The position numbers and the translations under genes were made by a program. DNA of 64,000 nucleotides from Chrysophaeum taylorii (Eukaryota; Sar; Pelagophyceae; Pelagomonadales; Pelagomonadaceae), in NCBI GenBank assembly GCA_029834535.1, contig JAQMWT010000003.1, positions 124,001 to 188,000 on the forward strand, written 5' to 3'. Of this stretch, positions 1 through 64,000 are shown piece by piece. How positions within the stretch are numbered: the stretch's first letter is position 1; each line of letters begins with the position of its first letter. The notes under the pieces were generated by a model. It ran no database searches. It saw only the letters and a list, made by a program, of their open reading frames with translations, and was not told where the DNA came from.

Positions 1-900
1 TGCGTAAGACAGCGCGGATACCGCGCTGTTTCGTCGCCCAAGATTATTCGGATGCGCCTTATTAGTTCGATGTTTATGACAGACTACAGCGAACGATCCC
101 GGTTCGTCATCTCGTGCCTTTAGCGGATGACATTGTTGCATATGCTATCAAACGCATATGCGGAGAAGAGCCGCCTGACTTGCCCTCCATAAAGCCCCTG
201 ATGAGGACCGACACGGCCTCGCAGAAGTGCTTCGCGCGATAGCTGGGTCTTTGTCGGCACGAAGGTTCGGAGCAGGTGTGCCTTTCAGCACACGTGACGA
301 TATTGTCTACTTGCACATCACAACGAGCAGCACGCACATAAAAGCTGCATCTTGCATATATCACTTGAACGACAGCGCTGTCGCGCTGTAAACCATGTTG
401 TACACGACGTCAACTTACGTGTCGAGCATCATCTGCTGCAAGTCGGCCTCGAGAACACACACGCTGAACTTGGCATCTTGGTTAGGTCGAGTAAAGTGGA
501 GCCTCGTATTTGCGCGCTCTGAGCTGCGACAGCGTACTCGGCCATCTCACATAGTCGTTTACCTTCGTCAGGGCACGCGACTTCCTGTTTTCTTTCTCGG
601 CGTCGGTCAACGGACGTCGGGGTGTTACCACCACGCTCCCGCTCGACCTGAGCGAAGCCCGCATCGATACCGTCCTCCTCGTCGTTCGTTTCGAAGTCGA
701 AGGACGCTCCGGAGTCACAGCGCGACATGCAGAGCCGCTTAAAGCTTGATCACGGCGGGCCTTGTTTTGTCGGCAAACCCTATGTTTGGTCTCTAATCGT
801 ATAAGTTTGGCCAGTCCAGATCTGGATTGACCAAACTTAGGTGACCAAACTTGTTGAGGGTTTACGGTGATCAAACTTATATGGTGGTTGCAAACTCGAC
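1..900. other. Unassigned DNA, no confident gene
   Basis: I recognise nothing in this segment. A 142-codon minus-strand reading frame (482-910), rich in Arg and Ser, is the longest candidate. It has no recognisable domain, and other frames of similar length overlap it, so it could be chance. Confidence 0.4.
802..839. repeat. 38-nt imperfect palindrome
   Basis: TAAGTTTGG at 802-810 pairs with CCAAACTTA at 831-839 around a perfect TCCAGATCTGGA core. The half-site TGA[CT]CAAACTT recurs directly at about 828, 842 and 869, so the segment holds a cluster of one short motif. It may be the subterminal hairpin of a decayed mobile element; no function is shown. Confidence 0.5.
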
Positions 901-922
901 TTTCCCCCAAAAAAAATGAAAG

Positions 923-1618
923 TTAGAAAGGGGGGGGGGGGCGAGGAGCGCTGCTGGTGATTACGACGATTGCTCTTTCGTTCCCTTCGAATTCCCGCTG
1001 ACATTGCAAGATCGTAGCCTCGTCTCCAGCTCGTTTAGCTTCCCTGGTACTCTCGCGGCATACGGCGTGGCGCAGACGACCACTCTCGCGTTCGTCCTCG
1101 AGCGCGCGCATCGCGTCCTCGTCGCCGGCGTGCGCTTCTTCTAAACGTATGTCGCGCCTTGCGACGTGGCGCAGACGATCAGCCTCGCGTTCGTCGTCGA
1201 GCGCGCGCATCGCGCCCTCGACGCCGGCGTGCGCTTCTTCTAGACGATCATCACGCCGCTCTGCAATTGCAATACGCTTGGCCTCGCGTTGACGCTCAAG
1301 CAGCATCGCCCCATCCTCGTCGCCAGCGGCAAGAGCTTCACGACGAGCGGCCCGCCAATAAAATCGCCCCGTCTTGTCGCGACGGACCGCACGTTCGCCT
1401 TCGAGAAGCCGATCGTCTCGAACACGCCACAAGTGCTTCCACGCATCAACAGCGCGCTTGTACACTTTCTCGTCGCCATTCCGCTCCTGGGCGAGGACAC
1501 TCGAGTACCAGTTCCTTTTCAAAGGAACTTGCGCCTCTTTCGTTTTCCCGCGTAAATCCGGCGGCGGGAATCTCTCCGCGGAGTGCACGAAATCCGGCCT
1601 TCCCCGCACCATGATCAA
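923..1618 (-). CDS. Arg/Glu-rich repeat protein, left arm of inverted repeat
   Basis: Open frame of 231 codons; family not recognised. The N-terminal third has a Trp/Tyr-containing segment (RNWYSSVLAQERNGDEKVYK). It is followed by about three units of roughly 32 residues built on RRDxRLEEAHAGxExAMRAL and DEREADRLRHVA. These are highly charged and probably helical or coiled coil. The frame ends in a poly-G/C run. A diverged copy lies inverted at 2,696-3,366, and the whole gene sits in the left arm of a large inverted repeat, so it probably belongs to a mobile element. Charged N-terminal arrays are also seen in Helitron Rep proteins, and a Helitron-like gene follows at 3,747, but a link is only a guess. 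Confidence 0.4.
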   Translation of the reverse strand: MIMVRGRPDFVHSAERFPPPDLRGKTKEAQVPLKRNWYSSVLAQERNGDEKVYKRAVDAWKHLWRVRDDRLLEGERAVRRDKTGRFYWRAARREALAAGDEDGAMLLERQREAKRIAIAERRDDRLEEAHAGVEGAMRALDDEREADRLRHVARRDIRLEEAHAGDEDAMRALEDERESGRLRHAVCRESTREAKRAGDEATILQCQREFEGNERAIVVITSSAPRPPPPF

Positions 1619-1637
1619 GGAGATGATGACGCGGTTT

Positions 1638-2034
1638 AACTAACTAACTAACTTCAGACCTCTCCCGAGCATGGGAGCCAGGCCGGACAGGCAGGAGCCG
1701 ATCCGGAATCACAGAGGAAAATCACGCAGTTGGGGCAGAGGCGAGGGACGAGGGCTCGTTGATGACGGACCGCCACTGCGCGCGGTCTTGTGCGAAGTCG
1801 TGCAAAAGCGTCGCAGGCCGCAAACGTGTTGGTCCACGAACAATCGACCTGTCCGTCGCGTTCTGCCCAACCGAGCGAACCCCATCCCAGCGCGGACTTT
1901 CCGGGTGCTAACCGGCCAGCCCGGGAGGCGAGCAGGCACCGTCTCACTCCGGGACGGCCGGGGCCGCCGCAGGGAGCAAGCGTGTTAGGCGCCGTCCTCC
2001 ATCGCAACCAACGGTTAGCGATCGCAGGGTTAGG
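1638..2034 (-). mobile_element. SINE-like element, copy 1
   Basis: A copy of the dispersed repeat also found at 41.86, 47.25, 53.32 and 53.59 kb, the most diverged here. Read on the minus strand it ends in a (GTTA)n tail, seen on the plus strand as AACTAACTAAC at the left end. GCGGTTT flanks it at 1,631-1,637 and 2,035-2,041, a 7-bp target-site duplication. The right arm of the surrounding inverted repeat shows the empty site (AAACCGC). Tail plus variable-length duplication suggests target-primed retrotransposition. I could not identify a Pol III promoter or parent LINE. Confidence 0.7.
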
Positions 2035-2189
2035 GCGGTTTACCGCGAGAAAAACCGGGAGACGTCCTAGGCAGTCTTGCGTCCTATAGGTAATTTCTCT
2101 TTCTAACAAGTTACTTGCGGCTTATTATAGGTAATTTCTCTTTGTAGGAAGCAAAAGAAAATGCGGAAGAACACCTAAACCAACAGACA

Positions 2190-2368
2190 GACGCACATTG
2201 AACTTCCCGTTTTTTGCGATCCGTTTAGTATGCAATGTACTGATATACTGAGCTGGCGACGACGGTTTCGCCAACGCATTAATCACGCGAAACCGTCGTC
2301 GCCAGCTCAGTATATCAGTACATTGCATACTAAACGGATCGCAAAAAACGGGAAGTTCAGTGTGCGTC
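2190..2368. repeat. Hairpin with 81-bp arms
   Basis: Arms 2,190-2,270 and 2,288-2,368 are inverted copies with one mismatch noted, around a 17-nt loop. It is the centre of the larger inverted repeat and could extrude as a cruciform. Near identity here beside eroded outer arms suggests gene conversion or a younger foldback element. Confidence 0.85.
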
Positions 2369-2695
2369 ACTCTGTGTGTGTGTTTGTCTGTGTGTCCTGT
2401 CCGTCTTCCGTATTTTCTTTTTACGTGCTATAAAGAGAAATTACCTATAGGACGCATGACTGCTTCCCAACCAGGAAAGAAAGAAGATAATGAAAAAAGA
2501 CAAGCCGTAAGTAGCTTGCTAGAAAGAGAAGTTACCTATAGGACGCAAGACTGCTTAGGACGTCTTCCGGTTTTTCTCGCGGTAAACCGCGTCGTGGCTC
2601 GCCCCTTCGTGAAGAGCGACGGCGGACCGCCGCGCGGCCCGGGATGACGAGACAAACCGTCCGGCGCTCGGCGAGGCGGGAGATCGTGCGGGAAA

Positions 2696-3366
2696 ATGGG
2701 AAAGGCACAAGTTCCTTTGAAAAGGAACTGGTACTCGAGTGTCCTCGCCAAGGAGCGGAATGGCGAAGAGAAAGTGTACAAGCGCGCTATTGATGCGTGG
2801 AAGCGCTCGTGGCGTGTTCGAGACGATCGCTTTCTCGAGCGCGAACGTGCGGTCCGTCGCGACAAGATGGGGCGATTTTATCGGCGGGCCGCTCGTCGTG
2901 AAGCTCTTACGACGAGGATGCGGCGATGCTGTTTGAGCGTCAACACGAGGCCGAGCCTATTGCAATTGCAGAGCGGCGTCATGATCGTCTAGAAGAAGCG
3001 CACGCCGGTGACGAGGACGCGATGCGCGCGCTCGAGGACGAACGCGAGGCTGATCGTCTGCGCCATGTCGCAAGGCGCGACAAACGTTTAGAAGAAGCGC
3101 ACGCCGGCGACGAGGACGCGATGCGCGCGCTCGAGGAAGAACGCGAGAGTGATCGTCTGCGCCACGCCGTATGCCGCAAGAGTCGCAGGGAACCTAAACG
3201 AGCTGGTCGTAGTCACCAGCAGCGCTCCTCGCCCCCCCCCCCCCTTTCTAACTTCTTTTTGTTCTTTTCCAACCAAAGCCCTGCCGCGCCCAAATTGTAT
3301 ATCCCTTGGTTGCAAAACGAGCCCTCTCGAAGAGAGGGTGTTTTCCAAAGCTCTTCGGGTGATTAA
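2696..3366 (+). pseudogene. Arg/Glu-rich repeat protein, right arm, frameshifted
   Basis: Inverted paralogue of the frame at 923-1,618. It starts with the same KxAQVPLKRNWYSSVLA segment and continues into the charged repeats (RLEEAHAGDEDAMRAL, twice). One frameshift near 2,905 breaks the frame, just where the left copy reads AAGDEDGAMLLERQ. Like the left copy it ends at a poly-C run near 3,231-3,244. Family unknown; probably a remnant of the same mobile unit. Confidence 0.45.
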
Positions 3367-3427
3367 TGCGTGCGCGAAAGAGCTTTGACAAACACCATCT
3401 CTTCGAGAGGGCTAGTTTTTCAACCAA
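3306..3427. repeat. Foldback repeat, 50-nt arms
   Basis: Left arm 3,306-3,355 begins TTGGTTG; right arm 3,378-3,427 ends CAACCAA. The arms share GCCCTCTCGAAGAGA and CAAAGCTCTT and differ at about seven positions. It looks like a small foldback or MITE-type element. I see no convincing target duplication. Confidence 0.65.
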
Positions 3428-3746
3428 ATGACAATTAAATACTCATATTTGAGGAAAGTTTGAAGAGCTGAACATGTTTGAGCAAGGGCTGAGAAATTGG
3501 AGATAGAAAATTCCATTTAGGGTTAGGACCCCCCCCCCCCTTTTGTCTCACACTCACACCTAAACACCCACAAATCGCTGTGTCGAACACCGTGCTGCTC
3601 TTTGTGTCGTTAGAGACAGGGCGTCAGGGCAGCACTACCACTGCCACCATTCTCTACCAGAGGCACAGTGAATTTTTCCTGCCTCTAAGAATTTAATGTT
3701 CAATAAAGCTTGAAACCCTTCAACGGCCCAAAAACGCCAAGAATCG
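3428..3746. other. Non-coding spacer
   Basis: AT-richer sequence with a C homopolymer at about 3,529-3,541. No reading frame or motif stands out. It could hold the promoter of the following Helitron-like gene. Confidence 0.3.
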
Positions 3747-6700
3747 ATGGAACGCCGTGAAGAACTCATGGTGACGCCTCCGGAGGTAGAACCGATGGAA
3801 AGCGCCGAAGAAATGATGGCGACGCCTCAGGAATTCGCTGATGAGCAACGGCGTGCTTCTCGGCAGAACCACCGCGACGTGGACGCGGAGCAAAAACGCG
3901 AGCGTTGTCTTGCAGCGATGCCCCAACACAACGAAAAAGAACGTGCACGATCACGACAGCGTCGTCTTGCCGCGCAGCCGCAACACAAGAAAAAAGAACG
4001 CGAGCGATCGCGACAGCGTCGCGCTGCGGCGCTCCCTGACAAGCGAGGACGACAGCGTCGCGCTGCGGACAAGCACAAGGATCCCGCGAAGAAAGCCGTA
4101 CGGTGTCGTCATGGTCGCGACGCGCAACGGGCGCAACGACACGAAGAACTTCGTGATGACAACGCGGGCCTCGAGCATCTTTATGACTGCGATGCGAGTG
4201 CTGCTCTTCGAGAAGTCCTGCGACTCCCGTATCTTGAGGCCCAGCTCGTAAAGGCCGACGACGACATAGCCGCGCGCGACGTTCGGGCCGCCCCGGAGAA
4301 TCGCCCCGTCCAACGTGGCGAAGTCGACGAACGTGCTGACTTTTTGCAGCAATTGGTTAGCGAGTGTGTTCAAGATTGCCGGCGTGATCTTTACCACTTT
4401 GGTCACGTCGCCGACGATGTCAAACTCGCGTGTTACGACGCCTTCAAGACCGCGCGCGACCAATTCGCCCGAAATCATCGCGTCTGCGGATCTTGTTTCG
4501 TTCGCGATCCCACCGAAACATACGCGACGATCGACGTCGTTCGCGATGCCAAGGGAACTTGGCTCGAATACTCGAAAGAGGACGAGGATCTCCTCGAAAG
4601 CCGCGAACGTCGCACTTTCCAACTCGTGAGAGAGAAGATCGTTGATGGACATCGCCAGGACGAAATCGTGCACACCAATGCGGCCGCCTTGCACAACTCC
4701 TACGAGGCGCCAAACGGCGAAGGCCGATTCCACCTCAGCCCAGAAGCTGTCCGTGAAAATGGTACCGTGGACGTCGCTCGAAGAGCTATCAGGCTTTAAC
4801 TTCCGATTCTGCCCCAAGGCAAGCTGCGCCCAAAAACACGATCGCGCCTGGTGCCGATTTCGGCCGTCTCAGAATCAAGCTTGATGGCGGAAGCGATCTC
4901 GACATGTCGCACCCATCCGACATCGAAGTTCTGCTTCTAGCGCGAGCGCGTGCCTACTTGCGCGTACTCAAAGTCGTTGTAACCGGGCGTCGTTCTCGTC
5001 TGCGCGGCCAAACCATCACCTTCCCGCAGCACGTCGTCCTGGACGAAGCCGACGAACAGTTTGGTCGCCGCATTGACCGCAAGTTGATGTCGCGCTCAAC
5101 GACGTCCTCGTATTCATTGTTGGTCCAGAAGGCACACAGGGACAACTCGAGCGTAAAGCTCTTCACATATTCGACACACGCATCCGACCTGACGTTGTCT
5201 TCAACTTGATGCAAGTGCAATTTCACGTCCCGGACCTAGACGTCCGCGACGAGAATATCCTCGAACCTGGCGACTATGACTCCTTCCAAGACATTTTTGG
5301 CAACTTCTTGCAAATCCGCCAATGTCAGACGCGCAGCGACGCCGAAACTTACGTCGTCGAGGTCTTCTAACAAAAAGCGCGTCGCGTGCAAGACACGAAA
5401 CTCGATGATGCTGCGATACCATCCGACGTCGCGAACGTTGGGGCCATTGCCCAAAGCGATCATCATCGTGCAGTAGACGAAGGAGGACGACCTCGAGGCG
5501 ACGGCGAACAATCGAGCGACAACGACGACGACGTCGCGAACGACGACGACGACCCAACACAAACAGAAGTCGGCCACCTCGGTATTCTACCCCGACCGGA
5601 ACAAACAGCGACAGTCATCCTTAAAAGCATGGAGGCGACGGCGAAGGACATCATGCAGGAGCGTGTCGACGAATCTCCGTCGAAAGAGACCCGAACCGTC
5701 AAAGACAAACAGCGACGCTACGAGCTGCGCCGAGGCATCGTCCCCCTTTATGATTATGCGGGGTTTCCGCGAGCGCTCTACGATGCGTTCTTCCACCTAT
5801 TTGTTGCGCGTCGCGGTATCACGCTCAGCAGGATCATCCCACCTGACAAGTACCGTCAGCTCGCGTTCGTCTTCGATAATCGATTTGCGCGTTCGATGCC
5901 ACTCTTTTATGTGCGCCAATACGATCCGGCGTCACGACGCGAGTCGGGTTGTTGCTGGCAGCATCAACGCCAATCCTGACGAGTTCGACAAATTCAAAGA
6001 TTTGGTGACGCACCCAGATTTCAGGACCATGCTCGAATTTGCGAAGAAAACCCCCAAGACAAAGGAAGCCAAGCACCTCGTCAAGCAAGTCCATTCCTTT
6101 ATGCAGTTCCCTTCCGGCAAAGTAGCGTCGAGCAGTGCCGAGCGCGACGCTGAGATGAGACACGTCGTGAACGACATGAGAAACCACGGACCGGGAGCCG
6201 TCTTCGTCACCCACGCCATGGACGACGTCCATAACGACGACACCGTACGTCTCGCGTACGCTTTTACAAAGATGGACGTTTTCCCTGTCTCGATGATCCC
6301 AACACGCCCAAGATACTCGAGCAACTCGCGTGGCCAAACGACGTCCACCCCGAAGCTCAAATCGTGCTCGACGACGCGAAGCTCAACCAGCTCGCGAGTG
6401 ACAACCCCGTTGCCACTGCGCTCGTTTTCGACTTCAACTACCGAACATGCGCCGAAATCTCCTGCGCATAGACGAAACCCGCCTCAAAGACGAAGACTTG
6501 CGTCGTCAACCTCCAGGCCTCTTCGGACGCGCGGTTGCAATGCGCATGGTCTTTGAATCCACCAAGAAAATGGCCCAACACGGCCACTCGGTTTTACATG
6601 GAGATCTCCCTCCTCGTATGTTGGCCTTCATCGTGCATCGCGCGGATCTCCGAGACGCCATGATCGAAGCTTGCAACACTCAAATTCGCGGTGACTTGCA

Positions 6701-7020
6701 CGCTGCGAGAAAACGCAGACGACACATCTCCGCACGAAATGCTTCGTGGAAAGTCCATGTTCTCGCGAATCTTCGTCACAATCGAAAACGGTGAACGCAA
6801 GACCATGCTCGTGACGCAACCCGAGACCAACGCCTGGCGCGACGAACGTCTCGTTGAAGTGAATGCAACCGAGTTTGCACGCCTCTTTCAACTGCGCGTC
6901 GCGAACGATACCGACGGTAACCGACCACGATTGGCTCGAAAGGTATCGAGATCATTTTTACCACTACGACATGGTCGACCCCATCGCCGCATCGCGAGCC
7001 GCCGCCGCCTACGCCGACGG
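3747..7020 (+). pseudogene. Helitron-like Rep region, frameshifted
   Basis: The 5' part of a Helitron-type Rep/helicase gene. It opens with a charged array of RQRRAAALPDKRGRQRRAAD-like repeats (about codons 60-115). Next come a Cys pair (GSCFVRDPTE), the Helitron landmark DIEVLLLARARAYLRV followed by RGQTITFPQHV (near 4,916-5,030), and a segment ending in ADLQEV-opposed sequence up to 5,370. The Helitron_like_N block follows: SINANPDEFDKFKDLVTHPD, then GPGAVFVTHAMDDVHNDD (near 6,190-6,245) and NPVATALVFDFNYRT (near 6,400-6,450). These pieces fall in different frames with shifts near 5,940, 6,250 and 6,690, so the gene is broken or needs unrecognised introns. I could not place the HUH nuclease His pair or catalytic Tyr with confidence. 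Confidence 0.7.
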
Positions 7021-7399
7021 ACCCGACGACTAGGCTGGACTACCCGTCTATCGATTCGTCCTTCGAGAACCGCACCCTTTGCGCGGAACTCATCTCCTCG
7101 TCCGAAGAGCAAAACCTGTCTCGCTCTCCTACGTGGGCACGCGACCAGCGACCAAAACACATTCCCGGGAACAAGCGGAACGCAACCTCGTTCTTTACGC
7201 CGCAGCCTTCGAGCCCTGGATTTTGCGCGAAGGCGACCGGCCATTCGAACCAACGGGTTCGACGTTCGCCCGCTTTCATGCTGCGCTCGAGACAGACGCT
7301 TGCCCGCGCGGCCTAAACAACGACCAAGATCCGCACACGCGGCACATCGCCGGAAGCGAGCCGTCGCGGTCGGGCGTCACGCCGCGATCCAAAACTTCG

Positions 7400-9570
7400 A
7401 GCCAACCTTTAACGACAAGATCGCGGCACTGATCATTCATTATCGAATGCGATTCCGCGACCTTTGGATCGACACTCGCCGGCCTGCCGAGGCCATTCCC
7501 ATTCGCGAAAGAGACGATGCCGCTGCCGCTGCCGCAAAAGCGCTCGCCGGGATCCGCGTTACCTTTTCGCCAGATGAAAGCCAAGCACGACAGCTACAAA
7601 CGCGTCGCGACGAAATCAAGCGACTCAAGGAAATAAAAGGTTCCGTTGTCAGTGCCCTTCATCCACTGCCGCCACGATGTTGCACGGCCACTTCTGCGCC
7701 TTCGTACGACGAAACTTCCGATAATTTTCGAGCCGCCCTGACGGCATCAATTTCGCCACACGTTCGACGACAATTTCGCGACACAGACCAAGCGAGACGA
7801 TACCTACGACAGCCGCTCGCCCGCAAAGACGACTTTGCGCGCGCTCGTCGAGCACACAAGAAAATACTCGGAACGACCGCGCATTCGATGCCACCCGGCG
7901 ACGTCGAGATTCCGAAAACGTTCGACCCCCTCACGGACGACCAATGGCAACGACAACGGGCAATGTGGAATCAGGCCAATCCCAAACTGGGTCCGCCCCC
8001 GCTTACTCCTCTTCAACGCAAATTCGGCGCCACTCTCTATTGCGCCATTCGATACCGCGTCGAAGCTCGCGATCACGCCGAAACCGTCGAGAACTTCCAG
8101 GACACCTTAGCCGCCGCCGGCTTCGGCCCCATGCCGGTCTATCTTCTCGTTGGTCACGGAGGATCGGGAAAGACCGCAGTCCTCAAAATTCTCCGCGTGC
8201 AAGCGCGCGAAGAGAACCTCGGCCACATCATCATGACATCGTTCGTCGGCGTCGCGTCCGCCGCCTTCCGAGAAGCAACGTAGCTCACCATGCTTCATCT
8301 CGACAGAAACATCAAAATTCCGACGCGCCTCGAATCGTCGCGCTTGAAAACTCAGCGTCGCAACTTCGAAATTCTAACCGGCGTCAAACTCCAGGACGTC
8401 GTCGCCTTCGTCATCGACGAGGTCTCCTTCATAAGCGCTGGTCTGTTGGGCAAAGTCGACTACGCTTTCCGCGCGCTCATGGAAGAAAGCAACGTGCCCT
8501 TCGGCGGCATTCCCGTCGTTCACGCCGGCGACGTGCAGCAGAAGGACCCCGTGAAACAAGACGATCCGTGGTACAAGACCATGGTCAAAAGAGCCGTCCG
8601 CATGCAGACAATCAACCCGGACACCTACGTAGCCGCCGGCCTCCGCATTCTAGAACAAGCGCGACGAACGAAAACTAGAAGACACTATGAGATCCTTCGA
8701 TGACACGGACTTCGTGCAAACTCAACAGCAAATGCGCCAAACCAACAATCCGAACCCCGTCACGCGCGACTTCGTCGACAGCATGACAACGCTCAGCGCC
8801 GTCGACGTCCAAGATCCAGCGTGGCGCTTCGCGCCCATCGGCGTCTTGTCCCGCGTCGAACTCGACGCCCTCAAATACGCCCAAGCGAAAAACTCCGCCC
8901 GATACTTCAGTCTCCCTTTCGTCACGTGGAACATCGACCCCGCCAACGCCGACGCTCTCGCCCACGTCCACTACGACGACTGCTACGAAGCCGAGAAAGA
9001 GACCATGCGAGCCTCTTGGGTCGAAGGAGCCCCGTGCGTCATCTTCCAAAACGAAAACCCGAAACGCAACTGGGCCAACAGCACTCCCGGCCTATGCCAC
9101 GACCTCCTCGACGAATTCGACCAGACCTGCGCGCTACTCGCCGAAGCGCGCCAGATTGGAGGCTACCACGAAGTCCACCTTCCGACGCCACCCAAGACCA
9201 TGACCGTCCGCGTCGGAAACCGAAAACGCGAGGCGAAACAGAACGAGACGCTACCTCCCGCCTATAAGTGGCACGGCATACCGCTCGACGACTTCGAAAA
9301 CGAACTCCTCGACTTCCAACATCGCAACCCCGACGCCAACGACGACGAGATCGACGACGGCAGCCAACTCATCCCGCTCGAGAAGAAGATCATCTCGACG
9401 AGCGACACCGAAGTCAAGCGTCTCCGTAGCGCCGTAGCCGTCGATTAGAACCTCCCGTCGAAAATGGCCGTACTCGACTTTCCGGCGCAGCTCGCGTTTG
9501 CCATCACCGACTTCAAGGTCCAAGGACGCTAAACAAACTTCGTCATCAACCTCGCCCACCACCCCAAGGT
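7400..9570 (+). pseudogene. PIF1-like helicase of the Helitron-like gene
   Basis: Continuation of the preceding Rep region. A Walker A (GHGGSGKT, 8,152-8,175) lies in VYLLVGHGGSGKTAVLKIL. Walker B is AFVIDEVSFIS (near 8,407-8,440), then the PIF1 motif HAGDVQQKDPV. Later come GAPCVIFQNENPKRNW and, near 9,466-9,560, FPAQLAFAITDFKVQGR, the PIF1 motif V equivalent. An in-frame TAG at 8,281-8,283, a frameshift near 8,690 and a stop after KVQGR interrupt it. The gene breaks off near 9,570, where an unrelated repeat begins, so the last motif (QLYVALSR) is lost. In living Helitrons this 5'-3' helicase unwinds DNA for rolling-circle transposition; here it is a relic. Confidence 0.8.
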
Positions 9571-9591
9571 TCCCAGGTGGAACCTCAAAGT

Positions 9592-9870
9592 AGGGTGGGT
9601 TAAGGAACCATAAATTTGATTCAGTGAATTAACTTTCTGACACTGAGCGCGAAACCCTTGCAAAAATCGAAAAGCGCCAGGCTCGATTTCAAAACGAGCC
9701 TTTTTAGCCGTTTTTGAGCCGTTGGGACGCGTGAAGGCGAGCGCGAGGCGCTCTGGGACGATGGCTGGGGCCCCGGCGGCCGTTCAGATCTTGCCTGATA
9801 CGGTCACCGAGCTCCCCGAGGCAGTGGGCTCGCAGAATCGGTCAATGAAACCGGACGAGCGGCGCGTACG
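9592..9870 (+). repeat. 5' end of a repeated gene unit, copy 1
   Basis: From GGTTAAGGAACCATAAATTT onward this segment is strongly similar to 19,335-19,570, covering upstream DNA and about the first 25 codons of the coiled-coil gene. Presence in two places with abrupt edges suggests a mobile unit of unknown class. Confidence 0.7.
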
Positions 9871-11105
9871 CCGGTCCAACCTCCGCGAAGGAGAGTGTTA
9901 CTGCTGCGTCGCTGTGCTACCGGAGGATCCAGGCAAGGCGATTGACCTGGAACGAGTGCTCGGCATCGAGGACGAGCTGCCCCTTCCGTTCTTCGTATGC
10001 AGTAAGCGCTGCCGCAACGACTTTGCCCCAATGTACGCCGAGGTCCGGCCTGTGCTCGAGATCAAGAAACGCATCTCGGCGGCGTTGACCACGTGCTTGA
10101 AGACGGACATCCGGCCCGGCGATCGAGTCGAGGCGATAGGCAACCTTTCGGCGGGCGTCAGAGTCTACGCTGAGGTGGCTACCGTCCGCAGGCTCCACTA
10201 TGACGCAGGAACGAGCTCGGTCACTCTCACGGTCAAGGGCGTCTCCAGCTCAAAGGTCCAGCAGCTCGAGGCAGCAAGAGCGTCCCAGCAACACCGTGCC
10301 GCCGCGGCCGAGCGTGACGTTATGGTGGCAAACGAAGAGGCCTTCGAGGCCGAGGTCGAGAAGGCCGAGGCCATGGAGGCTCCGGCAGCTGTCGCTGCCC
10401 GGGCTGATGCCGAGGCCCGGAGGCGGCCCTTCGAGAGCAGCAACTCAAGGTCCAGCGTCAGCGGAGCGAGGAGGCTGCGGCATTGAAGCGGAAGCGCACT
10501 CTGCAGGCGGTGGCTGAAGAGAAGCAGGCGGCGGCCGACGCCCGCGCCGAAGTGGCCGACGCCCGCGCCGAAGTGAAGCGAGCAGTGACCGAGGCGGCGG
10601 CAGCGGCGACGGAGCGGACCAAGGCGCAGCTGGCTATAAGTGCGACCCGGCGAAGATGCGCCAGCTCCAGCGCAGCTTCGCCGACGTCAACAGGGATGCG
10701 AAGCAGCTGGCCCTTGAGCTCGACAAGGCCGAGGCCGAGCTTGGAGCGCGGGAGAAGGAGATCGATCGTCTACGGGGGCGCGTCGCCGAGCTCGAGAAGC
10801 GAGACGCCACTATTCGAGTTCCATGCCGGCCGGCAGGCGTCGGTGCTGGCAAGGGCCAGGCCTGGCCTCCGTGGGTGCGAGACCTCTGTATGCGTCTGTT
10901 GGCGTTGCGCGTCGCGCCGGCCGAGGTCTCTGAAGTCATTGCATCGATCGTCATCGCGGTCATCGGGGAAGAGCGCGCCGCCGAGATGGAGCTCCCATCC
11001 TTGCGTTTCGTCCGCAACCTGCGAAGCGAGATTGTCTTGATAGGCGGCCACGCGAGGAAGTTCTCACCCTCCGCGACAAAGGCGCACCCACGTCCACCAT
11101 CATGA
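9761..11105 (+). pseudogene. Coiled-coil protein of unknown family, frameshifted
   Basis: Start chosen at MAGAPAAVQ, the point to which similarity with the 19.5-kb copy extends. Residues ~45-95 hold a Cys-rich region (GECYCCVAVLPED, then FFVCSKRCRNDF) that may bind zinc. A long Ala/Glu/Arg coiled coil follows, including the repeated ADARAEV. The final part (10,850-11,040) is globular: WPPWVRDLCMRLLALRVAP then ELPSLRFVRNLRSEIVLIGG. The pieces need shifts near 10,420 and 10,635 to join. The last segment resembles conserved parts of unclassified protist repeat proteins as I remember them, but I cannot name a family. Together with the duplicated 5' end this looks like the gene of an undescribed mobile element. 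Confidence 0.5.
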
Positions 11106-11933
11106 CGCAGTCCACCACGACCAGGTGCTGTTGCGGCTTCCGATGCCGGATCCGGTTCCAAAGCCGCCGGCGAACGACGACGTTTTTTGCGACGTCGTGC
11201 CTCTTGCTTGTCTGCGCAAGCGTCAATGGCATCATGCACAGGAAACGATTCTTTCTGCCAATCCAATGCAGCGCGACCATCATCATTAGCCCTCTGCTTC
11301 TCGAAGTCACTATATTCAAAGGAGAGCGATTATGACTGTCGGTCCAGGGGTGCGAAAATTTTACGATTTAACCTTGTTGGATTGAGTGGAAACATCGCTC
11401 TGCACCTGTGATGGCATGTATATAAAATGATCTTCAAGTAGGTCACTCGAAATAGACTCACCACGCAAAGATGTGGCGGTCAGAATTGGACACAAACTAC
11501 AGAAAGACCAGGGAGGCGGAGCGTATAAGAATCAAGGAAGCGCAAAGGGGAATGGCAGGAGCAGCGAGATGGAGCAGAAGACGACGGAGAGATGCCAATA
11601 TCAAGAAAGATGATGGAAGAGACCAAGACAAAGATAGAGCAAACTGAAGACGCTGGACAAGAAACCCGCGTGGGGAGATTTTATTACTATGGCTGCCTTG
11701 CAGCAGGTCGCTTGCCTTTTGCCGGACTTCGATCGCAACGTCAAAGTGACTTGTCGTCATCTCAATTATGGGTGCCTGTTTCATCCAAAACTCTGAAAGG
11801 CCCCACATTCTGATCTCGCGTAGCAACTTTGGCCCCACATTCTGATCTCGCGTAGCAACTTTCCCTTCCCCTCCGAGTCGTTGTCGCCTGTCAAGATGTC
11901 GCGCGCCGCACGGTAGCTCTCTTGTTCAGGTTT
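11106..11933. other. Spacer with a 32-bp tandem duplication
   Basis: No gene recognised. GGCCCCACATTCTGATCTCG and the next 12 bases occur twice in tandem at 11,799-11,830 and 11,831-11,862. A 113-codon minus-strand frame (11,497-11,838) spans it but is hydrophobic and low in complexity, so I do not trust it. Confidence 0.45.
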
Positions 11934-12039
11934 TTATGACCTTCCCACGGAATCGTTGGCCTCGTAAAAAGACTCTGCATAATAAATTCGGCGCAGGAGT
12001 TCCCTCTTGTCAGGAAAAACCTCGAAAACATTCCCGGCT

Positions 12040-12409
12040 TCCCTGTCTGATCGCGAACGCGGACTCTGACCGGACTCTTTATCGTCACCCTCATCGTCTT
12101 CGTTCTTCTGGGAGGTCTCTTTGTTCTGCTGTGAGGGATCATCATTGTCGGTCGGAAACTGTCCTGAATATGGCACGTTATATTCAGGACCGAACTTGTG
12201 CGGTGGTCTATCGGCGCTCTCGGGTTCCCTGTCTGATCGCGAACGCAGACTCTGTCAGGACTCTTTATCGTCACCCTCATCGTATTCGTTCTTCTGGGAG
12301 GTCTCTTTGTTCTTCTGTGAGGGATCATCAATGTCGGCCGGAAACTGTCCTGAATACGGCACGTTATATTCAGGACCGAGCTTGTGCGGTGGTCTATCGG
12401 CGCTCGCAT
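12040..12409. repeat. Two-unit tandem repeat, 185-bp period
   Basis: Units begin at TTCCCTGTCTGATCGCGAAC at 12,040 and 12,225 and differ by scattered substitutions. They lie in the 3' coding part of the minus-strand gene; because 185 is not a multiple of three, a compensating length change or different frame use between the units is implied. Confidence 0.75.
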
Positions 12410-13457
12410 TGACTTTCATCGACTCGATTTGTTCTTCGAGTTGCCTGTTCCGCATTTGGTAAAGCTGGCATTGCTGTTCCTTCCTCCTCCGCTGCTCCCG
12501 AAGCTGCACAAAACGCATGTGAGTTTGATGGACGATTATGCATAGAGGAAAAACATTATTGGCCACATCGAGACAGGTCGGAGACGCTTTCGAGTGCGCT
12601 GGGAGAGCTCGCGACATCAAAGTCGCCAGGTGGTCCGTCGACGTGCGGAAACGGCGGTGCAACACGAGGAGGGTGTTCGTGATGGAGAGTTTGAGCTCGT
12701 CCAAATTCAGGTGTCCTCCATTCGAGAGGAATTGAATGGTGCCGCACAGTATGCAACCAATCGCAAACGACCGGTCGACCACGAACTGGCGCTCCCACCC
12801 TGAACTCGGGTTATTCCAATAATCATCATAAGTACCCTTAACAAAGATGGCAATGAGAGCACCACGAAACCCGCCACGGAGCTCGTGCTCGTACACAGAG
12901 GTCCATGGTTTCCGCACCGACGCAAGCCGCTTGACTTCGAACTCCGGAGGCTGAGCGGGAATCTTGGCTTCCGTCCAAAATTCGGCTTTTTCGTTGAGCG
13001 AAGAACACGTCCAAGACGGGGTCGGACGCGTACCCTTCAACGACGCGACAGCAACGCCCGACGACCTTGGTGACACGGGATTGGCGCCATCGCCTGTCGT
13101 AATCGTCACATAGCCAGACGTCGCTCGTTGTATATTTGGCGCCTCCGAGTGCCGTCCAAAGGCTTCGCCGACTACGTCGCTGATGGCAGTGCGATGGTCG
13201 ACGTTCATGTCGTCCGCGTGCCGAAAGACCAACTTGCAGAGTAAGATGACGCTATCCTTGCTGAAGACTTTCTTCACGACATCATCAGCGAGACCGATGT
13301 CAGCTCCCCTCAGCGCATCGGCAACAGTCGTTTTCCAGGCCACAGGGACTTGGATGTCCACCTTGCGGCCTTGAGTCTCCTTACGGCGCGATTTCACGAA
13401 TTTCGTGGCTGTCGTCGTCGGCGCCATGTCGTAGGTTGCCACAGGGCTCTCCTTCAA
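12255..13457 (-). CDS. Hypothetical protein, 400 aa, C-terminal coiled coil
   Basis: The longest uninterrupted frame outside the known elements; family not recognised. It has a basic N-terminus (residues ~1-35), a central region with several Trp (KPWTSVYEHELRGGFRGALI and DDYWNNPSSGWERQFVVDRS), a helical QLREQRRRKEQQCQLYQMRN segment near residue 330, and an acidic, Lys-rich tail. The TGA at 12,255-12,257 lies in the tandem duplication. The second unit, in the same frame, reads GDDKESGQSPRSRSDREAGN with glycine in place of this stop, and open frame resumes to 11,934. The original protein was therefore probably longer. Its upstream DNA (13,478-13,560) is shared with the inserted elements at 32.8 and 36.8 kb, so it may be a mobile-element gene rather than a host gene. 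Confidence 0.5.
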   Translation of the reverse strand: MKESPVATYDMAPTTTATKFVKSRRKETQGRKVDIQVPVAWKTTVADALRGADIGLADDVVKKVFSKDSVILLCKLVFRHADDMNVDHRTAISDVVGEAFGRHSEAPNIQRATSGYVTITTGDGANPVSPRSSGVAVASLKGTRPTPSWTCSSLNEKAEFWTEAKIPAQPPEFEVKRLASVRKPWTSVYEHELRGGFRGALIAIFVKGTYDDYWNNPSSGWERQFVVDRSFAIGCILCGTIQFLSNGGHLNLDELKLSITNTLLVLHRRFRTSTDHLATLMSRALPAHSKASPTCLDVANNVFPLCIIVHQTHMRFVQLREQRRRKEQQCQLYQMRNRQLEEQIESMKVNASADRPPHKLGPEYNVPYSGQFPADIDDPSQKNKETSQKNEYDEGDDKES

Positions 13458-13851
13458 ACAAGGAGGTGGGGGTTTAGGAGTAAACTCAAAGGTTAGCGAA
13501 CGTGCGCTGATGAAAGCAGCTTAGATTGGCGGGGGTGAGAGGGCCGAGCTGAAATGAGAGTGGGGTGGGAGGGTGTAAGGAGTGTAAGGTGTAAGGTGTA
13601 GGTAAGGACGGCAAGGCGTTAAACTAACCGTCCGGGCGACGCCAGGGGCCCGGCGGCCGAGAGACGGGTTAGCCTTCGGCGACGTCGGCGAGCAAATCAC
13701 TGATGTCGACGCCGTGTTGAAGCACGGCGATCTTCCGCGGCCCAACGGCCTCCGTGCTGAAGGGGAGGTCCGAGTTGAAGATGACTCGAAAGATATGGAA
13801 GTTCAAGTAGAGTAGCCAAGGCTACACCAGGCTACACAAAGCTACATTTCT
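13458..13851. repeat. Upstream spacer sharing sequence with two inserted elements
   Basis: 13,478-13,560 (GAGTAAACTCAAAGGTTAGC onward, then AAAGCAGCTTAGATTG) matches 32,757-32,850 and the reverse strand of about 36,810-36,900. The rest (13,560-13,850) has short GTGTAAGG repeats and no recognisable gene. The last bases (TTTCT) are the target duplication of the copia element. Confidence 0.6.
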
Positions 13852-13947
13852 TGTGACAACAAGAATGGGGCGTTACTCTAGCGATAAGGGAATGACGTAG
13901 GGATACTGGATACGTGGTGCAGGGGTAAGTGTCATAGCTTCCTCACA
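13852..13947 (-). repeat. 3' LTR of small copia
   Basis: Left-most 96-bp LTR. The adjacent interior on the sense strand is pyrimidine-rich, so no ordinary polypurine tract is evident. Confidence 0.85.
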
Positions 13948-14068
13948 CAGGTGCTGGACAAGAAAGAAAAGGAAAAAGGGGTAAGTGAGGCCTTCACACA
14001 GGTGCTGGAAAAGAAAGAAAAGGACAAAAAAAAGGGGGTCGTTCGATCGAAACGAACACCTGCTACCA

Positions 14069-14164
14069 TGTGACAACAAGAATGGGGCGTTGCTCTAGCG
14101 ACAAGGGAATGACGTAGGGATACTGGGTACGTGGTGCAGGGGTAAGTGTCATAGCTTCCTCACA
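14069..14164 (-). repeat. Middle LTR of small copia
   Basis: Third 96-bp LTR. It serves as 3' LTR for the full interior on its right and as 5' LTR for the deleted interior on its left, where a primer-binding-like sequence adjoins it. Confidence 0.85.
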
Positions 14165-14291
14165 CAGGTGCTGGAAAAGAAAGAAAAGGACAAAGAGGTA
14201 AGTGAGGCGCTCACACAGGAGAAGCGCGAAGGTGGAAAGAGACGTCATGAGAGGCATTGTGGCATAATAAGACAGGAGATGCGATGCGAAG

Positions 14292-16094
14292 TCACGAGGT
14301 GAGGTAACGAGCACGAAGCCGAAGGAAGGGAGGAGCTTCCGTACTACGGGTGAAGATTTCGCTGAGATTGTCAAGGCGGGGAATGTGTTGGAGATCAATG
14401 ATGTGATTGCGATGATATTCGGCGGTGCTGTAAAGCCGAATGTCAATGTGGCGGGTGCGCCTCGTGAGACACTGGAGACGGACTTGGGTGACGGTGGTGC
14501 TGTTATCGACATACATAGGTACCGTGTGACGAGGGAGATCAAAGTCGTCAAAAAGTAAGAGGAGCCAAGTGAGCTCAGCAGTAGCGGCGTAAAGAGCGAG
14601 CAATTCGGCTTCAAAAGATGAGCGGGCGAGGAGGTACTGCGCGCGGGAGCAGTAGGAGATCATAGAGCCACCAAGCAGAAAACAATAGCCAGTGGTGGAG
14701 TGGCGGTCATCAGGGTCGTCGGCCCAGCTGGAGTCGGAATAACCACAGAGACGAAGGGTAGAATCGCGACCAAGAACAAGGGCAAGATCTTGAGTACCAT
14801 TGAGATAACGGAGGGTATGAGATAAGGCGTGCCAGTGGGGTTTACCGGGATTGTGTGAAAAACGCGCACACTGATTGACGGACCAAGTGATATCAGGGCG
14901 AGTCATAATTGAAATAAATAGGATACAGCCAACAATACGACGAAAAGGGATGCGCGCCACGAAGATGTGATCTGGAGAGCCAGGAGCAGGACAATCAGCC
15001 GCAGAAAGATGAAGACCTTTGGGAGCGGGAGTCGGTTCAGGTTTACTGTTCATGAAGCGATGTTCGGTAAGGATTTCACGGATAGCATGGGATTGGTCGA
15101 CAGTGAGCGTGCGTCGAGGGCGATCACGCGTAATGCGAAGACCAACGTAAGTGGTGAGATCAAGCTCGTTGACATCAGTGAAGGCCTTGAAACGTAGGAA
15201 GAAGGCTTGGTAATGGCCAAGGCAATGACGAGGGTGCGCCACAAGAAGATCATCAACGACAAGAACAAGTCGCAGAACGACAGTGGAATTAAGCAACAGC
15301 TTGTAACTGCAAGTGTCACCAGATCCGCGGACGAAGCCACAATCGTTGACAAGGAGGCGTTCCAAAATAAAGCCACCTATTGCGACAAGCTTGCTTGCAA
15401 CCATACCAAGAGCGACGGAATTGTAAACGATTTTGGATCCATCTGTGGGTTGGCGAGGAGCATAGCCTTCGGGGGGGCAGACATTGATGTCTTCGTCAAT
15501 GGGAGCTTGGATAACAGCGGAGCTGACATCCAACTTGTGCAGATCCCAGTCATGAACTGCAACGAAGGTGAGAAAAAACCGAATGGTGACAATGTTGGCG
15601 ACCGGAGAATACGTATCGTGATAATCAATGCCGTGAACCTGGGTGTAACCGCGGACAACAAGGCGAGCCTTGTACGATTTTAAGCGGCCAGATTCATACT
15701 TCTTGCGGAGGACCCACTTTAAAGTGCAGATGTTGCCAGTAAAAGTAGAACGAACGCGAACGACATCTCAGCAGCCGAGCTGACCGAGGGAATGATATTC
15801 TTTGGCGATGGCTTGTAACCAGCCAGGGCGTCCAGGATTTGTATGAGCTAAAGCTTCGCGTAAATGAGTGGAAGTGATAGCGCCGTCATCAATATAAGAA
15901 TATTGAGATGCTTCTTCGGAAGCAGAGTAATAAGCGTGGACAAATTGGGGATCAACAAGGGTACGAGCTAGACAAGGGGGGAGGAAGACATAATGAACTA
16001 ACAAACGAAAGCTATAATAAGTAACATACCGGGAGTGACAGGAGGAAACAGAATCGACATTGCGTTGTGGACAAACGCTAGAATGTGAGTTCAT
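14292..16094 (-). pseudogene. Small copia reverse transcriptase and RNase H
   Basis: RT begins near 15,880 (REALAHTNPGRPGWLQAIAK, the usual EAL...W..A). A disrupted stretch follows, then a long frame 15,533-14,292. It has DVSSAVIQAPIDEDI (copia DVxxAFLxG region), the catalytic VLVVDDLLVA in place of YVDD, GCILFISIMTRPDITWSVNQ, and RNase H with LCGYSDSSWADDPDDRHSTT and SFEAELLALYAA. The end, VDNSTTVTQ and RHIDIRLY, is typical of copia RNase H. The shift near 15,700 makes this copy defective. Confidence 0.88.
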
Positions 16095-16228
16095 GGTTTC
16101 GCGAGTAGGTTCTGTTTCAGCGTAATAGGCGCTTTGGTCGACTTTGCGCGGTCGGCTCCGTTTGGCTCGACGTGATGGTGCACTTTTCGCATTGTTCGCT
16201 GATGGTTGTGGTATTGTTTCTGGGGTGA

Positions 16229-17705
16229 TCAGTCCCGATAAGGCCGGCTCCTTTGATCAAAAACAGGAGACAAGGGAGCAACAGCGGAAGACAAACGAGG
16301 GTCATAATAGAACAAATCGGGGAAACGAGAATCCACAAGGGGAGGAGTAAGGGGCTGGGAGGACAGGGACTTACGCATAGCACAATTCTCGGCGAAAACG
16401 ACATCGATGGAAGTGTGAATGACGGGACCGGTGGCGCGTTGAAGAAGGATACGAGAACCAGGACCAGCAGAGGGATGCCCAATGAAGATGCCAGTAATTG
16501 CTTTGGTAGGCCATTTGTCGCCAGTGAGAATAGCAGCAGGGCAGCCCCAAACACGAAGAAAATCGACGCGGGGCAAGGTTTCGTGAAGCATTTAATATGG
16601 CGTCAGGTAACCAGGGTTGGAGGCGTTTGGCATTCGCTCTGAGATGAAGTCAGCCGTTTCCATGGCCCAACGCCAAAAATCAGGTGGGCGGTGTGCATGC
16701 ACCAAAAGAGTTCGAGTAATATCAGCAGTTGCGCGAAGGGAGCGTTCCACAACACCGGAAAAAGCGTGCGCCTGTGAATGTTTGGATTGAGCAGCAGGAG
16801 CCCGTTTGATGGCGATGTTGTTGCCCAGACAGAAGGTTTCGAATTGGCCCATTCGTGACTTGTCACGATCTGTGTAGATGAGGGCAATACAATAAGGGTC
16901 GAACCACAGCACACAGGAAAAGTTCGAGTTGACGAGCGTTCGTGAGTGCATCGTGTCGAGGAGCAAAGTAACGTGTGCGGCGGCGCGTATGATCATCGAC
17001 AAACGTAAGGATGGCACGGTCTTGGTAAATGAAAGAAGGGACACCGGCAAACATGAGACCAGCGTGGATAATAAGATAGGGCGCAACGGCACGTGGGCGG
17101 TATAAAATTTCGTTTTCAGGAAGAGAGCTGGGAGTGGATTCACGTGGTTTACGATGGCCAACATGCGCAGCAGGCATTTCACCTAAAGCACAAGCAGGAC
17201 AAAAAGAAATAGACGCGGAACTTGGGAAGAGCGGTGCACCAACAGCGAGAGAAGACAAACGGCGGATATAAGAGGGACTATAATGACCAAGACGAGCATG
17301 CCAAATGTCGTAGGTGAGTTGGGTGCGTTGAGACACAACTGAAAAAGGACAAGGGTCGTGTACGCGAGGGCAAGAAGAAAATGCCACAAATGGGGAAACA
17401 AAGTCCGCGTAGGGCGCAGCGGTCGTATTGCCGATCCAACCGACGATCAAGAGGAGACCACAGCGACGAAGCAGAGGAATGACATGATGCGTCTGGCGGT
17501 GACGTAAGATTCGTTGAGGATGAGTAGGGCCAACATCCTGAATCGCATGACAATCGTAACCAGCTTGCTCAAGGGCATGGTCAGAAAGAATCCGTTTGTC
17601 ACCAAGGCCAGGAGAGATGAGTGTATGGGAATGCGATATGGATGCCATGAGGGGCGGAAAGAGTGGGTGCTGGAGAAGGAAGACCACGATTGTCAAGAGG
17701 ACCAA
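16229..17705 (-). pseudogene. Small copia integrase, frameshifted
   Basis: A GAG-pre-integrase zinc-binding motif is seen in IWHARLGHYSPSYIRRLSSL followed by FCPACALGEMPA (H-x-H and C-x2-C). The catalytic core has the first Asp in AILTFVDDHTR, the second in IALIYTDRDKS and the Glu in FSGVVERSLRATAD, the expected D, D, E order. The core is split between frames near 16,900 and 17,190. The tail (FLRVWGCPAAILTGDKWPTK) matches the usual copia post-integrase segment (LHxFGCxAYV-like). It would catalyse insertion of cDNA. Confidence 0.85.
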
Positions 17706-18740
17706 TGGAAGGGAACGTTAAGTGAGCTGTGCCAGAACCAGAAACAGAGCCTGTGCCGATAGCCGAGTTGATTGAGTGCTGTTGAGTGTTGTCAAGGTCA
17801 GTAAAGCCAGCAGGGGAATTGGAGAGATTGACGTTGGCACCCGTATCGTAGACAACGAGGCGAAGATTGTTGAAGTGAAGATAATCGCGCTCACGGGCGG
17901 TGAGCAGAGCGGTAAGGGAGTTGGTAGAAGATAATACTTGGTGAATGGTGGGGGAGATGGAAAAAAGATGGAAATTGAAAGACGGATAGGTGGGTGCAGG
18001 AAAAGACGGGTCAGGAGGGGAAGATATGGCGGTGGGAGGCGGAACAGAGGGTGTGGTGGAGGGTGGCAACGCAAGAAGCGGCGGAGAGGGTTGAGAGGGA
18101 GGCAAGAGTGGGATGGGGGCGGAGAGATAGTTTTGGTAGAATGGTGGATTTGGGCGAGGTGGGTATTGGGGACGAGAAAGAGGGCGGGTTGCGGCTTGGG
18201 AGAGTAAGTAGCGTTGGCGCTTGCGACAATCTTTCTTGTAATGACCAGGAATGCCACAAAAGTGACAAAGGTCAGTAGGGCGTGGGCGCTTGGGATTAGG
18301 AGAGCCACGGTAAAATGGAGGCTGGGGCCTGGAACGGAAAGGTGGGCGAGGGCGGGAACGTGGATTGAAGCGTAAAGCACGGGGATGATGGAAGCATTTA
18401 GCAGTGGGATGGTTGCTGCCACCACAAAAGTCACAACGATCGCGACGGCGGGGATCCTCACGTAGAGCAACGTTGACAAGCGAAGACTTGGATTGGAGAT
18501 AATCGAAAACTTTGCTGTTGAGGCGATCAACGAAACCATCATATGTGCGCAGTTTATGGTCAAGCGCAATGAGATTCTGAGACAAGATGGAGTCTGAAAT
18601 TTTGGTTTGAAGCAACTGCAATGCAAGAGCGTCAGAGAAATCTTGATGATGCCGAGCAACTTGAACTCCGGTGATGAACTTGTAAAGAAAGGACTCAAGA
18701 TCATCGAGATTATTGCACACCAGTGAATGCAGTGAAGCAA
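17599..18740 (-). pseudogene. Small copia gag C-terminus, zinc knuckles and protease
   Basis: Continues gag (LESFLYKFITGVQVARHHQD, ISDSILSQNLIALDHKLRTY). Two CCHC knuckles follow: CDFCGGSNHPTAKC and CHFCGIPGHYKKDC, the nucleic-acid-binding elements of nucleocapsid. A Pro-rich stretch leads to the aspartic protease active site VVYDTGANVNLSN, with the normal D-T-G-A. A frameshift near 17,650-17,700 precedes integrase. Confidence 0.85.
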
Positions 18741-18752
18741 TTGCAGACTGAG

Positions 18753-19094
18753 CTACGCGATCCCCATGGCCATGTAGACATCGGTAATGCGCTTATAAAG
18801 CCGCGTGAAGTTCATATCGCGGTTTTTACGGATATCCGCACGATCAGTATCATGCATCGGGAGGGCCATAAACAACGCAGAGTACCAACGTTGTTGCTTG
18901 ACGCCAAATTCTTCTTCAGAGCAGCCAGAGGCTGAGATAATAGTCCAAGTTTCGTTGGTCAAGATAATGCGATCGCCGGTGGAAATGATCATGTTTTCAA
19001 GACGACGTGTCCATTGGTGGAAAAGATGTCGCTCACCACTGAAGGCATCAAGTTTTTGCGAAAGCTTACTGTCCTTGATTTCGATCGAGGACAT
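18753..19094 (-). pseudogene. gag: Small copia gag, N-terminal part
   Basis: Start taken at MSSIEIKDSKLSQKLDAFSG just inside the 5' LTR. The sequence continues with FHQWTRRLENMI and QQRWYSALFMALP, the pattern of copia gag (UBN2/retrotran_gag) domains. A frameshift near 18,750 separates it from the rest of gag. Confidence 0.7.
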
Positions 19095-19178
19095 GTTAGA
19101 CGACAACGAACCGAACACGTAGCAATGAACTGAAGCCGAGAAGAAGTCGCCACGAAGCAAGCTCAGGTCGTCGTCGAC

Positions 19179-19194
19179 GAGCACCTGCTTACCA
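19179..19194 (-). promoter_or_regulatory. Primer-binding site of small copia
   Basis: Directly after the 5' LTR the sense strand reads TGGTAAGCAGGTGCTC. The equivalent place beside the middle LTR (14,055-14,068) reads TGGTAGCAGGTGTT. The first nine bases of the latter match the 3' end of initiator tRNA-Met (CTGCTACCA), so ordinary full-length tRNA priming is likely. Confidence 0.6.
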
Positions 19195-19290
19195 TGTGAC
19201 AACAAGAATGGGGCGTTACTCTAGCGATAAGGGAATGACGTAGGGATACTGGATACGTGGTGCAGGGGTAAGTGTCATAGCTTCCTCACA
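19195..19290 (-). repeat. 5' LTR of small copia
   Basis: 96 bp with TG...CA ends on both strands. It matches 13,852-13,947 almost perfectly and 14,069-14,164 with a few differences. Confidence 0.9.
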
Positions 19291-19334
19291 TTTCTATACA
19301 CTCGCAAATGTAGATTTTGCCAGACAATCCTTAG

Positions 19335-19601
19335 GGAGGGTTAAGGAACCATAAATTTGATTGAAGTGAATTAGCTTTCTGACACTGAGCGCGAAACCCT
19401 TGCCAAAATCAAAATGCGCCAGGCTCAATTCAAACTCGAGCCTTATGGCCGTTTTTGAGCCATTGGGACGCGTATAGGCGCGTCCGACGCGGTCTAGGAC
19501 GATGGCTGGGGCCCCGGCGGCCGTTCAGAACTTGCCTGATACGGTCACCGGGCTCCCCGAGGTAGTGAGTATGGCGGCACAGAAAAACCACTCCCGACCC
19601 C
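19335..19601 (+). repeat. 5' end of the repeated coiled-coil gene unit, copy 2
   Basis: Matches 9,592-9,870: same upstream DNA and the start MAGAPAAVQNLPDTVTGLPE. Similarity stops near 19,570, and a different repeat starts near 19,602, so this copy is a truncated fragment. Confidence 0.7.
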
Positions 19602-20011
19602 CTGCTGACAAAGGGGGCACTCACCGACTCGTCCAAGACCTCACTGAACGAGGAAAACACGGACTCGGGGTCGGGCATGCTCGCCACACACCTTGCTCAC
19701 GCTCACCAAGCCTCTCAACAAGATGGAGATATGGTATATGATAGCAAGGATGCTACAAGAATACTGCAAGGATGCTTCTCACAAGAGAGAGGTATGATGT
19801 CACTAGGAAGGTGGGGAAAGGCGTCCCGTTGAACGGGTATCAAGCCTCGCGAAAGGGAGGGTAAGCCTTAGCGGTCAGGAGTTGCCGCCACAGGACTCCC
19901 CTGGCGAGAATACGAGCTGCCCTCAGCGAGTCCGGCGAGAAGCACGAGCCTGGGCAGAATGAGCGTCTCGGGAACGAATCTTCTTGTAGACACGTTCAAC
20001 GACAGGTTCAG
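19602..20011. repeat. 410-bp direct repeat, left copy
   Basis: Nearly the same as 22,544-22,951 in the same orientation. On the minus strand it includes the last codons of the Gypsy-like gene (KKIRSRDAHS-type end) and downstream DNA. The two copies bracket the hAT relic. They are too long for a target duplication; they may be parts of LTRs or a local duplication. Confidence 0.75.
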
Positions 20012-20330
20012 ATTTATACCGCTATAGATGGCGGAGGATTCGCGACCGAACTCATGGTCCCTGGTTCAAATCTACCCCTGACTTATATGTCTCGATTTTC
20101 TTAGTCTTCCCCCGTGTCCAGACCGTCAAGCGTTGGCGAAAACGTCCGCGAGGAATACGTTTCTGGCCGGGGCGAAATAGCCTCCAAATTTACGCCGAGG
20201 CGGCGCCATGGTAGCGCCTGTGGCGAGCGATCGAATCTGAGAATACCGCCGGGGTCGGCGTCATTTCTTGAAATGGGGGCGCTTGTGGCGGTTACTAGAG
20301 CTTTATGTAGCGAGAAGTGTATGGTCTAAA

Positions 20331-20451
20331 TAGGCTAATCCGGAGAAGCCGCCCATACACACGTTTATACCGCTATAGATCCATGTATCTCATATCCTCC
20401 ACCATCTATAGCGGTATAAAAATGTGTATGGGCGGCTTCTCCGGATTATCC
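20331..20451. repeat. Palindromic MITE-like element
   Basis: Inverted arms of about 48 bases (GGCTAATCCGGAGAAGCCGC ... CCGCTATAGAT) around a short spacer. The same arm sequence recurs at the right end of the hAT relic (22,499-22,535), so it shares the TIR and is probably a non-autonomous relative. Confidence 0.65.
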
Positions 20452-21289
20452 TATTTGGACCATACACTTCTCGCTACACAAAGCTGTAGTAACCGCCACA
20501 GGCGCCCCCTTTTTAAGAAAGGACGCCGACCCCGGCGGTATTCTCAGATTCGATCGCTCGCCACAGGCGCTACCATGGCGCCGCCTCGGCGTAAATTTGG
20601 AGGCTATTTCGTCCCGGCCAGAAACGTATTCCTCGCGGACGTTTTCGTCAACGCTTGACGGTCTGGACACGGGGGAAGAGTAAGAAAATCGAGACATATA
20701 AGTCAGGGGTAGATTTGAACCAGGGACCATGAGTTCGGTCGCTCTCGCTACATAAAGCTGTAGTAACCGCCACAGGCGCCCCCTTTTTAAGAATGGGCGC
20801 CGACCCCGGCGGTATTCTCAGATTCGATCGCTCGCCACAGGAGCTACCATGGCGCGGCTTCAGCGTAAATTTGGAGGCTATTTCGTCCCGGTCAGAAACG
20901 TATTCCTCGCGGACGTTTTCGTCAAGGCTTGACGGTCTGGGCACGGGGGAAGAGTAAGAAAATCGAGACATATAAGTCAAGGGTAGATTTGAACCAGGGA
21001 CCATTATTGAACAGCGCTATATTATATTGCCAAAATATAATATCGTTTTTTTCTCGTTTTATATTGATATTATATAGAAGCCATTTTCAAATAAAAAACG
21101 CCTATACAAAATTAGACAAACCAACAGCCAACAGCCGAACTTTATATCTCGGAAATGCGCTCGTCGTCGAGCACTGCGGCGACGAAGGAGGCGTCATCAG
21201 CGACTGCGGCTGGGTCTTCGTAGTCGGAGCGCCCGGCCTCGAGAGGGGGCTCGTCCTCGTCGTGGCAGTTGCTCAGCGTCTACATGAGC

Positions 21290-22287
21290 CGAGATCCTCA
21301 GTACACTTGTTGAGGAGGCGGAGGTTGACGTAGGTAAAGAGAAGGCGATGGACGGTGAGGGTGTACAGGCGATTGCGCGTCTTGGTGTGGATGAGCTTGT
21401 GGGTCTTGCAGACTCGCTCGACGTCGGCAGACTAGACAGCCATCTCGTCGATGCGGATGGCGATGGGGGTGATCTTTGGGAATTGCTTGATGCCGGTGAG
21501 TCGCCAGTCGTCGGCGACGGACATCATCCGCGACTGCTTGAAAATCTCGCGCTCGGTGGACGCCTTGAGTCGCATGTCGGCGGGTGGTTTGATGAGGGAC
21601 TGCTTGCGTTCGATGAGCGCGCCCCACTGGCCCCGGCGGAGAGCGATCTGCTTGAGCTTGGTGAAGGCCACCTCGCGATCAGTAGAGTCGGGGTAGAACC
21701 GCTCGATTATCTTGATGCCGTGGTCTTCCCAGTCTGTCACGTTAAAACGCTCATCAGACGTCGGCGTTGTGAACGGGTCTACCAGCCAGGCGAAGATATG
21801 CAGCGAGTCCAGGAGACCAACCTGCCGCGATGGAGAACGGGAGAGCGCATCCCACAACGAACTTGGTGATCGTCGCGGTGATGCGCCGTGCACGTGCGTC
21901 GCCACAACGGTCAAAGCAGCCAGTGACCCGGGCCTGCTTACTCTTACTGCTCGCGGCTGGCTCGGACTCGGCTGTTCGCTTAGAGGGGATCGATTCAGAC
22001 ATGGCGCACGTCACCAGTTCCGTGGCCCTGTTCTCCATAGTGCTCAAAAAGGCCCGCGTCCTCGTCGTATTGGTGGACTTGGCGACGGCGATTTTGACCT
22101 CATCAGTAGTAAACTTGCACCCAACAATATGATCCGCCCAGTACGACGCCGTCCATGTCTGCGTCTCCTTCGAATAGGTGCAGCCATGCGCCGCACAAGA
22201 ATACGTCGTTTGATTCTCGGAATTAGTAGGTCCCTTGACGACGTTGTCCGCGACGATGCTCTTTTTGCGACCAACCTTCGGCGCCAT
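21290..22287 (-). pseudogene. hAT transposase, internally deleted
   Basis: The N-terminus (MAPKVGRKKS start) has a BED-like zinc finger, CAAHGCTYSKETQTWTASYW followed by ADHIVGC. Later ITATITKFVVGCALPFSIAA matches the hAT PFS region. After frame changes comes FAWLVDPFTTPTSDERFNVT. The C-terminal dimerisation segment, in another frame near 21,300-21,430, reads SADVERVCKTHKLIHTKTRN then RLYTLTVHRLL. At about 330 codons in total most of the DDE catalytic domain is missing (full hAT transposases have 600-800 residues), so it cannot be active. Confidence 0.8.
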
Positions 22288-22543
22288 CGACGCAGCCGCC
22301 TCTCAAAAGTACTGGACAGCCAAGTACTGACGCTCTGAGAGGGTTTTCAAAGCGAAAATCGAAAAAATACAAACGAAACGATATAATATTAAAATAATAC
22401 CGGTATAAAACGAAATTTTATTATGGCCCGTTATAGAAAACGTTTTAAGCTGTTCAAGAGTTCGGTCGCGAATCCTCCGCCATCTATAACGGTATAAAAG
22501 GTGTGTATGGGCGGCTTCTCCGGATTAGCCTTAAATAATGACA

Positions 22544-22951
22544 AAGGGGGCTCTCACCGACTCGTCCTAGACCTCACTGAACGAGGAAAACACGCACTCG
22601 GGGTCGGGTATGCTCGCCACACACCTTGCTCACGCTCACCAAGCCTCTCAACAAGATGGAGAGATGGTATATGATAGCAAGAATGCTACAAGAATACGGC
22701 AAGAATGCTTCTCACAAGAGAGAGGTATGATGTCACTAGGAAGGTGGGGAAAGGCGTCCCGTTGAACGGGCATCAAGCCTCGAGAAAGGGAGGGTAAGCC
22801 TTGGCGGTCAGGAGTTGCCGCCACAGGACTCCCCTGGTGAGAATACGTGCTGCCCTCAGCGAGTCCGGCGAGAAGCACGAGCCTTGGCTGAATGAGCGTC
22901 TCGGGAACGAATCTTCTTGTAGACACGTTCAACGACAGGCTCAGGAACGCG
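22544..22951. repeat. 410-bp direct repeat, right copy
   Basis: Partner of 19,602-20,011. Here it continues without a break on its right into the minus-strand Gypsy-like gene fragment, so this is probably the original position and the left copy the derived one. Confidence 0.7.
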
Positions 22952-23522
22952 TCCACTACGCAAAGTGAACTTAGGAATCAACACATCGATCTCGTGCGGG
23001 GCGAAGTCGGTGACACAAGGAGTGGTACTGTTGTTGACCTTGGTCTTGTCGGTGAAACTGCGACCGTCCACGTCCTTGTATTCCGGCTTAAGCTTGCGAG
23101 TAGAGAGATGTGAGATAGGCTTGTGATAAGAAACTTTGTCATGGGGACCAAGATCAGCATAGAAATGCAGGGCGACTCGATCATTCACAAAATCATAGGG
23201 TTCATAAACTTCAGCGACATAAATCTTCTTTCGCCAATCGGACCGTTTATTATCCGGAATCCGAAAGATAACGAACTTACCATGCTTGTAATCATCCCGA
23301 AAGGTCTCCTTGGGCGGGCACAGCTCGATCGACCACTTGAGAAACCATCACAGGGGTGATCTGGCTAACATGAACACAACGGCGTTCAGGAGGAGAATCA
23401 AGAGACTCGATCCTGTAAGTGACCGGAGACAAGCGTTCCAAAATAACGAATGGACTGCGCCATTCCGGTCGAAGCTTGTTCTGAAGAAAAGGGATGTAGA
23501 GCAGAACATGTGAACCTCTACT
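22856..23522 (-). pseudogene. Gypsy-type integrase C-terminal fragment
   Basis: From 23,509 leftwards one frame reads SPFVILERLSPVTYRIESL and RRCVHVSQITPV, the small barrel-like domain (GPY/F type) at the end of Ty3/Gypsy integrases. After a shift the frame gives KLKPEYKDVDGRSFTDKTKV, then SGRVPEPVVERVYKKIRSRD and a stop at 22,856. The upstream end is cut off by the LTR at 23,523. Only this 3' scrap of the polyprotein is present. Confidence 0.65.
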
Positions 23523-23836
23523 TGCAGAGAAATCTGCTGCCTCTTACCCTTATCGCCCGTTGAGAACGTGATCTCTTCATTACCCTTCTTCTTCCTTTCT
23601 ACACAGTCAATTAGTCCTCTGATTTGTGCTTAAGCTCATCATCATGGTCTAGCGCGCCCCGAGGTATGTAGCACTATACACTTTACCTTTCTCGTGTAGT
23701 TCTAGATGCCGCCTGTCGTGTTCTGAGGATATAGGGAACATACCTTTTCATTCCCCGAATTAAATACTTCCAGACGTTCATGATGAGACGGGATGGTTTC
23801 CCAGGTGACTCACCACTGCATGCTAAATATTCTGCA
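23523..23836 (+). repeat. 5' LTR of copy A
   Basis: 314 bp beginning TGCAGAG and ending TTCTGCA; the terminal TGCAGA/TCTGCA are inverted. Similar to the LTRs at 36,599, 40,321 and 52,197. Confidence 0.9.
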
Positions 23837-23850
23837 GGTTATGGGCCCAG
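23837..23850 (+). promoter_or_regulatory. Half-tRNA primer-binding site of copy A
   Basis: GGTTATGGGCCCAG abuts the LTR. It is complementary to the anticodon arm (CTGGGCCCATAACC) of initiator tRNA-Met, not to its 3' end. Drosophila copia uses the same site with a tRNA(iMet) 5' half as primer. Confidence 0.88.
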
Positions 23851-24357
23851 GCGGGTCCCTGAGAAGCCATGTGTTAAAGCGCGCACGTAACCTATGGGTT
23901 TTGGGCTGTTACCGCGCCAGTCCAGCCTCGCCACGCAAACACGCTTGTTTATACAACGCCATTACAATTGGGCTGTATAAGGCATATTTTGCACACGTGA
24001 TCGTGTAACCTTATGTGCACCTGTTCCTAGTATCGTATTGCCATGTCAATGTTGATGTGTGTGTACGTTGGCTAACCTGTACTCTTGCACACATGTTATG
24101 GAATATTTGGGTACGTCCACTCGTACATTCCATGGCGATGCGCCTAACAAGCTCCTTGAGAGCACCAAAATAACCAGCTGCCATGAGTGACTAAGCTTAG
24201 CGACACTACTCTGGACTCACAGCTTGCACAGTAGTCAAATGGACATTTTCCCATCGATAACGAATGAGTGTACATAGACACCGATAGAAAGACCCCCTTA
24301 GAATGTCTAGACAGTGTCAACTGCGTGACTGAACCCATTGGTTCCCCGTCAACTGCT

Positions 24358-26230
24358 ATGGTAGAACACGCAGCACGAGCCGCAGCCAAGACGATCATAG
24401 GTGCGGATATACTATCCTCCGGAATCAAATTCTCGATCGCGTTTTCCTGGAATGGAAGACCGATAGGGCTGCTGATCTCCGTTTAGCTGTTGGTGAATTG
24501 CCCCCCGAGTATCAGGAATGTTACTTCACCAATGAAGCCTTCCCCAACTTACCTGATGCAGAAGTAGCTCAGCTAGCTACTGTCAGTTACGACAATGAAG
24601 ACAAGGCATTACGCCCTGAAATCAATCCTCGTTTCTAAGAAGAGGAACAAATCTTAAATCGTGCGCACCCGAAAGCATTAGCTTTTGACACCCGTGTTCG
24701 TGCCCCTGTTACTATGTTTTCGTTAACTGCTGCTGACTGGCACACTTATCAGAATACGTATGCTACATTCTTGCATACTTATTTCAATCTTAAAAGTGTT
24801 GGAAAACCAGCATTTGCGGCCTGGCCCGCCATCAATGAGGTGTATAACAAAAGTTATTTACCCCACAAGGCTCGAGCCATTATGCTCATTGCCTTTAGTC
24901 ACTACGAGTCTGTTACGACTACTGATGTGTCCTACTTGAAACAGCAGTTCAACTCTGTTGTTTATATCCTAGCTGGTATGTCCATGTCTTTATCGAAGCT
25001 GTCCTAGCATTTAGGCAAATCTCTTACCAACTTAACCAGGAAGAGACTGACCTTCAATTCGACTTTGGTGCTCTTTGTATAAAAATTTATGAAGAGATAC
25101 ATCGGCATTATGCCGATAATACCAGCAACAATCGTTACGATCGTGGTTGGGTAGATTGGTGTTATATGTATGAAACCCGATCTTCATCTCGGCCTTTGCC
25201 AGACGCTGAACGATTGTGTCACCCTACCAACCCTAGCTATATCTTAGAATATGCATTAGACTTATATAGTGTAGTATCAAATGGGTCGAACAAAAGACGC
25301 TTAGAACGCCCTGTTTCTTGGCAACCCTATGTCGAAGGATTGACACCTCAACCAAAGCCAAAGTTACTACTTACAAACACGCTGGATTTAGCAGACAAAA
25401 GTCTGACTCAAACTGCTAACACACTCGCGTTCATTACTTCGTCTCAACCTGGTACATCTTCCACGTTTAATGCTAGACGCTTGCGTAACTCTAACGATGC
25501 TCGCCAGCCTTTCTCTCGCAGCGATCTATCATATTATCGTTCTGGTGATTCTTATGTCACCAAGAAAACTGCTGGACAGTCCCATGACCGTCCAATTTAC
25601 CCCCGCACTTTCGACAGGTCCTCTCGATCTAACATGAAATTATTAGATCGAACGAAGCACACCTTAAATACACTGCAAGAGCAGTGTAGCGAACTTACGA
25701 AGCATGTGACAGATAATGATACCACGGCTCAGCTACAACAGAATATCAACAAGTTATTTGAGACTCTATTGCAATCCGCTGACATTCTGTCAACGACATC
25801 TACTGAGGACAACAGTGACTTACTTCGCCTAAACGAACAACTCATGTTCGCAGAAGACATCATTTATGATGTAGACGTTCATCTATCCTCGACCGAAAAG
25901 TCGTTAAACTACGTGGAGCCACAACATCATACTGTTGCTACTGCTCCCACCCCAAAGGCAACTCCTCCTACTACAGAGACCTAGGATGCCTCCAACACAC
26001 AGGGTAATCCCTCCAATATTGTGTCTAACTTCTTTACTGCTTCCGCCATATCGGCTTTACCACCAGCGTTACTGTCCTCGCTATCTTCACAGGTCCAATC
26101 TGCCATCAACCAACCACCACAAGCCGAAACCAAAAGGGATGTCGATCAGACTTCGCTATCGTCATTTGATGAGAAGCACGGCATGGCTGATGAGGCTGAC
26201 GAACCATCACCACCTGTTCACTGACGAAAC
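24358..26230 (+). pseudogene. gag: Copy A gag
   Basis: Start at MVEHAARAAAKTIIGADI, supported by copy C, which begins MAERAGRAAPKAVTGADI. No zinc knuckle is seen. Conserved blocks are VAQLATVSYDNE, ADWHTYQNTYATFLHTYFNL and RAIMLIAFSHYESVTTTDVS (24,730-24,960), then SYIxEYALDLY and NARRLRNSNDARQPFSRSDL (25,220-25,530). A coiled coil around 25,650-25,900 precedes the boundary motif STEKSLNY. Breaks: frameshifts near 24,430 and 25,000, an in-frame TAA near 24,637 and a TAG at 25,982. The family is far from ordinary copia gag, so the call rests on position and on conservation between copies. Confidence 0.7.
25892..25911 (+). other. Boundary motif A1 (end of gag)
   Basis: ACCGAAAAGTCGTTAAACTA, in frame as T-E-K-S-L-N-Y. 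Confidence 0.85.
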
Positions 26231-26284
26231 TGTTAGGCTGACGAACCATCACCACCTGTTCAGCCGATTATCATTCCAAATTTC

Positions 26285-27008
26285 TTGTTATTTCTGGAGA
26301 ACTTCTTCACTGCCAGCCTCTCCACTACTTGCCCGCATTCGGAAAATGCACTCCTAACCAACTATATGAAGGTAAACAGTGTCCCTCAACATTGTTCCTT
26401 TTTATATTTTGACTCTTGTGCTACCATATCCTTGATGTCCACGTACGATTTTGCAATACCAAATCATATTATTCCACTGGACTCCAAATACGCGCCGATT
26501 GTTATTCAAACTGCCACTGGACAACAACGTGCCTCACACATGATGTTAACACGTAACATAGTTGTTCCCCTACCAGATCATCCACAAATTGGCTATGTCA
26601 AGATCGATTTCGCTTTATGTCTTCAGCCAGTGCACGACCGACATCTCCCTGAGCATGCTCGAGTGGAACCAGTCGAACCTGACCACTGTGTTCAATGATC
26701 GATCTGAGCCAAAGCTCAGCGCTGTCACGAGCCGCATAGACAAAGATGTACGTATTCCCATACACTACATAGCAGCTAATTTACCTGCTCTCCCTTGTCT
26801 CACCTACAACATCGCTCGCGACAAACAACTCGAACTTCGCTCCCTCGCATTTCCGCTCAAGCGATACCATGAAAACAGGGATCTACTGGTATATTACAAT
26901 TATCTCCTCAAAAGAGTTTTACCAGATCGCCCGTGGATTCGTCCTTTGGTTCTTAATCTTCGGAAACAGAACAAGTTTGTCCAGCAAAACACACCGCCAT
27001 TAACCTGA
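26285..27008 (+). pseudogene. Copy A aspartic protease region
   Basis: The likely active site is FLYFDSCATISLMSTYDFA (Asp codon 26,411-26,413) in the right place between gag and pol. Cys stands where retropepsins have Gly (D-S-G), and copy B has the same change (VDSCASISLM). TATGQQRASHMM and IGYVKIDFALCL follow. A frameshift near 26,640 and the TGA at 27,006-27,008, which also exists in copy B, separate it from the methyltransferase. It would process the gag-pol polyprotein. Confidence 0.65.
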
Positions 27009-27023
27009 ATACTATCGCGCCCA

Positions 27024-28124
27024 GTGTTTCTCTCACAAGAGCCCAATCTTCGCAAACCCTCTGTCATGTTACTTTGTTCTGGTTTGTCAACCCCAGCGTT
27101 CCTGTCTCAAGCCACTAATGACTTAGGCTTAAATATCAATGTAAAAGTTGTTGTTGAGTCTGATGATACGCTTGTTCGTATGTTACGCCACCGTTTCCCT
27201 ACAGTATTATTATTTGAATCTCTCCCCGCCTTTATCAACCATCTTCACCTAATCTCACCAGAGGAAAGGCGCAAATTTTATTGTGATATCATTGAGATTA
27301 CTCCTCCCTGCACGAACAGGAATCTACTAAAGCAGCATAAGACCGAAGACTTACACAGCCTGCTGGACGACTCTCTTTTCGACAGCATGCTGTCTGTCAT
27401 CAAGCTACTCCAACCATTGGTACTAATGGCTGAGATGACACCTCCGCACAAGTACTGTCATCAAGACCACATAACTGTGACCAATCTCATCCATGCCACA
27501 TTCGATTACTGTGTCGATGTTGTTGATAGGTTCCCGACCTTCCTCTGTGGCGACTACCAATCTAGAAAAAGATGGATCTGCATCGCACGCAGGTATTCTA
27601 CTGGACCAATTAACATATTGTCGTGGCCTATCCTCCATCCACGCCCCTTCCTAAAGATCGTGGATGACTTACAAGCCATTCCTAAGCGACTTTGGCTACC
27701 CAAACACATCGCCAAAGACTGGATCCGGGTGTTCCCCGATCCTCCATATGTCCCCGTTCCTAAAACGTTTGCACCTTATTCACGCACAGGTTCTGTTCAG
27801 CTTACTATGGCTGACCTTGAAACACTCAATATGTTATTGTTGCGCCTTCACTCACAACAGGCTCACGAGCAACGCACGCACTCTGTTCAATCCGAGTGTA
27901 CTTATCATCAGCTGTGTTTCAAACGCTCCTCCATGGAGCCGCTGCCTCATGCAACTAATCCTATACACGTCAAGGCTTTTACAATCCTCTATAACGTGTT
28001 TGCCAGATTGCACACTAACTCACCCACTCCTGTGTCCTATTACATAACCGTTTTCGAAACTGACCAACCGTCACATAGGTATAACTTACAACCTCATCAA
28101 CATCACATAATATCTATCTCCTAA
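27024..28124 (+). CDS. C5-cytosine DNA methyltransferase domain, copy A
   Basis: A 366-codon open frame in the phase of the preceding protease end. C5-MTase motifs occur in order: I, VMLLCSGLSTPAFLSQATND (SAM site); II, VKVVVESDDTLVRMLRHRFP; IV, CDIIEITPPCTNRN with the catalytic Cys (codon 27,309-27,311); VI, PLVLMAEMTPPH (Glu); VIII, CGDYQSRKRWICIARR (Q-x-R); IX, YSRTGSVQLTMADLETLNML; X, ATNPIHVKAF. The target-recognition region lies between VIII and IX, about 27,600-27,770. The key Cys, Glu and Arg are all present. It is part of the retrotransposon polyprotein, placed between protease and integrase, and would methylate cytosine in DNA. The real N-terminus is set by processing, not by this first Met. 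Confidence 0.85.
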   Translation: MFLSQEPNLRKPSVMLLCSGLSTPAFLSQATNDLGLNINVKVVVESDDTLVRMLRHRFPTVLLFESLPAFINHLHLISPEERRKFYCDIIEITPPCTNRNLLKQHKTEDLHSLLDDSLFDSMLSVIKLLQPLVLMAEMTPPHKYCHQDHITVTNLIHATFDYCVDVVDRFPTFLCGDYQSRKRWICIARRYSTGPINILSWPILHPRPFLKIVDDLQAIPKRLWLPKHIAKDWIRVFPDPPYVPVPKTFAPYSRTGSVQLTMADLETLNMLLLRLHSQQAHEQRTHSVQSECTYHQLCFKRSSMEPLPHATNPIHVKAFTILYNVFARLHTNSPTPVSYYITVFETDQPSHRYNLQPHQHHIISIS

Positions 28125-28902
28125 CTGGCGGCCACCATTCTGACGGCAACCTCACCATAGAGAACGCCGCTACCAAATATCATGCTTCCATTGACGCGTT
28201 TGGAAGCACGTATACGTTTACTGCCTCCAACTTTCACCACGACAATGACCGATCTATATATTTGGAGCCGTTTGTGGGTTACCTGTGGATATCCAAGCCC
28301 TTCCTCAAGTTGGCTCCGCTGCCGCCTATGGCACCGCCATACAAAAGCTCTTGTCCAGATGCTCTCTTGTGATGCCTGGCTGCCTTACCTACAAGGCCAC
28401 CGACAACTCTTTCGACTACAAGGATTCTCATTTTGCTCTGGAAGATCACCACTTATCTCATAGTCGCTATATAGGGTATCTTCGTGGAAGTGACCGCAAA
28501 CTCGGCTCTAAAATCCACTCCATGCTTGCTCCATTGCCCACCGTCCGAGGGTATGCCAACATTATTTTACTCGACCCTCGCAACGGGAAATTACGTTACC
28601 CCACTCGACCGGAGTTGTTTCGTGCTAACAACCACACCAAACAACAGGAATCTTTCCTCTTGTCTCTTCGCCACGACCTTTGCTGCGACATGCTCAGCAA
28701 TGCTCTGCCTGCCGGTACGTACAGCACACTGTACAAGCACCTTTCGCTCCTCGTTGCCGATATTAAATCTCTTATGTTGGACCCTACCTTCCAACATACT
28801 GCTGCCGTGACGAAGAAATCCTATGTATCCAACTTTATGACCTTTGGTCAGGCCTCCACCACGTGCAGCACAGATACCTTGTCTTTGGCACAAACCTTAT
28901 GA
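28125..28902 (+). pseudogene. Conserved unknown domain between methyltransferase and integrase, copy A
   Basis: About 205 codons (28,285-28,902) plus a shifted upstream part. Conserved with copy B: SRYIGYLRGSDRKLGSKIHS, RGYANIILLDPRNGKLRYPT, LLSLRHDLCCDMLSNALPAG. I do not recognise it. It may be a C-terminal extension of the methyltransferase or a diverged GAG-pre-integrase domain. It ends just before the boundary motif at 28,926. Confidence 0.6.
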
Positions 28903-28925
28903 CGTCAATTTCCAACAACTGCTTG

Positions 28926-28945
28926 ACCGAAATGTCGTTTAACTG
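28926..28945 (+). other. Boundary motif A2 (before integrase)
   Basis: ACCGAAATGTCGTTTAACTG, two changes from consensus, in frame as T-E-M-S-F-N-C. Confidence 0.75.
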
Positions 28946-29051
28946 TATATCCTCGTCCTAAGAAGATACTCTCGCTACTCGTGATGATGAGGATGCACCT
29001 CCAAGGGACCCTGCTGCGCACCAGGATGACGACGCACCGCCTCCCCCTGCC

Positions 29052-30767
29052 TTGGACACCGAACTCAAGTTCGATGTTCGGCGCAAACGTCATATTCCCG
29101 CTCGTCCCATTCCTCGCAAGTCCTTCGCACACGGATCTGCCGAATACCACAACGCCAAAGAACGTGCCAATCGCTTCCACCGGGTACACCACTGCCCCGA
29201 CAACGTCGCTGCCAAGGCCCCCAATGTACTGGCTCGCCCTGGCTTCTCTGCTTCTGACATACCGTATCGCGACTTATGCACCGACTGCATCGCACACAAC
29301 AAGCGCCACACGCACACGCACTTCAATCCGACCAAGCCCTCTTTTGAGCAAACTCACAAAACCGGCGAAGTCTGGGCGTGCGACGGCGGCTATGTGACCA
29401 TCCCATCCGAATGGGGAGGCTTCACACATCTTATCGTATTCAAGGAGCTTATCTCGAAATTTCTCTTGGTGTACTTTACACGCACCACCAACGCCACGGA
29501 GTTCACTCAAGCCCTGGATTTTGTGTATGACTTTTGTCGTACACAACTCAACGTGCACATGCGCACCCTCTTCTCTGATGCCTTCAAACCCTATTTTAGC
29601 CAGCACATTACCGCCCCGTACCGCGTCGATAAAGGCATTCAGCTCATCGCTTTCCCGCCGTACATGCACCACTTTAACTTTGAAGTTGAGTCAGCCATCG
29701 GCTTCATCGCCTCCGCCTCCTCAACTCGCCTTCGTTCTCTCCTTAATGCTCATTACCGTGGCTCAAAGATCGTGGAACCAGCCATCATGTTTCCCTGGGC
29801 GGTAATACACACCATACAAAGCTACAACCTCCTTCCGAACGCCACGCTCGAGCGCATTCACCATGCCATCCTAAGTCCGCAACAGCTGCTCTACAACCAA
29901 CTAAGTACCCCCCAGCATGACATGCTCAAGATCTTCGGCGCTGAATGCTACCTTCTACTGGAGCCCCACGAGCACCATAAGTGGGAACCGTGCCGCCGCA
30001 AATACTTATGTCTATGTTGCGCCAACGCGCAAAACCCGCTCGTCTCCCCACGTGTTGACCATATCGCCGACGTCGTCCTCAACCCTGAAAACGGACAAAT
30101 TCGTGTTTCGTCCAAGCTGCAATTCACCTACATGCTCCAGCATCCTACTCCTGATCCTGAACTTGCTCCTCCGCCTCACGCTCCTCCCGCGCCTTTCTCG
30201 CTCACACCCCACACCGCTATCCAAGACCATGTCATTCAGAGGGGGACACGGACACTTCATCCTCAGAGGGGGCACTCTCCACCTCCTTCAGCTCCCCCTC
30301 CGTCTCCTGCTCCTGCGTCTTCTCCCTCTTCCGACGCTCTCGCCGACGATTCTGGCTCTATGCCACCGCCGCCCTTGCTCCCTTCTTACAAAGACCTTTT
30401 TGCACAAGATGACCTCATTCTTGTCCCAGGTTCCAAACAACCTAACACCCGCAAGGCAACCTCCATGAAAAATATCCAAGCCCGGCTGCAAGCGTCTACT
30501 ATTGGTGCTTACAAAGCCGCTGGCGGCAAACTCGCCGATTTCCGCTGGGATCTTCGCCACCACTTTCTTACGTTCAAGTCTCCCGCCCTCTCCGCCCTTC
30601 ATATCAATGGTGGTATCCTCTGGTCTGCTATCTGCTCCGAGGGGGAACATGCGTTGTTAGCTCGTCTTCTTCTCCCGTTGCGCACTTACTTGCCCGTTAC
30701 CCGCACGTCGATGGTTACTTCGCCCACGCCAAGTGCGCATCCAGCATCCCAGCTGCAACCTTTCTAA
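29052..30767 (+). CDS. Copy A integrase
   Basis: A 571-codon open frame. The N-terminal zinc-binding region is FHRVHHCPDNV with LCTDCIAHNKRH (His...C-x2-C). The DDE core has the first Asp in VWACDGGYVTIPSEWGGF (29,382-29,384), the second in MRTLFSDAFKPYFSQH and the Glu in FNFEVESAIGFIAS. IQSYNLLPNATLERIHHAIL and FGAECYLLLEPHEHHKWEPC follow, as in copia integrases. A long Pro/Ser-rich linker (30,150-30,420) leads to a region before RT (GAYKAAGGKLADFRWDLRHH) present in all copies. It would insert the element cDNA. The boundary motif at 28,926-28,945 is in the same phase but is followed by a stop (28,959-28,961) before this frame. Confidence 0.85.
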   Translation: MDTELKFDVRRKRHIPARPIPRKSFAHGSAEYHNAKERANRFHRVHHCPDNVAAKAPNVLARPGFSASDIPYRDLCTDCIAHNKRHTHTHFNPTKPSFEQTHKTGEVWACDGGYVTIPSEWGGFTHLIVFKELISKFLLVYFTRTTNATEFTQALDFVYDFCRTQLNVHMRTLFSDAFKPYFSQHITAPYRVDKGIQLIAFPPYMHHFNFEVESAIGFIASASSTRLRSLLNAHYRGSKIVEPAIMFPWAVIHTIQSYNLLPNATLERIHHAILSPQQLLYNQLSTPQHDMLKIFGAECYLLLEPHEHHKWEPCRRKYLCLCCANAQNPLVSPRVDHIADVVLNPENGQIRVSSKLQFTYMLQHPTPDPELAPPPHAPPAPFSLTPHTAIQDHVIQRGTRTLHPQRGHSPPPSAPPPSPAPASSPSSDALADDSGSMPPPPLLPSYKDLFAQDDLILVPGSKQPNTRKATSMKNIQARLQASTIGAYKAAGGKLADFRWDLRHHFLTFKSPALSALHINGGILWSAICSEGEHALLARLLLPLRTYLPVTRTSMVTSPTPSAHPASQLQPF

Positions 30768-30943
30768 CTGCTGATGGCTCACCTACGTGCCCCACTCCTC
30801 AGCCTCTTTTAGCTGCGTTCACTGAGCACGCTGCTGCCTTTGGCATCTCTTCCTTACAGTATGCACTTACGTGTCTGGCGTCGACCAGCTTTATCGATCA
30901 CAACTCCTCCGAGTTTGGCGCTAATTCTGCATCTCTGGCCGAC

Positions 30944-31540
30944 TTGGAGGAATACCTTCTGGTCTCTACTGAGTATATCACCCAGGTCTTACATGCCGAC
31001 CCTACTATCCATATTCAACTGGAATCTGCTTCTTCTACTCCTCCTACTGACGCTGTTTCCAATTATCCCGAAGTCGCGCACGCCGCCTCGACCGCAACGT
31101 CGGTAAACTATAGTTCACCCGCCACTGTTGGTCCTGACGAATATAAGGTCCAAGAAGCGGACGTTTCCATCGATGAATACAAACTCAAGTGCCTCCACTG
31201 TATGTCGCCTGAAGACAGGCACGCCTACCTCAAGGCCATCGCCAAGGAACTCCACGACATTATCCGCTTTGGCTGCTTCAAACTTTCTTTACCCGACGGT
31301 GTCTCTCGCCCTATTGACAGCAGGATGGTGCTGAAGATTAAAACAGACTCTGCAGGCAAATACGTTAAGCACAAGGCTCGCCTCGTGCTACGTGGCTTCC
31401 TAGCATCTCTTGGCGCCGATTTCTTTGGCACCTTCAGCCCAATGGCCACAATGACCGCAATCCGGGTACTACTGGCGATTGCAGCATACAAGCAATTGCC
31501 TGTCTACCACGCAGACGTCCCGAACGCCTTCGTTCAGTCT
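30944..31540 (+). pseudogene. Copy A reverse transcriptase, first part
   Basis: Opens after the boundary motif STATSVNY with VGPDEYKVQEADVSIDEYKL, then YLKAIAKELHDIIRFGCFKL and KHKARLVLRGFLASLGADFF, FSPMATMTAIRVLLAIAAYK and VYHADVPNAFVQ, all standard copia RT blocks. It is cut at 31,540 by an inserted element; the coding sequence resumes at 32,930. Confidence 0.9.
31091..31110 (+). other. Boundary motif A3 (integrase/RT)
   Basis: ACCGCAACGTCGGTAAACTA, in frame as T-A-T-S-V-N-Y. Confidence 0.85.
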
Positions 31541-32929
31541 TAACTACTAATCGACAGATGTTTGTCTGTCTGTTTGTCTGTCTGTCTTTAAATGTCGACT
31601 GCTAAGAGGGGGGGGTGCGTGTGGGGAGCATGAAGGATGTGGGTGGGTTTGTGGGGTATGAGGGATGTGCCTGACGGGCGGAGATAAGTACGCGGGACCT
31701 AGTCGGGGTCATCGCCGAGGCGTGGGGCAGGCGAAGAGAGGACGGGCCCCGCCCGTAGGTCGTACGCATGCTGCCGCCGGACGTATGTGCGACGAAGGGT
31801 GACGTCCTGCTGGGATCGGGCGGCCTGGGCGGGGTTCCCCGAGGCGGCGACATGGGTGAGGGCGGTGAGGGCACAGCGAGCCCGGCCTAATGTCTGTCTG
31901 TCTTTAAATGTCGACTGCTAAGAGGGGGGGGTGTGTGTGGGGAGCATGAAGGATGTGGGTGGGTTTGTGTGGATTTAGGGTAAGGATCATGTAGGCGCGA
32001 GAGTAAGGATCAGGTAGGCGCGAGAGCCAGACAGTGATCCTCCAAGCCGTCTACGGCGAGGTCAGACTATTTCCACGACCCGCGGCGGCTCTTTTAGCCA
32101 GCGCGCCATTCTCACGCCCCGTCGAAACGATGTTGTCGATGCTGACAACGCGCGCATGAATGACCGCGGCCTTTTTTTCCCGGAGACGAGGCGTCGGAGT
32201 TCTTTTCGGCCGACTAGGTTGGGTCGGAAGACGACGCCTCGCTCTTAACAGTCGAGTTTTCAACTCCCTGACAACCAACGGCATGCTGACTTTGATCGCG
32301 AGCTTAATGTCTTCGCAACCTCGACCCGTCGCACGGCCACTGCAACGGTACCAGATACATGATCGATCGTGTGGTGTCACCGAGGCTCCTCCAACCTGTA
32401 TCCCTTAAGGCCTGCCGACGCCAAACGATCGACAAGAGCCAGGGCCAGACGCCCCGCGAGGTCGGCGTCCTCTCGCCCAAGCCCGTCTTCTGTCACGTCC
32501 AGCTCTACGTGCCTCTCTGTCGATCGGCAACCCCCAGGATATGCTCTTCTGAGTCGACGACTCCACCCTACCCCACACGTGCTGCGCAATGCCGATAAGC
32601 CCCCTCCCGGCGTCTACACGCGCACTGTAGGTGAACTTGCTGGGACCAGGTGAACTTACTGGAGCCAGGTGAACTTACTGGGGTTGGAGATTGGGACTAG
32701 GTGAACTTAGTGACCAGGTCAACTTACTGAGGCCAAGTGAGCTTACTGGGGTTTTTAGAGTAAACTCAAAGGTTAGCGACGTGTGCGGATCAAAGCAGCT
32801 TAGATTGCCGGGGGTGAGAGCGACGAGCTCAAAGGAGAGTGGGGTGAGTGGATGTGAGCACGACTGGGTTTACGCCGAACTTACTGGGGTTAGAGATTGG
32901 GAGTAGGTGAACTTGCTGGCCTGCACTTG
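31541..32929 (+). mobile_element. Unclassified inserted element carrying a PIF1 fragment, copy 1
   Basis: 1,389 bp dropped into the RT of copy A; copy B shows the empty site. It begins TAACTACTAATCGACAGATG and ends TGGCCTGCACTTG. The same ends occur in reverse at 36,700-38,739. The flanks share TCT, a possible 3-bp target duplication. No TIRs are visible and the ends lack the Helitron TC...CTRR pattern. Contents: GTCT microsatellite, the GC-rich module found three times in the window, a PIF1 helicase C-terminal fragment, and a minisatellite of AGGTGAACTTACTGG units (32,628-32,755 and 32,890-32,925). Confidence 0.7.
32258..32599 (+). pseudogene. PIF1 helicase C-terminal fragment
   Basis: After one shift near 32,315 the sequence reads LRNLDPSHGHCNGTRYMIDR. 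Then TIDKSQGQTPREVGVLSPKP and VFCHVQLYVPLCRSATP follow. These are the Helitron/PIF1 helicase landmarks around CNGTR, motif V (NKSQGQT) and motif VI (QLYVALSR). The N-terminal helicase and Rep parts are absent. It is a passenger scrap or the remains of a once autonomous element. Confidence 0.85.
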
Positions 32930-34374
32930 TCTGACATTAAAGCCAACGTCTATGTTCAGTTACCAGACGGCATCAAGCTTATCGACCCCGATGACGCTAA
33001 GTACAAGGGCCGACGCCTACCGAAACTGCTGAAGTCACTTTATGGACTTCGGCAATCACCATTTCTTTGGAACTAAGAGATAGACGGCTCCTTCCGTAGC
33101 CTTGGCTACAGGCGCCTGCATTCGGACTCTTGCCTATATGCTCGAGTATTATCCGCACATGCTAAGTTCGTCGTATGCAGTCTGTCTGTAGACGACATTG
33201 TTATTGTGTCCAACGACGACACTCTTCGTACTGAGTTACAGGATGCCCTTCACAAACGGTATGCTGTAGAGCAGTTTGAACCTGTCCATACCCTCCTAGG
33301 CATGCGTGTGTGTCGCACATCTGACGGATCCATTTCTCTGGATGTGCAAGCCAAGCTGGATGAACTCTTCGCTGATCACCCTGTCTTGCAGCATCTGACC
33401 CCGCTTAAATATCCTATGTCATCGTCCTTCAAGTATAAAGATGACACTCCCAGCTCTGAAAAGAGTTGTACATCAACTCGCACTTTGCCACCCTCCTTGG
33501 CAAGCTGGTGTTCATGCAAGTGGCCTGCAGACCTGACTTCTCGCAAGCCTTGGCCAGATGTTCGCGTGGTATGCATGCACCCACGTATGTTCACGTCCAA
33601 ATGCTAGAGCACCTGCTTCGCTACCCAAAGAAGCCGGAATACCGCTCACTTCGCCTTTGGTTCCATCCTAAAGGTAATGCTATTGAAGCTCACCTTCGCA
33701 CTGTCTCCGCTAATCGAATTGATCTTTCCACTGTGGTTGACTACCAACCGCAGGATGTATCCACTGGACAGTTTTATCCTTTAGTCGCCATGGTTGACGC
33801 TGACAACGCCCCTTCCTTAGCACAGGAAGATAGGAAATCTACCACCGGGTTTGTCTTCTGTCTTTTTGACTGCCTTATAGGTTGGAAAAGCAAGCTTCAA
33901 CCGATTGTCTCCTGCTCAACTCATGAAGCTGAGTTGATTGCCCTCAGTATTTGTGCTGATGAAGCTGTTTGGCTACGCAAGCTGCTATTGGAACTCTCCT
34001 TTGTCGTCAACCCCACCTTCTACGTCGACAATGTTAATGGTGAGAACACCGCTAATCCTGTTGATTTCGATGACAATGACAACCCAATTGCTGAAAATAT
34101 GCGCTTCATCAGAAGCTTACCTCTCTTATCTGACAATGCCGCCGCCGTTCACACCTCTAATAACCCAGACGGATCTTCTCGATCCAAGGCACTGTCGACC
34201 AGATGGTTTAAGATCCGTGAGTACATCTCGCTACAGAAAATTCGAGTCCATCATGTTCCCGGCAAGCAAAACGTGGCTGATGGTTTTACAAAGCCACATG
34301 CCGCTGAGTTCTCCACTGTTCGTTCTCTACTCGTTATGCATCATGCCTCTGACGACAAGCCTTTACAGGATTGA
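32930..34374 (+). pseudogene. Copy A reverse transcriptase second part and RNase H
   Basis: Resumes at the RT target site with NVYVQLPDGIKL-type sequence. It has LPKLLKSLYGLRQSP, the catalytic LSVDDIVIVSNDDTL (first Asp 33,191-33,193) and LLGMRVCRTSDGSISLD. A frameshift lies near 33,470. RNase H follows: VAMVDADNAPSLAQEDRKST, SKLQPIVSCSTHEAELIALS, DEAVWLRKLLLEL and KIRVHHVPGKQNVADGFTKP. The pol frame ends at TGA 34,372-34,374, but the same phase stays open from there through X1. An extra stop near 33,076 adds to the damage. Confidence 0.9.
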
Positions 34375-34396
34375 AGATGCCTAACCCTAGTTAGTG

Positions 34397-34416
34397 ACCG
34401 CAACGTCGTTAAACTA
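34397..34416 (+). other. Boundary motif A4 (pol/X1)
   Basis: ACCGCAACGTCGTTAAACTA, out of phase with pol; its own phase reads T-A-T-S-L-N then stop. Confidence 0.8.
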
Positions 34417-34452
34417 GCCCTGGCCCTACCTTCTTTTGCCACAATTTTTTTT

Positions 34453-35559
34453 TTGTACGCGTGTGAGTGTCGCTCATGTCTTTTTCTTGGCACTCCCGTG
34501 GCCGTGGCATCTCCCCAGTCGTTCGAAGGACAGTCCCACGCTCGCTCTCCACGGCCGAACCTTCTCCCAGGTTGTCGCAAAAGCGACAACCCCATGACCG
34601 CTGTTACTGCTACCTCACAGGCTGCTGTTGTTGCACCGACACCAGCCGAACATACCTTACCTCAATCACTAACACTCCAGGACGGCCTCAGCATCGATTA
34701 TGCTCTGTTCGAACGGGGAATCTCTCTCCTTGAGAACTTCCGTGTCCCTGTCAACTCATTTCTCTCTTCTTTTATGCGAGTGGAACTCTTCACTGCCCTC
34801 AACTCTATCTATGAGTCTACTGACTTTTCATTGTTTGTGGAACTGACATTATTCACATCCATGCGCTTACCCCTTACTATACCTTGGGAAGCTGCTCCTG
34901 CTATTGCTTCTATTGGCTGGTACAGAGGCCCCAAACGCGAGCGTTTCATTTTGTCGTCTTTCTGTACGCAATGCCTCAATGATCTGGGACAACCGACTTT
35001 CCTTGTCTCGACCACGTACAGTTCCAAGGCACAAACACCTCGTGAACTCCCCACTGAAGTGCTGAGTCACCTCAACACGGACGACCATAAGAAGAATGGT
35101 CACATCCCCATCTCTGCTATTACTATGGGAATTTGCTGTGCTTGTCACAATACCGATCAGGTGCCTATACAACCTACTGTATGTGCTCGCAATGCTACTT
35201 CCTTCCAATTCCCTTGTGATGCGCGCTCAGCTGGTCATATACGCGCTACCCTCATACGCATCTATCATTTGCCAAAGGAGTTATATACTCTTTTGACTAG
35301 CATGCTAACACATCACCCGTCACTTGTTAATTTAGTCTTATTATTATCCGATACAGCCACAGATCCCACCACACAATTGCCATTCGCTCTGGATCTTCGG
35401 CTTATAACACAGACGCATCTAGAGCATCTTAACTTTCTTGTAACTCTTGTTCGAACACAGAGTCGCAAAGCTCAGGCTATGTTCAAGCCCTCCAAATTCC
35501 ACCATGTGGTTACTACCGTTACCCAATCGTGGGTACAACATCTTGACGACCACGTATAA
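34453..35559 (+). CDS. Copy A accessory region X1
   Basis: A 368-codon frame downstream of pol, in the phase of pol across a single TGA (34,372), with no other stop between. Family not recognised; ordinary copia elements end at RNase H. The N-terminal ~60 residues are Ser/Ala-rich; then VELFTALNSIYESTDFSLFV. Probable zinc ligands lie in SSFCTQCLNDLGQPTFL and ITMGICCACHN. AGHIRATLIRIYHLPKELY and LEHLNFLVTLVRTQSRKAQ follow. Copies B and C keep the C-x2-C...G-x-P pattern. No signal peptide or membrane span is evident, so an envelope role is unlikely. Its place suggests a structural or regulatory accessory protein. Confidence 0.6.
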   Translation: MYACECRSCLFLGTPVAVASPQSFEGQSHARSPRPNLLPGCRKSDNPMTAVTATSQAAVVAPTPAEHTLPQSLTLQDGLSIDYALFERGISLLENFRVPVNSFLSSFMRVELFTALNSIYESTDFSLFVELTLFTSMRLPLTIPWEAAPAIASIGWYRGPKRERFILSSFCTQCLNDLGQPTFLVSTTYSSKAQTPRELPTEVLSHLNTDDHKKNGHIPISAITMGICCACHNTDQVPIQPTVCARNATSFQFPCDARSAGHIRATLIRIYHLPKELYTLLTSMLTHHPSLVNLVLLLSDTATDPTTQLPFALDLRLITQTHLEHLNFLVTLVRTQSRKAQAMFKPSKFHHVVTTVTQSWVQHLDDHV

Positions 35560-35598
35560 TCTTCAGATGAGACGAAACCGCCGTCACTCCTGGATGTA

Positions 35599-36455
35599 AT
35601 GTTTGGCCCCACTTATACTCAGGCAGAACATCAAGACTTTCTGCGCTTTCTAAACGCGAAACACCCCCTACTTGCACAGCATGTGTTGACCGAAACGTCG
35701 TTAAACTACTCACTCTCCACATCAGAACCTACTCTGGAAAAGTCTTCGCCATCGACACACCCTGCTCCTTCTGCCTCGCCTGATGATGTCGATGCCTTGC
35801 GTCATCAACAAGTCGAGCAACTCCAGGAAACTCTTCGCCTACATATCCGCAAGGTCAACACCCTCAGCGCTGAGAATCTATCTCTGCGCACAGATCTGCA
35901 GGCTGCCATTCCTTCAATCACCTCCCTGGAGAACCGGCTCTTTCCTCCTACAATGCACACGTGTTACTCATAACACTGTACAAGATCACAGAGCTGCTGT
36001 CTCGCTTAACTCTTACAGCTCATGACCAATATGCCGCCAATCACTCCTCCCCGGACGATCACCTCCATCATCTGCGTGACAAGCTGCTCTCGTGTATTCA
36101 AAGCATTCCCTTAGCATGTGAATCGGAAGACTCTTATATCTTCTCGGATCCGTTCGCTGAGTCCAACTTCTTGGAAAACCAGCTGGACACCCTACAACTT
36201 GACTCGCTGGTGCCATCCATACCGAATGCTTTACTTGCACTCACATTTCGTACGGTACCACACCATTCTGCTATTGGTGTTCACCACCTGACAGCAGAAG
36301 CTGACGAAGACGATACCGATACTCTCGAGCCAGTAACGATGTCCACCACCTCTGATAGCCTTAACACACTGTCAGTCGTACCTGTGTTGCGTAATGCTCT
36401 GATCAAAAGCGTCAAGTCGACTCTCAGCTCACCAAGTCCAAGCCCTAAGCCCTAA
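35599..36455 (+). pseudogene. Copy A accessory region X2
   Basis: Starts just before the boundary motif VLTETSLNY (35,689-35,708). A Pro/Ser-rich stretch leads to a coiled coil (VEQLQETLRLHIRKVNTLSA, ENLSLRTDLQ) and the block SLENRLFPPT, also in copy B. A frameshift near 35,965 joins a second half (ELLSRLTLTAHDQYAANHSS, DPFAESNFLENQLDTLQLDS) that ends at 36,455. Unknown function; probably multimeric because of the coiled coil. Confidence 0.55.
35689..35708 (+). other. Boundary motif A5 (X1/X2)
   Basis: ACCGAAACGTCGTTAAACTA, in frame as T-E-T-S-L-N-Y. Confidence 0.85.
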
Positions 36456-36598
36456 GACACCCTGCTATACTCTTGATGCTTCTTATGTGACCTCTGCGAC
36501 CATCAAGCCTATATTCTCCTTTTTTTCTTTCCTTCATCATCATCTTCCTCAAGAGATGTTTTATAGTCGCACCTTGCGCTTAAGACATCTCGAGGGGG

Positions 36599-36699
36599 TG
36601 CAGAGAAATCTGCTGCCTCTTACCCTTATCCGTCCGTTAAGAACGTGATATCTTCCTTACCCTTCTCCTTCCTTTCTACACAGTCAATTAGTCCTCTGA
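36599..36699 (+). repeat. 3' LTR of copy A, first part
   Basis: TGCAGAGAAATCTGCTGCCT onward, directly after the polypurine tract CGAGGGGG. It is cut after CCTCTGA by the insertion at 36,700. Confidence 0.9.
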
Positions 36700-37041
36700 C
36701 AAGTGCAGGCCAGTAAGTTCACCTATCTCTAACCCCAGTAAGTTCACCTGGTCCCAGTAAGTTTCATATAAGTTCACCTGGTCAGTAAGTTCACCTAGCT
36801 CACACCAACTCCTTTGAGCTCGTCGCTCTCGCCTCCGCCAATCTAAGCTGCTTTGATCCGCACGCGCCGCCAACCTTTGAGTTTACTCTAAAAACCCTTT
36901 ACTCTAAAAACCCCAGTATGTTCACATGGTCCCAGTTTCACCTGGTCACTCAGCTCACCTAGTCCCAATCTCCAACCTCAGTAAGTTCACCTGGTCCCAG
37001 TAAGTTCACCTACAGTGCGCGTGTAGACGCCGTGAGGGGGC

Positions 37042-37390
37042 TTATCGGTACTGCGCAGCACGTGTGGGGTAGGGTGGAGTCGTCGACCCAGATGAGTATA
37101 TCCTCGGGGATGCCGATCGACAGAGAGCCACGTAGAGCTGGACGTGGCAGAAGACGGGCTTGGGAAAGAGGACGCCGACCTCGCGGGGCGTCTGGCCCTG
37201 GCTCTTGTTGATCGTTTGGCGTAGGCGGGCCTTAAGCGATACAGGTTGGAGGAGCCTCGGTGACAACGACACGATCGATCATGTATCTGGTACCGTTGCA
37301 GTGGCCGTGCGACGGGTCGAGGTTGCGAAGACATTAAGCTCGCGATCAAAGTCAGCATGCCGTTGGTTGTCAGGGAGTTGAAAACTCTAC
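37042..37390 (-). pseudogene. PIF1 helicase C-terminal fragment, second copy
   Basis: Reverse-strand counterpart of 32,258-32,599. It keeps NKSQGQT (motif V) and HVQLYVALCRS (motif VI) in one frame of 76 codons. The CNGTR-equivalent block near 37,290-37,310 is in another frame, as in copy 1. Confidence 0.85.
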
Positions 37391-37712
37391 TGTAAAGAGC
37401 GAGGCGTCGTCTTCCGACCCAGCCTAGTCAGCCGAAAAGAACTCCGACGCCTCGTCTCCGGGAAAAAAAGGCCGCGGTCATGCGCGCGTTGTCAGCATCG
37501 ACAACATCGTTTCGACGGGGCGTGAGAATGGCGCGCTGAAAGAGCCGCCGCGGGTCGTGGAAATAGTCTGCGAGGTCGCCGTAGACGGCTTGGAGGATCA
37601 CTGTCTGGCTCTCGCGCGTACCTGATCCTTACTCTCGCGCCTACCTGATCCTTACCCTAAATCGAGGGACAGACAGACAGTAAAAACAGAGCGCATCGCT
37701 GCGCGAACCTGG

Positions 37713-37988
37713 GTGACAAGCGGCTGCGCCAACTTCACAGAGGCAAAGGCGGCCCAAACTCGCCGCATCTACCGTGAGTGGGGGATCGCCAACGCATTAG
37801 GCCGGGCTCGCTGTGCCCTCACCGCCCTCACCCATGTCGCCGCCTCGGGGAACCCCGCCCAGGCCGCCCGATCCCAGCAGGACGTCACCCTTCGTCGCAC
37901 ATATGTCCGGCGGCAGCATGCGTACGACCTACGGGCGGGGCCCGTCCTCTCTTCGCCTGCCCCACGCCTCGGCGATGACCCCGACTAG
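37713..37988 (+). other. Possible 91-codon frame in the GC-rich module
   Basis: The module holds two overlapping frames. One (37,713-37,988) reads QTRRIYREWGIANALGRARC and TLRRTYVRRQHAYDLRAG, with mixed composition that looks protein-like. The other is Pro/Ser-rich and probably a shadow. The module occurs three times (31,587-31,890 minus; here; 38,399-38,706). I recognise no family. Confidence 0.3.
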
Positions 37989-38139
37989 GTCCCGCGTACT
38001 TATCTCCGCCCGTCAGGCACATCCCTCATACCCCACAAACCCACGCACATCCTTCATGCTCCCCACACACACCCCCCCCTCTTAGCAGTCGACATTTAAA
38101 GACAGACAGACAGTGAGTGGGGGATCGCCAACGCATTAG

Positions 38140-38398
38140 TAGGGTCGGATAAGAAAACGAGACTAGCCCGCGCCGCAACGACGGGTCCTACAACGCGTGG
38201 GCGTTTTCCTTTTTTTGCGTGAGGGGACGAAAGGATGCCGACTTCACTATGGGGACTAGTTCCATCGCGACGATCTCGCGGCGTGGCGGCACATACTGCT
38301 TGAGTACAAATGAACATAGCTCAGCGATCCGTTGAGTATGTCTTAGTACAAACTGAAACATAGTTAACGGCTCGTACGAACTTTCTTATCCGACCCTG
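38140..38398. mobile_element. MITE with 16-bp TIRs
   Basis: AGGGTCGGATAAGAAA at 38,141-38,156 is the exact inverse of TTTCTTATCCGACCCT at 38,382-38,397. Both sides carry GCATTAG, a 7-bp target duplication. It has no coding capacity. The two copies of the GC-rich module beside it show it sits within a duplication. Confidence 0.8.
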
Positions 38399-38739
38399 GC
38401 ATTAGGCCGGGCTCGCTGTGCCCTCACCGCCCTCACCCATGTCGCCGCCTCGGGGAACCCCGCCCAGGCCGCCCGATCCCAGCAGGACGTCACCCTTCGT
38501 CGCACATACGTCCGGCGGCAGCATGCGTACGACCTACGGGCGGGGCCCGTCCTCTCTTCGCCTGCCCCACGCCTCGGCGATGACCCCGACTAGGTCCCGC
38601 GTACTTATCTCCGCCCGTCAGGCACATCCCTCATACCCCACAAACCCACCCACATCCTTCATGCTCCCCACACACACCCCCCCCTCTTAGCAGTCGACAT
38701 TTAAAGACAGACAAACAAACATCTGTCGATTAGTAGTTA

Positions 38740-38955
38740 GGATTCGTGCTCAAGCTCATCATCATGGTCTAGCGCGTCCCGAGGTATGTAGCACTATACA
38801 CTTAACCTTTCTCGTGTAGTTCTAGATGCCGCCTGTCGTGTTCTGAGGATATAGGGGACATACCTTTCATTCCCCGAATTAAATACTTCCAGACGTTCAT
38901 GATGAGACGGGATGGTTTCCCAGGTGACTTACCACTGCATGCTAAATGCTCTGCA
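38740..38955 (+). repeat. 3' LTR of copy A, second part
   Basis: LTR sequence resumes at GGATTCGTGCTCAAGCTCAT and ends GCTCTGCA at 38,955. With 36,599-36,699 it makes a 317-bp LTR. Confidence 0.9.
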
Positions 38956-40320
38956 GTCTCTAGAGAAATGTGATGAGATAGGAGTGAGGGTGAACAGTAG
39001 GAATGGTATGGAACTTCAGAGGCCACATGAAGAAGCATACCTTCTGTTCGAACTCAGAGGTCACCAAGACAGGTGTCTCAGAATCTGGTTTTAGTCAGAG
39101 ATGTGACATTTTGAATACTCTTGGCTAGAGCTTGTGAGACTCTGACTTTGTAAGGGGAAAGCGAAGAAGAGTATTGGAGAGATTTGACCCTCTCCGGGTA
39201 CATGGTAGAGACCGCGTGCGGTCTTAGGCGTGTACAGACCATTCCGCATGCTACTACACAAGGTAGGGATTTAGGCCCTAACTCCTTAAGGACATTAGGT
39301 CCCATAGAAGCGTTTTCACTGACAACGAGGAACGAAGCCTCTACTAATTAAGCAGAAGCCCCTGTACCTAACGGTACGCGCCTGCATGACTACTCCTTGT
39401 TGGAAGAGAACTTCAGACCATGAACTTCATAGTCTTGAAATAAATAATAATGCGGAAGGGTAAGGAAGGAGAAGGAAGCAGAGGGAAAGCCGTACTATGG
39501 AGAGAAAACCCTCAAGTAGAAGAAGTGTGAAAGAGGGAGTAAGGAATGCCAGCGTCGTACACACTATAGTGTAGCGCTCTGGACCCCCTCGACGTGTGGG
39601 AAAGGCTTCATGCGTTCCAGACTTTCTTGAGTGTGAAGCTTGTGTACGATACATGAGAGCATCGAGTAACTTAAACATAAAACAACAACATAAACGATGA
39701 GGTAACATTACAATTAACATTAGGAGGAGGTTGGACGTGTCGTCACATTCCGTAATGAATCAGCATCCACAACGTCAGATGAGTGGTCCAACTCATCATC
39801 ACTATTGTCTTTAAGTTTCTTTAATTCTGGAGAGGAAGTGTCATGATCTTCGAACTGGTCGTTAGTTGTAGTGTTGTTTATAGTATTCGCGTCGAAGAGA
39901 TCAGCAAGTGGTGACATGACAGAAGACAAATAGGACATAGCCGCAGCAGGTGTTAGAGTACGCTGTTTTGTTGCTGGAATAACATTATCCTGTGCATCAG
40001 ACATAGCAGTATGTGAGCCAACAGCTGCATTTTCGATTAGGATTTGCTGTGTCTCCTCAATTGTATTTGGAGGAGACTGTTCAACAGAAGTGACTATGGA
40101 TTTAGAAATCACATGAGCTAAGACAGCAAGGGTAGACAATGTAGCATCCTGGTGCATCTGGTTGCTGGAAAGCAAATTGTCCGAGAGTGACACATGTTTT
40201 ATGTTCTCTGTTACTTGCGCGATGAGAGCATCGTTAGCACTTTGAAGTTGAGTGATGGTGTCCAAAACATCGGAAAGTCGTTGATCACGTTCTAAAGATC
40301 GCTTATCACTCTTGGCGATG
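38956..40320 (-). pseudogene. 3' part of giant copia copy C (X2 and 3' leader)
   Basis: Reads leftwards as the end of element C, whose rest lies at 52,517-58,317 beyond the inserted copy B. 39,720-40,265 holds a 181-codon frame with a coiled coil (TITQLQSANDALIAQVTENI) and an acidic tail, in the position of X2. 38,956-39,100 reversed matches the DNA before the polypurine tract of copy B (CATTTCTCTAGAGA). The polypurine tract and 3' LTR of C are missing, since the sequence runs straight into the LTR of copy A. Confidence 0.65.
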
Positions 40321-40636
40321 TGCAGAGAAATCTGCTAACTCCTACCCTTATTCCGTCCGTTGAGAACGCGATCTCTTCCTTACCCTTCTCCTTCCTTTCT
40401 ACACAGTCAAATAGTCCTCTGATCTGTGCTCACGCTCATCATCATGGTCTAGCGCGCCCCGCAGGTACGTAGTAATTACATGTTACCCTGATGTGTTGCT
40501 ATGTGTCGTCTGTCGTGTGAAGAGGCCAGGGGGACCACTGCCTGGGTTCCCTGAAACCTACCAGATTGCCAGACTCACGCGGTGAGACGGGATGGTCTCT
40601 CGGTGATCTAACCACTGCCTAGCGGAATACTTTACA
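40321..40636 (+). repeat. 5' LTR of copy B
   Basis: TGCAGAG ... ACTTTACA; partner of 52,197-52,516. Confidence 0.95.
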
Positions 40637-40650
40637 GGTTATGGGCCCAG
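40637..40650 (+). promoter_or_regulatory. Half-tRNA primer-binding site of copy B
   Basis: GGTTATGGGCCCAG directly follows the LTR, complementary to the anticodon arm of initiator tRNA-Met as in copy A. Confidence 0.88.
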
Positions 40651-41175
40651 AGGGGTCCTGAGAGATCATGTGTTGCATGCACGTTTACCATTGGGTTTTG
40701 GATCGTTACCGCACCGATCTAGCCTCGCCATGCAACACAATTGTTTGTATACGCCACAACATGGGTTTGTACATAGCTACATCGCACACGTTAAGACTGC
40801 GTACCCCCCGTGAGCTTGTTTATAGTATCGTATTGTCGTGAAAGTGTCAGTGTGTGTGTCGTCTGTACAAGTCCTGTATTGGTTGCACGCACGCTTGGAT
40901 TATTTTGGGTATGTCCTCTTTTTTTTTTTTATGCTCCACGATAGTACACAACATGCCGCTCTCCGAGCACCCCTTTACCAACTGCCTGTTCAGTGTATGC
41001 CCCTTTAACACTGGCAGGAACCACAGTTTTGCACAGTTGCCACATAGGCGCCTCCATTGTTTTACCTGATGAGTGTACATAGACACCACCGCTAGACAGA
41101 GCCCCCTAGAATGTTCTAGATGGTGTCAATTCTGCTCTCTGACAACCCACAGGTTCAGTCACAGTTCTCTTGTAG
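40651..41175 (+). other. 5' leader of copy B
   Basis: Untranslated leader similar to 23,851-24,357 in copy A and to the reverse strand of 57,850-58,310 in copy C. It contains a T-run near 40,920. No conserved frame is seen. Confidence 0.6.
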
Positions 41176-41676
41176 AACGAGCAGTAAAGGTCGCACCCAA
41201 AGCAGTCTGGGTGCTGACATTCCCTTACCTAAGGTTCCCGTTGATTTTCTCAGCGAGAACAACCACTCCAACACCAGAGTGACGGTGCCTCATATCTGAG
41301 GCGTTCCCACTCATATCAGACCAAGTAGCACAGTTGGCTACTGTTTGCTACGCTAACGAGGTCAGGGCTTTTCCGCCCGAAATTAACGATCGCCTTGAGG
41401 ATGGTGAATGCAACCTTAACCTCACGCATTCTCGCGAACTTGCTCTCGGCGTAGTCAGCCATTATCAAGAAATACTTAACCTTTTTTTCGAAGCAGTGTC
41501 TCCGAATGATGTCTCGTATTTGAATCAAGAATTAAACGCTGTTGTGTATATTTGGTGTACATGTTGTTCATTAAATGTGTGCATTCTTTCAAGCATCGCC
41601 TGTTTCAAATCAACCGTTGGACACCAATGTTTTCGAACTTGACCTCACGCGGAACCCTTTCCCACATCTGTTTCCG

Positions 41677-41696
41677 ACCGAAATGTCGTTAAACTA
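41677..41696 (+). other. Boundary motif B0 (extra copy in rearranged gag)
   Basis: ACCGAAATGTCGTTAAACTA, in the misplaced gag C-terminal piece of copy B. Confidence 0.8.
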
Positions 41697-41856
41697 TGGG
41701 CCATAACGTTTTACTGAGTCTGGACCCAGCGCTATTCTTACTACTAATTCCAATGGCCGGCTTTCCTTATGCCATACTGCCGAGCCCGCAAACTTTACTG
41801 AAGCTGCCCTTGCCCAGCTTTCTCTGGAGCAGCTAAAATCAACTATCCACTTACAG

Positions 41857-42002
41857 CTAACTAACTAACTAACTTCAGACCTCTCCCGAGCATGGGAGCC
41901 AGCCCGGACCGACAGGAGCCAGTCCGGAATCACGGGCCTGTAGACGAGGAGCGCCGAAAGGTCGGTCGGCGGAGAGTGACCATCAAGCTTGTCGCAATGC
42001 GA
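41857..42002 (-). mobile_element. SINE-like element, copy 2, truncated
   Basis: (CTAA)n then TTCAGACCTCTCCCGAGCAT, as in the other copies, but only ~145 bp. In its sense direction (minus) it is 5'-truncated. No clear target duplication. Confidence 0.7.
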
Positions 42003-42792
42003 CAACACCAGCAACAATCTCTACGATGGAGGATGGGTCGAATGCCGCCTCATCTATGAAACACGCACCTCCACTAGAGCGCAACCTGAAGCCAACAGAC
42101 TATGTCGCCCTTCTGACTCCTCTACTATTCTCGAGTACGCACTGGACCTCTACAACTCAGTGTCCAATACCACCTTCGATAAAAGACGCCTAGAACCGCC
42201 AGTCTCTTGGATCCCTTACGTAGAAGGATTGTCCACACATCAAAAGCCCAAATTACTGCTAACTCAGCTGCTGGACTCCACAGACACTGAACTGGCGCAC
42301 ACAGCACATGTACTTGCGTCACTTACCAATTCAGCCAATGGACAACAGTCGAAACCCGCATTTAATGCTCGCCGCCTACGTAACTCAAAAGACGCTAGTC
42401 AGCCCTTCTCGCCCAACGATCTTAGCTACTACCGATCCGGTGACTCCTATGTCACCAGAGCCCGCAGTCCTGGTCAATCTAACGATCGCCCTGTGTATGC
42501 TCGCACCTTTGACAGACCTTCTCGATCTGATATGAAATTATTAGATCGCACCAAGCATACTATGCATGCACTCAAAGATCAATTCCGGGAGCTCTCCAAA
42601 TACGTCAATCAAACTACCACTACCTCTCAGCTGCAAGATAAGATTACAAAGCTATTTGAAACGTTGTTGCAATCTGCAGATATTATCGCTACTACGTCTA
42701 ACCCAGACGATAATACAGACTTGCTCCGCTTAAATGATCAACTTTCCTATGCCGAAGATATCGTTCGGAATGTTGACATACATCTGCTTTCG

Positions 42793-42812
42793 ACCGAAAC
42801 GTCGTTAAACTA
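42793..42812 (+). other. Boundary motif B1 (end of gag)
   Basis: ACCGAAACGTCGTTAAACTA, in frame; homologous position to A1. Confidence 0.85.
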
Positions 42813-43199
42813 TGGGGGAGACCAACCTACCATGTCTGCACCCAACACCTCTACTCCACCTAACACAAGTGGCATCAGCTCTTCACCAGCCACTGCTGCT
42901 GCCGCGGAATCAGTCAATTTTACTGCTGACGCCATAGCAAAATTGTCACCTGAGCGACTTACGGAGCTCTCGTCACATGTCACTGCAGCAATGTGCCGAA
43001 GGAGTTCCGATCAAGCAGCGGCCAATACTACACTGTCGAGCAATCCACAAGATCTCTCGCCCTTCGACCTTAACAACGGTCTCGGCAAGGACAACGGGGA
43101 ACCTACCGCGCCCGTCGTTCCTATTACCTTTTCACAAGTTGTGGTCACCTCAAAACTGCTCACTCAAACTAATTTGTTCGCAGCCAGCATTCCTTCTAC

Positions 43200-43875
43200 C
43201 AGTGTACCCTGCGAAACCGCTTTTCTCACCAAATACCGGAGAGACCATAATCCTCTCCTACATTTTCAATTTCTATACGTGGACAGTTGTGCCTCCATCT
43301 CGCTGATGACCACATTTGATTTTGCTTAACGGAATCACATAGTTCCCGTAGACGCTGAATGTGCCCCAGTTGTCCAAACTGCCACTGGACAACAGCAGGT
43401 ATCGCATATCATGGTTGCGAAATATATAGTATCCCCGTTACCTGCTCAACCAGGCATTGGCTACGTCAAGCTTGACTACGCCCTATTCCTCAAACCAGTA
43501 CAGGGTCGACATTTGTTCATCCTAAGTGCCCCCGAGTGGAACAAGGCTCAGCTAACTGTCACTCTCAATGACAATGAACAACCAAATATGTCGCACCTCA
43601 CTAGCTTACTTGATAAAGACGTGCATGTGCCCATTCACTACTTCGACCACGACCACTACCGTGTCTACCCTACACACTTGCACGCGATAGGAACCTTGAA
43701 CTACGTTCACTATCATATGTTCCCGCTGAAGAGGTACAACGAAAACCGTGACCTTTGCCACTATTACAATTACCTGGTCACCAAGCTCAAAACTCGACCG
43801 TGGCTGCGTACTCTACTTCGCAACCTTCGGATGCAGAATGAATATGTAAGAAACAACACTCCACCTCTCACCTGA
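43200..43875 (+). pseudogene. Copy B aspartic protease region
   Basis: The active site is FLYVDSCASISLMTTFDFA (Asp 43,282-43,284), again with Cys for Gly. A TAA at 43,327-43,329 breaks the frame; it resumes in the same phase with TATGQQQVSHIMVAKYIV and GIGYVKLDYALFLKPVQ, then PLKRYNENRDLCHYYNYL. It ends NTPPLT followed by TGA (43,873-43,875), the same stop in the same place as in copy A. The next codon is CTA, a context known to favour UGA readthrough. Confidence 0.65.
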
Positions 43876-43935
43876 CTACGCACCCGTCCAGCATTCCTAT
43901 CAACTACCAACAATGGCTCTCGCAAACCAACTGTC

Positions 43936-45033
43936 ATGTTACTATGCCCTGGATTGTCAACACCTGCGTCCCTGTCACAGGCCACCAATGACTTGGGCTT
44001 AAACATCCACGTTAAGATTGCTGTTGAGTCCGACGAAACGCCTGTGCGCATGCTGCGCAAACACTTTCCAAAGATTATTATCTTCGAATCTCTACCCTCC
44101 TTCCTCAATCATCTCCAGTCTATAACGGAGGATGAAAGACGGAATTTTTACTGTGATGTGATAGAAATCACTCCACCTTGTACCAACCGAAACCTTCTCA
44201 AGAGCACCAAAACATCCGACTTGGCCAGTTTGCTCGATGACTCCCTCTTTGACAGTATGCTATCTGTCATCAAACTACTCAAACCCTTAGTTCTACTTGC
44301 GGAGATGACACCCCCTCACAAGTGCATTCACAGGGATCACATCTCCGTAGCTAACCTCATTCACGCCACACTGGACTACACTGTTGATGTAGTCGACCGC
44401 TTCCCTACCTATCTGTGCGGCGATTATCAATCTCGGGAACGATGGATCTGCATTGCTCGCAGGTACAACACTGGACCCATGGACATCCTGTCCTGGCCGA
44501 ACCAGCACCCGAAGCGCTTCTTGGACATAGCAGATGACGTTAACTCCGTGCCTAAAACCCTCTGGCTCTCCAAGACTCTGTCTCAAGGCTGGGTTCGCAC
44601 TTACCCAGATCCACCATTGGTTCACTCCCCCAAGACGTTTCCCTTGTACTCTCGTACTGGCTCCGTTCGGCTGAGCTTCTATGAGCTCGAGACCCTCAAC
44701 CTACTCTTCCTCCGGCTTCATTCACAGCAGGCTTTCGAACAACATACGCATAAAACGCACTCGGTGTGTTCCTATCATCAGCTTGGCTTCAAGAGGTCTT
44801 ATAATCAACCACTACCCGGGTCATCAAATCCTCTTCGCCTCAAGGCATTTATCACCCTAATATATACAATTTGTTCGCCAGAATCTCGCCGAACAACGCT
44901 ACACCGGTATCTTACTATGCTACGATCTTCGAAACTAACCAGCCCGCTCCTAGGCTATTTCTTACAACTTCCTCATCTACCTTCAATATCCACACTCTTA
45001 CCGGTGGACACCACTCTGATGGCAACTTACTAG
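43936..45033 (+). CDS. C5-cytosine DNA methyltransferase domain, copy B
   Basis: 365-codon frame, still in phase with the protease across the TGA at 43,873. Motifs: I, VMLLCPGLSTPASLSQATND; II, VKIAVESDETPVRMLRKHFP; IV, CDVIEITPPCTNRN (catalytic Cys 44,179-44,181); VI, PLVLLAEMTPPH; VIII, CGDYQSRERWICIARR; IX, YSRTGSVRLSFYELETLNLL; X, GSSNPLRLKAF. All three catalytic landmarks agree with copy A, while the target-recognition stretch (44,480-44,640) differs more. Frame and motifs are intact although RT and gag in the same copy are broken. It would act in the nucleus or in the particle; its target is unknown. Confidence 0.87.
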   Translation: MLLCPGLSTPASLSQATNDLGLNIHVKIAVESDETPVRMLRKHFPKIIIFESLPSFLNHLQSITEDERRNFYCDVIEITPPCTNRNLLKSTKTSDLASLLDDSLFDSMLSVIKLLKPLVLLAEMTPPHKCIHRDHISVANLIHATLDYTVDVVDRFPTYLCGDYQSRERWICIARRYNTGPMDILSWPNQHPKRFLDIADDVNSVPKTLWLSKTLSQGWVRTYPDPPLVHSPKTFPLYSRTGSVRLSFYELETLNLLFLRLHSQQAFEQHTHKTHSVCSYHQLGFKRSYNQPLPGSSNPLRLKAFITLIYTICSPESRRTTLHRYLTMLRSSKLTSPLLGYFLQLPHLPSISTLLPVDTTLMATY

Positions 45034-45635
45034 TTGAGAACAATGCAAGCAAATACCAGACTTCCATTGACGCTTATGGATCTACTTACACCCTAACCGC
45101 CAGCGATAACCCCGCCGATAAGAAGCTCCATCTCGACTCGTTTCAGGGATACCTATGGCTAGTGCAAGCCTACCCCCTTGTCAACGCAGCCCACAACACT
45201 GTCCCTGCCATCCGCAACTTACTCCAACAGTGCTCTCTTGTTATACCTGACTGTCTCTCATACAACCAACCCTCCGACCAATTCATTTTCAAGGACAGAT
45301 ATTTTTCCTTGGGAGATTACCATGTTTCTCATAGCAGGTATATTGACGACTTACGCGGCAGCGACCGCAAGCTCGGATCCAAAATTCACTATATGTCGGC
45401 TCCATTGCCAACTATCCGGGGATATGCCAATATCATCTTGTTGGACCCTCGCAACGGCAAACTCCGCTACCCCACGCGAGCCGAACTTATCAAAGCTAAC
45501 AACCACACTCGCTTCCAGACGTCCTTCTTACTTTCATTGAAGAAAGACTTATGCTGCGACCTACTCAGCAATGCTCTACCTGCGGGCACTTATCATACCC
45601 TTACACCCGCCTCTTTCGCGTGGTCGCCAATATGA
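44871..45635 (+). CDS. Conserved unknown domain between methyltransferase and integrase, copy B
   Basis: 254-codon frame overlapping the methyltransferase end, so one frameshift separates them. Blocks shared with A: SRYIDDLRGSDRKLGSKIHY, RGYANIILLDPRNGKLRYPT and SLKKDLCCDLLSNALPAGTY; upstream part GYLWLVQAYPLVNAAHNTVP. No family recognised. A second shift near 45,620 leads to the integrase frame. Confidence 0.6.
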   Translation: MFARISPNNATPVSYYATIFETNQPAPRLFLTTSSSTFNIHTLTGGHHSDGNLLVENNASKYQTSIDAYGSTYTLTASDNPADKKLHLDSFQGYLWLVQAYPLVNAAHNTVPAIRNLLQQCSLVIPDCLSYNQPSDQFIFKDRYFSLGDYHVSHSRYIDDLRGSDRKLGSKIHYMSAPLPTIRGYANIILLDPRNGKLRYPTRAELIKANNHTRFQTSFLLSLKKDLCCDLLSNALPAGTYHTLTPASFAWSPI

Positions 45636-47256
45636 AGTCAATTATGTTGAAGCCTTCCTTTCAACATGACAGTGCTACCTTGAAGAAGACTTACGTATCT
45701 ACCTTCCTCACCCGTGAACTGCTTCTTTCCAGTCACAGCTCAGACACTATCTTTCAGGCGACTGCATTCATGAGTCATATTTCCAACTGCAGCTGGACCG
45801 AAAAGTCGTTAAACTACCGTTCCTCAGGAACAACCCCTGAAGAAGCCCTTGCTATAACTCCCACTGCTGATGATGCTGACACTAACGATGATCCTGATGC
45901 CCCATCATTAGACGCATCCACAGAGCTCAAATTCAATGTCCGTCGGAAGAAACACATCCCGGTCAAAGCAATCCCTCGCAAATCACTCGCCCATGGCACA
46001 GTCGAATACCAAAATGCCAAAGAACGCGCCAACCGCTTCCACAATGTACATCACTGTCCTGATAACGTTGCCGCCAAAGCCCCAGACGTTCTTGCTCGCC
46101 CTGGCTTCTCAGCATCCGATATTCCCTACAGGGCTATGTGCATAGACTGCATTGGCCACGACAAACGTCACCGCCACGCCCATACCAACGACACCAAGCC
46201 CAACTTTGAACAGACCCACCGACCTGGTGAAGTCTGGGCTTGCGATGGTGGCTACTTAACCATACTTTCTGAATGCGGCGGCTTCTCCCATATTATCGTT
46301 TTCAAGGGACTACTATCCAAGTTCCTACTCGCCTACTTCACTCGCACCACTAACGCCACCGAATTTACTCAAGCATTAGACTATCTGCATAACTTTTGCA
46401 AAACGCAACTCAATGTGCACCTACGCACAGTATACTCCGATGCGTTCCGGCCGTACTTCAGCCAACACATCACCACTCCCTGCAGGGTCGAAAACGGCAT
46501 CATCCTTGTTGCTTTCCCACCTTACCTTCATCATTTTAACCACGAGGTCGAAAAGAGCATAGGCTTTGTCGCCTCCGCCTTATCTACTCGCCTCCTTAAC
46601 CTTCTCAATACCCATTACCGTGGCGCCAAGATCGTGGAACCTGCCATCCACTTCCAGTGGGCTGTGATCCACACCATCCAATCATACAACCTCTTGCCAA
46701 ATGCCTCACTCGAACGCATTCACCACGCCATCATCAGCCCTCAACAGTTTCTTTATAATCAACTAGCAACACCTCAACATGATCTCCTCAAGATCTTTGG
46801 CAGCGAGTGCTTCCTCCTCCTTGAGCCTCATGAACACCACAAGTATGAGCCCTCTCGGCGCCGCTATCTCTACCTGTGCTGCGCCAACTCCCAAAACCCA
46901 CTTGTCTCTCCTCATGTTGACCATCAAGCTGATGTTGTCCTTAATCCTGAAAATGGCCAGCTTCGCATCACCTCTAAACTGACCTTCACCTACATGATCC
47001 GCCGCTCCACCTTGGATCCTGAACATGCTCCTCCACCTGATGCTCCGCCAGTATCCTTCGACATTAGCCCTCATCGCGATGAAGACCCCGATGATGCGTT
47101 GCAGAGGGGGATTCATCCTGAGAGGGGGCACACGCCCGCTCCTGCCCCGTCGCCAACTCCGCCTCCTTCTCCTAAGCCTACATCCGCAGCCTCACCACAT
47201 GCTGACGACACTACTTCTCGTGACGACAATACCACTTCGCCACCGCCAATAACTAA
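45551..47256 (+). CDS. Copy B integrase
   Basis: The frame includes the boundary motif WTEKSLNY (45,797-45,816), an acidic spacer and ELKFNVRRKKHIPVKAIPRK. Zinc-binding VHHCPDNV...MCIDCIGHDKRH comes next, then the DDE core: VWACDGGYLTILSECGGF, LRTVYSDAFRPYFSQH, FNHEVEKSIGFVAS. HTIQSYNLLPNASLERIHHA and LLLEPHEHHKYEPSRRRYLY follow. It ends in a Pro-rich linker where a SINE-like element has inserted (47,251), adding the last few codons. Confidence 0.88.
45797..45816 (+). other. Boundary motif B2 (before integrase)
   Basis: ACCGAAAAGTCGTTAAACTA, in frame; homologous position to A2. Confidence 0.85.
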
Positions 47257-47614
47257 CTAACTAACTTCAGACCTCTCCCGAGCATGGGAGCCAGGCCGGA
47301 CCGACAGGAGCCAGTCCGGAATCACGGGCCTGTAGACGAGGAGCGCCGAAAGGTCGGTCGGCGGAGAGTGACCATGAAGCTTGTCGCCATGCGACGAGGA
47401 GACCGCGATGTGACTGATAACCAACTCGTCGATAACCTTCCGTCTTCGCCCCCCGGCCATACCCCATCCCACTGCGAACGTTCCGGCTGCCAACCGGCCC
47501 GCCCGGGAGGCGAATAGGTGCCAACCTACGCCGGGAGGGCGGATGCCCTCGCAAGGCCCAGGATTCATGAGGCACTGTCCTCCATCGCAACTGCAGTCGG
47601 CGATCAGGGTAAGG
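47251..47614 (-). mobile_element. SINE-like element, copy 3
   Basis: Full-length copy in the integrase-RT linker of B. AACTAACTAACTAACTTCAG opens the plus strand (tail end); the other end is ...GCGATCAGGGTAAGG. CAAT at 47,247-47,250 and 47,615-47,618 is the target duplication, and copy A shows the empty site. Confidence 0.8.
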
Positions 47615-47618
47615 CAAT

Positions 47619-48226
47619 TCCCCCTTCTTACAAGGACTTGTTCTCTCAAGACCACCCTCAACTTGTCCCGGGGACTAAGCGCCCCAACCAGCGTAAAGCC
47701 TCCTCCATGACCTCTGTCAATGCTCGGCTCCAAGCTTCTACGGTTGGTGCCTATAAAGCCGCTGGCGGCAAACTCGCTGACTTCCGCTGGGACCTTCAAC
47801 ATCGCTTTCTCGATTTCAAATCACCCACCCTCTCCTCCCTCAACACCTCTGTTGGCATCCACTGGACGGTTCTCTGCCCAGAGGGGGAACAGGCTCTGCT
47901 GGTCAAACACCTTCCATTGCGTACCGATCTTCTATCTCGCTACCCCTTACTCGATGGTGCTTTCTCGCAAACCAAATGCGCATCCAGCATCCCAGTAGCT
48001 ACACACCTCATCACCGATGCCACTCCTAGTTGCCACCTCCCGACCTGGTTGTTGCCTTGGAACCTGACCACTCTACCCCTTCCACTTGTGCCACTCACGC
48101 ATATCCTGAAGTCCGCTACACTGCCTCGACCGAAACGTCATTAAACAATGGCTCCCCAGCCACTATAGGTCCGAACGAATACAAAGTCCAAGAGGCCGAC
48201 GTATCCATCGACGAGTACAAGCTCAG
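47619..48226 (+). pseudogene. Copy B integrase-RT spacer domain
   Basis: After the insertion the polyprotein resumes with SYKDLFSQDHPQLVPGTKRP, then NARLQASTVGAYKAAGGKLA, as in A and C. A shift near 47,950 leads to YPEVRYTASTETSLNNGSPA, which carries the boundary motif (48,129-48,148) with Asn in place of Tyr. Unknown role; it may be a hinge between integrase and RT. Confidence 0.6.
48129..48148 (+). other. Boundary motif B3 (integrase/RT)
   Basis: ACCGAAACGTCATTAAACAA, one change near the end, in frame; homologous position to A3. Confidence 0.8.
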
Positions 48227-50008
48227 GTGTCTTTAAGGCCTTTCCCTGAAGACAGACAAGCCTATGTCAAGGCCATCGCAAAGGAACTACATGATATAGT
48301 GCGCTTCGGCTGCTTTAAGCTATCTCTACCTGATGCCTCTACTCGTCCAATTGACAGCCGGCTCGTCCTCAAGATCAAGACGAACGCGTATGGCGATTAC
48401 ATCAAGCACAAGGCCAGATTAGTCTTGCGTGGATTTCTAGCCTCACTTGGCGCTGATTTCTTTGGGACGTTCAGCCCTATGGCAACTATGACCGCCATAC
48501 GTGTCATCTTAGCAATTGCGGCGTACAAAAGACTACCGGTCTACCATAGTGACGTGCCCAGCGCGTTCGTTCAGTCCGACATCGACGCACACGTCTACGT
48601 CCAACTCCCGGATGGCATCAAACTACTTGATCCTCACGACGATAAATACCATGGCCGCCGCTTACCCAAGTTGCTGAAATCCCTTTACGGACTCAGACAA
48701 TCTCCTTCTCTCTGGAACAAAGAGATCGACGGCCTCTTTCGGAGTCTTGGATACAAGCGACTCCAAGCGGATACGTGCCTATATGTGCGCACATCCCACA
48801 CTCGCTTTGTCATTTGCAGTTTATCAGTGGACGACATTGTTATAGTGTCAAATGATGACACTCTCCGCACAGAGTTACAAGAAGCGTTACATGAGCGCTT
48901 CTCTGTGGAACAATTCGAGCCAGTCCAAACTCTTTTGGCAATGCGCGTCTGCCGAACGTCGGATGGATCCATATCGTTAGATGTCGAAGCCAAACTAGAA
49001 GCATTATTTACCGACCATCCCATACTAAAAAACCTCACCCCACTACGGTATCCTATGTCATCCACTTTTACTTATAAAGAAGGCTCCCCTTCTACCGATG
49101 TGGAAATTTATATCCACGATCACTTCGCTACTCTACTTGGTAAATTGGTCTTCATGCAAGTTGCTTGTCGCCCCGATTTCACCTAGGACGCTGTTCCCGA
49201 GGTATGCACTCTCCCACCTATGTGCATGTCCAAATGCTCTGTCACCTCCTAAGGTACCTCAGCAAACCTGCCAATCGAGCTCTTCGTCTCTGGTTTCACC
49301 CTAAAGGGAATGCTATCGAAAACCATCTACGCGTTATTTCATCTAATAGAGTTGACCTGTCAACAATAATCGACTACCGGGACAAAGACATCGCTGCTGG
49401 CAAGTTCGACCCTCTAGTTGCTATGGTGGATGCCGACAACGCTCCTTCACTGGAACAGGAAGACAGAAAGTCCACTACTGGCTTACACTACTGTCTTTGT
49501 TTTCTACCTGTTCAACTGCCTCATCGCCTGGAAAAGCAAACTACAACCCATAGTTTCGTGTTCTACCCACGAAGCTGAGCTTATCGCTCTCAGCATCTGC
49601 GCTGACGAGGCAGTCTGGCTCCGTAAGTTACTTCTTGAGCTCTCGTTTGTTGTTAATCCGACATTCTATATGAATACGCAAACTGACCCTCCTTCCGATT
49701 TTGACGCTGACGACAATCCTATTGCCGAGGATATGCGCTTCATCAGAAGCCTACCTCTTTTGTCTGATAATGCTGCAGCTGTGCACACGTCCAACAACCC
49801 AGACGGTTCTTCTCGTAGCAAAGCCCTTTCCACTCGATGGTTCAAAATTCGCGAATATGTCGCACTACAGAAAATTCGTGTTCACCATGTCCCTGGCAAG
49901 TTAAACGTAGCTGATGGCTTCACAAAGCCTCTTGCAGCCGACTTTACCACATTCCGTTCTCTTCTAGGTATGCACCATGCTACTGACTCAGACCAACAAG
50001 ATACCTAA
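48227..50008 (+). pseudogene. Copy B reverse transcriptase and RNase H
   Basis: Copia RT: KAIAKELHDIVRFGCFKL, KHKARLVLRGFLASLGADFF, VYHSDVPSAFVQSDIDAHVY, LPKLLKSLYGLRQSPSLWNK and LSVDDIVIVSNDDTL (first Asp 48,830-48,832). A short deletion at 49,183 creates a stop after ACRPDFT; sequence continues in other frames to RNase H (VAMVDADNAPSLEQEDRKST, SKLQPIVSCSTHEAELIALS, KIRVHHVPGKLNVADGFTKP). It stops at TAA 50,006; ten more codons in that frame carry the boundary motif and then another stop. Confidence 0.9.
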
Positions 50009-50020
50009 TCTCTAGCCCTG

Positions 50021-50040
50021 ACCGCAATGTCAGTAAACTA
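50021..50040 (+). other. Boundary motif B4 (pol/X1)
   Basis: ACCGCAATGTCAGTAAACTA, in the pol phase just after the pol stop, reading T-A-M-S-V-N then stop. Confidence 0.8.
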
Positions 50041-50379
50041 ACCCTCATCTTTTGCCACTAACTTTTTTTGAGTACGTCGTCGCCAATGCATCACTAACGC
50101 AGCAACCACCCACGTGGAGTCACGCTCGCCCGACGCGAGCTACCTCGCACACTTACGCCCGCTGCGTCGTCTACCAACACTCCCCCTAACCGTAGGAAAC
50201 CAAATCGCGACGACATTACTCGTCTGCTCTCATCCTCTGCTGCTGCGATCCGGCCTGGCTCCAACCCCTTAACCACTTTTGCCGATGCTGTCGTTTTAAA
50301 TGTTTCTCAGCAGGAACATGGATCATCTATCACGTCAGACCAAAAATCCAAACTCCTTTCACCGGTCTCTTATCATATT

Positions 50380-51509
50380 TTCTACATACGGACCTATTCA
50401 AGGCACTTGATTCCATCTACGCATCTCGCGATCACTTGGACTACCAGATCTTCATGGAACTGTCGAACTTCTGCTCGGTCAGAACACCAGTCGTCTTCCC
50501 TCTGCCTTCTGCACCTTCAATATACGCTACACTTTGCTATCGAGGTCTCAAGAAGGAGACCCAACAGTCTTCATTTCACTGCCTTCAATGCTTCGACAAC
50601 GACGGCAAACCGCTCCTAATCTGTGTCTCCAATTATAAAAGGAAGATAGACGAGCTCCCTGCTGCTGTCTTAGAACATCTCGCCAGCGAATCACATATTC
50701 GCAATGCCTTCATACCTGTCTCTATTCCAACTATGGGTATGTGTTGTGCGTGTAGAAACTCTTACCACATTGCCCTCTCGTTTCTTTTCCTCGCGTGGAA
50801 CGCACGTATAATTGTTTTACCTTGTGCGTCATCACCCGCTGGTCACCTCCGTGCCACCATCCTCCGTGTTTTCTTTCTCCCATTGGACCTGCAAGCACTG
50901 CTCCAAGAACTAATCAAGGAACACGCACTACCCGATGATATTATTATTACTTCCCCAGTCACAACAGATTCACAAAATGCGGTGGCTTACCCCTTCAACC
51001 TCAAGTTTATTTATCGGCTTCGTCTGGAACACCTGTCGCTTATTGTGACAATTGTTCACGCACATGTAAAGAAACAGTCGATTATTAAGGCAAGCGCATA
51101 TCAGCCTTTGGTTCACGCTCTCTGCCGCTCTCTCGTACATCACATTGCTGAGTACAACACACTGGCACATGATGAACGACCACCATCTATCTTTGACGAA
51201 ACATCTTCACCAACTACCTTTTGCGACACCGATCGCAAAGATTCTGCTAAGCTCTTATCATCACGCTACCCCGACCTCTATAACGATTTTACCGCTGCGA
51301 CCGAAAAGTCAGTAAACTACCCGCCAGTGGCACCTACTGCCCCGGCACCAACACAACCTAGTACTACTGCCTCTCCAGATCTTGCGGCATTATCCTCTCA
51401 GGTGACTCAACTTACCCAACAGGTTGTAACTCTCCAAACTTCATATGGACAAATGGACCAACGTCTCCACGCCTTATCTACTGAAAATGCTGCTTTGCGA
51501 TCTGATTAA
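50380..51509 (+). CDS. Copy B accessory region X1
   Basis: Homologue of 34,453-35,559. The phase is open from about 50,385 (DLFKALDSIYASRDHLDYQI), before the first Met at 50,436. Cys pairs lie in FHCLQCFDNDGKPLLIC and TMGMCCACRNSY; AGHLRATILRVFFLPLDLQA and LEHLSLIVTIVHAHVKKQS follow. The boundary motif ATEKSVNY (51,300-51,319) separates it from a coiled-coil start of X2 (AALSSQVTQLTQQVVTLQTS). The upstream stretch 50,041-50,380 is Pro/Ser-rich and has stops. Unknown function, conserved in three copies. Confidence 0.6.
51300..51319 (+). other. Boundary motif B5 (X1/X2)
   Basis: ACCGAAAAGTCAGTAAACTA, in frame; homologous position to A5. Confidence 0.85.
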
Positions 51510-51536
51510 ACTACTGCTGTCACAGACCTCCGTGAA

Positions 51537-52061
51537 ATGGAAAATCGGCTATTCCCAGCCACTACTAATACAAACGTCCTGCTGGAAACCCTATACAAGG
51601 TGAGTGAGTTACTCAACGGACTCACTCTTGCCTTGAATGATCAACACGACTTAATGTTTGGCTTGCCTGATGATACTCTCCTTCAACTCCGAAGCGAGTT
51701 AATCCGCACGACACATCATCCTGCCTTACAGCAAACTGAGTCCCTCCAAGATCCTTTCACCATCCCACAGTTTCTCGAGAATAACCTCGATGAATTGCAA
51801 TTGAGCAGCCTTATCCCTCAAATCTTGCATCACCTGCTCGCTCTTACCCACAGGATCATACCTCAACACTGCTCTGCAAAGAGTATCAATCATCCTTCTG
51901 AACCTGAAAATGATGACGTTCCTGCCATATGTGAAGTCCAAGAGGACCAAGCAATTTCCTCACCGTTATCATTGACATCTGCCGCATCACGCTCACTTCC
52001 CTCTTTTAAAGTTTCCCTTGCCAAAAGCATTCAGAGTGTTATCCCCAAGTCCAAGCACTAA
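51537..52061 (+). CDS. Copy B accessory region X2
   Basis: Begins MENRLFPATTNTNVLLETLY, matching SLENRLFPPT in copy A. LLNGLTLALNDQHDLMFGLP and DPFTIPQFLENNLDELQLSS follow. A TAA at 51,507-51,509 separates it from the coiled coil at the end of X1. The polypurine tract and LTR follow after 130 bp. Function unknown. Confidence 0.5.
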   Translation: MENRLFPATTNTNVLLETLYKVSELLNGLTLALNDQHDLMFGLPDDTLLQLRSELIRTTHHPALQQTESLQDPFTIPQFLENNLDELQLSSLIPQILHHLLALTHRIIPQHCSAKSINHPSEPENDDVPAICEVQEDQAISSPLSLTSAASRSLPSFKVSLAKSIQSVIPKSKH

Positions 52062-52196
52062 CATCTGTTTGCTGATGAACCTGTTGTGCCACTTTATGTG
52101 ACCTCTGAAGTGCACTTCTTGTTTATCCTGATCTCGTCCTCCATCACATTTCTCTAGAGATGTCATGTTCCTCAACCACAAGACATCTCGAGGGGG

Positions 52197-52516
52197 TGCA
52201 GAGAAATCTGCTAACTCCTACCCTTATTCCGTCCGTTGAGAACGCGATCTCTTCCTTACCCTTCTCCTTCCTTTCTACACAGTCAAATAGTCCTCTGATC
52301 TGTGCTCACGCTCATCATCATGGTCTAGCGCGTCCCGCAGGTACGTAGCAAGCAATTACATGTTACCCTGATGTGTTGCTATGTATCGTCTGTCGTGTGA
52401 AGAGGCTAGGGGGACCACTGCCTGGGTTCCCTGAAACCTACCAGATTGCCAGACTCACGCGGTGAGACGGGATGGTCTCTCAGTGATCTAACCACTGCCT
52501 AGCGGAATACTCTGCA
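52197..52516 (+). repeat. 3' LTR of copy B
   Basis: 320 bp, TGCAGAG ... CTCTGCA. It is preceded by a hairpin (AGAGATGTC ... GACATCTC) and the polypurine tract CGAGGGGG. Confidence 0.95.
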
Positions 52517-53319
52517 CGATGTGCAAAGAAAGTGATTTTATTTCTTCTCTAAGAGTCGCAAAATTTCATGCACATTGTCAGGAGGTACATCTGTAGTAAG
52601 TCCAACTTGTGCTTGTTCGACTTCAGACAATGTAGTGTCCGAAAATGGGTCTATTATGGCAGAAGGATAACCAACTTGGATAAGTACATTCTTGAAAGCA
52701 GTCTGATGATCTGGATAACTTAAGGAAATAGTCCAACATTGGCGGTAGCTACCTCGTGAGTATCATTAAGCTGGCGTGACATCATTAACGCAAACCTTCA
52801 ATGCGAACACAGCAACTATCCGGGTTTGGATATGCGCGGCTTCATCTTCGACGGACTACGTAATGACCGTTACAAGGACTTCGATAATAACGGTAGTAAA
52901 TATGCGCTGTAGCAAAAGGGTGAGTGATCATCTGGTTAACGCCATATTTCAAAACAGTTGTGAGTAGTCGCACTTAATTTGCGCATCTTTGAGCAACTTA
53001 TAATTGGAATGGATCTCCCAAAGCGCAAGATGATGGCTCGCGGGCTGCTGGGTCATTATGACACGGAAGATGAAACGAATGAAGACGATTCTAGTTAATG
53101 CGGTCCGTGTTACATGACGCTCATAACGCAGATCAAGAAAGTTGGACGAGGCACATCGGCATGTGGCATGTTGTGCTGATGACAGAGCTCTTCAATGATT
53201 TTGTAATTCGTCCGTTTTGACTTCGTCCTCAGTACAAATGGCGAGAACAAGTGGCGTACCAGGTGCGTCCGTTTGATTGAAGCATTTGGTGCAAAGCACA
53301 TGTACTTTGACAACTCCAT

Positions 53320-53320
<1 letters not shown>

Positions 53321-53352
<32 letters not shown>

Positions 53353-53529
53353 TCAGACCTCTCCCGAGCATGGGAGCCAGGCCGGACCGACAGGAGCCAG
53401 TCCGGAATCACGGGCCTGTAGACGAGGAGCACCGAAAGGTCGGTCGGCGGAGAGTGACCATCAAGCTTGTCGCCATGCGACGAGGAGACCGCGATGTGAC
53501 TGACAACCAACTCGTCGATAACCTTCCGT
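53321..53529 (-). mobile_element. SINE-like element, copy 4, 5'-truncated
   Basis: Long (CTAA)n run, then the family sequence, ending early at AACCTTCCGT. CTCCATT flanks it at 53,314-53,320 and 53,530-53,536, a 7-bp target duplication, so the truncation happened at insertion, as in target-primed reverse transcription. Confidence 0.85.
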
Positions 53530-53590
53530 CTCCATTAATTGGTGGGTATCTATGCAACCGAATGCCTTCATTTACCGGCACATTTGGTGC

Positions 53591-53961
53591 TTTACCCTGA
53601 TCGCCGACCGCATGGTTGCGATGGAGGACGGTGCCTCATGAATCCTGAGCCTTGCGAGGGCATCCGCCCTCCCGGCGTAGGTTGGCACCTATTCGCCTCT
53701 CGGGCGGGCCGGTTGGCAGCCGGAACGTTCGCAGTGGGACGGGGTATGGCCGGGGGGCGCAGACGGAAGGTTATCGACGAGTTGGTTGTCAGTCACATCG
53801 CGGGCTCCTCGTCGCATGGCGACAAGCTTGATGATCACTCTCCGCCGACCCACCTTTCGGCGCCCCTCGTCTACAGGCCCGTGATTCCGGACTGGCCCCT
53901 GTCGGTCCGGCCTGCCTCCCATGCTCGGGAGAGGTCTGAAGTTAGTTAGTTAGTTTTAGTT
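53591..53961 (+). mobile_element. SINE-like element, copy 5
   Basis: 371 bp in the opposite direction to copy 4. It ends GAAGTTAGTTAGTTAGTTTT on the plus strand. ATTTGGTGC at 53,582-53,590 and 53,962-53,970 is a 9-bp target duplication. Copies 4 and 5 form a chance inverted pair, not one palindromic element. Confidence 0.88.
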
Positions 53962-54514
53962 ATTTGGTGCATTCCGAATACGTTTGCTCTTTAAGCACAG
54001 GAGGGAGCTCAAGAAATGAAGATTATCGACTTCATTGTTGTGTTGTGCGTCGGTGAGCAGCTGTTGGATAGGCTGAGACCAGCATTGAAGATCTTTACGT
54101 GGCGGAAGGTGGAAGTTCGGTGGTTGAGTTCCAAGCGAAAGAATGTTCCCAGACATCATCGCTATAACGTCAAATTTACAGTGCTTTAACAAATAGTACT
54201 CCGTGCTTTTGACAGGAGTGTCAACATCACGTCGAGTTGATCTTGACGCAGGGGTCACCGGTGTTTTGGTTCCTTGAGCAACAGAGAGATACGATGGTCG
54301 TTTACGGTTGTTGGGAGAGCCAGTAGGAGCAAGTGCAGGATTCAGTGCACTAAAAGGTGATGATAAAGCAGATATTCCACCACGTTAACGATTCAATACT
54401 GAGTATCGTCGGCTCGCGGCATCTTTATTCTTGGTTGGGTTCATCTTTTGTAAACATATATGAAGATCACATATTATGTTTTCAGCGAGCCGCAATTGCC
54501 GTTTCTGTGAGGGC

Positions 54515-54534
54515 TAGTTTAATGTCATTGCGGA
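54515..54534 (-). other. Boundary motif C4 (pol/X1), decayed
   Basis: Reverse strand TCCGCAATGACATTAAACTA, at the pol/X1 junction of copy C. It shares the CGCAA variant seen at this junction in A and B. Confidence 0.7.
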
Positions 54535-54687
54535 CATCGTGATAAGGGTAATGATTAAATATCTTGCTGGGCTATGGGTTGTTGTAGACCAAGCAACGAG
54601 CGAAACCTGGCGAAGAGAGGAGCACCAAAGGGCTTAGTGAATCCGTCAGCAATATTTTGGGTGCCAGAAACATGGTGCAAGCGAATA

Positions 54688-56887
54688 CTAACGTCTTAGG
54701 TGAACATAGTCACGAATGCGAAACCAGCGTGTGCTAATGGCTTTGGCTTTGGTTGCAATATCAGGATTATTCGACAAGTGGATGGCAGAAGCAGAGTCTC
54801 CAAGTATAGGACTGTTGCGCGTAAATGGCATGTCTGAAGGGAGAGGGTTGTCATGAGCATCATAGTCTAATAACAAATCTTTCCCTGGAGGTTGGCGAAG
54901 ATAGTATTGCGGGTTTATAGCAAAAGCCATTTCCGTCAACAGTTTACGTAACCAGACCACATCATCACCACACATATTAAGGGCAATAAGCTCACTCTCA
55001 TGCGTGGAAGTGGCTGGCTGTTAAAGGTTGTAGTTTGGACTTCCAAGTGATAAGGGAACCAAACAAAAAGATAGCATAACCAGTTGTAGATTTGCGGCCT
55101 TGTTCGTAAGATGGCGCATTATCAGCGTCGACGAACGCGACCAGTGGATCAAAATTACCCGAATTCACTTGTTCTTTAATGTAGTCCAACATAGTTGCCA
55201 TATCGGTACGATTGCCGATGAGAGATCTAAGATGGTCCATTAGAGCGGAAGAACCAGAGTAGTACCATAGTCGAAGATTGCGATTTTCTGGTTTGCGCAA
55301 ATAACGAAGTACTCCTGTTAATACCTGGACGTGCAGATAATCTGGATTGTGCATTCCTCGGGAACAACGACTGAGGCTTTGTGATAAATCAGGGCGACAG
55401 GCCAACTGTACAAAAGTGAGCTTGCCCAGTAGGGTGGAGAAGGTGTGTTGGATGAACTTGTCCATATCAGAGGATGGCTCTCCAGTTTTATATATAGTTG
55501 AAGGAGATTTAGGGGTAGACGTAGGACGTAAATTTGCTACTATAGGGTACTCTTCAAACAAGGCATCAATTTTGGCTTGGCAATCAAGTGAGATGGAGCC
55601 ATCATTAGTGCGTGTTACTCGCATGCCTAGAAGAGTATGAGCATCTTCAAAGTCTTCAACAGAGTATTCTTTCTTTATGGCTTGTTAAAATTCGCGACGT
55701 AGACTTTCCGATGTACAGATGATAACAACATCATCCACTGATAGAGTACAAAGTAAAAACGTAGCGTCGGATTGGACATTGGCATAGATACAGGTATCTG
55801 TTCGAAAGCGTTGATAGCCTAGCGTGTCGAAGGAGCCATTTATGGTTTGGTTCCAGAGTGCAGGACTCTGTCGTAATCCATAAAGAGATTTGAGCAGTTT
55901 TGGGAGACGTCGTCCTTGGTACTTTGCATCTTTAGGATCCAGTAGCTGAATACCTTGTGGCATTTTAACGTAGACATGAGAATCTATGGGGGCTTGAACA
56001 AACGCATTAGGCACATCTATGTGATAGACGGGAAGTCGGAGGTGTGCTGCGAGCGCCAGAACACAACGGATACCAGTGAGCTGCGCCATTGGACTAAATG
56101 TGTTAAAAAAGTCGGTGCCCAGGGAGGCTAAAAATCCCCGTAGGACCAATCTCGCTTTATGTTTGATGTATTCGCCGGCAGCGTTGGTCTTTATACGTAA
56201 TACCAGCCGGGTATCAAGAGGCTTGGAATTGGCCATGGGCAACGATAGCTTAAAACAGCCAAATTTGACAATATCAAAAATAATCTCCTTGGAAATTGCG
56301 GTGATGTAAGCCTTGCGATCAGCATCGGAAAGACCTTTTAGGCAAGTCAACTCATATTCATCAATCTTGATATCCTTGGCTTGAATTTTATATTCGTCCG
56401 GACCAACAGTGCTGGGATCTTGAGCATGAGTGAGGTGGATGATCGTGTAAGAATCAGCAATAGCGTTAGTATGATCGGGATCGGGAGTTTCGACAAGTTG
56501 AATAACAAGTAGAGGATCATCTCCAAGGTGTGCATCGATGTAATGAGACTGCACAGTGATGTAGTCTTCAATGGCGGAGAGGCGGGGTTCTGAAGCGCCA
56601 TAAGAAGCATCGTTATGATCCAAAACAGAATGGGGCGTTAGCAAAGCATAAGCATATTGAGCGGGAGAAATTTGAAAAGCTTGAGCGTGTACAGAAATTA
56701 GATGAACAAGAGCGCGAGGAAGGTGAAGGTCCGAGAGGCTGAAGTCGTAGAGGAGATGAACAGCAGTGGCATCCGCCGACGGATGGCTAAGGCTACTATG
56801 ACACATACCAGAAGAAGACTGGAATAGCGCTTGGTGAAATTGATGATGAAGAGGTCGTGTAAATTCCACCCCTGGAGGCATAGCCAT
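54688..56887 (-). pseudogene. Copy C reverse transcriptase and RNase H
   Basis: Best-kept part of C. It has STVGPDEYKIQAKDIKIDEY, KHKARLVLRGFLASLGTDFF, VYHIDVPNAFVQAPIDSHVY, LPKLLKSLYGLRQSPALWNQ and LSVDDVVIICTSESL, then RNase H VAFVDADNAPSYEQGRKSTT, SKLQPLTASHFHA and STRWFRIRDYVHL. Frameshifts lie near 55,680 and 54,990. The INT-RT junction has STVGPDEYK but no boundary motif before it, unlike A and B. Confidence 0.88.
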
Positions 56888-57047
56888 CCAGTGGATGCCA
56901 TGAGCAGCATGAAGGGAGTGGAGGGTGGGGTCGCAGAAGGTAATGTACTGCTTGGAGAGGTCATACTTGAAGTCAGCGAGCGTACCACCAGCTTGTTTAT
57001 AAGCGGCAACGGTTGGCGAAGCAATGCGAGTGAGGACAGCCTTGAGA

Positions 57048-57847
57048 TTAGTCTTGCGACGAGGCTGAGGGTGATAATTGCTGTTTTAAGTACGAGACAT
57101 CGTTAGACGAGACAGTTTCATAAAAGCCAAAAGCTATAAGCATTATGGCGCGCGTTTTGTTAGGAAGATAGTTTTTGTTAGACACCTTAGTTATGGCTGG
57201 CCAGGCCGCGAGACCTGGTTTGTTCACACTCTCGTGATTAAAAAATGTATACAGGAAAGTTGCATACCTATTTTGGTAAGTATGCCAGTCGGCATGAGTT
57301 AAAGCGAACATGGACACTGGCGCGTTAACTCTGCCATCAAAGGTAAGTTCGCGAGGATGGGTGATGTTGAGGTTACGTTCACCCTCCTTAAAGCGACCGT
57401 TAACTTCGGGGCGGACCGTACAAACTCCATTATCATAGCAGACAGTGGCCAACTGTGCTACTTCGTGATCAAGAAGATGTGGGAGCGCTTCAGCTGTGAA
57501 ATGCCAGACCTGGTATTGCCGGAGCCAGATCGCGACTGATCCCAGGTTGAATTCCGCCACTTTGGCGTTTTACCACTCGAGGAGGACTTGGTCAAGAAAC
57601 CTATTGCGCAAGACTTCATAGTCAACGCATGGCCTTGTGTAGCTTCGTACGAGTCGTACTCGAATAGGGCATCGGCGTGATGAAACCGAAGCATCTGCCG
57701 AATTTGCCGGATCTGCAAAGAGACCTTTCGAGTTTGAAGTTGGAAGCGAGTCCCATTATTGAGGAACTCAACAACGGGTGCCTCGAGCTTGATTATATCA
57801 GCTCCCGTCACCGCCTTGGGAGCTGCTCTGCCTGCTCGTTCTGCCAT
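57048..57847 (-). pseudogene. gag: Copy C gag, with deletion downstream
   Basis: Starts MAERAGRAAPKAVTGADIIK and continues into VAQLATVCYDNGVCTVRPEV, ADWHTYQNRYATFLYTFFNH and RAIMLIAFGFYETVSSNDVS. A frameshift near 57,500 divides it. At about 57,050 the sequence jumps to the integrase-RT spacer (ASPTVAAYKQAGGTLADFKY), so gag C-terminus, protease, methyltransferase and integrase have been deleted from this copy. Confidence 0.8.
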
Positions 57848-58317
57848 GAGAACTGTGACGTGAACCTGTGGGTTCTGGTCAGAGCAGAGTTAACTAACTA
57901 CCTCTAGACTTTCTAGGGGGCACTGTCTATCAGAAGTCTATGTACATTCATCGGTTAGACGATGGAAGGATGCACGTATAGCAGCCGTACAAACTGTGAT
58001 TCCAGTCAATGTGAGGTTAGCACTGACTGGAAGTTGTACGGTTGTGCTCTCTATATTGAGAAAGCTATTAGTGCATCATATCGTTGAGCGTCCAGGTGGA
58101 CACACCCAACATATTCCATAGCGCGCGTGCAATCAGTGCAGTTAGACAGAGTACACACACACCAACACTCTTACGACAATACGAAGACATATAGACATAC
58201 ACACAAAGTTACGCGGCCTTAACGTGTGTGTGGTGTAGCTATGTACAACCCATGTTAAGCGTATATACAAGCGTGTTGCATGGCGAGGCTAGACTGGCGC
58301 GGTAACAGTCCAATACC
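57848..58317 (-). other. 5' leader of copy C, right part cut by Crypton
   Basis: Reverse-strand match to the leaders of A and B (for example the GCCTCGCCATGCAACACGCT stretch near 58,260-58,290). It is interrupted at 58,317 by the Crypton and resumes at 63,511. Confidence 0.75.
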
Positions 58318-60640
58318 TAGAGCGTATCACCCGGGTCTACTTGTCGCCGCGAAGCCTTACCCGTCCCTCCCCGCGGGGCGAACCCGTCCCGCTAAACGGA
58401 AGCCGTCCCAACTTTTCGGAATCCGAGGTATCGCGTCCTCAGCCCCTCGGTCCGCGTCGAGGCGCCCGACCACCCCCGGGGCGGGCGACCGCCGAGGGCC
58501 GCCGCGCGCCCCGACGTCGCCAGCTCTGGCCAATGCCGGGCGGCGCGACCGGGCGGCCGCGCCGAAGGCCTTCGCGCGACGACGTCCGAGAAGCCCGAAT
58601 TCTACGCGGCCGCTGCCTGCGCGGGCGGCGAGGAGCAGGCGAAGTGTTTCGGAGCGTTGTGGGTCCCGTCGATGTTGGGCGTACCAACCCCGTCGACCAC
58701 CGACGCGCGGTTCGCGCGACGGTCGAGGGCTCGGCGACCCGCCGCCGACATCGACCGCAGCTCGTGGTCGCGCGTCCGAGCACGCGCTCTCGCGCGCTCT
58801 CGGTGTTGTTGCGGCTTGCTGCTCGCGCGTCTCGCCGACGGTCGGTTGCGGCGGCGTCCGACGTGCAGGGCTTCCTTGTCGCCCTCCTCTTGGGTGCTGA
58901 TCCGGATCGAGGAACCCGAGAGCACGTGCGGCAGACCTCAACCCGCGCGGAGAACACGTCGCCGCGAGTGTAGCGTAGTGTAGCTTCCTAACCGCCTGCG
59001 CTCTTGCGACCGATTCGGTAGAGGAAGGGGCGCTTGCGCTTTTCTCATCGGTGTCCTTGGCGCGGGAGGGAGGGTGCGGCCCGAGTAACCGAAGCCGAAT
59101 TTTGTACTAGTATAACCAAGATCGCCGGCACGAAGCGCGGCAAGGTGCACCCGCACCACGGAAGCTCTCCGTATCCTCGAGGGTATCCTCATAGTGAGCC
59201 CCTGGAGCTTGTGGCTTTGGAGATCAACGAGCGAGGGGTCGCTGTTAGGCGGCCTCGAGCCTCGGAGAACGACAGAAAACTTTCAAGCGCGTTAGACAGA
59301 AATGTTACTGAGTACCCGAGTATTCGATCACATTCCTGTCAAAATACGACAGGAATGTGATAGAATACTTGGGTACTCAGTAACATTTCTGTCTAACGTG
59401 CTTGAAAGTTTTCTGTTACGTGTGCACCGGGGCATAACATAACACTTAGGCGCCAAGCCCTACACGTGCGCCGCGCGGGCCCTATCAGCGCGACGTAACG
59501 CCCAGGAGCCTCCTCCCTTCAACGCCCGGCTCATTGCTACGAGGCTAGCGAGTTACCCGAACCTAGCGAGTCCCTGGATCTGCCCCGCAAGGAGCAAGCT
59601 GTGGTCACGTGGTATATTCTTGCTCGAGGGCTGGACGAGGAAACGGGGCGACAGGCTGTGCCGATGTTGTCGAGTGCGCTGCTCGACGTGAATCACGACA
59701 CTAGTCAAGGAGGAACTTGGACCCGAGGCGCGCTCGGCACGCTTGAGCCTGGCATCGACGCACGCGCCGCTTCGCTTCACCAACGACTCGAACCATAAGA
59801 AAGGGACCAAAGCAGCCATCTCGTGCAGATGCTCCGGCAATCGCGTCTAGACGCCAAGGCCCACCCATAACTGTCGAACGAATGCCCCGCGATCATGCCG
59901 CTCGATGTGGGAACTGGAAAGAATATCGAGCGATGATCCCGTACGTGCACTACGCTCAAGGTCTCGAAGCTTCGACGGGAGCCTTCGTACTTGACATCAG
60001 GTGTCCCAGTCAATCCTTCAGTCTCGGTGCTTCCTATTCGGCTTATCGCTGGACTTCGACTTCTCCAGCGCGTCTCACCAGGAATGTCTCTTGAGACTTG
60101 GCCGAGTCGTGACTCCGTCCAGGAGGACTCACGGCGGTTAAATCCTGCTCGTTCCTCCTCGGCACGGTGAACGTCGAGTCGATGATACACGAACCGCCGC
60201 TGTCGCCTTCGTCGTTGTTCCCGCAATCGAACGCCGCGCCCCTCCCATCGCGCTCCGAACGCACCCAATCTGTGAGAACGGTTTCTGGGAACATTCTGGA
60301 CATTCTGGTTGCGCCCTTTCTTTCGGCGCTGGGCTTGCTAGGGGTCCGACTCTCGCTGCAGCGATTTGCCGTCGACCCCGGCGCCAGCACTCAGGACTTA
60401 GAGCAGACCCAAAAACTCCTCATCCTGGGCCGAGACTGGGCCGAGACCAATATGCTGACGAACTACGCCTCCTCTGGTCCCCGATCCCCTCGTGGCTTCG
60501 CCACCACCGCGCACCCACGGATGGTCAACTCTCCCGACCCATTGCTAGTTGGAGGGCGAGGCCCAGCCACTCGTGGCACAAGCGCCCGCCAGTTTCACAA
60601 AATGAACGCCAGTTAACAAGACTAGGTCGCCTTATCCGGG
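58318..60640. other. GC-rich left part of the Crypton, no clear gene
   Basis: Very GC-rich (58,330-58,980), so long frames appear in all six phases and none can be trusted. 59,580-60,610 has a 164-codon minus-strand frame and overlapping plus-strand ones without recognisable domains. A hairpin lies at 59,272-59,416. Confidence 0.4.
59272..59416. repeat. Hairpin with 69-nt arms
   Basis: Left arm 59,272-59,340 begins ACAGAAAACTTTCAAG; right arm 59,348-59,416 ends CTTGAAAGTTTTCTGT. The loop is 7 nt and mismatches are few. A foldback element within the Crypton; no target duplication seen. Confidence 0.85.
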
Positions 60641-61868
60641 GCTATTTGCGTCGACCACGCAAAAGCTCAGGTCGGCAGGTCGTCGTCGTTGTTGTCGGCG
60701 TTCGTGGATTTGTCGTGGGTGGCAGCGCCATCGACGAGTCGTTGCTTCTTACTTGGGCCCCCATCACGGCCCTTTTTGCCACGGGCGCGGTTCTTGGCGT
60801 AGTTGGGCCTTCGCTTTGAGAGCTCCTTCTGGAGCCAGACGAGGTGGGAAACTCGGATTTGCGGGAGTGGGGGAACTGGTCCTTGATGAGTCCGTCGAGG
60901 AATGCGACGCCCGCGTCCTCGCCCCTCGCGTCTAGGACCTCGTAGATCACGGCGCGCTTGCTGAACGCTTTCTCGAAAGCGCGGTTGTCCTTGCGGGTGC
61001 CATTCGAGCGCCACGAGTGCTTGCCGTTTTTGCCCATCCCGGACCGCTTTTTGGACCGTAGAAGCGCTCGAGCTCCTTGACCGGCGGGCCCCCGTCGACG
61101 CCGCGAAAGTACTCTTGGGCCACCTCCTGGGGTGACTCGCACGGTCGTAGCTGATAACACGACGCGAATTTGGGAGCGGGTCCTCGTCCCAGGTCGACGA
61201 GTCAGCAACGACGAGAGGTCGCATGCCAAACATGAGCTCGTCGTCCGCCATGTCCTCGGTGGCAAGACGACGTGGTGGCGTCGCAGGCGGATCGGCGTGG
61301 CCACTTCGAGCGGTCGAGCGCCCGGCGGGCACGACGGTAGCCTCGGGACGAGACTGGGCGTCGCATACGCGGCTGTGGATCTCGCTGAGCTGGCGCGCGG
61401 GCGTGTTCGCGAGCCGGACGGCGGTCGTCGTCGAGGGGACGGCCGCGGCGGCGACCTTGTGGTGGGTGTCGCAGAGCGAGGCGTAGATCGCGTTGATGGC
61501 GGCGGCAGTCAGCGTGTCGCCGCGCTCCTGCGCCGCCGCCGCCGTCATCCGCAGGCGCTCGATCGGCATGTTCTTCATGGCGGCGTCTTGGCGCTCGACG
61601 TAGTCGGCGAACTCTTTCGTGTTGAACGGCGCGAAGCCCCACATCGGGTGGTCGTCCATCTTCCCAAGTTTGCGCATGAGCGCCGCATCTTGGACGAGGC
61701 ACTCGGCGAGGTGATCGAGCATGTCGAGGTGGTTGCGCGTATTGCGATCGAAGGTCGCCTCGTCGGAGCGCATCATCGCTCGAACCGGGTCGACCACGGA
61801 GCCGAAGACCATATTCCTGAGTCGGTCCGGCACGGGCTCGAGCGATCGCGCGACGTAGTAACACCCGC

Positions 61869-61920
61869 CTATGATCGGGAAAGCTCGAGCGATCGCGCGA
61901 CGTCGTCACACGACACCCAC
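61869..61920 (-). other. Predicted 52-nt intron 2 of the Crypton gene
   Basis: Sense strand GTGGGTGTCG ... CCCGATCATAG. Its removal gives FPIDGGCYYVARS, matching the Crypton aGF...YYxxR pattern. The intron contains copies of both flanking exon edges (ACGTCGCGCGATCGCTCGAG and TTTCCCGATC), so it looks like a tandem duplication turned into an intron. Confidence 0.65.
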
Positions 61921-62378
61921 CGTCGATCGGGAAACCGGCGCTGTGTCGAATGAAGCGCATCGGGAAGTCGTTGCAGTACGACACGCTGAGCGCGTCCGCC
62001 TGCCGATGGTGTGCGGCTTGCCGCAGCTCGTCGCGGCCGACTCCGGCCGCCTCCGCCATCCGGAGAGCCTCGCCGCGGCGCAGGTGGACGACGTGCTCGG
62101 GGTCTTCTATTGGAACCGCGATCCGCGCGTACATGCCCTTGGTCTCGTCGAGCATCGCCTTGTCCGAGAGCGGGTTCTTCGGGTCGGGAGGTCCCGACTT
62201 GCCGCGGCGGCCAGCAGGCTTGCCGTCGAAGACGAGGAAGTAGTCCATCCACTCGCGGACGACGATCGGCTGCCCGTCCTTCTCGTCCACGCCGGCGTAC
62301 GGCGTGTAATTGGGCTTGCGGACGCCGAGAACGGTCCACATCGTGAACAAGTAGAGCGCCATGCTGAAGTGGAGGCAC

Positions 62379-62424
62379 CTGCGGATCCAGCGCGTGAACG
62401 GACGCGACGCGGCGGGGCGCTCAC
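62379..62424 (-). other. Predicted 46-nt intron 1 of the Crypton gene
   Basis: Sense strand GTGAGCGCCC ... GATCCGCAG. Its removal restores the frame and the family motif NPERC...ALYLF exactly; retaining it gives a stop after NPER. Confidence 0.75.
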
Positions 62425-63510
62425 CTCTCCGGGTTCGTCGCGTGGCGCATCGCGGCGCTCACGTCGGCGTGTCCCGTGACGTTCGTCTTGCCGTTGTCGT
62501 GGAGAAAGACGAGCAGCCGGCAAGCGTGGGGCCCCTCGGCGGACCGCGTTTGAAACACGAGCCAGTCGGCGAGTTGGGCCTTGCGGAGGCTGTCGCCGCG
62601 CAGAGCGAGCACGTGCTGGACCACGTGCGCGAATCGCGCGCGAGTCCCGCGGAAGAGCTTGTTGCGCTCGGTCGGGCCCGGCGCGCCGTCGAAGAGCGCG
62701 TACTCGCAGAGCATTCCGTGCTGCTCGTCGTTGTAGCCGACCAGCAGCGCCCGCGTGTGGCGGCACAGGTACTTCTGGCGCTTGCGGCGCGCCGTGTCCT
62801 TCGCGTGATTCGACAGCACTATGGCGACGCCGTAGTGCGATCGGGGCGAGGGGATGTTGTGCTTCTGGATGCGGTGCCTGTACTTGTCGTCGGTTAGCTG
62901 CTCCTGGTAGTAGTCGACGAGGGCCTTCAGCAGCTGGCGCAGCGTGCTGATGCCGACCACGTCCCCGTCGATAGGTTTGCCGTACGAGTCGAGCTTCGCG
63001 CGCCCCGCCGTGAAGCGCAAGAACTCGAGGCACTTGTCCGGCGTGACGAGGTCGTCGCCGCCGTCGTACGCCTCGCGATCCGGATCGATGCGGTTGCCGT
63101 AGAGCGTCGACCCCGGCGCCGCCGCCACGAACTCGCGGAATTGCTTGATCCACCGCGTCCCCGGGCCCGCCGACGTCCCGTAGGACTTCGACGTGTTCGC
63201 GGGCCGCCTCTCGAGCTGGCTCGCCCGAAGATCGCGGCTCACCTGCGCCGAACGCTCCGCCGTCGCCGTCGCCGCCGCTCCGCTCGACGTCCGCTCGTCG
63301 CGCCTCGCGCCGGGGGGTCTCACTCGGTGTCATGCCGGCGGGTCGCCTTCAACGCGCGATTCAACTTTCGAATCTCTTGGGACGCCCGCCCGCGCCCGCG
63401 GCCGCCACGCCAGAACTGCACCCGAACTCCAACGGACCGTCGTTCCGGACCTGTCTCGCCCGAGACGCGAATCCCGTCTTTCCGGACGCGTGCCGGTCTC
63501 CGAGTCGGTG

Positions 63511-63571
63511 ATACCCGACAGTTACGTGGATGCAACACATGATTCTTCAGGACCCCGCTGGGCCCATAACC
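63511..63571 (-). promoter_or_regulatory. Copy C leader start and half-tRNA primer-binding site
   Basis: CTGGGCCCATAACC at 63,558-63,571 on the plus strand is the primer-binding site of C in reverse. 63,511-63,557 is the first part of its leader, continuing beyond the Crypton at 58,317. Confidence 0.85.
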
Positions 63572-63814
63572 CGCAGAGTATTTCGCGAGGCCGTGGTATA
63601 AAGTCACTGAAGAACCATCCCGTCTCACCGTGTGAGTCTGGCAGGTTAAGTTCAGAGAACAGGTTAGTTCCCCTAGCCTCAGCACACGACAGACGGCACG
63701 TAGAACTACTCCTAGTTTAACATGCAAGTCTACGTACCTACGGAACGCGTTAGACCATGATGATGAGCGTGAGCACAAATCAGAGGACTATAGATTTGTT
63801 TAAAAGGGAAGGAG
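63572..63814 (-). repeat. 5' LTR of copy C, partial
   Basis: Reverse of the family LTR from its 3' end (CGCAGAGTATT) through AGACCATGATGATGAGCGTG to about 63,814, where the LTR of copy D interrupts it. The first ~75 bases of the LTR lie outside this block or are lost. Confidence 0.85.
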
Positions 63815-64000
63815 TGTAGGGAAATCAGTAGACTCCTGCTCTTATTCCGCCCGTTGAGAGCGCGATCTCTTCCTTACCCGATCTTCTTCCTTTTCACCAA
63901 ATCAATTAGTATTCTGATTTGCACATCACGATCATCATCATGGTCTATAACGCGCTCCGTAGGTACGTAGACTTGCATGTTAAACTAGGTGTCGTTCTAC
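63815..64000 (+). repeat. 5' LTR of a fourth giant copia (copy D), cut by window end
   Basis: TGTAGGGAAATCAGTAGACT onward aligns with the family LTR start in plus orientation, including CGTTGAGAGCGCGATCTCTT and CATCATCATGGTCTA. It is more diverged than A and B and runs out of the window. Confidence 0.85.

Follow-up and report, generated by a model that had tools for sequence, protein, structure and literature searches.

A 21-nt word, GACCGMAAHGTCRNTAAACTA, recurs between the domains of retrotransposon polyproteins in Chrysophaeum taylorii. Its coding copies share one reading frame, its nucleotides are conserved beyond the needs of its codons, it forms a conserved block 3′ of the pol stop codon (site S4), and it is present in two superfamilies, Ty1/copia and Ty3/gypsy. 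We judge the chances evenly balanced that the word is a dual-use module: a nucleic-acid element that is reused in frame as a series of retropepsin sites. To our knowledge, retroelement cleavage sites are alike only as peptides, and often loosely; sites whose nucleotides are held tighter than their amino acids, at successive joints and in two superfamilies, would reveal that selection links the processing of the polyprotein to a signal in the nucleic acid.

The carrier elements

Elements A, B and C are Ty1/copia elements with a methylase-like domain. RVT_2 was matched in B (Table 1), in the C element of the 64,000-nt stretch of DNA that was analysed (the window; 1.9e-34), in a further C-type copy (L130, 4.7e-43) and in two copies of A at C9:106686 and C9:392959 (L001, 1.1e-41; L002, 1.5e-41). 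The integrase lies 5′ of RT in A and B, where rve and SH3_retrovirus matches are weak and below cut-off, and its place upstream of RT in C was judged by translation only. In A and B, LTRs were recognised as paired repeats at either end of the element.

The gag and PR regions of B are probable assignments, drawn from where these regions lie, from their resemblance to A and from a short motif. Pfam gave no match on B 41980–43326 and found no PR; the identity of PR comes from D[ST]CA, which we take to be a protease motif. The RNase H of B (49418–50005, no Pfam match) was assigned by position and sequence, and in an A copy the methylase-like domain matches PF00145 at E 0.043. Structure models of the methylase-like part and the probable protease reached mean pLDDT values of 40 and 38, and no protease fold was obtained. 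Outside the C. taylorii genome, relatives of the RT are at most 51% identical, and the integrase part has one match; by eye, the motif peptide was not seen upstream of RT in P0003–P0005, three of the five relatives, the other two of which begin inside RT.

Table 1. Positions of the word and of the parts of its carriers in the window
Feature	Element	Position	Strand	Remarks
Motif S1	A	25891..25911	+	Gag/PR joint, TEKSLNY; exact, in frame
Motif S2	A	28925..28945	+	Before integrase, TEMSFNC, with 2 mismatches; other copies of A match exactly
Motif S3	A	31090..31110	+	IN/RT joint, TATSVNY; exact
Motif S4	A	34396..34416	+	3′ of pol stop, TAG at end; out of frame
Motif S5	A	35688..35708	+	X1/X2 joint, TETSLNY; exact
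LTR, 5′	B	40320..40643	+	Part seen as repeat, D4 and D12
Gag region into PR (probable)	B	41283..43326	+	Open pieces 41283-41639, 41980-43326; DSCA at ~43273
Motif S0	B	41676..41696	+	Gag-internal, 5′ of S1; L007 and L160 have a site of this class
Motif S1	B	42792..42812	+	Gag/PR joint, TETSLNY; exact
DNA-methylase-like domain	B	43876..45030	+	Presumed methylase motifs GLSTPA, TPPCTNRN, QSRER; PF00145 E 0.073, below cut-off
Integrase region	B	45500..47257	+	rve E 0.004, SH3_retrovirus E 0.003, both below cut-off
Motif S2	B	45796..45816	+	Before integrase, TEKSLNY; exact
RT + RNase H	B	48110..50005	+	Pieces 48110-49183 (RVT_2 1.3e-41), 49418-50005
Motif S3	B	48128..48148	+	IN/RT joint, TETSLNN; 1 mismatch
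Motif S4	B	50020..50045	+	Longer form GACCGCAATGTCAGTAAACTAACCCT; pol stop codon to ACC = 12 nt
Extra ORFs X1, X2	B	50196..52058	+	No family above cut-off
Motif S5	B	51299..51319	+	X1/X2 joint, TEKSVNY; exact
LTR, 3′	B	52196..52523	+	Part seen as repeat, D4 and D12
Motif S4	C	54510..54535	-	C-type spelling T1/A10; 3′ of pol stop, out of pol frame

The word in the window and the genome

A scan of the window, allowing up to three mismatches, returned 12 matches, against 0.07 in shuffles (largest 1). Eleven lie in A and B and nine of these are exact (28926 carries two mismatches, 48129 one), the same tally as in the first-pass annotation; the twelfth, with two mismatches, lies on the minus strand in C (54515–54534). 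That annotation had described a 20-nt consensus with only T or G at position 13. The word is real, but it is 21 nt long – the base 5′ of ACC is G in 28 of 28 class representatives, a set chosen by motif match in which conservation is inflated – and C also occurs at position 13.

Genome-wide there are 1,140 exact matches and none to the reversed pattern that served as control; a looser pattern (up to two mismatches) has 1,930 matches and its control 11. The motif offers a ready list of predicted protein ends, and its more than 1,000 copies offer material for measuring the function of the signal. When viral_contigs (53 stretches) and genome_contigs (51 stretches) were scanned for exact matches, those returned were scattered and mostly single, the chance expectation in genome_contigs being about 30 (by hand).

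No copy of the motif is present in the ends of A or the 3′ end of B, and neither likeness of the leader or LTRs to the motif nor pairing with it rose above shuffles, the S0 site itself excepted. An Rfam scan of the window gave no match at the gathering threshold; across the S4 region of B and six loci of S4 type, the one match was sub-threshold and lay away from the motif, with none at the motif.

Coding sites and the cleavage reading

Seven separate coding placements share one frame in intact copies (chance about 0.0014, by hand), and the coding sites fall between recognisable domains. In frame they read T-[EA]-x-S-[LV]-N-Y, within the form [ST]xxS[LV]NY; Ser would stand at P4, as in SQNY of retroviral sites. 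Among the pieces examined, the strict peptide is found off the motif once only, as SFASVNY upstream of the probable protease of a Ty3/gypsy element, F, in which 0.015 occurrences are expected; there the peptide is kept and the motif nucleotides are not. The motif may, as read from the sequence, mark the points at which the polyprotein is cut. Position, frame, peptide form and SFASVNY all support this reading, which the first-pass annotation had proposed; S4 departs from it, since it lies 3′ of the pol stop, where cleavage would be meaningful only if ribosomes read through that stop.

The cleavage sites of Ty1 (Pseudoviridae) at Gag/PR, PR/IN and IN/RT are RAH*NVSTS, TIN*NVHTS and LIA*AVKAV (excerpt of PMC6952103). 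S1–S3 stand at the same three joints, a position that suggests retropepsin-type processing here too. The Ty1 sites given in that excerpt are mutually unlike, whereas the A and B sites share one peptide and one nucleotide word, and have extra members in gag and at X1/X2. Retroviral type 1 sites, as described in part of PMC3185560, have an aromatic residue and Pro at the cut, and in primate lentiviruses P2 is Asn. The motif peptide resembles them in having Asn in front of an aromatic residue, Tyr; it differs in mostly lacking Pro at P1′, in its fixed nucleotide spelling and in its non-retroviral carrier.

Two sites proved more regular than they had seemed. The extra motif in the rearranged gag of B (41677) is indeed present, but it has the same flanks in L007 and L160, so that it looks like a regular gag-internal site, S0, and not a one-off. 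The pol/X1 site of C, formerly described as decayed, differs from the others by a common spelling with 160 exact matches, and all seven of those inspected are S4 of C-type copia. The motif does not occupy every joint in every family member: C-type copia elements lack it at S1–S3, while S4 is present, and this absence tells against both the first-pass account and the dual-use one.

Constraint on the nucleotides

That the nucleotide sequence itself is constrained, as had been proposed, is supported by a comparison of chosen copies of A and B. Shared-residue motif codons are identical in 18 of 19 cases and flanking codons in 110 of 246 (45%), with Fisher P ~1e-5 for sites that, coming from one element pair, are not independent, and for copies that were chosen; third positions of the motif are thus better kept than those of neighbouring codons. 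Codon 7 of the motif is identical in two of four. Within one motif the Thr of codon 1 is spelt ACC and that of codon 3 ACG; TTA and ACG make up 13% and 10.5% of their respective codon families. Variation among the 28 representatives (in which, again, conservation is inflated) falls mainly at positions 5, 8, 12 and 13, and the wobble positions 3, 6, 9, 15 and 18 are invariant while the non-wobble positions 5 and 8 change. Codon 3 specifies Lys, Thr or Met (Ala once), yet it is ANG in 17 of 18. At S3 the motif is as variable as its upstream flank, mostly through position 13. The spelling appears to be held more strictly than cleavage by itself would demand, and the nucleic acid itself may have a role.

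A role in frameshifting, with GTTAAAC as a −1 slippery heptamer, strikes us as barely credible: although the phase TTA AAC fits the slippery rule, GCTAAAC and GTAAAC variants recur, and gag and PR of B are in the same frame. A hammerhead-like core was also considered and dropped, since GCAA variants break the core.

S4, the site after pol

S4 lies 3′ of the pol stop, and its last codon is mostly TAG or TAA in place of Tyr. It recurs in six copia groups whose flanks are poorly alignable: across nine copies from the six groups a block of 26 columns is 85% identical pairwise, a figure inflated by the gathering of sites through near match to the motif, against 48% upstream and 36% downstream. S4 is probably untranslated. 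In eight of ten copies it shares its frame with the final stretch of RNase H – the A copy in the window is out of pol frame because four extra bases precede the motif – which leaves room for some translated use, through stop read-through or as a C-terminal tail. S4 has been lost from L125, a C-type copy whose open frame is long.

The paired swap A1–T10 to T1–A10 has 160 matches, the single changes two and five. The covariation score of the stem exceeds all 500 shuffles and all slid versions; two of five covariation measures lie within the shuffles (reached by 78 and 193 of 500), and the covariation is essentially one double change, which equals a Thr/Ser swap too. The outermost stem pair fails in 17 of the 28 representatives, and the 3-bp stem has a predicted pair probability of 0.37 on average.

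Might a cis-acting nucleic-acid signal alone account for the word, the peptide being a by-product? Such a signal could be an RNA hairpin that serves packaging or strand transfer, a signal for the X1 mRNA, or a protein-bound DNA dyad as suggested for the Sirevirus boxes near env. Conservation of S4 outside the ORF and the covarying GWC...GWC agree with this, as does a place 5′ of an extra ORF like that of Sirevirus RM boxes (PMC2829016, in part), but we think it quite improbable given seven coding placements in one frame and between recognisable domains, a gypsy site that keeps the peptide only, and ends of A and a 3′ end of B that are free of the motif. We regard it as very unlikely that S4 is part of a splice acceptor for the X1 mRNA (branch site TAAACTA and pyrimidine tract), with the other copies likewise acceptors: a T-rich tract does lie 3′ of S4 in A, B, D and E copies, but C copies are without one, and only 12 of the 28 representatives have an AG in the 10 nt that follow.

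Element F and spread between sites

Element F, with RVT_1, RT_RNaseH and, downstream of its RT, an H2C2 integrase, has two copies of the word in Gag, in addition to its peptide-only site. Spread by conversion or recombination had been suggested earlier, and in one respect this holds, in that the word must at first have been copied to reach several positions and a gypsy element. Conversion that is still going on, however, is less favoured, since every site has a variant of its own across copies and switches (judged by eye) are not gathered at the motif. The letters at positions 5 and 8 are site-specific (S1 13/13, S2 12/12, S3 17/18, S4 22/26, S5 14/14; agreement inflated by selection through near match), and across these 83 family-A-type sites each site retains its own letters. 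Family-A copies are mosaic in places; in 12 of them nearest-neighbour switches, by eye, do not cluster at motifs.

These patterns bear on an account by protease sites only, in which the peptide is selected and the shared spelling reflects common descent plus copying by template switching or gene conversion. It would accommodate the frame and position of the coding sites, the peptide-only SFASVNY, an S4 that is mostly in the pol frame as if it were a former pol/X1 site, the partial mosaicism of family-A copies, and the need for past copying of the word, both to several positions and to a gypsy element. We consider it unlikely all the same: sites keep their own letters, switches are not gathered at motifs, one of 19 motif codons differs between A and B where flanks share 45%, S4 is conserved although 3′ of a stop, and ANG persists while the amino acid at codon 3 varies.

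Proposed explanation

If the word is a dual-use module, S4, just 3′ of the pol stop, would be its most widely shared place in the copia clade and probably its first. Its conservation there would be that of a nucleic acid, an RNA element being the simplest form and a DNA dyad the alternative. The signal plausibly acts in RNA, where a short stem GWC...GWC around a CGNAAH loop would be followed by UAAACUA. In A- and B-like lineages, further 21-nt copies would have come to stand in frame at polyprotein joints (S0–S3 and S5), where they would be read as a retropepsin cleavage peptide, presumably cut after Tyr or after Asn, and the same cause would hold the coding sites and S4. Two copies would have been acquired in Gag of the Ty3/gypsy element, which would give the direction of transfer.

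A bolder version, which we find possible though on the whole doubtful, makes the word a portable dual-code cassette, serving at once as a protease site and as a recognition element in RNA or DNA. It would have entered one polyprotein joint after another with the frame exactly kept, and would have moved between Ty1/copia and Ty3/gypsy elements of one host. Protein processing and the handling of genomic RNA would then be linked through shared signals.

Relation to known elements

Sireviruses keep short motifs among highly diverged copia elements and have palindromic repeat boxes close to env, on its 5′ side (excerpt of PMC2829016), to which S4 before X1 is comparable in place. Those boxes lie in LTRs and before env, have a CGG-CCG core and belong to plant hosts, whereas the word described here stands at coding joints and has the form GWC(N6)GWC; with its different core, and with no copy in the ends of A or the 3′ end of B, it is not an RM box of the Sirevirus kind. 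Within the portions of text available to our literature search, no nucleotide-conserved word at polyprotein joints was found described.

The methylase-like domain has parallels elsewhere. A Gypsy element with Dnmt3 is known from K. nitens (PMC5890265, in part), and the accessible portion of that source mentions no boundary motif. The PF00145 matches of the C. taylorii elements are only weak, and occur in copia and gypsy alike; DNMT-bearing retrotransposons of Symbiodinium and Klebsormidium carry a cytosine-methylase domain in the polyprotein, as here.

Distribution of the motif

The first-pass annotation placed a repeated word at the joints of retrotransposon polyproteins; this proved correct, and the pattern is more general than was claimed. 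The same joints carry the word in other copies, and the genome (70.8 Mb) holds 1,140 exact matches against none with the reversed pattern; a looser form, at up to two mismatches, gives 1,930 against 11 for the control, while the window contains 12 matches at up to three mismatches where 0.07 are expected. Since the preceding base is G in 28/28 class representatives, we treat the motif as 21 nt, G-ACC-GMA-AHG-TCR-NTA-AAC-TA, with positions numbered from the first base of ACC. Eight of 20 loci picked for motif presence (L001-L005, L012, L013, L015) have five matches in the order S1 (Gag|protease), S2 (before integrase), S3 (integrase|reverse transcriptase), S4 (just after pol) and S5 (between X1 and X2, the extra frames downstream of pol); the remainder are partial, cut or mixed. 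A further class, S0, sits within the gag of B-type elements (window 41677, L007, L160).

Window elements A and B are Ty1/copia: both have LTR repeats and weak integrase matches, and B matches RVT_2 at 1.3e-41; element C is also copia (RVT_2 1.9e-34). The eukaryotic host is probably an ochrophyte alga: among the 120 best matches listed for one of its HSP90 genes, identity is 95% to an MMETSP/JGI protein, 83% to Heterosigma, 82-83% to a Dictyocha-like alga and 80-81% to diatoms. The names of groups A to F and of sites S0 to S5 are labels of this analysis, D and E being classes defined by flank.

Constraint on the nucleotide sequence

That the nucleotide sequence is itself constrained, as had been proposed from its spelling, was supported by comparing codon choice between A and B at homologous sites S1, S2, S3 and S5, with 60 codons each side as flank. 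In well-kept copies chosen for the purpose (A: L002 for S1-S3, L001 for S5; B: the window for S1, S2 and S5, L010 for S3, where the window's own copy would cost one), motif codons 1-6 agree at 18/19 places, counted from printed codons, against 110/246 (45%) identical flank residues with a synonymous choice (Fisher P 1.3e-5). Codon 7 (TAY) is flank-like, at 2/4. Codon use in these frames is 13% for TTA, 13.5% for TCG, 10.5% for ACG and 34% for ACC. Across the 28 representatives, whose collection by motif match overstates fixedness, wobble positions 3, 6, 9, 15 and 18 are fixed; variation falls at 5, 8, 12 and 13, at 7 once, and at the 1/10 pair, two of the variable positions being second codon positions. 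The codon test is less affected by such picking because A's five sites have counterparts in B. We accept nucleotide-level constraint with good confidence.

C-type copia (the group of element C) shows a paired swap. Its spelling, with T and A at positions 1 and 10, matches exactly at 160 places, and spellings with just one of the two changes match at 2 and 5; the seven inspected of the 160 are all S4 (window C, L130, L139, L144, L165, L166, L167), and C-type copia lacks the motif at S1, S2 and S3 in L145 and L130. The swap preserves a stem, G0-C11, W1-W10 and C2-G9, around CGNAAH, which RNAalifold returned unprompted from the S4 alignment with two further outer pairs. Over five pairs and 28 representatives 84% of cells are paired, a level reached by 1/500 shuffles, and the covariation score exceeds 500/500 shuffles and every slid version, although it is essentially one double change and the shuffles ignore relatedness. 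Pairs changed on both sides and pair types were unremarkable (reached by 78 and 193 of 500 shuffles), the outermost pair fails in 17/28 representatives, and for sequences folded singly the pair probability averages 0.37. The swap also exchanges Thr for Ser and Ser for Thr, and such a paired change would be expected of a DNA dyad as much as of an RNA stem. The signal may be read as an RNA stem, a DNA dyad or something else.

Conversion or recombination had been offered as another route to uniform spelling. Family-A copies are indeed mosaic in places (12 copies), but by eye their nearest-neighbour switches do not fall preferentially at motifs. In family-A-type copies, grouped by flank with sites admitted at three mismatches or fewer, the letters at positions 5 and 8 are specific to the site (S1 AA 13/13, S2 AT 12/12, S3 CC 17/18, S4 CC 22/26, S5 AC 14/14), which argues against ongoing exchange among sites, since exchange would mix them. 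Cells off the majority number 33/1,660 in the motif against 103/2,070 upstream and 113/2,040 downstream, flank rows more than 30% different being excluded (upstream S4 4/26, S5 10/14; downstream S2 2/12, S3 1/18, S4 12/26). The S3 motif is no better kept than its upstream flank (3.9% both), mostly because position 13 varies. In family-A-type copies where a short open frame precedes S5, X1 being broken, the S5 motif is intact at 6/8 loci and has one change at 2/8, but these copies are so young that this counts for little. Four family-A copies (L003, L012, L013, L016) share a 283-column deletion in X1, which indicates that the broken form itself propagated.

The motif as a probable cleavage site

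The seven coding placements (S0, S1, S2, S3, S5 and F1 and F2 of the Ty3/gypsy element F) use one common frame in intact copies, for which chance is about 0.0014 by hand calculation. Cleavage of the Ty1 polyprotein falls at Gag/PR, PR/IN and IN/RT (PMC6952103), the same joints as S1, S2 and S3 here; type 1 retroviral sites pair an aromatic residue with Pro at the cleavage point and, in primate lentiviruses, carry Asn at P2 (PMC3185560). A D[ST]CA block is the sole visible trace of the protease, and a model built from near-identical copies failed, so cleavage remains our inference, held with moderate confidence: on sequence grounds, the motif is probably a protease site. Whether both properties hold, making the motif a nucleic-acid element reused in frame as a retropepsin cleavage peptide, we put at even chances.

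Element F was found through motif pairs 87 nt apart (L151, L154, L158, L169, L170; L157 has one match), and its matches are RT_RNaseH 2.3e-25, H2C2 3.1e-18, RVT_1 3.9e-12 and rve 2.2e-11. Its Gag reads TETSLNY, 22 residues, then TETSLNY; a third place, SFASVNY, with nucleotides unlike the motif, lies upstream of a likely protease recognized by eye. Within 13,159 translated residues, some pieces of which overlap or come from two copies, nothing but the motif sites and this SFASVNY fits the strict peptide [ST]xx[ST][LV]N[YF]; 0.015 are expected by chance in F (3,007 residues). A sister family (L171, L172), compared in Gag, shares the Gag start at about 60% identity; the likeness ends some four codons ahead of the first motif, beyond which the sequences differ, so F Gag seems to be a chimera joined close to the motif. 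F (L169) appears to have replaced the stretch of Gag that follows the coiled-coil part.

The copy after the pol stop

At the pol/X1 joint S4 follows the pol stop codon. It is in frame with the last readable RNase H stretch in 8/10 printed copies: directly in L001, L005, L007a, L156 and L166, past a frameshift further up in L152 and L007b, and with part deleted in L167. A stop intervenes in seven of these eight (the exception is L007a), and S4 is out of frame in window C and L165, and likewise in window A. S4 may nonetheless be translated, for example by read-through giving a tail ending S-L-N; this possible reading lowers our confidence in the dual use from slightly better than even to even. 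The base following TA is A or G in 10/10 S4 representatives against C or T in 17/18 others (exception E_S1); two further S4 copies depart from this, L126 with T and L133 with C.

The 26-column S4 block, GWCCGNAANGWCNNTAAACTARYCCT, has 85% pairwise identity in nine copies (groups A, B, C1, C2, D, E), against 48% over the 60 columns before it, which are partly coding, and 36% over the 54 after it; its A/B-type form has 120 exact matches. Among 20 loci selected from 150 scored RVT_2 matches, S4 was present in 14 at four mismatches or fewer and not found at that threshold in L125, L129, L134, L127, L142 and L140. The contig ends in L127, L142 is interrupted, L140 is by translation another copia lineage, the region fails to align in L129 and L134, and L125, which has a long open frame, is of C type. 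In L125 (C344:72327-75127) S4 was apparently deleted between flanking repeats TWACCCT and TARCCCT; in several groups S4 is preceded by TWACCCT or a word like it and followed by TARCCCT, as at window 50005-50045.

Methylase-like domains and inverted repeats

In this genome, copia (A, B, C) and gypsy (F) polyproteins alike contain cytosine-methylase-like domains, which in A and B lie between protease and integrase. PF00145 matches are weak (E 0.04-0.07 in A and B, below cut-off; DNA_methylase 4.1e-4 in F, slightly below) and absent in the C piece, and a structure model failed; the alignment conserves GxSTPA, PCTNRN and Q-x-R-x-R blocks, which we take to be methylase motifs.

Locations of methylase-like domains and inverted repeats
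Feature	Sequence	Positions	Details
Cytosine-methylase-like domain	window (B)	43876-45030	
Cytosine-methylase-like domain	L001	2104-3198	
Cytosine-methylase-like domain	L145	1852-2754	
Cytosine-methylase-like domain	L170		minus strand
Short inverted-repeat unit	window	47251-47591 and 53615-53955; 53337-53531; 41859-42003	up to 341 nt, 96%
Inverted copies inside A	window	31571-31892 and 37795-38112 / 38400-38721	99% alike

The short inverted-repeat unit lies between integrase and RT in B, and elsewhere, in places adjoining AACTAACT runs; L125 and L130 end in similar sequence. The RT region of A seems to be split by an insertion, its open pieces stopping near 31540 and restarting near 33077.
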